Of a DNA stretch of 32,565 bases, positions 1-32,565 are shown piece by piece. The translations under genes and the position numbers were made by a program. Positions within the stretch are counted from its first letter, which is position 1; every line of letters begins with the position of its first letter. Source of the stretch: an uncultured Myxococcales bacterium. GTDB taxonomy: Bacteria > Myxococcota_A > UBA9042. Below the pieces are notes generated by a model, which did not search any database, was not told where the DNA came from, and was given only the letters and a program-made list of their open reading frames with translations. The stretch is from the NCBI GenBank assembly GCA_937910235.1, contig CALENB010000406.1, forward strand, positions 1 through 32,565, read 5' to 3'.

Positions 1-1005
1 GCCTTTGGCGGCCAGACCGTATCGGCGTACGCCCGCCACAAAGGCAACCCCAGGGACTGGTGTGAAGACTGCCCGTACCAGTTTGTGATTCGATTCAACA
101 AGCCGAACAAGAAGGCGCGCTTCCTCGGTCTGCGGCGCTTGAATCTGGAAGGAGAGCGGCACGGCGCCCTGGTTCGCAACAACGCGGCCATGTGGGTGAT
201 GCGCCGGATGGGCATCGCGGCGCCGCGCACCAATTGGCTGAAGCTGACCCTCAACGGCGCGGCCTACGCCATCTACGAGAACATCGAAGCCGTTGATAAG
301 GAGTTCCTCACGAACCACTTCGCCGACGCCAACGCCAACCTCTACAAGCACCTGCTCACGAGCGAACTCAAGACCAACGAGAAGACAGGAGACACCACCG
401 CGCTCACCGCGCTTCACGATCTGTTCGAGGAGAGCGACAAGGTGCTCTTCGCCAAGCTCGGCGGCGTGGCCAACGTGCGGCAGTGGGTCAAGTTGGCCGC
501 AGCGGAAGCCACCCTTCCAGCCAGCGACAACTTTTGGACGAGCAACTACAACCTCTACATCTACGACGATCCGCACAGCGGCTGGACCATCATCCCTTGG
601 GATCTGGACGACGTGATGTATGACAAGGCCAACTGGGACGCCAGCCTCGTAGACGGCCAAGTGGAGCTCGGGGATTGGTGGGCGCGCATGCTTCACAACC
701 CGACGTGGTGGGCGTGGTTCCTGCAGGACGTCAAGCACACGTTGAACACCGCTTACAAGGACCTCCCCGCGCAGATTGACATCTGGTGTTGCGGGCTCCG
801 AGATGAAGTCGCGGCCTTGTCGGATTCGCCCGTCGCCCAGTTCAGTAGCCGAGCGTCGTTCGATTCGAGCTGCCGCGAGCTGAAAGCCCACATCACCTGC
901 CGCATCAAGTACCTCAACGACGTGTTGGCGGGCGGCAGCGGCGCCGTGGAGTGCGACCCAACAGCCATGGCAAAGAGCGGGGCCATGGCGCTTGACTGCA
1001 AATAG
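1..1005 (+). CDS. CotH-family protein, 5'-truncated by window edge
   Basis: The reading frame is open from base 1, so the true start lies upstream; the GTG at 85 is internal to the fold. About 334 residues are visible. CotH proteins are atypical kinases of the spore-coat CotH type; outside Firmicutes they are common as secreted or envelope proteins of unknown substrate. Seen here are FNKPNKKARFLGLRRLNL, then RNNAAMWVMRRMGIAAPRTN, then YAIYENIEAVDKEFL, and the hallmark block around nt 524-618 (SDNFWTSNYNLYIYDD followed by IIPWDLDDVM). The WDLDD acidic residues match the metal-binding aspartates of the family. Cysteines at the start (CEDC, nt 61-72) and in the tail (VECD, ALDCK) suggest disulfides and an exported protein. 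The family call is firm; the substrate is unknown and the signal peptide is not visible. Confidence 0.85.
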   Translation, partial: AFGGQTVSAYARHKGNPRDWCEDCPYQFVIRFNKPNKKARFLGLRRLNLEGERHGALVRNNAAMWVMRRMGIAAPRTNWLKLTLNGAAYAIYENIEAVDKEFLTNHFADANANLYKHLLTSELKTNEKTGDTTALTALHDLFEESDKVLFAKLGGVANVRQWVKLAAAEATLPASDNFWTSNYNLYIYDDPHSGWTIIPWDLDDVMYDKANWDASLVDGQVELGDWWARMLHNPTWWAWFLQDVKHTLNTAYKDLPAQIDIWCCGLRDEVAALSDSPVAQFSSRASFDSSCRELKAHITCRIKYLNDVLAGGSGAVECDPTAMAKSGAMALDCK

Positions 1006-1315
1006 CGGGCGGCCGACGTCGGCACCGCGGCGCTCTTCATGACCCATCCCCGCAGCCGCTGGTAGTCACACCGCTGGTAGTCACGAGGCACAGACACGCC
1101 CGGAAAGACGGCGTTTCAGCTAGCCCCCAGACCGAATCGTCGAGGGTACTCCGCCCGTCACCGCCTGGCTGAAGGCCTCTAGGCAGCGTCGCGGTCGGCA
1201 CTCGGCGTCTGCCTACCGCGCGCAAGACTCGCCCTACGGGCATGTCGCGTTCGCTTGCACCACCTCGTCCACGCGGTCCCACACTTTGTGCTCGCAGGCG
1301 CGGTCGTGGCGCGGC
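1006..1315. other. gene-free stretch after the CotH gene
   Basis: About 310 bases between the CotH stop and the convergent end of the YjbR-like gene. No reading frame here resembles a protein. A perfect 12-bp palindrome (gccgacgtcggc, 1012-1023) sits 7 bases after the CotH stop but has no T tract, so it is a poor intrinsic terminator. A 14-bp unit is duplicated in tandem at 1056-1084. Nothing else is recognisable. Confidence 0.6.
1056..1084. repeat. short tandem duplication, 15-bp period
   Basis: The unit ccgctggtagtcac occurs at 1056-1069 and exactly again at 1071-1084, separated by one base. It lies in non-coding sequence and looks like a slippage duplication. Confidence 0.8.
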
Positions 1316-1717
1316 TCAAGCGCTGGCCGTGTCCGCTGGCGGCCCCTCTGATGGCAGCTGTTTGACGAGCCGTTTGAGCGCGACCGACCGAAAACTCTCA
1401 TCGATCCATTCTTGCAGCAGCGCGCTGGGAACGTCGGCGGGATCGAGGTCGAAACTCACCCAGCCATGACGGCCGAGGCCGTAGCCGGTTGGCGTCGTGA
1501 AGGGGAGCTGCAGCGCCTCGGCAGCGGTGATCGAGAGCTTGACAGAGCCCGTGAGTCGCTTGCCGCCTTTGCTGAGAAAGAGAAACGCCTTCTTGCCAGC
1601 CACCTTCACGGCGAAGTGACCCCACGGGAGATCGATGTGGCTCTCGGGGTAGCGCGTGGCGAAGTCCAGCAGGGCCTGCTCGGCCGGTGTCGCTGGGGCG
1701 TCGTTTACCTCGGTCAT
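1316..1717 (-). CDS. MmcQ/YjbR-family protein
   Basis: A 133-residue protein of the MmcQ/YjbR family, small CyaY-like-fold proteins often annotated as DNA-binding but without an established reaction. It shows the expected pattern: an acidic N-terminal helix ending in YPESHIDLPWGHFAVKVAGK, a strand-rich core with KAFLFLSKGG and VKLSITAAEALQLPF, then TGYGLGRHGWVSFDL and a C-terminal helix WIDESFRSVALKRLVKQL. Length matches the family. The start is supported by a strong purine-rich ribosome site (complement of ctcctcct, 1723-1730) about 6 bases before the ATG. It is divergent from the rhodanese gene across a 160-bp spacer and convergent with the CotH gene. Cytoplasmic; no partner can be assigned. 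Confidence 0.82.
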   Translation of the reverse strand: MTEVNDAPATPAEQALLDFATRYPESHIDLPWGHFAVKVAGKKAFLFLSKGGKRLTGSVKLSITAAEALQLPFTTPTGYGLGRHGWVSFDLDPADVPSALLQEWIDESFRSVALKRLVKQLPSEGPPADTASA

Positions 1718-1794
1718 CGGCGCTCCTCCTGTCGTGCGCGCTGGCCGACAACGCGGGGTGACCGAGCGCGGTCGCAGCGTGCGTTGTCGCGTCC

Positions 1795-1800
1795 AGCATA
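1795..1800 (-). promoter_or_regulatory. candidate -10 element for the YjbR-like gene
   Basis: On the minus strand this reads TATGCT within GGGTATGCTGGAC, 77 bases before the YjbR-like ATG in the divergent spacer. It resembles the TAnnCT-type hexamers before several other genes in the window. No good -35 box is visible at 17 bp, so this is tentative. Confidence 0.28.
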
Positions 1801-1877
1801 CCCAACAGGAACGGGCTCAGGTAGCTTCGGTCAGAACGAGCGGTGTCGCACAGGCTGTGTCGCCCCGGAGGTGTCGC

Positions 1878-2189
1878 ATGGAAGCGTGGTTCATTGAGGC
1901 CGAGGACACAGTGGAGTGGGTTCAGGCCGGCGCCAAGCTGATCGACGTGCGCTCGGCTGGGGAGTTCGCCGCGGGCGCGATCCCAGGCGCCATCCATGTG
2001 CCGTTGGCGTTGGTGCCGACGCAGATCCTGGACCACGTCGGGCCGGACGACACGGTCATCTGCTACTGCCTGTCGGGTGCGCTGGCCGACCGCGCCGCGG
2101 CCTGGCTGCGCGAAAACGGCGTAGAAGCGGCCTACAACGGCGGCGGGGTCTATTCGTTGCTGGAGGTGTGGGCGGCGCTGGAGACCTAG
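1878..2189 (+). CDS. single-domain rhodanese-like sulfurtransferase
   Basis: A 103-residue single rhodanese domain. Visible are KLIDVRSAGEFAAGAIPGA (the conserved DVR and EF..G.IPGA strand-turn) and VPLALVPTQI, then the active-site strand VICYCLSGALADRAA with candidate persulfide cysteine C64, and the closing NGGGVYSLLEVW. The start was chosen for GGAGG at 1867-1871, 6 bases from ATG; the frame extends further upstream but that part has no rhodanese similarity. In the usual active loop (CxxGxR) the sixth residue is Arg; here it is Leu (L69), so catalytic competence or substrate preference may differ. There is no signal peptide, so it is cytoplasmic. Divergent from the YjbR-like gene; the 3' end is followed by a 14-bp palindrome at 2195-2208. 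Confidence 0.85.
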   Translation: MEAWFIEAEDTVEWVQAGAKLIDVRSAGEFAAGAIPGAIHVPLALVPTQILDHVGPDDTVICYCLSGALADRAAAWLRENGVEAAYNGGGVYSLLEVWAALET

Positions 2190-2431
2190 GCGCCTCACGT
2201 CGACGTGACCGCGACCGCTCGACCCACCCGGGTCACGTCGCCCACTGCGTCCACAGACACCGCGCTAGTTCACTGCGCCGCGCGATCGCGTCGTCGAAGC
2301 CGGATGCGGTGGTAGCGCTAGCGCCCGACGTCGCCGCTGACTTGCTCGCACAGGGTGAGACGGCGCAGCGAACACTGACGGCATGGCTTGATGCGCTCCG
2401 CGGCCAGGTCCAGGTGGTCCGCGGCGACGAG

Positions 2432-2486
2432 CGTTCTCGCGTGGGAACGCGTCTACCGCGGCGAATAACGTTCTCACGTGGGAACC
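2432..2486. repeat. pair of 18-bp imperfect palindromes (GTTCnC..GnGAAC type)
   Basis: Copy one is cgttctcgcgtgggaacg at 2432-2449 and copy two is cgttctcacgtgggaacc at 2469-2486. They differ at two bases and start 37 bp apart. Each is a dyad with GTTC and GAAC arms around a CG-rich core. Paired dyads of this size could be a protein-binding operator or two REP-like units. The next gene start is 425 bp downstream, so the regulatory link is uncertain. Confidence 0.55.
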
Positions 2487-2796
2487 CGTCGCGTGTTTCA
2501 AGAGCCAAACATGGCGTCGCTGAGCCGACGACAACCTGGCGATCACAACCTACCAAAGCGGGCGCCCAGAGCAGACCGGCCGCTGGCGAGCCGGCGCTAG
2601 CTTGTAGCGTGGCGCTTGGGCGCTCGTCACAACTGCCCCTTTCGCTCAAGCCGATTTTCCCCGTCCCGCCACCCCAAAATCAGAAAAACACGGCAAGCCC
2701 GCAACCATGGGCTCTAAGCCGCTACGCTACCTCAGTCATCGCGCCACGAGCGGCGCGGCGCAGGACGGGGCCACCAGCTGTTGAGCTGATGCTTCT

Positions 2797-2806
2797 CCCC
2801 CCCCCC
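2797..2806. repeat. run of ten cytosines
   Basis: A mononucleotide C run, about 100 bp before the lipoprotein start. It is non-coding. Such tracts are prone to length change and to sequencing error. Confidence 0.9.
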
Positions 2807-2910
2807 GGCATGGGCCACGACCAAGCGCTCGAGTTGCTTCCCAGCATCGCCCTATCCTCCTTGCCTTCACCTCGTTAGCGACGGATGATTCCTGGAGGAG
2901 GTAACCCGCT

Positions 2911-4644
2911 ATGGCACGAGAACTACTTCGACACGCCGTCGCAGGCCGTATGTCTATGGGCCTAGTCGGCGCGCTCCTCATCTCGTGCATGCCCTCGGGT
3001 GGAGAGATTGAGCCGCCGGCGGCGCTGCTGGGGATTTGGTGCGGCAGCCATCACAAAGGCATCGAGCTGCGCGTCATCACCGCCGACAGCATGCAGCCGG
3101 CGCTTGTGGGTAAAGGGCTGGCGTACGAAGAGCTGTATAAACAGCACGGAAAATCGACTGTGTTTCAGCGGGGCGGGACTGTCCGGTACTTCACGCTGTC
3201 CGAGCCAACACACGGCGAAGAGTCGTTCCTCGTAGTCGATGACCTGGCCTACTACGACGGCTCGACCGACGGGCTGGGGCCGCTGCAATACGCGATCGAT
3301 GAGCTCAGCGATGAAAAGTTGAGCTTGCGCGCCAGCGCCGAGACGGTCACAGACTGGACACGAATTCAGGCCTTGCCAGCGCTCGACGCGACCACCTGCA
3401 CTGGCCCGGGTGCCGGCGGCAACATCAAGCCCGCGGACACGTTCGCCGCGGCGCGAATTGTTCTTGGCGCCTCGACTACCCTCGCTGACGAAAAGCAGTA
3501 CCCACTGGCGGTCGCGAGCGCGGGCGGCGCGCTGTTTGCCGCTGCTTGGGCCGACGCAACGAACAACCTCAGCGTCGCGGTGTATCCGAACGCAAAGTCC
3601 GCAAGGTGGACCAAGACCATCCCGACGTTCGACACCCTCTCGGCACCCACGGCGCTGGCCGTCGGAGCCGACGGCAGCGTCATCTTGGGATTTCCGTACC
3701 GCAAGGCGATGTCGATCGACGGTCAGCAGCTGGACGCCTGGGGCGGCAACGGCCCCAACGCGTTCAGCCGCAGCGTGGCCGTCGCCAGCTTCGCCGGCAG
3801 CACCGGCAAGGCGGCTTGGTTACGGCACATCGGCGGGCCCAAAGGTGACGATGATGTAGGCGGCGTCGAGCTTGCGGCGGACGGCACCGCGTTCGTCGCC
3901 GCAGTCGTGCGCGGGTCCCCCGTCTACGTGGCGCCGTCCACAAACAACGCAAAGACCTATGACGCCAAAGCCCTCTTCACCCGCCTTGGCGCAACAGGAA
4001 GCCCGACCGCCGTCCTACGCTTCTCTCACGACCCCGCCAATTTGCAGCAGGCCATCCACGACACGGCTAGCGACGGCTCTGGCGACGTGCGGGTACTCGT
4101 CAGCGCGAACGTCGCAGAGAACACGCCCACCGCCACCTGCCAGGGCGTCTGTTTGCGCGTGCAGCGGCCCAACCTCGACCTGAAGTGGGGCCGAGTCCTC
4201 GATTCGCAACCCCGCCCGAGCGGCCGTGTCGCGCTGTGGGCGAACGGTGACGCGTTAGTGGCCATCGGTGGTGGCACCGGCGGCGGGTTGCGGCTGGCGC
4301 GGTTGGCTGAAGGTTCCGGGGAGCTGACGTGGCAAAACCTCACGCCGGGCAACCAGTGGGTGACAGCGGCGGGTGTGCTCGACGAGAAGCTGGCGGTGAT
4401 CGCCGGCTACACGGTGGACGGCACGAAATTGAGCGGCTGGATTGAGGCGTGGAGCGAAGCTGGCAAAGCTGCGTGGCGCGTCGATCTGGGTACCGTAACA
4501 GACGGGTACACCGTGACAGCGCTAGCGCCGTGGTCGGCGGGCAAACTCCTGATGATGGGGCGCAACACCGCGACGCGGATCGGCGGTGCAGCGCTGCCGT
4601 CCGGGGTCTTTGTCGCGCAGGTCTCCTTCGAGGTGCTGCCATGA
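2911..4644 (+). CDS. lipoprotein with beta-propeller-like repeats, function unknown
   Basis: A 577-residue predicted lipoprotein. The N-terminus has a short basic region, then GLVGALLISC with the lipobox cysteine at residue 26, after which the mature chain begins. The body (roughly residues 175-570) consists of strand-rich, Gly/Ala/Asp-rich repeats of the style 'ALAVGADGSVILGF', 'GVELAADGTAFVAAVV' and 'ALWANGDALVAIGG', typical of the beta-propeller lipoproteins frequent in Myxococcota. The N-terminal 150 residues form a separate uncharacterised domain. GGAGGAGG at 2894-2901, nine bases before ATG, supports this start over the in-frame ATG at residue 14. The stop overlaps the start of the next gene (ATGA), so the two are translationally coupled and probably act together at the outer membrane. 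Family identity below the propeller level was not recognised. Confidence 0.78.
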   Translation: MARELLRHAVAGRMSMGLVGALLISCMPSGGEIEPPAALLGIWCGSHHKGIELRVITADSMQPALVGKGLAYEELYKQHGKSTVFQRGGTVRYFTLSEPTHGEESFLVVDDLAYYDGSTDGLGPLQYAIDELSDEKLSLRASAETVTDWTRIQALPALDATTCTGPGAGGNIKPADTFAAARIVLGASTTLADEKQYPLAVASAGGALFAAAWADATNNLSVAVYPNAKSARWTKTIPTFDTLSAPTALAVGADGSVILGFPYRKAMSIDGQQLDAWGGNGPNAFSRSVAVASFAGSTGKAAWLRHIGGPKGDDDVGGVELAADGTAFVAAVVRGSPVYVAPSTNNAKTYDAKALFTRLGATGSPTAVLRFSHDPANLQQAIHDTASDGSGDVRVLVSANVAENTPTATCQGVCLRVQRPNLDLKWGRVLDSQPRPSGRVALWANGDALVAIGGGTGGGLRLARLAEGSGELTWQNLTPGNQWVTAAGVLDEKLAVIAGYTVDGTKLSGWIEAWSEAGKAAWRVDLGTVTDGYTVTALAPWSAGKLLMMGRNTATRIGGAALPSGVFVAQVSFEVLP

Positions 4645-5594
4645 CCGGTGCATTGCGGGGCTGTTGGGCGAGCCGTCCCTGCGCCGTCGCTGCTGTGCTG
4701 ATGTCGCTTGTTGTCGGCGTCGGTGTCGCGGCGCCGCAGTCGGCGCGGGCCGCCGACTTCACGCTGGGTTTGGAGTACGCGCAGGAGTGGCATCACGGCG
4801 TCATCGGCCGGCGACGCGTCGCCAACACCTTCACGGGGGACGGCGGCGTCATCGACGTGAACGCCCGAATGCATCGCATCTCGATCGTCGACACGACCGG
4901 TTTCTTGCTCGCAGGCCTCGGCGGCGGCGCGTCGAAGTACACCGCCAAGCGCAAGGCGATCCGCAAGTGGGCCAGCGACGGCGCGCACTCCGGCGACACA
5001 ATCAGCTACAGCTACTCGATGCCCGCCGTCGTCCCCGGGGTCATCACACGCCTCTCGTTCGCGTGGGGGGCGGATGCACCGCAGCTGCAATTTCGCCAAT
5101 ACGCCCTGTCGACTGAGTTGGAGAAGACCGATCAGGACATGTGGTCGCTCGAGGTGCTGATCGAGTACACCTCGATCTCGTTGCTTCCCAAAGACCGACT
5201 GTTCTTCATGTTCACCGGCGACGTCTGGTGGAAGACGATCGCGGTGCGTGGCACCGACCCAACCGCCAAGAAAGACGCCAACGAGATCGTAGTTGGCGAG
5301 TCGTTCCTGGGGTTGGTTCTAAACGCTGAGATCGGCTCGGTTGTGTTGCCGTGGCTGCGAGTGATTGGGTACGCGGGCTGGGACCCGCTGATCGGCGGGT
5401 TTGCGCTGCTGCAGGACCCGTCCAACGCGCCGGCGCACAATTGGCAATACGGGGTCAAAGCGGACATCGCGATTGGGCCGTGGGTGCAAGTCGCCGCGAA
5501 TTACAGCACTTTCAGCGGCGGCCTACGCTCGGGCGACAATGCCCGACACTACATCGCGCGCATGTTGCAGCTGCGCGCTGGTGTGTACTTCTAG
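4641..5594 (+). CDS. predicted outer-membrane beta-barrel protein
   Basis: A 317-residue exported protein. The N-terminus has a hydrophobic segment (AVAAVLMSLVVGVGVAA) and an AxA cleavage site at SARA-ADF, so maturation is predicted near residue 37-38. The mature part alternates amphipathic strands (TLGLEYAQEWHHG, RLFFMFTGDVWW, KADIAIGPWVQVAANYSTF) and ends with LQLRAGVYF; a C-terminal phenylalanine preceded by alternating hydrophobics is the usual barrel-assembly signature. Start chosen from the ATGA overlap with the preceding lipoprotein and the signal peptide; the frame is open for 64 codons upstream but that part only shadows the lipoprotein gene. Function is unknown; the pairing suggests a two-component outer-membrane unit. 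Downstream, 242 bp separate it from the convergent GT39 gene, with no terminator seen. Confidence 0.78.
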   Translation: MTGALRGCWASRPCAVAAVLMSLVVGVGVAAPQSARAADFTLGLEYAQEWHHGVIGRRRVANTFTGDGGVIDVNARMHRISIVDTTGFLLAGLGGGASKYTAKRKAIRKWASDGAHSGDTISYSYSMPAVVPGVITRLSFAWGADAPQLQFRQYALSTELEKTDQDMWSLEVLIEYTSISLLPKDRLFFMFTGDVWWKTIAVRGTDPTAKKDANEIVVGESFLGLVLNAEIGSVVLPWLRVIGYAGWDPLIGGFALLQDPSNAPAHNWQYGVKADIAIGPWVQVAANYSTFSGGLRSGDNARHYIARMLQLRAGVYF

Positions 5595-5836
5595 GGCGAA
5601 AAGTGCGCCCGAGCCACCCGACCCGGATGCAGCCCAGGTGGCCCGCGCGGCCGACGAGCTGAACTTCGCCCGCCTCCACGGCGGCATCGAGTCGGCGAAG
5701 CAACGTGCTGCGGAACAGATCTCGGATGAGGGCAACCGGAAACAAAATGGCGCGCAACGGTCCACGCAGACAGCTGCTCATCCGTCCCGCGACACGCCTA
5801 GTCCGAGACCAGACGCCGCCCCTACCGGGACCACCG

Positions 5837-7546
5837 TCACCGCTTCCGCGCGAACATCGCGATGCCATACACACCCGCGTGCCGGCTGCCGCGCATCTTC
5901 CAGCCCGTGACCTTCAGCGCCTTGAAGAGCATCGACGTCGGCGGGTAGGGGCGCCCCTTGCGCAGCGCGACCACCACGAACAGCCGGTCGATCCCCGCGC
6001 GCGCCAGCTCCGCCGAGAGCGCGGTCGCTTCGTCTGCCAGCTCAGGATCGGCACGCGCCGCCGTGTCCAGCCAACACGGATGCGACGCCTGCGCAGCTGG
6101 GAAATAGCGCGTAATGCCCGGAAATTCGGACTGACGGAGCTGCCATGCGGTCGGCGGGCCGGTCAACCGAGTGACGATGACGGCGCTGGTCGGGGTGGCT
6201 GAGCGGGTGATCGACATGGTCACCAGCGTGAATGGCTGCACGGTGCGCAGACCCAAGTACTGCGGCAGATAGGCGCTCGAAAGGACGACGACCGTGAGCC
6301 CCACCAGCCAACCTGCGACCTGATCTCGGCGCTTCAATCGCGCAGCCAGCAGGCGAAACATGTGCCACCAGCCCACAGCGGCGAGCACATGCACCGGCGC
6401 CATGGCGGCGAGCTCGTAACGCCCCGGAAGGTAGAGCGGTCGCCAGATCGAGAGCACGAGCGGCGCTCCGGCTGAGAGCAAGGCCAAGCCGGCCAGGGCG
6501 CGCCGAATCCTCCGGCGTTCTGGCGCCAGCGGCCAGAGCGTGCCAAGCAGCGCGCCGCCACCCATGAAACCAAGGCCCAGGGCGTGCATCAGCTCGCCGA
6601 CGCGCACCATCCCCGCGTGGCCGAGGTAGACCGGCAGCTGGGTGCCGAGCGCCATGGCCTCAAGGCTCGCGACCGACGCGTCGACTATCCCGGTCATGGG
6701 GCGTAGCCAGGACGTACCGCCCGCACCGCGCTGGAGTTGACCGATGACCAGCCAAATCCCGGGCAGCATGGCGGCCAGCAACACCGCCGAGGCGATCGCC
6801 GCCCCACGCACCGCGCTGGGTGCGCCACGGTTGGGCGGGTCCGCCAGCGCTTGGTTCACGCGCCGGCGCCGGTTCACCTCGTCGCCAAGCGCCAACATGA
6901 GCGGCAGCGGCAGCAGAAACAGGGCGAAATAGTGGGTCAGACTCGCAGCCAACCCCAGCGTGGCGATGAGCAGCAGGCCGCGCCGCCCGCCGGTCGTCAG
7001 GTAGCGTTCCACGCTCAGCGCCAAGCCCAGGCTCAGCACCGCGAGCAGGCCGTAGCCGCGGGCTTCGACGCTGTAGTGGATGGCGAGCGGGGACACCGCG
7101 GCGATGAGGCCAGCCAGCCGCGCTGGCCAGCGACCTGCCAACCTGCGAGCGGCCTCCGCCGTCGTCGCCACCAGCGCGAGACCGGCGAAGAGCGACGGCA
7201 ATCGCACCGGGCCGATCGAGTCGCCGAGCAGGTGGATGAAGCCCGACAGCAGCAGGAAGTAGAGCGGCGGGTGCGGGCTAGCGTCGCTTGTGGTCAGCGT
7301 GTGCAGCAAGGCGGCGGGACCCTGCCGGGCTAGCTCGATGGAGCAGGCTTCGTCGAGCCACGGCTCTGTTACCGCGATCTTCAGGGCGCGCAGGGCGAGC
7401 GCGACGACCAGCAGCAGCAGCACCTCGGTGCGCCACGGCAGCGGCGCTGCCGGGGCCGCGGTCGTCGGCGTCTCGGGCGAGGGTGATGATGGCAGTGGGG
7501 CGTCGCTCACCGTTTGAGTGTGACGCAAGCCCCCGCCTGCGCCCAC
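5837..7546 (-). CDS. GT39/ArnT-type membrane glycosyltransferase
   Basis: A 569-residue polytopic membrane protein of the GT-C superfamily (ArnT/PMT-like). These enzymes transfer a sugar from a polyprenyl-phosphate donor to a lipid, glycan or protein on the outer face of the inner membrane. After the first membrane segment (EVLLLLVVALALRAL) comes the first-loop pair WLDEACS with D65-E66, then SPHPPLYFLLL, both classic for the family, followed by many Leu/Ala-rich helices and a soluble C-terminal region. The GTG at 7546 is given; a second GTG at 7510 (VSDAPLP) is equally possible, as neither has a strong ribosome site. It starts 40 bases after the AsnB-like gene on the same strand, so co-transcription is likely. 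The GT2 gene at 15639-14635 could supply its donor. The acceptor is unknown. Confidence 0.85.
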   Translation of the reverse strand: MGAGGGLRHTQTVSDAPLPSSPSPETPTTAAPAAPLPWRTEVLLLLVVALALRALKIAVTEPWLDEACSIELARQGPAALLHTLTTSDASPHPPLYFLLLSGFIHLLGDSIGPVRLPSLFAGLALVATTAEAARRLAGRWPARLAGLIAAVSPLAIHYSVEARGYGLLAVLSLGLALSVERYLTTGGRRGLLLIATLGLAASLTHYFALFLLPLPLMLALGDEVNRRRRVNQALADPPNRGAPSAVRGAAIASAVLLAAMLPGIWLVIGQLQRGAGGTSWLRPMTGIVDASVASLEAMALGTQLPVYLGHAGMVRVGELMHALGLGFMGGGALLGTLWPLAPERRRIRRALAGLALLSAGAPLVLSIWRPLYLPGRYELAAMAPVHVLAAVGWWHMFRLLAARLKRRDQVAGWLVGLTVVVLSSAYLPQYLGLRTVQPFTLVTMSITRSATPTSAVIVTRLTGPPTAWQLRQSEFPGITRYFPAAQASHPCWLDTAARADPELADEATALSAELARAGIDRLFVVVALRKGRPYPPTSMLFKALKVTGWKMRGSRHAGVYGIAMFARKR

Positions 7547-7586
7547 CCCTGAGCCGAGATTTCCGCGGTCTCAGCCGGGCGTCGTG

Positions 7587-9626
7587 TCATTGGCAGTGGC
7601 CGCGCCACCACACCACCAGCTGCCACAGCGCGAAGAGGGTCTTGCGGTGGTCGGCGCGGCCGCTGAGATGGCCTTGCACCAGCTTCGACACGGCGGCCGG
7701 CCGCAGCCCCGGCACCTGCGCCACGCTCTCTGCGCGCAGGTCGTGCTGGAGCCGGCGCGCCATGGGGCCACGCAACCAGGCGCTCAGCGGCACGCCGAAG
7801 CCTTTTTTCGGGCGCGTGGCCACGTGTTTGGGCAGGTGTCGCGCTGCCAGGGCGCGCGGCACCCGCTTGCCGCGGCCACGCCTCAGCAGCAGCGCGGGAG
7901 GCAGCGCCGCGGCGAGGCTGAGCACGTCGCGGTCTAGCCACGGCGCGCGCACCTCCACGCCGTGGGCCATCGAGGCGCGGTCGACCTTCTGCAGCACGCC
8001 CTCGGCGAGGTAGGTGCGCGCGAGCAGCGCACGTTCGGCGTCCAGCGGGATGTCGTGCAGGCTGCGCAGGGCCGCGGCCACGTCTTGCATCACGGTGACG
8101 GGTGGGCCCCAACCGACGACGTCGTCCCATGGCGCGGGGGTGACGGGGTCGGCGTCGTGCACGCTTGTGAGCTGATCGGGCGGCAACCCACCGATCCAGG
8201 TGAGCCCGCGCAGGGCCGCTGGCCCAGCGAGCCCGTCGAGGAAGCGGCGCGCCTTCTCGGTCGCGGCGAGGTTGCGCTCGGACGGCGGCAGCTGGCGACC
8301 CAAGCGCGCCGCGCCGCGCAGCAGGCCTGGCGGCAGTCGACCGAGGGCTGCGGCGAGGCCATGCACGGTGAACGTGGGGTAGCCGAGCCAGGCTTCGTCG
8401 CCGCCGTCCCCGCCAAGGGCGACCTTCAGGCCGGATTTGGCGCATAGATGCTGGGTGACGAGGCGGGAAGGATCGGCCAGGGGTTCGTCGGCGGCGTCGA
8501 GCAGCGCGGCCAACGTCGTCAACGCGTCGGTCGACGAGAAGGGGATCTCACGGTGGTCTGTTCCGAGGTGGTCGGCGACCTCGCGGGCGTACGCTGACTC
8601 GTCGAAGGAGGGGTCGTCGAATCGAATCGACAGGGTCTCCAGCGGCAGGGCCTCCAGCGGCACCCCACGCGCCTCGCGCGCCGTCTTCACGGCCTGCGCG
8701 GCGTAGTGAGCTACGAGTGAGCTGTCGACGCCGCCTGATAGAAAGATCCCGATCGGCACATCGCTCACCAGCCGGCGCCGCACCGCGCGTTCGAGTCGGG
8801 CGTCGAGCGCATCGACAGCGTCGTCGAACCGCCACGGGCGCGATCGTTCAGCGGGCTCAGCCCGGAACGCGAGCGCGTCGGCCGAACACGCGGCGATGGC
8901 TTGGATCGTCGTCGTCTGCAACCCCAATCGCCCGAATTCGTCGGCGTTCAGCGTCCAGATCGCGCCGGGCGGTAGCTTGTAGACGCCACGGAGAAGGCTG
9001 CCGGGTGCGGGCACGTAGTCGAGCCACAGCAGCGCGTCCACACCGCGTGGGTCAAGCTCTGGGCGCAGACTCGGGTGCGCCAGCAACGCGCCGATCTCGG
9101 AGCCCCACAGCGCCGTGCGCCCGTCGTCCACTAGCGCCACGTAGAGCGGCTTCTGCCCCGAACCGTCGCGCGCCAGGGTCAGCGTGCCCCGCTTCGGTCG
9201 CCACACCACCGCGGCGAACATGCCCTCGAGCCGCGGCCACACGGCGTCGCCCCACACCGCTGCGCCGTGGGCGAGCAGCTCTGCGTCGCAGCGGCTACGC
9301 AAGTCACATCCGGCGTCGCGGAGGGCCGCAGCCAGGCGGGTTTCGTCGTAGAGCTCGCCATTGAGCGTGGCGACCACCCGCTCGGCGGGCGTGGCGACGC
9401 GGCCACCCGCCATCGGCTGCGCGCCGTGCTGCAGGTCTCGGATCGCTAGGCGCGTGAACCCCAGCGCGACGCCGGTCTGGCGGCCTCTTCGCGGCCCGTC
9501 GAGGTGCGCGCCACGACCATCCGGGCCGCGGTGTCGGAGGGCGGACTGCATGGCCGCGAGCGCCCGCGCTTGGTCGGGCTCGAAGCGCTCCGGCAGCGTG
9601 CTGAACCAGCCGGTGAGTCCACACAT
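7587..9626 (-). CDS. AsnB-type glutamine-dependent amidotransferase/asparagine synthetase
   Basis: A 679-residue class II glutamine amidotransferase fused to an ATP-pyrophosphatase domain. It starts MCGLTG, giving the nucleophile Cys2 after Met removal; glutaminase residues follow in RHRGPDGRG, FTRLAI (R59), TLNGELYD (N89) and CDAE (D114). The synthetase half has the canonical PP-loop LSGGVDSSLVA (S297-S303) and the later GGDGGDEAWLGY motif. Both active sites look complete. The reaction is amide formation from a carboxylate by acyl-adenylate with glutamine nitrogen. It is a paralogue of the enzyme at 16820, and its placement between a VIT-VWA lipoprotein and a GT39 enzyme suggests envelope glycan or peptide modification rather than housekeeping asparagine supply, though the latter cannot be excluded. 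It has its own candidate promoter at 9785-9815. Confidence 0.88.
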   Translation of the reverse strand: MCGLTGWFSTLPERFEPDQARALAAMQSALRHRGPDGRGAHLDGPRRGRQTGVALGFTRLAIRDLQHGAQPMAGGRVATPAERVVATLNGELYDETRLAAALRDAGCDLRSRCDAELLAHGAAVWGDAVWPRLEGMFAAVVWRPKRGTLTLARDGSGQKPLYVALVDDGRTALWGSEIGALLAHPSLRPELDPRGVDALLWLDYVPAPGSLLRGVYKLPPGAIWTLNADEFGRLGLQTTTIQAIAACSADALAFRAEPAERSRPWRFDDAVDALDARLERAVRRRLVSDVPIGIFLSGGVDSSLVAHYAAQAVKTAREARGVPLEALPLETLSIRFDDPSFDESAYAREVADHLGTDHREIPFSSTDALTTLAALLDAADEPLADPSRLVTQHLCAKSGLKVALGGDGGDEAWLGYPTFTVHGLAAALGRLPPGLLRGAARLGRQLPPSERNLAATEKARRFLDGLAGPAALRGLTWIGGLPPDQLTSVHDADPVTPAPWDDVVGWGPPVTVMQDVAAALRSLHDIPLDAERALLARTYLAEGVLQKVDRASMAHGVEVRAPWLDRDVLSLAAALPPALLLRRGRGKRVPRALAARHLPKHVATRPKKGFGVPLSAWLRGPMARRLQHDLRAESVAQVPGLRPAAVSKLVQGHLSGRADHRKTLFALWQLVVWWRGHCQ

Positions 9627-9784
9627 CAGGTCACCCGTGGCTGGCGATTTGGTCGCGGAAGCCCGGTGGCGGTCGTGGAGCTGGGCGGTGGCCCGTGAGT
9701 GGCGGAAGTCATGGCACCCAAGTGTGGTTGTGCTGCGAGCCGGCCGGGCGCGCGGCGCTCGCTCCGGGTGCGCGTCGGAGGTGT

Positions 9785-9815
9785 AGCATACGCCGGGTTA
9801 GGGTGAGGTTGTCAC
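9785..9815 (-). promoter_or_regulatory. candidate promoter for the AsnB-like gene
   Basis: On the minus strand GTGACA (9815-9810) and TATGCT (9790-9785) are separated by 19 bp, 158 bases before the AsnB-like ATG. It overlaps the 3' end of the VIT-VWA gene. It is the best sigma70-like pair in the window, but the spacer is slightly long. Confidence 0.35.
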
Positions 9816-12800
9816 GCCGTTACGCGTGCCGAACCAGGTCGCGTCCAGGTGGTGCCCGATCGCCGTGACGTTGGCTGCGGGGCTGGGTTCTTCCGCTTCC
9901 TCGCTGGACTCGGCGGCGTGGGCTGGGCGCAGAACCCCCGATTTCTCGGCCAGCGCGACGCGCAGGGCGCCCTCCATGGTCGCCGCCCACAACGCGCCGC
10001 CCTGCACATGGAGGCCACCCAGGTTGATGTGCACGCCGCCGCACGGTGTCGCTTCGAAGGTCGCCGCAGCCATCGCCGGAGACGTTGTCGCGGCGCTGAC
10101 GGGGTCGAGCCGGATCACCCCGCCGCGATAGGTGCCGACAAAGACGCTGCGACCGTCGGTGGCCAGCGCCGTGACCCAGTCGTCGCGCAGGTGGCCAGTG
10201 GCGACGCTGAAGCGCTGCACGTCAGTCTTGGTCCAGCGGTAGACCCCCCAGCTGCTCGCTAGCCAGATGGCGCCGTCATCGGTGCGGGTGAGATCCCACA
10301 CCGCGCGCACCGGCAGCCCCTGTTTGGCGCCGAGCGGGGTCACGTCGCCGTTGCGGCCCATCAGCGCCGCGCCGTGGGCGGTCCCCACGATCGCGCTGAT
10401 CGTGCTGGCCGCGTCATCGCGCCGCGGCGACACCCACACGCTGTGGACATCGCTGGCCGGGAGACCATCGGCCACGCCGTAAGATCGCGCGCGCCCCTCG
10501 GCGTCGATGCGCGACAGCCCGCGGGCGGTCGCTACCCACAGCGTGCCGTCAGGCCCCGCGGCGAGGCGGTTGATGCGTCGGTCGATCGGCGCGTCGGTGT
10601 CGTTTGTGCGGTGCTGGTCTCCGCTGGTTGGCAACCGTCGCCAAGCGCCGCCTAGTTGGCGCAGCCACAGCCCATCGGTGAGCGTGCCGGCCACGAGGCC
10701 GCCGCGCCAGCTTGTGAGCGCGGTGATGTCGCGTCCCACCGGCGGCACGTGCACGTCGCGCAGGTCACCGACGAGGCTCGCCCGCGGCAGCACGTCCAAC
10801 CGCCCAGCCCCCATGGCGACCACGGCGCCGGACTTGGCGAGCGTGAGCACCGCGCTGCGTTGATTGAGCGCCCTATCGATGGCGAAGAGCTCGATCCGCA
10901 GGGGCCACGTCGGGCGTTGCAGCGGCCGCCAATGACCAACAAAAACCCCCAAACGAAGGGCTTTCAGCGCCACAACTTGACCGTCTGGCAGCCGCACCTC
11001 GACCCCGCGCGCGTCACGGGCTGCCAGGGGTGCCAGCTGCCTGGCGCGGAGGATGAACACGCCACGGCGGCGCGGGTGGCGGCGCACGCTCAGGCGCAGC
11101 GACGGCGCGGTCGTGTCGATGGTGAGCCAGAGCTGCTGCTGGGTCACGGCCCCGCTCTGTTGCACCACGGTCACCATCAGTGGGTAGCGGCCCTCCGGCA
11201 CGGCCAAATCGACGAGAAAGCGGGCCACCCACGCTGCCGGGCCGTGGTCGCTGGCGGGCTCCCACTGCGCGTGCAGCACCTCGCCCCATGGCAAGGTGAC
11301 CGTGACGCTGCGCGCGTCGCGTGGCGCCGGTATGCGCACCTCGGGATCCCCAGGCTGGATGCGGTCGGGACTCACGGTCGGCCCGCTCGCCAAGGACTCT
11401 AGGTCGGCGCCGCTGACCGTTGGTCCGCCCGGATTCTCGGCCTGTTGGCGCCGTCGATGTGCGCGCTGTGCGCGTTGTGCGCTCGCCCGCTCGATGCCGT
11501 GGCGGGCGTACGCTTCTTCACTCTCCAACACCAGCAGCGCCGTGTGTTTACTGAGCACACCGTAGCCACGACTCACGGCGACCACGGCCTCCGCGGGGGC
11601 GCCAGCGGTCTGGAGCGCGGCCACCGCGGCGGCGCCAAAGCGCTGCCGCAGCCCCGTCGCCGGCCGTGGCGTCGCGAGCGGCACCATCAGCGGCACCATG
11701 AGTGGTGTAGCCCGGCCGGCCACCGAGACGGCGATGGCCTCCGGCAGCGGCTCACCGGCCGCGACCTCAAGCACAACCCACGGCCGCTGGCCCTCAAACA
11801 CCGTGCCAAGCTGCGCCGGCCGCACTGCGGCGGCCCCGAACGTCGTCGCCTCGCTGAGCGGACCGCCGCGCAGCGCGCCCACCGCGGCGAGGCGCACGTC
11901 ACGCCACCGCCCTTGGCTTGGCGCCGAGGCTACCGTGCGTCCGAGCGTCTCAGCGTCCTGCGCGCTGCGCGGCACAAAAACCCGGCCAGCGCTGGCGCGG
12001 GCGAGCGCCGTGAGCGTGTCCATCGCCGTGGAGCGCCCCACCGCTGCGCAGAAGACGGGGGCCGCCAAGCCCTGCGCCAACGTCACCAAGGCGGCGTCTT
12101 CCAGCGCGCCCCAGGTCGCGACGCCGTCGCTCACGAGCACCACCTGAGGGTGGCCTGCCGGCCCACTGGCGAGCAGCCCCTTGGCGCAGCCCAACGCCCC
12201 GCCCAGATCGCTGGCGCCGTCCGCTGTGACGCCGCCGAGCCACGCCAGGGCAGCGTCGATGTTGCGGTCGTCGGTGGCCAAAAACCCCGCAGGATCAGCG
12301 CGGCAGGTGATGTCCGTCGCCGCCACCACGAAGTGATCGGTCGCCGCGCCCGCCGCCAACACCGCGCGCACGATCTGCTGCTGCAACGCCGCCGTGCCCA
12401 AGCTGCTGCGCGACCGGTCGACCAGCACCACCACCGTGCGCGACCCGCTGACCTCCTGGCGCGGCGCCGCCGGCAGCTGCAACGCCGCGGCGACGTAGCG
12501 CTTGCCGTTCGGGCCGTCCGGCGCCTCCAGCCAGACGTCGTCGCCCTGGTCGCCAGCGCCAAACCGCAGCGTCACGACCCGCGTGCGGTCCACGCCGACC
12601 TCGTCAAACACGATCGCCCCGTCGGTGCGCAGCGTCACGCGGTCGATGGGCGTCGTGTCTTGCAGCTCGCCGCCGAGGCCATACCGCATCACCGTGCCAT
12701 CTGAGTCCGATCGCACCGGCACCAGCAGATCCAGCGCCAAGCGTTTGTCGGCCTGCGCCGGGATCGGAAACACCCGCAGCTCCAGCCGTCCGCCGCCCTG

Positions 12801-13337
12801 CCAGCGCAGCAGCGCCGGGTCGCGCATGCTGTCGACGATCTTGCGGTAGATGCGCTCCGCCTTGCGCCGACCGACGATCTCGCCCGCGATCCACTTGCCA
12901 TCGGTCTCCATCCGCAGCCCCGTCACGATCGCGCCCGGCGGCACCGCGAACCGGAAGGTGCCCTCGAGCTGCTGTGAGAGTGGGTTGTGAAAGGTGTGGG
13001 TGATGGTCAGCGCCGCCATCCCCGCGCTCGCCGCGGCGCTCACGTCGATGTGCCGCAGCTCCAAGGCCTCCCCGTCGGCCAGGATCAAGGCCCCAACCCC
13101 GCCGCTGATGGGGGTGGCCTTGTCGTCCTCGTCGTGGTGTTGCGTCGGTTGGTTGGCCGCCCCGCCATCGGGCGCGCCGCCGTCCGACCAAGCGCCGCCG
13201 TCGTCGCCACCGGCCAGCGCGCCGCTGGGGTCGACCTCACAGCCGACCAGCCCTACGCAGCCGAGCAGCGCGACGAGCGCCAACCCAGCCGTCGCTTTCG
13301 GCCCGGAAAACCAGCCGATTGTGTCGTGCGTGTTCAT
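9798..13337 (-). CDS. VIT-VWA lipoprotein with C-terminal regulator-type beta-propeller
   Basis: A 1179-residue predicted lipoprotein: hydrophobic ALVALLGCVGLVGC with lipobox cysteine 33, then an Asp/Gly-rich linker. Domains in order: VIT (about 82-210, with THTFHNPLSQQLEGTFRF and ERIYRKIVDSMRDPALL); VWA (about 298-470, MIDAS D307-R-S309-R-S311); a helical stretch with TALLVLESEEAYAR (599-612); an Ig-like region (about 665-830); and a propeller (about 865-1179) of seven DGxLWVAT-type blades like those of two-component sensor propellers (for example GPDGTLWVATARGLSRI). VIT-VWA proteins bind ligands at the surface in a metal-dependent way. SD GGAGG lies just before the ATG. The start overlaps the stop of the TPR-DUF2135 gene (ATGA), so they are coupled. 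Its VIT-VWA part is paralogous to that at 24696. The ligand is unknown. Confidence 0.88.
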   Translation of the reverse strand: MNTHDTIGWFSGPKATAGLALVALLGCVGLVGCEVDPSGALAGGDDGGAWSDGGAPDGGAANQPTQHHDEDDKATPISGGVGALILADGEALELRHIDVSAAASAGMAALTITHTFHNPLSQQLEGTFRFAVPPGAIVTGLRMETDGKWIAGEIVGRRKAERIYRKIVDSMRDPALLRWQGGGRLELRVFPIPAQADKRLALDLLVPVRSDSDGTVMRYGLGGELQDTTPIDRVTLRTDGAIVFDEVGVDRTRVVTLRFGAGDQGDDVWLEAPDGPNGKRYVAAALQLPAAPRQEVSGSRTVVVLVDRSRSSLGTAALQQQIVRAVLAAGAATDHFVVAATDITCRADPAGFLATDDRNIDAALAWLGGVTADGASDLGGALGCAKGLLASGPAGHPQVVLVSDGVATWGALEDAALVTLAQGLAAPVFCAAVGRSTAMDTLTALARASAGRVFVPRSAQDAETLGRTVASAPSQGRWRDVRLAAVGALRGGPLSEATTFGAAAVRPAQLGTVFEGQRPWVVLEVAAGEPLPEAIAVSVAGRATPLMVPLMVPLATPRPATGLRQRFGAAAVAALQTAGAPAEAVVAVSRGYGVLSKHTALLVLESEEAYARHGIERASAQRAQRAHRRRQQAENPGGPTVSGADLESLASGPTVSPDRIQPGDPEVRIPAPRDARSVTVTLPWGEVLHAQWEPASDHGPAAWVARFLVDLAVPEGRYPLMVTVVQQSGAVTQQQLWLTIDTTAPSLRLSVRRHPRRRGVFILRARQLAPLAARDARGVEVRLPDGQVVALKALRLGVFVGHWRPLQRPTWPLRIELFAIDRALNQRSAVLTLAKSGAVVAMGAGRLDVLPRASLVGDLRDVHVPPVGRDITALTSWRGGLVAGTLTDGLWLRQLGGAWRRLPTSGDQHRTNDTDAPIDRRINRLAAGPDGTLWVATARGLSRIDAEGRARSYGVADGLPASDVHSVWVSPRRDDAASTISAIVGTAHGAALMGRNGDVTPLGAKQGLPVRAVWDLTRTDDGAIWLASSWGVYRWTKTDVQRFSVATGHLRDDWVTALATDGRSVFVGTYRGGVIRLDPVSAATTSPAMAAATFEATPCGGVHINLGGLHVQGGALWAATMEGALRVALAEKSGVLRPAHAAESSEEAEEPSPAANVTAIGHHLDATWFGTRNGVTTSP

Positions 13338-14479
13338 TGTGCCCTCCGACCTGGAACGTGGATGTGAGCGACCACGACCCGCTGTTTGGGGGCGTAGAGT
13401 CGGTACGGCAGGATCTTGCGAACCTCCCGCGCCGTGCCTTCATGCAGCACGATCGCCACCTCGCCGCGCGCCTCTCGCAAGCCGCGCCGGTTGGTGCCGT
13501 AGTAGTGCACGACGACCTGATAGACGCCGGGCTGGGCGCGGGGCGCGGAGAACGTCTCGGGGCCGTAGCCCGTCGTTACGTCGCCAAAAAGCGCACCGCC
13601 GTTGCGGCCGCGTTTGTGTTTGTAGGAGATCTCTTCGCCGTCTGGTGTGATCACCCAGAGGTCAACATCGGAGCGGTCGGTGTCCCACGTCAGAAACACC
13701 TTGATGTCGCTGTCGGTGCCGCCGTCCACCGCCAGCTTGCGCCTCGCGGTCCGCAGCTGCTCAGCCTCCTGCACCTGCCCCGCCCCCGTCGCCCGCCGCG
13801 CCAGCTGCGCATAGACCTGCGCCAACCGCTGGCGCGCCGGCTCCGCGATGAGCTTGGGCGTCTTCTCATCAGCGGCGATGGCCTCAAAGCCGGCGCGGGC
13901 TTGTGCCAAGCGCCCTTGCCGATAGGCGCAGTCGGCGATCTCAAAACCCAGCCGCGCATCGTCGGGGTGCAGCGCGACCGCCCGCTGCAGCCGCGCACAC
14001 GCCGCGTCCAGCGCACCGGCTTGCTTCAGCGCCGACGCCAGCGCCCGATGCGCCGAGGCGTCGTTTGGCAGCAGCTCGACCACGGAAGACCAGCTCCGCA
14101 GCGCGGCGACCGGATCGCCCAGCGCGCTGTACAAGTCGCCGACGAGCCGCACCGCCAGGAGGTTGTAGGCGTCGTGATCGCGCCACGCCTGCGCCGCCGT
14201 CAGGGCCGCCCGGGGCTGGCCGGCGTCGCGCAAGGCGATGACCAAGTCGAAGCGCACCTGCCGATCCCGCGGCGCCTCCGCCACCTGTCGCCTCAACTTG
14301 GCGATTCGGTCGGCGCCCCCAGCTTTTCGCTCGGGTTCGCTGGCTTTGGCCTCGATGCGCCAGCCGCGGGCCGGTGTGATCTCCGACTGCGCCGCGACCG
14401 GCTGCGCCGCCAGCCCAAACAACGCCACCATCATCCACAGACCGCCGCGTCCCGGCGCTGTCGTGTGTCCCGTCCCCAT
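13334..14479 (-). CDS. periplasmic TPR protein with C-terminal DUF2135 domain
   Basis: A 381-residue exported protein. The signal peptide MMVALFGLAAQPVAA is probably cleaved at A30/Q31, with no lipobox. Residues about 73-235 form TPR-like helical repeats (VRFDLVIALRDAGQPRAAL, AHRALASALKQAGALDAAC, RLGFEIADCAYRQGRLAQA). Residues about 258-375 are a DUF2135 domain (YfaP type), with FLTWDTDRSDVDLWVITPDG and GDVTTGYGPETF followed by VYQVVVHYYG. The domain is a beta-sandwich of unknown activity, often seen near VIT or alpha-2-macroglobulin proteins. A G-rich ribosome site precedes the ATG by about 5 bases. The stop overlaps the VIT-VWA start by 4 bp. The same TPR-DUF2135 arrangement forms the C-terminus of the protein at 24696-28583. 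A candidate operator lies upstream at 14539-14550. Confidence 0.88.
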   Translation of the reverse strand: MGTGHTTAPGRGGLWMMVALFGLAAQPVAAQSEITPARGWRIEAKASEPERKAGGADRIAKLRRQVAEAPRDRQVRFDLVIALRDAGQPRAALTAAQAWRDHDAYNLLAVRLVGDLYSALGDPVAALRSWSSVVELLPNDASAHRALASALKQAGALDAACARLQRAVALHPDDARLGFEIADCAYRQGRLAQARAGFEAIAADEKTPKLIAEPARQRLAQVYAQLARRATGAGQVQEAEQLRTARRKLAVDGGTDSDIKVFLTWDTDRSDVDLWVITPDGEEISYKHKRGRNGGALFGDVTTGYGPETFSAPRAQPGVYQVVVHYYGTNRRGLREARGEVAIVLHEGTAREVRKILPYRLYAPKQRVVVAHIHVPGRRAQ

Positions 14480-14538
14480 GTCGCCCCCCTCCCACGAGCG
14501 TCAGACTCATGGCGTCGCTATGCGACAGAGGGTCAGCA

Positions 14539-14550
14539 CCCCACGTGGGG
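14539..14550. promoter_or_regulatory. 12-bp perfect palindrome before the TPR-DUF2135 gene
   Basis: The sequence ccccacgtgggg lies 60-71 bases before the TPR-DUF2135 ATG, in the 155-bp spacer after the GT2 stop. On the minus strand TTGACG (14574-14569) lies about 18 bp upstream of it, so the palindrome would overlap a -10 region if that hexamer were a -35 box. An operator role is inferred. Confidence 0.3.
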
Positions 14551-14634
14551 CGATTCATTCCGGGGTTGGATCGTCAAGACGCTGGTTTCACAGGGTTTGC
14601 GCGTGGATTGCACAACTTCTGCACATCTTCCGCC

Positions 14635-15639
14635 TCAGGGCAGGTTCCGCCGGCTGCGCACAAAGTAGATCGCGCGGCCTTGGCTCTCGTAATACGTCCG
14701 CATCACCAGCTCGGCGAGCAGGCCGAACACGAGCAGCTGCAACCCCACCGTGGCAAAGAAGATGCCCAGCATGAAGATGGGTTGGTCCTTCACGAACTCG
14801 CCGTCCGCGAACTTGCGCCAGCCGGCCCAGCAGATGCAGCCGACGCTGCCCATCCACGCCGCGGCGGTGAGCCGGCCAAAGAAATACAGCGGTTTGGTGG
14901 CGTAGCTCGCCAGAAAATGCACCGTCAGCAGATCGAGCAGCACCCGAAAGGTCTTGATCACCGAGTATTTGCTGCGTCCCCACTGCCGCGCGTGGTGGCG
15001 CACCTGCATCTCGCTGATGCGACCGCCGGCGAGGTGCGCAAACACGGGCAGGTAGCGGTGCATCTCGCCGTAGAGTCGAATATCCGCCAGCAGATCGGCC
15101 CGGAACGCCTTGAGGGTGCAACCGTAGTCATGCAGTCGCACGCCGGTCACCCGGCCGATCAGCCAGTTGCCCACCCGGGATGGCAGGTTCACGAGCAGCG
15201 CCGAGTCTTGGCGGTCATGACGCCAGCCGGCCACCACGTCGTAGCCTTCGTCGAGCCGCGCCAGCATCGCCGGGATGTCCTGCGGATCGTTTTGCAGGTC
15301 CGCGTCCAGCGCCACCACCGCCAACCCGCGGGCGGCCTCGAAACCAGCCGCCAAGGCCGCGGTCTGGCCGAAATTGCGGCGAAAATGGATGACCTTCACC
15401 CGGGGCTCGGCGTCGGCGAGCGCGTCCAGAACGGCGGCGGAGTCGTCCACGCTGCCGTCGTTCACGAAGATGGTCTCCCAGGTGCCGCCCAGCGCGGTGA
15501 GCACGGGCAGCAGGGCTTGCCAGAAGGGCGGCAGGCTCTCTTCCTCATCGAATACGGGGACGACGACGCTGAGATCGGGCGGCGGTGAGCTCGTGTGGTC
15601 GGCGGCGGTGTTTGGAGGGTTGGCGGCTGTGCTGCTCAT
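14635..15639 (-). CDS. polyprenyl-phosphate glycosyltransferase, family 2 (DPM1/GtrB/ArnC-like)
   Basis: A 334-residue GT-A enzyme that attaches a sugar from a nucleotide donor to polyprenyl phosphate at the cytoplasmic face. Motifs: LSVVVPVFDEEESLP (23-37), VNDGSVDDS (59-67), RNFGQTAALAAGF (88-100), the metal and nucleotide motif LDADLQNDPQD (111-121) and WGRSKYS (220-226). Two hydrophobic segments follow (about 235-275 and 285-315), as in GtrB-type enzymes. The start is set at MSSTAANPP; the frame extends to 15789, but that extra stretch is non-conserved and would cross the radical SAM start region. Its product is the donor type used by the GT39 enzyme at 7546-5837. It heads the minus-strand group and is divergent from the radical SAM gene with a 148-bp shared spacer. 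The sugar is unknown. Confidence 0.88.
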   Translation of the reverse strand: MSSTAANPPNTAADHTSSPPPDLSVVVPVFDEEESLPPFWQALLPVLTALGGTWETIFVNDGSVDDSAAVLDALADAEPRVKVIHFRRNFGQTAALAAGFEAARGLAVVALDADLQNDPQDIPAMLARLDEGYDVVAGWRHDRQDSALLVNLPSRVGNWLIGRVTGVRLHDYGCTLKAFRADLLADIRLYGEMHRYLPVFAHLAGGRISEMQVRHHARQWGRSKYSVIKTFRVLLDLLTVHFLASYATKPLYFFGRLTAAAWMGSVGCICWAGWRKFADGEFVKDQPIFMLGIFFATVGLQLLVFGLLAELVMRTYYESQGRAIYFVRSRRNLP

Positions 15640-15699
15640 GGCGGCAGTGTGTCTCGGCGAGACCACAAGCGCCAGAAGCCGGCGTTTAGTTGTTCGAAC

Positions 15700-15741
15700 T
15701 TGACGTACATCAGGTCGCCTGCAGGCGCCATGGGCTAGCAT
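15700..15741. promoter_or_regulatory. divergent promoter/operator candidate between GT2 and radical SAM genes
   Basis: The 148-bp spacer 15640-15787 must drive both directions. It contains TTGACG (15700-15705), a perfect 12-bp palindrome CGCCTGCAGGCG (15716-15727) and TAGCAT (15736-15741), a -10 candidate 46 bases before the radical SAM ATG. TTGACG is too far (30 bp) to pair with TAGCAT. The palindrome would overlap the -35 region of TAGCAT, fitting an operator. Tentative. Confidence 0.3.
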
Positions 15742-15787
15742 GGCACGAACGAGTCGGCCGCAGTCGCGCCGTCGTCGGAGGCCCATC

Positions 15788-16756
15788 ATGACCGTCGCGA
15801 ACCCTGAGACAACCGGCGCCGAGGCGCCGATCGCTGCGTCGAAGCGGCTCGACCTGAAGCTGAGCTTTCAGTGCAACAACCGCTGCGTCTTCTGCGTGCA
15901 GGGCGACAAGCGCGACACCGAGCCCTGCCGAACGCCGGAGAACGTGCGCGATCTGCTGGCCGAGCGGCGCGCGACCTGCGATAGCGTTGTTTTTACGGGC
16001 GGAGAGGTGACGCTGCGGGAAGATCTGGTCGCCCAAGTGCAGCACGCCAAGGCGCTGGGTTATCGCTCGATCCAGATCCAAACCAACGGCCGCCGCATGA
16101 GCTACGCGCCTTATCTGGAGGCGCTGATCGAGGCCGGCGCGACCGAGCTGGCCCCCGCGCTGCACGGCGCCGATGCCGCCACCCACGACGCACTGACCCA
16201 AGCGCGCGGCTCGTTTCGACAGACCGTCAAAGGCATCCGCCACGCCCAGCGCCGAGGCCTGCCGGTGGTGCTCAACAGCGTGATTGTGCAGAGCAACGTC
16301 GCCCAGCTGCCGGCCATGGTGCGGCTCTTTATCAGCCTCGGCGTGCGGCAGAGTCAGTTCGCGTTTGTGCACGCGCTGGGCACCGCTGAGCAGCTTTTTG
16401 ACACGGTGGTGCCACGCTATGGCGACGTCATGCCCTACCTGCGCGAGGCCCTGCTGACGGGCGAACGCGCCGGCATGGTGATGATGGCAGAGGCCGTGCC
16501 GCTGTGTCTGATGCACGGGCTGGAGCGGTTTGTGTCGGAGGCCTACATGCCCGAGACGACCATCATCGACAGCAAGCTGACCATCGAGAGCTACGCCGAC
16601 TGGCGCCACGCCGAGGGCAAAGCCCATGGGCCGCCTTGTGAGTCGTGCACTTGGCGGCTGCACTGTGAGGGGCCGTGGCGCGAATACCCCGCAAAATTCG
16701 GCTGGCAGGCGTTCCGGCCTCGCACCGACGCCCCACCTGCGATCGTGACGACGTAG
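15788..16756 (+). CDS. radical SAM enzyme with C-terminal cysteine cluster (SPASM-like)
   Basis: A 322-residue radical S-adenosylmethionine enzyme. The 4Fe-4S motif is C29-NNR-C33-VF-C36 (CX3CX2C), followed by the SAM-binding FTGGEVTL (69-76) and a TIM-barrel body with SIQIQTNGRRM and VVLNSVIVQSN. A second cluster, C284-ES-C287-TWRLH-C293, near the C-terminus is typical of SPASM or twitch extensions that carry an auxiliary Fe-S cluster. ATG 15788 was chosen over ATG 15740 because GGAGG (15777-15781) lies 6 bases ahead. It is followed after 63 bp by an AsnB-like gene. No precursor peptide gene was found nearby, so the substrate (peptide, sugar or lipid) is open. Class assignment is firm; reaction is unknown. 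Confidence 0.9.
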   Translation: MTVANPETTGAEAPIAASKRLDLKLSFQCNNRCVFCVQGDKRDTEPCRTPENVRDLLAERRATCDSVVFTGGEVTLREDLVAQVQHAKALGYRSIQIQTNGRRMSYAPYLEALIEAGATELAPALHGADAATHDALTQARGSFRQTVKGIRHAQRRGLPVVLNSVIVQSNVAQLPAMVRLFISLGVRQSQFAFVHALGTAEQLFDTVVPRYGDVMPYLREALLTGERAGMVMMAEAVPLCLMHGLERFVSEAYMPETTIIDSKLTIESYADWRHAEGKAHGPPCESCTWRLHCEGPWREYPAKFGWQAFRPRTDAPPAIVTT

Positions 16757-16765
16757 CGCACATGG

Positions 16766-16771
16766 TAGGCT
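16766..16771 (+). promoter_or_regulatory. candidate -10 element for the second AsnB-like gene
   Basis: TAGGCT in CATGGTAGGCTGCC lies 48 bases before the ATG at 16820, between the radical SAM stop and the AsnB-like start. A GTGACG is found 15 bp upstream. It may only add to read-through from the radical SAM promoter. Confidence 0.22.
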
Positions 16772-16819
16772 GCCGCCACGCCTGAACGAGCCCCTGCTCG
16801 CGGGTGAGGAGTCAGCGCG

Positions 16820-18709
16820 ATGTGTGGCATCGCCGGGGTCATCGGCCTCGGATCGAACCTAGCCCCCGACGACCTCGCCCTGACGCGTGACATGGCCGCG
16901 CGTCTGCATCATCGCGGCCCGGATTCGCGCGGTTTTTTCGACCACGACCGCGTCAGCCTCGGCAACACCCGCCTCAACGTGATGGACCTGTCCGCCGCCG
17001 CCGACCTGCCGATGCGCAGCCCGGACGGTCAGGTGGTCATCGCCTACAACGGCGAGGTCACCAACTTCAAGGAGCTGCGGCGCGACTACGGCCTCGACCG
17101 CACGTGGACCTTTCAGACCAGCGGCGACACGGAGGTGCTGCTCGCCCTCTACGACCGCTTTGGCGTCGATTTCCTCGGCAAACTCACCGGCATGTTCGCC
17201 TTTTGTCTGGTCGATCTGCGGCTGCAGAAAGCCTGGTTGGTCCGGGACTTCTTCGGCATCCGGCCGCTGTTTTTCATGCAGCACCAAGATCGCCTCTACT
17301 TCGGCTCGGAGATCAAAGCCCTCACCGGCGCGCCGGGCTTCTCGACCGACCTGGACCACGAAGGGCTGTGGGACTTTTTTACGCTGGCCTACATCCCCGG
17401 CGACCACACCCCGTTCCGCTGCGTGCGCGAGCTGCAGGGCAGTGAGCTCATTGAGATCGATCTGACCACGGGACACTGGGATCGCCGGCCCTACTACCAG
17501 CTGCAGTATCGCCCCGATGAGTCGTGGACCGAGCGAGACGCCGCCGACGCGCTGTTTTGGCACATGCGCGACAGCGTCCGCCGTAACTTGGTCTCCGACG
17601 CGCGGGTCGGCCTGACGCTGTCTGGCGGCTACGACACCAGCACCATCCTCGCCCTGACGCGCGATCTCATGCCTGACGCGGAGATCCACACCTGGTCCAT
17701 CCGCATGGGCGAGGCCAGCTACGACGAGAGCGCCTACCAGCAGCTCATGGCCAAACACAGCCGCACCGAGCACCACGAGATCACCGTCGGCCCGCGCGAT
17801 GTCATCGACGCGTTTGTCGAACACATGACCTTCCTCGACGAACCCTCCGGCAACGGCGCCGCGGTGCCGAGCTACATCCTGGCGCGCGAGGCGACCAAGC
17901 TCGACACGGTGCTGCTCTCGGGCGAAGGCGGCGACGAGACCTTCAACGCCTACGAGACCCACGTCGCCAGCAAGGTTCGGCGTCTGTACCGCCGCCATAT
18001 CCCCGGATTTGCGCGCCGCGCGGCCCATTTTACCGCGCATAACCTGCCCGTGCGCCACAACAAGCTGAGCTTTGATTTCCTCGCTAAGCGCTTCACCGAA
18101 GGCGCGGAGCGGGGCGTGGTCGACTCGCATCTGTACTGGCGGCACACGTTTCCCGAGTCGATCAAAGCCGAGCTGATGCCCGATCTCGCGGCGACGCGGC
18201 CGACGTGGCAGGGCGTGCAGTCGATCTACGACGAGCTGGCGGGTTGCGATCCGCTGGACCGGTTGAGCGCGCTGGATATCCGCACGTATTTCATCGCTGA
18301 TCTGATGGTGAAAAACGACCGGACGTTTATGGCGCACAGCATCGAGGGGCGCTTTCCGTACATGGACCGGCTGCTGCTCGAGTTCGCCCAGACCATCCCG
18401 CCGCGGCTGCGGATCAAGGGGCTGCGGCGGCGGTACATGCAGAAACAAGCGATGAAGCGGTTGATGCCGCCGGCGATTCAGCAGCGGGGCAACTTCGGTC
18501 TGGAGATGCCGCACAGCACGTGGTTTGCGACGGAGATGCGGGAGTTTGCCGAGAGCTGGCTAACGCGAGAGCGGATCGCGGCGCTGGGGTTTATTGACCC
18601 GGACGTGGCGCTGCGGCTGTGGCGGGAGCATCTGGAGCGGAAGGTGGATCATGGCCGTGGGTTGTGGAGTCTGCTGAACCTGGTGGTTTGGCATGATTTG
18701 AATGGGTAG
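16820..18709 (+). CDS. AsnB-type amidotransferase, second paralogue, variant PP-loop
   Basis: A 629-residue class II glutamine amidotransferase/asparagine synthetase-like enzyme. Glutaminase residues are intact: Cys2, LHHRGPDSRG, NTRLNV (R51), AYNGEVTN (N77) and SGDTE (D103). The ATP-pyrophosphatase loop reads LSGGYDTSTIL: the usual SGGxDSS is SGG-Y271-D272-T273-S274, with Thr where Ser is normal. The GEGGDETFNAYETH motif follows. It probably amidates a carboxylate using glutamine and ATP; with a radical SAM gene ahead and a flippase-like gene behind, a specialised envelope or peptide substrate is as likely as aspartate. GAGGAG (16806-16811) lies 8 bases before the ATG. It aligns only loosely with the enzyme at 9626-7587, so the two are divergent paralogues rather than a recent duplication. 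Confidence 0.86.
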   Translation: MCGIAGVIGLGSNLAPDDLALTRDMAARLHHRGPDSRGFFDHDRVSLGNTRLNVMDLSAAADLPMRSPDGQVVIAYNGEVTNFKELRRDYGLDRTWTFQTSGDTEVLLALYDRFGVDFLGKLTGMFAFCLVDLRLQKAWLVRDFFGIRPLFFMQHQDRLYFGSEIKALTGAPGFSTDLDHEGLWDFFTLAYIPGDHTPFRCVRELQGSELIEIDLTTGHWDRRPYYQLQYRPDESWTERDAADALFWHMRDSVRRNLVSDARVGLTLSGGYDTSTILALTRDLMPDAEIHTWSIRMGEASYDESAYQQLMAKHSRTEHHEITVGPRDVIDAFVEHMTFLDEPSGNGAAVPSYILAREATKLDTVLLSGEGGDETFNAYETHVASKVRRLYRRHIPGFARRAAHFTAHNLPVRHNKLSFDFLAKRFTEGAERGVVDSHLYWRHTFPESIKAELMPDLAATRPTWQGVQSIYDELAGCDPLDRLSALDIRTYFIADLMVKNDRTFMAHSIEGRFPYMDRLLLEFAQTIPPRLRIKGLRRRYMQKQAMKRLMPPAIQQRGNFGLEMPHSTWFATEMREFAESWLTRERIAALGFIDPDVALRLWREHLERKVDHGRGLWSLLNLVVWHDLNG

Positions 18710-18778
18710 GGGATCGCGTTTCACCGTCCCTGTCGCCGTCCCCTTGCGACGCCCTCGCATCCCGCCAATGCTGACGCC

Positions 18779-19780
18779 ATGGCGACGACCTCCCAGACCC
18801 CATCGATGCCGCCAGCCCCAACCGCGACCGCGTTTCAGCGTCTCCAGCGCGCGTTGCCGCTGCTGATCTCCGCGGCGTTGCTGGCTGTCGTGCTCTGGCA
18901 TTTCGACGGTTGGGGGCTGCTCAAACGCCTAGATTCCGGGCTATTCGCGCTCGCGCTGGGCCTCGCGTTGCTGCTCGACACGGGGGTGGGCGCCTTCAAG
19001 TGGTGGTGGATTCTGCGGCGGCTGCGGCAGCCTGTGTCCTTCGGCGCTGTCTGGCGGGTGTGGACGGGCCTGCTGCCGCTGACGTTTTTTACGCCTTTTC
19101 AGTCTGGTCACGCGCTCTATCCGCTCGCGCTGTCGCGGGCGACGGGGGTGGATCTAGTGGTGGCGACCGAGTCGGTGATCTACGACAAAGGCCTGAGCCT
19201 CGTCAGCACGTTCGCGCTCGTCGCGGTGGGGCAGGGGCTGCTGCCGGTTGGGCATCCGTTGGTGCAGCCGTGGATCTTGGCGGTGGCGCTGGTCGGTGTC
19301 GGCGCTTGGTTTCTCGATCGACCGATTGTGGCGCTGCTGTCCCGTGTCGGGCAGCGCAGCCCGCGCTTTGCAAGATTGGCGCGGCGTTCGCAGCTGCTAC
19401 GCCATCCCATCCCTTTGTTGGACAAGGTCGGGCTGCTGCTGACGGGCATGGTCTACCAGACCTCCGATAGCCTCTCGATCTGGCTCGGCGTCGCCGCCCT
19501 GGGCCTTGAGCTGCCCGCAAACCTCGCGTTTGGGGCCTATCCGCTCGCGCTGCTGCTCAGCTACGCGCCCGTGACGTTCGCCGGGTTTGGGCTCCGCGAG
19601 CCCGCCGCCGCCTACGCCCTTGGCACCGCGCTCACCTGGGATCAGGGTGTGCTGGCTGGCATCCTCGTCGATGGCCTGGAGTACGTCGCGCCCGCGTTGT
19701 TTGGGTTGACGTGCCTGCCGTGGTTGCTGCGCCGGCTGGCCAGACCGGTCACCGAGGCGCGCGTCACCCGCGGTCCTTGA
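18779..19780 (+). CDS. LPG-synthase-TM/flippase-like integral membrane protein
   Basis: A 333-residue polytopic protein of the lysylphosphatidylglycerol-synthase TM domain family (UPF0104/YbhN-like; AglD-like members act in glycan pathways). Visible are the first helix LLISAALLAVVLWHFDGWG, AFKWWWILRRLRQPVSF, FFTPFQSGHALYPLALSRATG, and the late motif APVTFAGFGLREPAAAYAL, which matches the conserved G.G.RE block. It lacks the soluble aminoacyl-transfer domain of full MprF, so it is the membrane part only. It may flip or handle a lipid-linked intermediate. The start lacks a clear ribosome site; 69 bp separate it from the AsnB-like gene, so operon expression is likely. The neighbours suggest export or processing of the product of the two upstream enzymes. 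Confidence 0.82.
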   Translation: MATTSQTPSMPPAPTATAFQRLQRALPLLISAALLAVVLWHFDGWGLLKRLDSGLFALALGLALLLDTGVGAFKWWWILRRLRQPVSFGAVWRVWTGLLPLTFFTPFQSGHALYPLALSRATGVDLVVATESVIYDKGLSLVSTFALVAVGQGLLPVGHPLVQPWILAVALVGVGAWFLDRPIVALLSRVGQRSPRFARLARRSQLLRHPIPLLDKVGLLLTGMVYQTSDSLSIWLGVAALGLELPANLAFGAYPLALLLSYAPVTFAGFGLREPAAAYALGTALTWDQGVLAGILVDGLEYVAPALFGLTCLPWLLRRLARPVTEARVTRGP

Positions 19781-19839
19781 GTCCGGCGCCGGTCCGTGGC
19801 ATGGGTTCGGGGCACCCCCCTCCGGCCTCGGATCTTCCT

Positions 19840-21297
19840 ATGTCGACTCCAAAATCCACCCTGGCTACGCTGAAGTGGCCGCTGCTGATGATGGCCCTGC
19901 TGCTGATTCCGACCCTGGCTTGGCAGGACGTCGCCACGCAGCTGGGTGGTCAGCTGAGCGGCGCCCTCCCGATCCTGCGCAACGCGCTGTCGAGCGCGCT
20001 GTGGTTGACGGGCGCGTGGCTGTTGATCCGTGTCACGGACGTCGTGTTCTGGGACCGCATCGTCGCCCCACGCCTCGGCGGCAAGGTGCCTCGCCTGCTC
20101 AAGGACGTCTTCGCGACGATGATCTTGCTGGTCGCCGTCACCACGATCCTCTCAGTCGTCTTCAAGCTTGATGTGACGGGCCTGTGGGCGACCTCGGGCG
20201 TCGTCGGCTTGGTGCTCGGACTCGCCCTGCAGTCTATGATTGCCGATGTCTTCGGCGGAATCGCGATCAACGTCGACCGGCCCTTCCGCATCGGCGACTG
20301 GGTGCAGCTGCATCATCGGCGCGACGTCTTCGTCGGGCAGATCGTCGAGACCAGCTGGCGCGCCACTCGCCTGCGCCGGGTTGACGGCACGATGGTGTCG
20401 CTGCCCAACGGTCAGATCGCCGTGTACCCGGTCGTGAACCTCTCGTACCCGCGCAAAGAGAGCCGCTTCTCCCTCTCGTTTCACCTCGATTTTGGTGTGC
20501 CGTCCGACCGCGCCATGCGCATTTTGCATGCCGGCGTGAAGAGCGCGGAGGGCGTGCTGAGCGATCCAGCGCCGAAGGTTCGCATCAATGGCGCCAGTAA
20601 ATCCGGGGTGGAATACGAGATCCGCTACTGGCTCCTGCCCGGCGAGGTGTCGCCGAGCAAGGGCCGCCACCGGGTCATGGAGTCCGTGCTGCGCCATCTG
20701 CACAAGGCCGGCCTGACGCTCGCCTACGAGAAGCAAGACATCTTCTACGCCGCGATGCCGCAGCGGCAGCTCGACACGCGCGACGACCGCGAGGCCATCA
20801 TCGGGCGGGTGGAGCTGTTCGCCGATCTGGAGCCGGAGGAGCTGAGCCAGCTGGCCCAAAGCGTACATTTGGCGCGGGTAGGCCACGGTGGTGACGTGGT
20901 GAAAGGCGGCGACGACGGCGACTCCATGTACATCGTGGTCGAGGGCCTGCTGGAGGTCTTTGTGCCGAGCGGGACGGGCGATTCGGAGATCATGGTCGGC
21001 CGGATCGAGCCCGGGGAGTTCTTCGGCGAGATGAGCCTGCTGACGGGCGAGCCCAGGTCGGCGACGGTGCGCGCCGCGACGGACGTGGTGGCGTTTGAGG
21101 TGCGGAAGGCTGATCTGGAGCCGTTGTTGCGGGCTCGCCACGCGCTGGCGAGCGAGATTATCGCGAAGGTGGCGGAGCGGAAGGTGCGCAGTCAGGCGCG
21201 GACGGATGCGTTTGCGGCGGGGAGTAAGGAGGTGGAGGCGGAGGCCTCGACGCTGGCGGCGCAGCTGCTGGGGAAGGTGAGGCGGCTGTTTTTTTGA
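19840..21297 (+). CDS. MscS-family channel fused to a cyclic-nucleotide-binding domain
   Basis: A 485-residue inner-membrane protein. Residues about 10-110 contain three hydrophobic helices, then the MscS pore and beta domain (about 112-205: GVVGLVLGLALQSMIADVF, then GGIAINVDRPFRIGDWVQL). Residues about 323-430 form a cNMP-binding domain with a full phosphate-binding cassette, GEFFGEMSLLTGEPRSATV, including E397 and R406, which contact the cyclic phosphate and ribose. This architecture matches the bacterial cyclic-nucleotide-gated MscS-like channels, which are thought to be ligand-gated rather than tension-gated. ATG 19801 in the same frame is an alternative start (13 residues longer). It sits 59 bp after the flippase-like gene, on the same strand. 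A probable terminator overlaps its 3' end. Confidence 0.88.
   Translation: MSTPKSTLATLKWPLLMMALLLIPTLAWQDVATQLGGQLSGALPILRNALSSALWLTGAWLLIRVTDVVFWDRIVAPRLGGKVPRLLKDVFATMILLVAVTTILSVVFKLDVTGLWATSGVVGLVLGLALQSMIADVFGGIAINVDRPFRIGDWVQLHHRRDVFVGQIVETSWRATRLRRVDGTMVSLPNGQIAVYPVVNLSYPRKESRFSLSFHLDFGVPSDRAMRILHAGVKSAEGVLSDPAPKVRINGASKSGVEYEIRYWLLPGEVSPSKGRHRVMESVLRHLHKAGLTLAYEKQDIFYAAMPQRQLDTRDDREAIIGRVELFADLEPEELSQLAQSVHLARVGHGGDVVKGGDDGDSMYIVVEGLLEVFVPSGTGDSEIMVGRIEPGEFFGEMSLLTGEPRSATVRAATDVVAFEVRKADLEPLLRARHALASEIIAKVAERKVRSQARTDAFAAGSKEVEAEASTLAAQLLGKVRRLFF
21262..21295 (+). terminator. probable intrinsic terminator overlapping the MscS-cNMP stop
   Basis: CAGCTGC (21262-21268) can pair with GCGGCTG (21282-21288), a 7-bp stem with one G-U pair and a 13-base loop, followed at once by seven T (21289-21295). 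The last T is the first base of the TGA stop. It would end the plus-strand radical SAM to MscS transcript. Confidence 0.45.
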
Positions 21298-21301
21298 GTG
21301 A

Positions 21302-21353
21302 GGGTCAGATATTACCACTTTACACTTTAGACGCCTGATGAGTGCCAGGCACT
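21302..21353. repeat. AT-rich scar with REP-like palindrome, copy 1
   Basis: Right after the terminator the sequence changes to AT-rich (gggtcagatattaccac, 21302-21318, then a T-rich part to 21330) and ends with the palindrome agtgccaggcact at 21341-21353. The core gtgccaggcac recurs at 24499-24509, also preceded by gatga or gatgaa. Such sequences resemble flanks of REP-associated or IS200-like transposases, but no transposase gene is here, so this would be a remnant. Confidence 0.45.
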
Positions 21354-21450
21354 TCGCGCCCGCGCAGCATCATCGTGTGCCAGCGCACGACGGAGTTCTT
21401 CGTATTCTAGCAGTGTTGAATCGAGATGCTGTTGGGTCGCTCGAGCGGAA

Positions 21451-21768
21451 GTGGGTTGGGTTGGTGCTCGCGACCCAGATAACCCGTCAGGCGCCGACTC
21501 GCACGAGTGGGACCAGCTCGGTAGTCAGTGCACCACCGACGAGTGGCTGCAGGCCAGTGAGTCCGTGTACAGCATGCTGGACCAATCCCTGCACGGGCGT
21601 CGCCTCCCCGTCACGCTCGCGCTGTTTGGCGGCTACCGTGATGACCACCCGGAGTCCGTGCTCGGTTTGCACGCGATGGACGTGGCCCGCGCGCTCCACC
21701 ATCTAGAGAAGGTGGAGGAGATGGCGACCTACCGCGCGGAGGTTCGGGCTCCCCCAAGCGCGTGGTAG
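21451..21768 (+). CDS. small hypothetical protein, possibly a DUF1877-like C-terminal fragment
   Basis: A frame of up to 105 residues, from a GTG, with no ribosome site. From about 21500 onwards codon use is strongly GC3-biased like genuine genes here. The pattern LHGRRLPVTLALFGG followed by a short variable stretch and AMDVARALHHLEKV resembles the middle of DUF1877 (YfbM) proteins, where a tryptophan/leucine helix, PL.fal.GG and a V..iA.aL helix occur in this order. The usual N-terminal MGMxG segment is missing, and the sequence upstream is the AT-rich scar, so this may be a 5'-truncated pseudogene. It is convergent with the methyltransferase-like gene. Both the family call and functionality are uncertain. 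Confidence 0.4.
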   Translation: MGWVGARDPDNPSGADSHEWDQLGSQCTTDEWLQASESVYSMLDQSLHGRRLPVTLALFGGYRDDHPESVLGLHAMDVARALHHLEKVEEMATYRAEVRAPPSAW

Positions 21769-21823
21769 ACGGCGCGGGCGAGAACTCATGGTCCTGGCAC
21801 GCCGAACACGCCACTGCAGGTCG

Positions 21824-22606
21824 TCATCGACCGCCCCGCGGCCAACCGAGCAGGTACGTAGCGCGCAGTGGCACCCGCCCCGCCCAAGCCCCACCGATCT
21901 CCCACTCGAACGCGTCCAGCCCGACCACCAGATCGCGCAGCTCCTTCGGACTGTAGCTGCGCAGGCAGGACACAAAGCCGTCGACCATAAGCGTGGCCGG
22001 CAGGACTGGCATGACGTACGTGCGCAGCAGGCGACCGAGCGTCATCGGTTTGGCCCAGGGCGTAATCGCGGCCGCGAAGAATGGAATGGCCGCCATGCCC
22101 AACATCGCTAGCGGCGTGCGCGACGTCATCTCCAAGATCACGATGGGTTGGCGCTTGGCCACCGCGTCCTCCAAAATCGCGCGGGCCAAGTCGGGCGCAA
22201 AGTGATGAAAGGCCGCGCAGACGGTGCGAAAGCCCGTCAGGTCCTCGGGCACGGCGGTGGCGTCGATGGGCTCGCGAACGCCGCGCACCGCCCCGACGGT
22301 GTCGGTCTCGGCGCGGGCGAAGGCGTTCAAGTTGGGGAACAGATCGGTCAGCACCACCTCGGGCGGCCGGCCAAGGTGCCTCTCCAAGTGCGGCAGCATG
22401 CTGCGCCAGGGGCCGGTGCCGCCGGCGCACAGGTCTACGAAGCGCTCTGATCCTGTGGCCTTGAACACCTCTGCGATCCGCTGCACCACCCCGACGTAGG
22501 GATCGGCGACGTCGGCGGAGAGGGCCAGCATGTCGGTGACCTCGTCGCGCCACTGCCGCGGGTACCAAGTCTGGTCGTGGAACTCCATCAAGTGCATACG
22601 CGCCAT
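21824..22606 (-). CDS. class I SAM-dependent methyltransferase-like protein
   Basis: A 260-residue protein with a Rossmann-type methyltransferase core: motif I is FVDLCAGGTGPW (57-68, a DxxxGxG variant), followed by the acidic strand end VVLTDLFPNL, a middle motif RTVCAAFHHFAPDLARAIL, and PIVILEMTSRTPLAML. The C-terminal part contains hydrophobic stretches (AMLGMAAIPFFAAAITPWA and MPVLPATLMVDGF), suggesting membrane contact or a lipophilic substrate. The ATG at 22606 or the one 3 codons later may be the start; AGG about 9 bases upstream is weak. It begins 59 bp after the antiporter stop on the same strand, so they may be co-transcribed. The substrate is unknown. Confidence 0.7.
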   Translation of the reverse strand: MARMHLMEFHDQTWYPRQWRDEVTDMLALSADVADPYVGVVQRIAEVFKATGSERFVDLCAGGTGPWRSMLPHLERHLGRPPEVVLTDLFPNLNAFARAETDTVGAVRGVREPIDATAVPEDLTGFRTVCAAFHHFAPDLARAILEDAVAKRQPIVILEMTSRTPLAMLGMAAIPFFAAAITPWAKPMTLGRLLRTYVMPVLPATLMVDGFVSCLRSYSPKELRDLVVGLDAFEWEIGGAWAGRVPLRATYLLGWPRGGR

Positions 22607-22665
22607 CGGTTACTTACCTAGGTGGGAGGGTTGGTGTGGAACATAGGCGCGGAGAGGCTGTTTCC

Positions 22666-24336
22666 TCATCCCGGACCACCGTGCGTCTCATCGTCGGCCA
22701 GCAGCTCGACGAGGGCCGCGTTGCGTGCCGCCTCGTCGAGGTGGCGGGCGTGATCCAGCGCGTTCGCGCGGTGATCGAGGGTCGCGGCGAACTCACGCCC
22801 GACCATCGCCCCGACTACGCCGGAATGCTGCGCCTCGCGCAAGGCGTCGCGCTCGGCGTCGATGAGGCGGCGGTGGATGTCGACCAGCTGCTCGTCGACC
22901 TCGTCGCCATCTACGTGGATCGCCGCGTTCGCCCGCCCTTTCCGCGCTCGAGCCTCATAGTGATCCTGAAGCCGCGCGCCGGCCACATCGTCAACTAGGC
23001 CATGAATTCGAAGCTCCACCAATTGCCGAAGCGCCTGCTCAGAGGCGAGCGCCAGCATGCGACCGCGTTCGTACTCACGCCGCTCACGCGTCTGGCTCTG
23101 GAGGCCGACGAGGCGCATGAGCGGCGCCATCGTGAGTCCTTGGAGGAAGAGCGACGCGGCGACCACGCCGAAGACGAGGTTCACCAGCAGCTCTCGCCCA
23201 GCAAAACCGACCGGCAACGTCAGCACCAGGACCATGGAGAGCGACCCGCGCAGCCCGCCCCACCACATGACGTGGCGCCACGCTTTGGGGACGGGATCTG
23301 AGAAGAACGCCGCCAGAGACAGCCCACCGTAGATGATGACGGCGCGACCAATGGCGACGGCGACAAACGCCACGGCGATGGCTCCGACGTTGGCGAGGAG
23401 CACCCCGGGCACCAGCTTGAGGCCGACGAGCAGGAAGATGAACGAGTTAGCGAGAAAGGCCATGTACTCCCAGAAGTCCTCCACTGCTACGCGCGTGCTC
23501 ACGCTCATGCCGTACTCCCGGCCGAATGAGCCCATGACGATCCCGGCGCAGACGGTAGAGAGCACGCCGGACACGTGAAACTGCTCCGCGACCAGGAACG
23601 AGCCGTAGGCGACCAGCGTCGTCAGCGTAACCTCGATGAGGTGATCGTCGATGACGCGCGTCACCGCGGACACCGCGCCGCCGATCACGAGGCCGACGAC
23701 GATGCCGCCGCCTGCCATCGTGATGAAGGTCCGTAGGCCGAATCGGGAGATGCCAGCCCAGCCCTGTTCAATGCCGCCCCCAGGCTCCTCCATGCCAATA
23801 CCGAGGGCGGCGGCGACGATGACAAAGACGACGACCGCGACCCCGTCGTTGAGCAGGCTCTCGCCCTCCACGAGCAGGTACAGGCGCTGGGGCACCCCCA
23901 GCTCACGGAACAAGGCCAGCACGCTGATAGGGTCGGTCGCGGCGATGACGGAGGCCATGAGGAACGCGTGGCTCCAACCAAAGGTCGGCGCGAGCCCGGT
24001 CTGGTTGAGCCCCAGCCACAGCAGCGCGGCCGTCGCCAACGTCGCGACGACCACGCCTGGCAGCGCGAGCAGCAGCACAGGCACCAGCTCCCGTCGCAGT
24101 TCGCCCACGCGGATATGTAGGGCCGCCTCGAAGAGCAGCGCCGGCAAGAAGAGCAGGAGCAGGATGTCCTTGTTCAGCTCCATGCCCGCGAGCGCCTCCA
24201 CCCGGACAAAACCGAGCACCAACCCTGCAGACACCAGCGCCAGGGTGTACGGCACGCGGGCCTTGCGCGCGGCCATGCCAACGAGGGAGGCGATCAGCAG
24301 CAGCACCAAGACCTGGACTTCGACGTGGTGGATCAT
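22666..24336 (-). CDS. CPA1-family Na+(K+)/H+ antiporter (NhaP-like)
   Basis: A 556-residue cation/proton antiporter of the inner membrane. About twelve hydrophobic segments fill residues 5-425. Signature elements are FLPALLFEAALHI (63-75), ASVIAATDPISVLALF (128-143) and the ion-binding helix VEGESLLNDG (156-165), where N163-D164 is the CPA1 ND pair. About 130 hydrophilic, helical C-terminal residues follow, as in NhaP and SOS1-like proteins where such tails regulate activity. GGAG lies about 8 bases before the ATG. It is divergent from the giant VIT-VWA gene across a 359-bp spacer and upstream of the methyltransferase-like gene. Role: pH and sodium homeostasis. Confidence 0.9.
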   Translation of the reverse strand: MIHHVEVQVLVLLLIASLVGMAARKARVPYTLALVSAGLVLGFVRVEALAGMELNKDILLLLFLPALLFEAALHIRVGELRRELVPVLLLALPGVVVATLATAALLWLGLNQTGLAPTFGWSHAFLMASVIAATDPISVLALFRELGVPQRLYLLVEGESLLNDGVAVVVFVIVAAALGIGMEEPGGGIEQGWAGISRFGLRTFITMAGGGIVVGLVIGGAVSAVTRVIDDHLIEVTLTTLVAYGSFLVAEQFHVSGVLSTVCAGIVMGSFGREYGMSVSTRVAVEDFWEYMAFLANSFIFLLVGLKLVPGVLLANVGAIAVAFVAVAIGRAVIIYGGLSLAAFFSDPVPKAWRHVMWWGGLRGSLSMVLVLTLPVGFAGRELLVNLVFGVVAASLFLQGLTMAPLMRLVGLQSQTRERREYERGRMLALASEQALRQLVELRIHGLVDDVAGARLQDHYEARARKGRANAAIHVDGDEVDEQLVDIHRRLIDAERDALREAQHSGVVGAMVGREFAATLDHRANALDHARHLDEAARNAALVELLADDETHGGPG

Positions 24337-24497
24337 CTGGAGGCTCCGGGCCCGAGGCGGGCTGGGCTGGGTGACTGACTGTGCCGGTCGCGATCTGCTG
24401 GAACGCAGTGTCGCACGAAGCGTTCCGGTGCGCTGCGACCAGCCCTCCGCACCCCAGCGGCCCGGCAGTTCGCGGCCGCCGTCCGGCCCTCAGATGA

Positions 24498-24510
24498 AGT
24501 GCCAGGCACC
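24498..24510. repeat. REP-like palindrome, copy 2
   Basis: agtgccaggcacc shares the 11-bp core gtgccaggcac (5-bp arms, 1-base centre) and the preceding gatga(a) with copy 1 at 21341-21353. It sits in the divergent spacer upstream of the giant VIT-VWA gene. Confidence 0.55.
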
Positions 24511-24594
24511 TAGCGAGCCTGCAGGAGGTGGAGCTGGACACGGACCAACCGGCTGACGCCTGCCAGCCGCTTCCGTCGTTCGCACGTCATGGGT

Positions 24595-24600
24595 TACCCT
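24595..24600 (+). promoter_or_regulatory. candidate -10 element for the giant VIT-VWA gene
   Basis: TACCCT within ATGGGTTACCCTGCGC lies 95 bases before the ATG at 24696. It resembles the other TAnnCT-type hexamers in the window (1795, 9785, 16766). No convincing -35 box is visible. Confidence 0.25.
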
Positions 24601-24695
24601 GCGCGCGCACTGTCCCGCACAAGTCCGACCGAGATCAGACCGACGCGCCTCGCCGTGCGTCAACACGGGTCCCCGCTCGTTCGCCAGGAGCCCGC

Positions 24696-27600
24696 ATGCA
24701 CGCCCCACTCGCTGACCGCCCACGCCGCCTCACACAACTGAGCCTCGTCGCGCTGAGCCTCGTCGCGCTGAGCCTCGTCGCGCTGAGCCTCGTCGCGCTG
24801 CCGCTCGCTGGCTGTGGTGAGCAGGCCGTCGCCGTGCCGCTCTTTGACGCCACCGCGTTCTACGGCCCCGCGAAGGTCGCCGACATCGCGTTCGCGGGCG
24901 GCGGCGCACGAGTCGCGCCGCCCATGAGCCTCACCGCCTCAGACGGCACCGGGCTGCGCCTCACCCAGCTGCGGGCGCAGGCCGTCGTCGAGGGGCCGCT
25001 CGCGTTCACGGAGCTGCACCTGACCTTCCATAACCCCGAGAATCGGCAGCGCGAGGGCCGCTTCTCCATCACCTTGCCGCCGAGCGCCGCCGTGAATCGC
25101 TTCGCCATGTACACCGACAAATGGATGGAGGGCGAGGTCGTCGAGAAGCAGCAGGCACGGCGGATCTACGAAGACTATCTGCACCGCAAGCAGGATCCGG
25201 CGCTGCTGGAGACCGGGGCGGGCAACACGTTTCGGGCGCGGGTCTTCCCCATCCCTGCCGGCGGTGACAAGAAGCTGATCGTGAGTTTCACCACCGAGCT
25301 GGCCCGGGCCTCAGACCCGTACGTGCTCCCCCTCGCGGGGCTCGGTGAGCTGAAAGACCTGGAGATCACGGTCGCGGTTCACCACCAGGTCAAGGCGCAG
25401 GCGTATCGCGGCCCCCGCGTCGTGCAGGTGCAGCGCCAGGCCTTCACACCCGCGCGTGACCTCGTCGTGCACCCCCAGGCGGCCAACGGACCCAGCGCGC
25501 TGCGCAATGGCGATCTGGTGGCGACGCGCATCACCCTGCCTACCAACCGAGAGAAGCAGCGTTTCAGCGAGGTGGTGGTGCTGTTTGACACCTCGGCGTC
25601 TGAGGCCGTGAACTTCAAAGGCCGCGTCACCCGGCTCGAGCAGCTGCTCACGTTCGTGGCGCAACACGGCGCGCAGCAGGTGACGGTGCTGGCCTTCGAT
25701 CAGGTCGGCGAGCCCGTGTTTTCGGGTCCGCCAGCCAAGTGGGGCGAGGCGGAGCGGACCAAGCTGCTCGAGCGCGGCGCCCTGGGTGCGTCCGATTGGG
25801 GCGCCGCGCTGAGCAGGGCCGGCAAGTTGGCGAAGGGTCGCAAGGACGTGCGTGTGATCGCCTTTGGCAACGGTGTCGCCACGGCGGGGCTGACGGCGGT
25901 CGATGAGCTCAAGCGGGTCGCGTTGTCTCTGAACGCCGTGGGCGTGCAGCGTCTCGACACCGTGGAGATGGCCGCGCAGCGCGATATGGCGAGCCTGCGG
26001 GCCATCGCGACGGCCGGGTTGCCGCACGATGGCGTGCACGTGCAGCTCGGCACGAAGCCGAAGCCAGGCGAGTTCGACGCCTTGCTCGCGGCGACGTTTC
26101 GGCCGATTCGAGTCGCGGTGAAAGGCGCCGCCTGGGTCTGGCCGCAGGCGCTCAAAGGCCTCAAAGGCGGCGACAGCGCCGTGGTTTTTGCGCAACACGA
26201 GGGGGACGACGTCGAGGTGGAGCTGAGCGGTGGGGCGACGCAGCGCGTCACGGTGAGGCCGCAGCTGGCCGCGCGCGCGCTGCTGCAGACGGCCTGGGTC
26301 AGCGCGCGCATCAAGCGGCTGCTGCACGACAGCGCGTTTGGCGATCCAGACATGCGACCGATGGCAAAGCAGCAGGCCTTGAAGCTCTCGATCAAGCATC
26401 GCGTGCTCTGCGAGCTGACCGCGCTGCTGGTGCTGGAGTCCGAGCGCGAGTACGCCCGCTACAACCTCAAACAGACGGCGCTCGCGGACATCTTGACGGT
26501 GACGCCAGACCTAGAGGTGGCCGCGCTGGATCGGGCTCACGCCTACGAGTCGGAGCGGCGCAGGTTCGTGCCGCGGGTCGATCCGGTCGAGGTGAGCTGG
26601 CTCGACAAGCTGAAGGCCACGTTCGCGTCGAAGTCCGATGAGCAGGCGACCGCGGCCGTGGCGCCGAGCGCCGGTTCGGATCGGGCGGTGGAAGCAGCCG
26701 CGACGCCGAGGAGCGTCGCAGCGCAGCGCGCGGAGATTGAGACGGAGACGGCGAAAGACCACGCCGACGATGGCGTGGAGGGCGAGCGCGCCGCCGCCGC
26801 GATGCCGCAAGCCCGAGGCGGAGCGCCGTCGCCGTCGCCGGGAGCGCACCCGACACCCAGAGACATGCCTCCACAAGCTGAGTCCAACGTGAAAGAGAAG
26901 AAGCGTGCCCGACGACAGGACGCGCCGTCGGCCGAGGCGCGTCCCAACAACGACGTGCGAATGGCGGAGGAACGAAAACCAACAAGCCAAGGACCTGCGG
27001 GCGCCCTCGTCGGCGGGTCGGGTGGCGGTGGCAGCGCTGGCGCCAAAGGCGTCGGCCTCAGCAGCCGCACAGGCCCCGGCCCGCACAACGGCGACCTCTT
27101 CTTCGACAAGAACGCCGCCAAGCGCAAGGTCAGCGTGTCCGTAGCGGTCGCCGGCCTGGACGGAGCCAAAGGGCCGCGGACCGCGGTCGCCCGCGTGCTC
27201 GCCCGCAGAAACGGCAGTGTTCGGCGCTGCTATGAGCTGTACGTACGCCGCAATCCCAACGCCAACGGTGCTGTGAAGGTGATCGTGGCGTTCACGGTGG
27301 GCACCGCGGGCACGATGACCAGTGTGGACGTGAGAAGCGCGCCGCCTGAGCTCGGCGCCTGCATCAAGGCGCAGTTTCTCCGAATCCGAGGCTTGCCGCT
27401 CCTCCCTCGACCACAGGGTTTCAGTCAGCGGTACAACTTCCAGAGCTCCGGGCCAAGCCGTGAACGCGAGCTGCCTGGGGCCATGGTGCAGCGGTCTACC
27501 ACCACCGAGCTCGCCGCCAAGAAGGCGCAAGCGCGCGCCAATCGTGAGCGCGCACGGCTGCGCAAACAGCGCCGCGCCCTCGCAGTACAAGCCGCCAAGC

Positions 27601-28583
27601 TGGCCAAGGTGCGCCTGCAGCTCGAGACCGAGAACGCAGCCAAGGAGGCCATCGGGCGCGGCAAACGTGAGCTCGAGGCGCTGCGCGCAGGCATCGCCAA
27701 CACCCCGAATATCAAGGGTCCCTACGCCAAGATTCGCAGCGCCATCGACAGCAAGAAGCTCAAGACGGCCCTTCGCACAGCCTGGGACTGGCGCCGCAAC
27801 GACCCCGCCAACGTGATGGCGCTGGTCGCGCTGGGTGACGCGTACTTAGCCTTGGAGGAGCCCAAACAAGCGGCGCGGGCCTATGGCTCGCTCATTGACC
27901 TGTTCCCCTCCCGCGCCGATCTGCGACGGTTCGCCGGCAACTTGCTCGACACGACCGACGTCGCCGGCCATCGCCTCGCCATTGACACGTACCGCGCCGC
28001 CGTCAAGCAGCGTCCAGACCATCCGGCCGGGTATCACATGTTGGCCATGACCTTGGCGCAGGACGGTCAGCTTCAGGCCGCGATCGACACGCTGGAGGCT
28101 GGCATCAAGGCCAAGCGCCGGTCGGGGAACTTCAGGGGTGTCGATCGCATCCTCAACGATGACCTGCGCATGGTGCGACAAGCGCGCGACGGCGGTGGCG
28201 GCGTCCCCCCGAATATTCGCTTCGTGCTGACGTGGGAGACCGACGCCAACGACGTCGATTTTCACATCTTCGACAGCGATTTTGAGCACGCCTCGTTTCG
28301 GCAGCGCCAGCTCAAGAGCGGCGGCGAGCTGTTCGCTGACATCACCACGGGCTACGGGCCAGAGTGCTTTCGTATCGACAACCCGACGCAGTACCCCTAC
28401 CAACTTCTAGCCCACTATTACGCCATGGGGCCGATGGGGTATGGCATGGGGCGGCTGCAGGTCGTTCGTTACGACGGCAAAAAGGGGTTTGGCGTCGAGA
28501 GTCGACCCTTTGTGATCATGCAGAACCGGTCCTACGTCGACATGGGCGAGGTGACGGCGAAGACGGCGCCCGTGAATCATTAG
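24696..28583 (+). CDS. giant lipoprotein: VIT, VWA, AgmX/PglI-type, TPR and DUF2135 domains
   Basis: A 1295-residue predicted lipoprotein. The signal sequence is built from a repeated LSLVA unit and ends in the lipobox LAGC (Cys40). Domains in order: VIT (about 76-205, with LTFHNPENRQREGRFSI and ARRIYEDYLHRKQDPALLE); VWA (about 290-450, MIDAS D298-T-S300-A-S302); TALLVLESEREYAR (575-588); a low-complexity linker (about 640-800); an AgmX/PglI C-terminal-type domain (about 800-912, RRCYELYVRRNP with C845 and C889); a charged coiled coil (about 935-1000); TPRs (about 1005-1140); and DUF2135 (about 1172-1290, FVLTWETDANDVDFHIF and ADITTGYGPECF). AGGAG five bases before ATG fixes the start. This fuses the two modules that are separate coupled genes at 14479-9798. 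Likely an outer-membrane or periplasmic adhesion or assembly factor; its ligand is unknown. The SGNH gene starts 7 bases after it. Confidence 0.88.
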   Translation: MHAPLADRPRRLTQLSLVALSLVALSLVALSLVALPLAGCGEQAVAVPLFDATAFYGPAKVADIAFAGGGARVAPPMSLTASDGTGLRLTQLRAQAVVEGPLAFTELHLTFHNPENRQREGRFSITLPPSAAVNRFAMYTDKWMEGEVVEKQQARRIYEDYLHRKQDPALLETGAGNTFRARVFPIPAGGDKKLIVSFTTELARASDPYVLPLAGLGELKDLEITVAVHHQVKAQAYRGPRVVQVQRQAFTPARDLVVHPQAANGPSALRNGDLVATRITLPTNREKQRFSEVVVLFDTSASEAVNFKGRVTRLEQLLTFVAQHGAQQVTVLAFDQVGEPVFSGPPAKWGEAERTKLLERGALGASDWGAALSRAGKLAKGRKDVRVIAFGNGVATAGLTAVDELKRVALSLNAVGVQRLDTVEMAAQRDMASLRAIATAGLPHDGVHVQLGTKPKPGEFDALLAATFRPIRVAVKGAAWVWPQALKGLKGGDSAVVFAQHEGDDVEVELSGGATQRVTVRPQLAARALLQTAWVSARIKRLLHDSAFGDPDMRPMAKQQALKLSIKHRVLCELTALLVLESEREYARYNLKQTALADILTVTPDLEVAALDRAHAYESERRRFVPRVDPVEVSWLDKLKATFASKSDEQATAAVAPSAGSDRAVEAAATPRSVAAQRAEIETETAKDHADDGVEGERAAAAMPQARGGAPSPSPGAHPTPRDMPPQAESNVKEKKRARRQDAPSAEARPNNDVRMAEERKPTSQGPAGALVGGSGGGGSAGAKGVGLSSRTGPGPHNGDLFFDKNAAKRKVSVSVAVAGLDGAKGPRTAVARVLARRNGSVRRCYELYVRRNPNANGAVKVIVAFTVGTAGTMTSVDVRSAPPELGACIKAQFLRIRGLPLLPRPQGFSQRYNFQSSGPSRERELPGAMVQRSTTTELAAKKAQARANRERARLRKQRRALAVQAAKLAKVRLQLETENAAKEAIGRGKRELEALRAGIANTPNIKGPYAKIRSAIDSKKLKTALRTAWDWRRNDPANVMALVALGDAYLALEEPKQAARAYGSLIDLFPSRADLRRFAGNLLDTTDVAGHRLAIDTYRAAVKQRPDHPAGYHMLAMTLAQDGQLQAAIDTLEAGIKAKRRSGNFRGVDRILNDDLRMVRQARDGGGGVPPNIRFVLTWETDANDVDFHIFDSDFEHASFRQRQLKSGGELFADITTGYGPECFRIDNPTQYPYQLLAHYYAMGPMGYGMGRLQVVRYDGKKGFGVESRPFVIMQNRSYVDMGEVTAKTAPVNH
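24738..24797 (+). repeat. four exact tandem copies of a 15-bp unit inside the signal peptide
   Basis: The unit ctgagcctcgtcgcg is repeated at 24738-24752, 24753-24767, 24768-24782 and 24783-24797, giving LSLVA four times in the hydrophobic core of the lipoprotein signal peptide. The period is a multiple of three, so copy-number change would lengthen or shorten the hydrophobic core by 5 residues without a frameshift. Confidence 0.95.
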
Positions 28584-28590
28584 CTTCCCG

Positions 28591-30414
28591 GTGAACGGAG
28601 CGCGTGCGCTGTCGCGTGTGTGCGGCCCCGCGTCGTTGCTGCTGCTGGTGCTGTGCGCGGAGATCTTGCCGCCGTCGAGCGCCGTCGCCGCAGGTTTGGC
28701 TGATCCTGTCGGGGCTGCGCACGCCTCCGATCTGGCGGGACCGGTGACGCAGGCGTGGGCCGCCGTCGACCAAGCCGACATGGGGACACACGCCGCCGTC
28801 GAACCCGCGTGGCGCGGTCAACTCCGTGACGCTGGCGCGCTGCCCTGGACGCTGCTGTTCTGCCTCCCCATGTGGGGGCTGGTGTGGCGTCGTCGTCGGC
28901 AACTCAGGGGCTCGAGGCGCCTCGCCGCGCTGCTCTCGTCGACGCTGATGCTCGTCGTCGCCGGCGTGCTGGCTGATCGGGTGGTGAACACGCTGTTTCC
29001 GCCTCCGCCGCTGCGACGCGGCGCGGTGGTGGATCGGCCGCGTGTGCCGACCGATGACACGCCCACGATCTACGCATGGGGCGAGTCGACGATGCACGGC
29101 GACGTGTTTGGACCCTGGCTCAACATCCCCAAAGTGGTCGGATGGAGCTTGGTGGATGTGGCTGGCAAGCCGCGATTTGCGATCCAGAACCTCGCTGAGC
29201 CCGGCACGAGCTTGTCTCTGGGCCTGCCGTCGCAGCTCTACCCGATCTTTCAGCACCCGGCGCGCTACCGGGCCGCTGCGCTGTTGATCTACGTCGGCCA
29301 CAATGAGTACTGGAACGCGCGCATCTACGGCGGCTGGCGCGCGACGTGGTGGTCGCTCAGCCCCGACGCAGAGCGAGAGGCCGTAGAATCAACGTATGAG
29401 CGCCGCATGCGGCGTCTGCTGCTCCTGGCTCAGGCTGCGCGCGTGCCCGTGTTCCTCGGGTTACCGGTCGGCAATCAGGAGGGCTTCCCGCCCGTCGAGC
29501 CGCGCCATCGGTGGACGGTGACGTGGGGAGACCGCACCGAATTTGAGCGCGAGATCGACGTCGCCCTGCGCGCGCTGGCCGCGTCGCGACCAGACCTCGC
29601 CCTGCGCGCCGCGCTGGCCGCGCGTGACCTGTCGCCGCAACACGGCTGGGCGGCCTTTGTGGAGGGCAGGGCGCTCCGCGCGCTCGGTCGACCGGCGGCG
29701 GCGCACGCTGCGTTCAGGCGCGCGCACGAGCAGGACTACAATCGCCAACGTGCGCTGCCGAGTCAGAACGCGATCTTGAGGCGGCTTTGCGCTGAAGGGC
29801 TGGCGCACTGCGTCGACGCCGAAGCGGCGATGCGTGCTGAGCTGACTTGGCTGGATGACGACGCCTTCATCGACTTGCATCATCCCGACGCACGAGGCCA
29901 CGCTCTGATCGGCGCCGCGTTCGCGCGCAGCATCGCGACGACGCTCGACCTCCCGCCACCACGGCGGTTGCCGCCGCGGGGCTGGCCGAAGTCACTCGAC
30001 CCGAGTCCGGCGATGCGTGCGCGCTATCTGCAGACCGCGGCGTGGCACCTCGTCCTCGCCAACGATCTGCGGCACGGCTATCGCCGGTCGCAGCAGGCGG
30101 TCGTCACCCGCGCGCGACGGCAGCTGGTGCCACTACGGCGCGCGCTCCAACAGCTCCCAACGGGTCCTGCGGCCGCGCTGCGTCCGAGAGTGCAGCGCGC
30201 TGCGCTGGTCGCCGCCGCGCTCGCGGGCGAGGTGGCCGAGGCCAGACGACTGCGAGACATCGTGTGGCGCGAGCACGATTGGTGCCAGGGACAGCCGCTC
30301 GCAACGGCGTGGATGCGTGACCGGGTGGCGGACGTGCTCGGTCCCGCCGCTGTGGCGCCCAGGCAGCCCCGCGCCGCCTGCTCGCCGTCGCCTCGTCAGC
30401 TGCTGCCGCGCTAG
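28591..30414 (+). CDS. SGNH/GDSL-hydrolase-like membrane protein with helical repeat insert
   Basis: A 607-residue protein from GTG 28591, 7 bases after the preceding stop with no clear ribosome site, so coupled translation is likely. Hydrophobic segments lie at about 10-35, 84-98 and 110-132. SGNH-type motifs follow: block I IYAWGESTMHGD (GES, S166), block III IYVGHNEYWNARI (G236-H-N238) and block V FIDLHHPDARGHALIG (D428-LH-H431). Ser166, Asp428 and His431 would form the triad on the periplasmic side. Between blocks III and V is an Ala/Arg-rich helical stretch of TPR-like appearance (about 325-400). SGNH enzymes include deacylases and O-acetyl esterases or transferases on glycans. The class call is good; the substrate is unknown. 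It may modify a surface polymer related to the flanking VIT and GT-C-like genes. Confidence 0.72.
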   Translation: MNGARALSRVCGPASLLLLVLCAEILPPSSAVAAGLADPVGAAHASDLAGPVTQAWAAVDQADMGTHAAVEPAWRGQLRDAGALPWTLLFCLPMWGLVWRRRRQLRGSRRLAALLSSTLMLVVAGVLADRVVNTLFPPPPLRRGAVVDRPRVPTDDTPTIYAWGESTMHGDVFGPWLNIPKVVGWSLVDVAGKPRFAIQNLAEPGTSLSLGLPSQLYPIFQHPARYRAAALLIYVGHNEYWNARIYGGWRATWWSLSPDAEREAVESTYERRMRRLLLLAQAARVPVFLGLPVGNQEGFPPVEPRHRWTVTWGDRTEFEREIDVALRALAASRPDLALRAALAARDLSPQHGWAAFVEGRALRALGRPAAAHAAFRRAHEQDYNRQRALPSQNAILRRLCAEGLAHCVDAEAAMRAELTWLDDDAFIDLHHPDARGHALIGAAFARSIATTLDLPPPRRLPPRGWPKSLDPSPAMRARYLQTAAWHLVLANDLRHGYRRSQQAVVTRARRQLVPLRRALQQLPTGPAAALRPRVQRAALVAAALAGEVAEARRLRDIVWREHDWCQGQPLATAWMRDRVADVLGPAAVAPRQPRAACSPSPRQLLPR

Positions 30415-30614
30415 CTGCCGTGGCCCGATCCCGCTGAACCGAACGCCGGCTGATGGGCCCGCCGCGTTAGAACTCGACACCGGCGGGTCAAGCGTTATAA
30501 CTTGCCGACGTGATTGAAGGCCATGGCTGACGGGCAGAGCTCGCGTCCAAGCGGCGTAGGGCCACTGCGATCACGACAATCATCTGGCGACGACGTGGAC
30601 GTCAACATGAGCGC

Positions 30615-32495
30615 ATGGCATTGAATTTCGGCCTCGACCCGACGCTGCTCGCGCAGCGCTTGCCGTTGTGGGCGCCAAGGGCGGTGAGCTACCTCGCCGG
30701 CGCGTTCGTGCTGGCTTGGGCCCTGGTTCGTGTCGCGCGGCCGCTGCGGCGCGTCGTGCGGCGACTGATGGCTAGCGTCCATGGCGCCGTTGGTCGCAGC
30801 GCCGGCCGCAGTCACGGTCCACCGATCGACGCCGCATTTTGGCGGGATCACGCGCCGCTCCTCGGTGTGTTGCTCGCGTTCACGGGTCTGGTCGTGATCG
30901 TGCCGGACTGGCTCCCCGTTCACGACCACAACAGCTTTGTCGCGCGCTCGGACTGCGCCCGCAGCCTTGTGTGTGACCAGGTCTCCCGCTCGTGGAGTCC
31001 GCCTGCGTTCCACTTGTATGGTCTGCCGCTGCGCTTGTTGCCATCATCCCCACTCGCGCGTGCCGGCCTCAGCCTCGCGTTCACTTGGCTCACGCTCGGG
31101 CTGTCGTATGCGGCCATGATCCGATTTGCCGTGCGCTACCTGAAGCTGCCACGCGCCCGCGCCCGCAACGCCGCTACCTGGGGCGTGGCGCTTATCGCGT
31201 GCCACCCGGCGCTGCTGCGTCTGACCGTCGCCGGCGACTTCTGGCCCTATAACCTCGCCGCGTTGTGGGGAGCGGCGTTCGCGGCCCTGCGTCACCGCGA
31301 CTTGCGTGATCCGGTTGACGCGATGGCGGCTTGGGTCCTGCTCGGCGTCGCGTGCCTCGGCAACGTCGTGATGCTCACCCTCGCGCCGCTTGGGTTGCTG
31401 GCGTACTGGGCGTGGTGGCGGCCGCGTCGCGCGCCAGCGGTTGACGCTGCCTCTGCCCAAGCCGCCGGATCGATGGCGGGCCGGGTGGCTGTCGCGGTGG
31501 TGGCGGGGTTGGTGATGACCTGGGTCGCGGCGTACGCCTGGAGCGCGGTCACCTCGCAGACCATCGATCTGGGCGCCCTGCCGGTGGCGCACCGCGGTGT
31601 CTGGCCGACGTTGGTGACGGTTGTGACCAATCACCTGTTGCTGCAGCCGGCCTACACGCCGCCCATCATCGCGCTGACCCTGCTGCTAGGGCTGTGGCTG
31701 TTGGCGACCAGCGCGCGACCCAGACGCGCTGCGCTGCCGCTGCTGTACGCGGTCTGGGTTGTGGAGTGGGCGCTGAGCAACGACGTCCCCGGGCTGGAGA
31801 TCGGTTACCCGACGCGCTTTCTCAACGGACACGCCTCGTTTTTCTTGTTCGGACCGGTGATCGGGCTCGGCGCGGAGCGGCTTGTTCACTGGCTGCGCGA
31901 TGCGTTGCCCCAACGCTTGGGTCTCGCCGTCACCCTGGTTGCGCTCGCGCTGGTCGCTGTGAGCTTCGCAGCGGCCGCCACAGAGTCGTGGCGGCTCCTA
32001 CGCGAGCCGCGGATCTTGGGCACGGAGCTCGTCGCCATCGCCAAGGCGACGCCGCAGCTCCCCAGGCACACCGTCCTGCTGATCCCGCCCACCCGCCACG
32101 CCGCGCCATCGGGTGTGTCCTGGCCGCAAGATCCCATCGAGGCACAGTTTCCTGTTGGCGACTATCGCTATGCGTCTCGGATGGCCGGTCGTGTGCCGGC
32201 GCGCGTCGTTCGGCTCAACGATTGGACGCCGCAATCCTATCGACCAGGGGAGACGTTGCTGTACTTGGGCTCGACGCTGCGGACGTTCGACCAGGAAGAG
32301 ATCCGCCGTGGCCGCGTTCCAGAGACGCTCCAAAGGCCTGAGTTGGCGGCGTTATTGCAGCGTTGGCGACTCGAGCCGGTGCGTACGTTCTCCGTGGCGA
32401 CCGCCCAGCACCCGCTGGCCCGCATGCGGCTCGCCGCCGACCGTGTGCCCACTGTTGAGCTTGGATTCTATCGCCTGACGCCGCGGCGGCCCTGA
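30615..32495 (+). CDS. GT-C-like polytopic membrane protein, function unproven
   Basis: A 626-residue protein with about ten to eleven hydrophobic segments (for example PLLGVLLAFTGLVVIVP, AWVLLGVACLGNVVML, PIIALTLLLGLWLLA, TLVALALVAVSFAAAA) and a soluble C-terminal tail of about 150 residues. The first large loop reads LPVHDHNSF (D104) and is followed by SWSPPAFHLYGLPLRLL, an arrangement like the DE...HPPLYY loop of GT39 enzymes, suggesting a GT-C-type glycosyltransferase acting outside the inner membrane. The acidic pair itself is not conserved, so a non-catalytic or distinct enzyme is possible. ATG 30615 lacks a clear ribosome site; the 200-bp spacer upstream has TATAAC at 30496-30501, a weak -10 candidate. 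It lies on the same strand as the SGNH gene. I did not recognise a precise family. Confidence 0.55.
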   Translation: MALNFGLDPTLLAQRLPLWAPRAVSYLAGAFVLAWALVRVARPLRRVVRRLMASVHGAVGRSAGRSHGPPIDAAFWRDHAPLLGVLLAFTGLVVIVPDWLPVHDHNSFVARSDCARSLVCDQVSRSWSPPAFHLYGLPLRLLPSSPLARAGLSLAFTWLTLGLSYAAMIRFAVRYLKLPRARARNAATWGVALIACHPALLRLTVAGDFWPYNLAALWGAAFAALRHRDLRDPVDAMAAWVLLGVACLGNVVMLTLAPLGLLAYWAWWRPRRAPAVDAASAQAAGSMAGRVAVAVVAGLVMTWVAAYAWSAVTSQTIDLGALPVAHRGVWPTLVTVVTNHLLLQPAYTPPIIALTLLLGLWLLATSARPRRAALPLLYAVWVVEWALSNDVPGLEIGYPTRFLNGHASFFLFGPVIGLGAERLVHWLRDALPQRLGLAVTLVALALVAVSFAAAATESWRLLREPRILGTELVAIAKATPQLPRHTVLLIPPTRHAAPSGVSWPQDPIEAQFPVGDYRYASRMAGRVPARVVRLNDWTPQSYRPGETLLYLGSTLRTFDQEEIRRGRVPETLQRPELAALLQRWRLEPVRTFSVATAQHPLARMRLAADRVPTVELGFYRLTPRRP

Positions 32496-32565
32496 GGCGC
32501 GGCCGCGTGTTCGGCCTCGATCATCGTTTCGTCCATGACGGTAGACCAGGCAGTCTCGCGAACAC

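Follow-up and report, generated by a model that had tools for sequence, protein, structure and literature searches.

TPR-DUF2135 and VIT-VWA modules of Myxococcota, found as a single secreted chain and as neighbouring genes with a beta-propeller, probably form one extracellular complex

Two loci combining TPR-DUF2135 and VIT-VWA modules occur in the window, the whole stretch of 32,565 nucleotides from an uncultured Myxococcales bacterium that was analysed. The initial annotation had described a TPR-DUF2135 gene and a VIT-VWA gene at 14479-9798 coupled by ATGA, and a 1295-residue protein at 24696-28583 with both modules in reversed order, and the coordinates, the 4-nt overlap and the reversal were all right. 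The second gene product (P0001) does carry VIT-VWA, but it also has an Ig-like region (residues about 655-840) and, at residues about 871-1178, a 7-bladed propeller; neither had been listed, and the propeller, a third component, had been missed. The features are as follows.

13334..14479, minus strand: gene A (P0002), secreted TPR-DUF2135 protein of 381 aa (ORF and translation; Pfam TPR and DUF2135)
13736..14314, minus strand: TPR superhelix of gene A, residues about 56-248 (Pfam; AF2; Foldseek)
13355..13723, minus strand: DUF2135 beta-sandwich of gene A, residues about 253-375 (TWDTDxxDVDLWV and TTGYGPE motifs; AF2)
13334..13337, minus strand: ATGA, stop of gene A overlapping the start of gene B
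9798..13337, minus strand: gene B+C (P0001), VIT-VWA-Ig lipoprotein fused to a beta-propeller, 1179 aa (lipobox LVGC)
12732..13055, minus strand: VIT domain of P0001, residues 95-202 (Pfam VIT, 3.2e-18)
11913..12440, minus strand: VWA domain of P0001, residues about 300-475 (MIDAS-like DRSRS, GASDL and SDG motifs)
10818..11375, minus strand: Ig-like region of P0001, residues 655-840, opening with PDRIQPGDPEVRIPAP (alignment; phylum search)
9804..10727, minus strand: 7-bladed beta-propeller of P0001, residues about 871-1178 (predicted model; Reg_prop sub-threshold)
24696..28583, plus strand: fused paralog (P0003), lipoprotein with VIT-VWA, linker, AgmX-like domain, TPR and DUF2135, 1295 aa (lipobox LAGC)
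24963..25277, plus strand: VIT domain of P0003, residues 90-194, followed by VWA (Pfam)
27180..27386, plus strand: AgmX/PglI C-terminal-like domain of P0003, residues 829-897, sub-threshold (NCBIfam NF033768, 35.3 bits, cut-off 40)
27729..28559, plus strand: TPR (residues about 1012-1143) and DUF2135 (about 1166-1288) of P0003 (Pfam; BLASTP; HMM)

The VIT domains of P0001 and P0003 scored 66.3 and 78.1 bits against the PF08487 cut-off of 26.5. Their VWA domains were sub-threshold in Pfam, and a VWA fold was predicted in P0001, where the MIDAS (DxSxS...[ST]...D) is complete; in P0003 GNG replaces SDG at the last MIDAS position, exchanging Asp for Asn. DxSxS is retained in nearly all sequences, and TALLVLESE is a family-wide signature at the end of the VIT-VWA module. 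The propeller of P0001 reached 18.4 bits with Reg_prop, under the cut-off of 20.4, and corresponds to the C-terminal half of a stand-alone gene C found in other genomes; the multi-domain model of P0001 had a pTM of 0.60, which leaves the placement of the domains unsure. The AF2 model of P0002 (pLDDT 83) consists of TPR helices followed by a beta-sandwich. Its TPR part matched TPR proteins in Foldseek (E 1.9e-9), and among the matches listed for P0002 all were of TPR type, with no relative for the DUF2135 fold. A comparison of the DUF2135 sequence with solved structures gave nothing significant, the best match being a subtilisin-like protease (E 0.46). Pfam DUF2135 (PF09906) recognised P0002 with 25.1 bits against a cut-off of 22 and missed P0003.

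Homology of the split and fused halves, which had been proposed from short motifs, extends well past them. BLASTP aligned the VIT-VWA halves of P0001 and P0003 over 559 columns (E=4e-25) and the TPR-DUF2135 halves of P0002 and P0003 over 314 columns (E=1e-27). As an independent control HMMs were built excluding P0003 and its paralog, and these matched P0003 with 4e-23 for DUF2135 and 5e-65 for VIT-VWA, whereas 0/200 shuffles scored.

Compared across genomes, the supposed pair turns out to be an operon of three genes, partly fused, with B and C as one chain in the window's genus. Gene A (TPR-DUF2135), gene B (VIT-VWA-Ig lipoprotein) and gene C (secreted beta-propeller) were found in constant order in about 17 loci, nearly all in Myxococcota and spanning at least six family codes, and the stretch that opens the Ig-like region is a marker of this operon. 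Most A-B and B-C junctions have 4- or 1-nt overlaps, with an in-frame start inside the upstream stop; the A-B overlap is kept across families, and its 4-nt ATGA form is also present in the sister genome G020. Fusion of B with C was seen in the window's genus in two species whose proteins are 59% identical, and fusions of A with B and of B with C jointly connect all three parts. B carries a lipobox in most loci with a readable N-terminus, and A and C have signal-like N-termini. No conserved neighbours were found around these loci besides A, B and C themselves, only kinase-like ORFs in varying places and on varying strands. The glycan-type neighbours in the window are common to the sister genome only. 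A B-C pair from a different VIT-VWA lineage was found without A, and A is therefore not essential to B-C.

The fused form predominates, with four copies in this genome (P0003 and three paralogs) and others in Deinococcota, Bacteroidota and Sphingomonas, and VIT-VWA comes first and DUF2135 last in 32/32 examined ORFs labelled fused. It is already in databases as 'VIT domain-containing protein'. The initial annotation had suggested an undescribed envelope system, and an envelope or extracellular place is likely because the proteins carry secretion signals. Free occurrence of a module had been named as counting against the pairing, and this was found in part: VIT was detected in 187/284 genomes (E<=1e-4) and DUF2135 in 87/284 (E<=1e-10). 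VIT-VWA is very often found without DUF2135 and functions without it, so it is mainly TPR-DUF2135 that depends on VIT-VWA.

Phylogenetic analysis recovered the operon proteins as monophyletic in both the DUF2135 tree (97/90) and the VIT-VWA tree (100). Every lineage bearing DUF2135 comes out as the same major clade whichever of the two modules the tree is built from, with the fused lineages in matching clades. A branch with 99% SH-aLRT support separates all sampled VIT-VWA modules that have DUF2135, in the fused as in the split form, from those that lack it. The window's split and fused loci are ancient paralogous lineages coexisting in one genome, not two versions of one protein as had been supposed; the trees, where the forms lie in deeply separated clades, ruled out that splitting or fusion took place recently in the genus. 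Matching clades, the 99% branch and the conserved A-B overlap nevertheless bear out a functional tie between the modules, from which the physical complex first read into the fused and split forms would follow only as an inference.

Several known systems resemble parts of the locus. Database proteins of the fused form (Deinococcus sp. QL22 WP_249395064, Aureibacter WP_309942093, Sphingomonas WP_347093660) share with P0003 the plan VIT-VWA, linker, TPR region and DUF2135. P0003 has an additional AgmX-like stretch, and the operon form differs in encoding DUF2135 in a separate upstream gene and in the added Ig and propeller. The best structural match of P0001 in Foldseek was ITIH1 (PDB 6fpy; E 5.1e-25, TM 0.53 by target length, about 597 aligned columns of VIT-VWA), with which it shares the VIT-VWA hybrid fold of the inter-alpha-trypsin inhibitor heavy chains and a MIDAS-like motif. 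Unlike these, P0001 is a lipoprotein with bacterial C-terminal Ig and propeller parts, and it was not filed as a member because the DPHF cleavage/ester-transfer motif was absent in 6/6 proteins checked. The propeller part matched the periplasmic heparin-sensing domain of BT4663 (PDB 4a2l; E 1e-11), which likewise pairs a Reg_prop-type propeller with an Ig-like partner, but the propeller is partly lost in P0001 and neither Pfam nor the predicted model gave a histidine kinase domain in its chain, as a BT4663-type hybrid two-component sensor would have. The marine sortase target family TIGR03788 is a partial match, having the VIT-VWA architecture but scoring 58.6 and 56.1 bits, far under its cut-off of 551.65; no LPxTG-like sorting motif was found in the proteins checked. 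P0001-P0003 matched 0 families among the PADLOC models of anti-phage defence.

These modules are usually one long secreted protein, and in one old Myxococcota lineage they are separate neighbouring genes accompanied by a propeller, so that their products probably make up one extracellular complex. The window would then hold two relatives from an ancient family whose VIT-VWA and TPR-DUF2135 modules work together outside the cytoplasm. A would be secreted in soluble form. B would be a lipoprotein, probably serving as a membrane-anchored scaffold, with an Ig stalk and a VIT-VWA head resembling that of inter-alpha-inhibitor. C would be a secreted beta-propeller, which in the window's genus is one chain with B and has lost its N-terminal half. 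The VIT-VWA face of B may dock the DUF2135 sandwich of A, in cis in the fused paralogs and in trans in the operon, while the Ig stalk would carry the propeller. For the VWA with its MIDAS and for the propeller, the ligand would most likely be a glycan or protein on a surface, giving an adhesion or ligand-capture complex. On balance we favour this model as a whole, with B as the MIDAS-bearing scaffold that keeps A and C together in a secreted assembly, probably for binding at surfaces. Homology, gene order, overlaps, monophyly, common clades, signal-like N-termini and predicted folds are the data behind it, from which we infer contact between the proteins, its interface, anchoring in the outer membrane and a role in binding. 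Because P0003 is short of one MIDAS aspartate, binding may not depend on metal throughout. ITIH1 and BT4663 have a GAG-binding reputation, which as a hint to the ligand is only suggestive.

A more specific form of the model is possible but tentative, namely that A, B and C are a previously undescribed Myxococcota surface machine in which a metal-dependent inter-alpha-inhibitor-like lipoprotein head recognises conserved loops of DUF2135, the acidic and the GYGPE ones, and offers the propeller to a glycan or protein outside the cell. Even E. coli has DUF2135, a domain of unknown function, and searches of the literature found no paper on it by name in full text and none on bacterial VIT-DUF2135 proteins. 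Fusion, operon and matching clades now give it a concrete candidate partner in VIT-VWA. If the surface machine were real, DUF2135 would serve large secreted binding proteins in general as a docking domain. The three-gene form offers separate soluble parts for which the natural A+B and B+C fusions serve as guides.

A rather unlikely alternative is periplasmic protein capture like that of the Pseudomonas Mag complex, in which DUF2135 would be a general adaptor for large secreted proteins of several domains, alpha-2-macroglobulin in enterobacteria and VIT-VWA here, and the assembly would trap proteases or other proteins. Over 102 aa the DUF2135 domain of P0002 shares 42% identity with E. coli YfaP, and the enterobacterial operon DUF1175 - alpha-2-macroglobulin - DUF2300 - DUF2135 likewise encodes DUF2135 beside a large secreted protein, although YfaP is without TPR and its partner is a macroglobulin. 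MagF, the last product of the P. aeruginosa mag operon, binds the macroglobulin MagD 1:1 (PMC5764988), but it would be a DUF2135 protein only by operon order. A2M genes are present elsewhere in this genome, yet no macroglobulin gene is conserved beside the A-B-C loci, and DUF1175 and DUF2138 are absent from the genome.

Of similarly low probability is common regulation in one pathway by proteins that never touch, overlaps and fusions reflecting dosage and operon economy only. Overlapping genes are common in compact GC-rich operons, and the B-C pair without A would fit such an arrangement. Against it A+B and B+C are each fused somewhere, without change of order even between phyla, and the two modules have matching clades. 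Independent shuffling, in which DUF2135 was joined several times to unrelated VIT-VWA proteins and the split and fused forms are mutually uninformative, is quite improbable: VIT-VWA does have many partners and is very common, deep separation divides the fused lineages and DUF2135-like domains are also present in other chains, but the sampled DUF2135-partnered VIT-VWA modules all lie on one side of the 99% branch and the same clades come back in the DUF2135 tree.

Among the loci elsewhere two apparent same-order splits (L081 and L094) had their modules in different frames, otherwise collinear and with no fixed junction; they were judged frameshifts and left out of the split count, as were many short-frame DUF2135 matches at contig ends. 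Despite such cases, the chance that a frameshift or an assembly error in a fused gene produced the window's own split is practically negligible and this origin was refuted, the order being reversed, both ORFs intact and the two-gene arrangement conserved in 15 other loci.

Both arrangements described in the initial annotation, one split and one fused, were found among the open reading frames and translations of the window.

13334-14479, minus strand: P0002, gene A, TPR-DUF2135
9798-13337, minus strand: P0001, genes B and C in one frame, VIT-VWA-Ig-propeller
24696-28583, plus strand: P0003, fused paralog, VIT-VWA, linker, TPR-DUF2135

The homology it proposed was upheld by the comparison it had suggested, an alignment of the split against the fused halves, both for VIT-VWA (E=4e-25) and for TPR-DUF2135 (E=1e-27). 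Models built without P0003 and its paralog recovered the VIT-VWA module of P0003 at 5e-65 and its DUF2135 module at 4e-23, with 0/200 shuffled controls matching. Pfam detected VIT in P0001 and P0003 and DUF2135 in P0002; the Pfam DUF2135 model did not detect P0003.

The split locus represents a three-gene system. Following up DUF2135 matches in short frames led to loci in which A is followed by B (VIT-VWA-Ig) and then by a separate beta-propeller gene, C. A search that used the Ig-region alignment A2 (signature PDxLQPGDPEVxIPAPxDA) as bait matched 51/379 genomes, the strong matches being the A-B-C operon, of which about 17 loci were found in hosts that include Plesiocystis pacifica, two Enhygromyxa salina strains, Labilithrix, a Kofleriaceae bin and one Vicinamibacteria-labelled bin. 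Gene order was constant wherever one contig held all three, and at most A-B and B-C junctions an in-frame start gives an overlap of 4 nt or 1 nt with the end of the upstream gene. No further conserved neighbour was seen when operon loci were compared. B and C form a single ORF in the genus of the window, including in the sister genome G020 (59% identity), where the ATGA overlap with gene A recurs; of C, P0001 retains only what corresponds to the C-terminal half of the separate gene. With VIT-VWA and TPR-DUF2135 joined in paralogous lineages, the system thus shows two natural fusions. The operon in the Vicinamibacteria-named bin (JAICEW010000195.1) was placed inside the Myxococcota clade and may reflect horizontal transfer or a misbinned contig. 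Read by eye, gene B of two loci (L091, L092) carries an extra, apparently FecR-like N-terminal region ahead of VIT. A B-C pair lacking A also occurs (L157-L169), as VIT-VWA-Ig followed by a propeller gene, and one of these (L157) has an extra N-terminal repeat region resembling a PQQ-type propeller.

The window's genome holds one split locus and four fused genes (contigs C406, that of the window, C486, C451 and C71). Across 284 genomes of the phylum strong DUF2135 matches lay mostly in frames of ~950-1450 aa, and VIT was much commoner (187/284, E<=1e-4) than DUF2135 (87/284, E<=1e-10). VIT-VWA came first and DUF2135 last in 32/32 fused-labelled ORFs examined. Outside the phylum the fused form occurs in Deinococcus, Aureibacter and Sphingomonas plasmids, labelled 'VIT domain-containing protein'. 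The fused paralog on C451 (L011:1035-7516) is followed by a ~411-aa protein that is conserved (L083, L084, L085) and next by a VWA lipoprotein-like gene (L083, L085), a second small conserved cluster around the family. The P0003 linker (26000-27400), which separates the two modules, is long and of low complexity and contains a sub-threshold AgmX/PglI C-terminal-like domain; by eye, a stretch of the C71 paralog resembles it.

Operon proteins formed a single clade in the DUF2135 tree (97/90, 16 rows) and in the VIT-VWA tree (100, 16 rows; quick method, no bootstrap, unrooted). Fused proteins fell into the same major groups in both, P0003 with the C71 protein each time. When DUF2135-less VIT-VWA proteins were added, a 99% branch set every sampled DUF2135-partnered one apart on the same side. 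In a further tree the A-less B-C pair belonged to a different VIT-VWA lineage; it has Ig and propeller in common with the operon. Since these last two trees were also built by the quick method without bootstrap or inferred root, a single origin of the DUF2135-partnered modules is the simplest reading, short of proof.

The predicted fold of gene A joins TPR helices to a beta-sandwich (pLDDT 83), and that of P0001 comprises VIT, VWA, Ig-like strands and seven propeller blades, counted from the strand list of the model (pLDDT 78, pTM 0.60). The best match of P0001 among solved structures was the ITIH1 heavy chain (E 5e-25), followed, among bacterial proteins, by the BT4663 heparin-sensing domain (1e-11). 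By pattern reading, a lipobox is present in B at most loci with a readable start, and A and C have signal-like N-termini. The DxSxS of the MIDAS motif is near-universal in the VWA modules; the last MIDAS Asp is Asn in P0003 and its nearest relative (L081). The claim with the best support is a joint action of A, B and C beyond the cytoplasm, in which B serves as the anchored scaffold; by fold analogy, their role may be surface binding. The main rival, a Mag-like protein-capture role, draws on the presence of DUF2135 in macroglobulin operons and on the 1:1 binding of MagD by MagF (PMC5764988), although the equation of MagF with DUF2135 is itself inferred. Each module is already known, and the fused plan is in databases with no function attached; searches of the open-access literature turned up no earlier account of the A-B-C operon, its Ig signature, the agreement of the clades or the two complementary fusions.

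Glycan-type genes flank the split locus in the window (5837-9626 and 14635-19780), namely two asparagine-synthase-like proteins, PMT-type and GT2 glycosyltransferases, a radical SAM protein and a flippase-like protein. Three of them (P0010, P0012, P0017) also adjoin gene A in G020 but were not near the operon in other loci. Window positions 19711-21297 encode a mechanosensitive channel of the MscS type, whose C-terminal domain is cyclic-nucleotide-binding-like.
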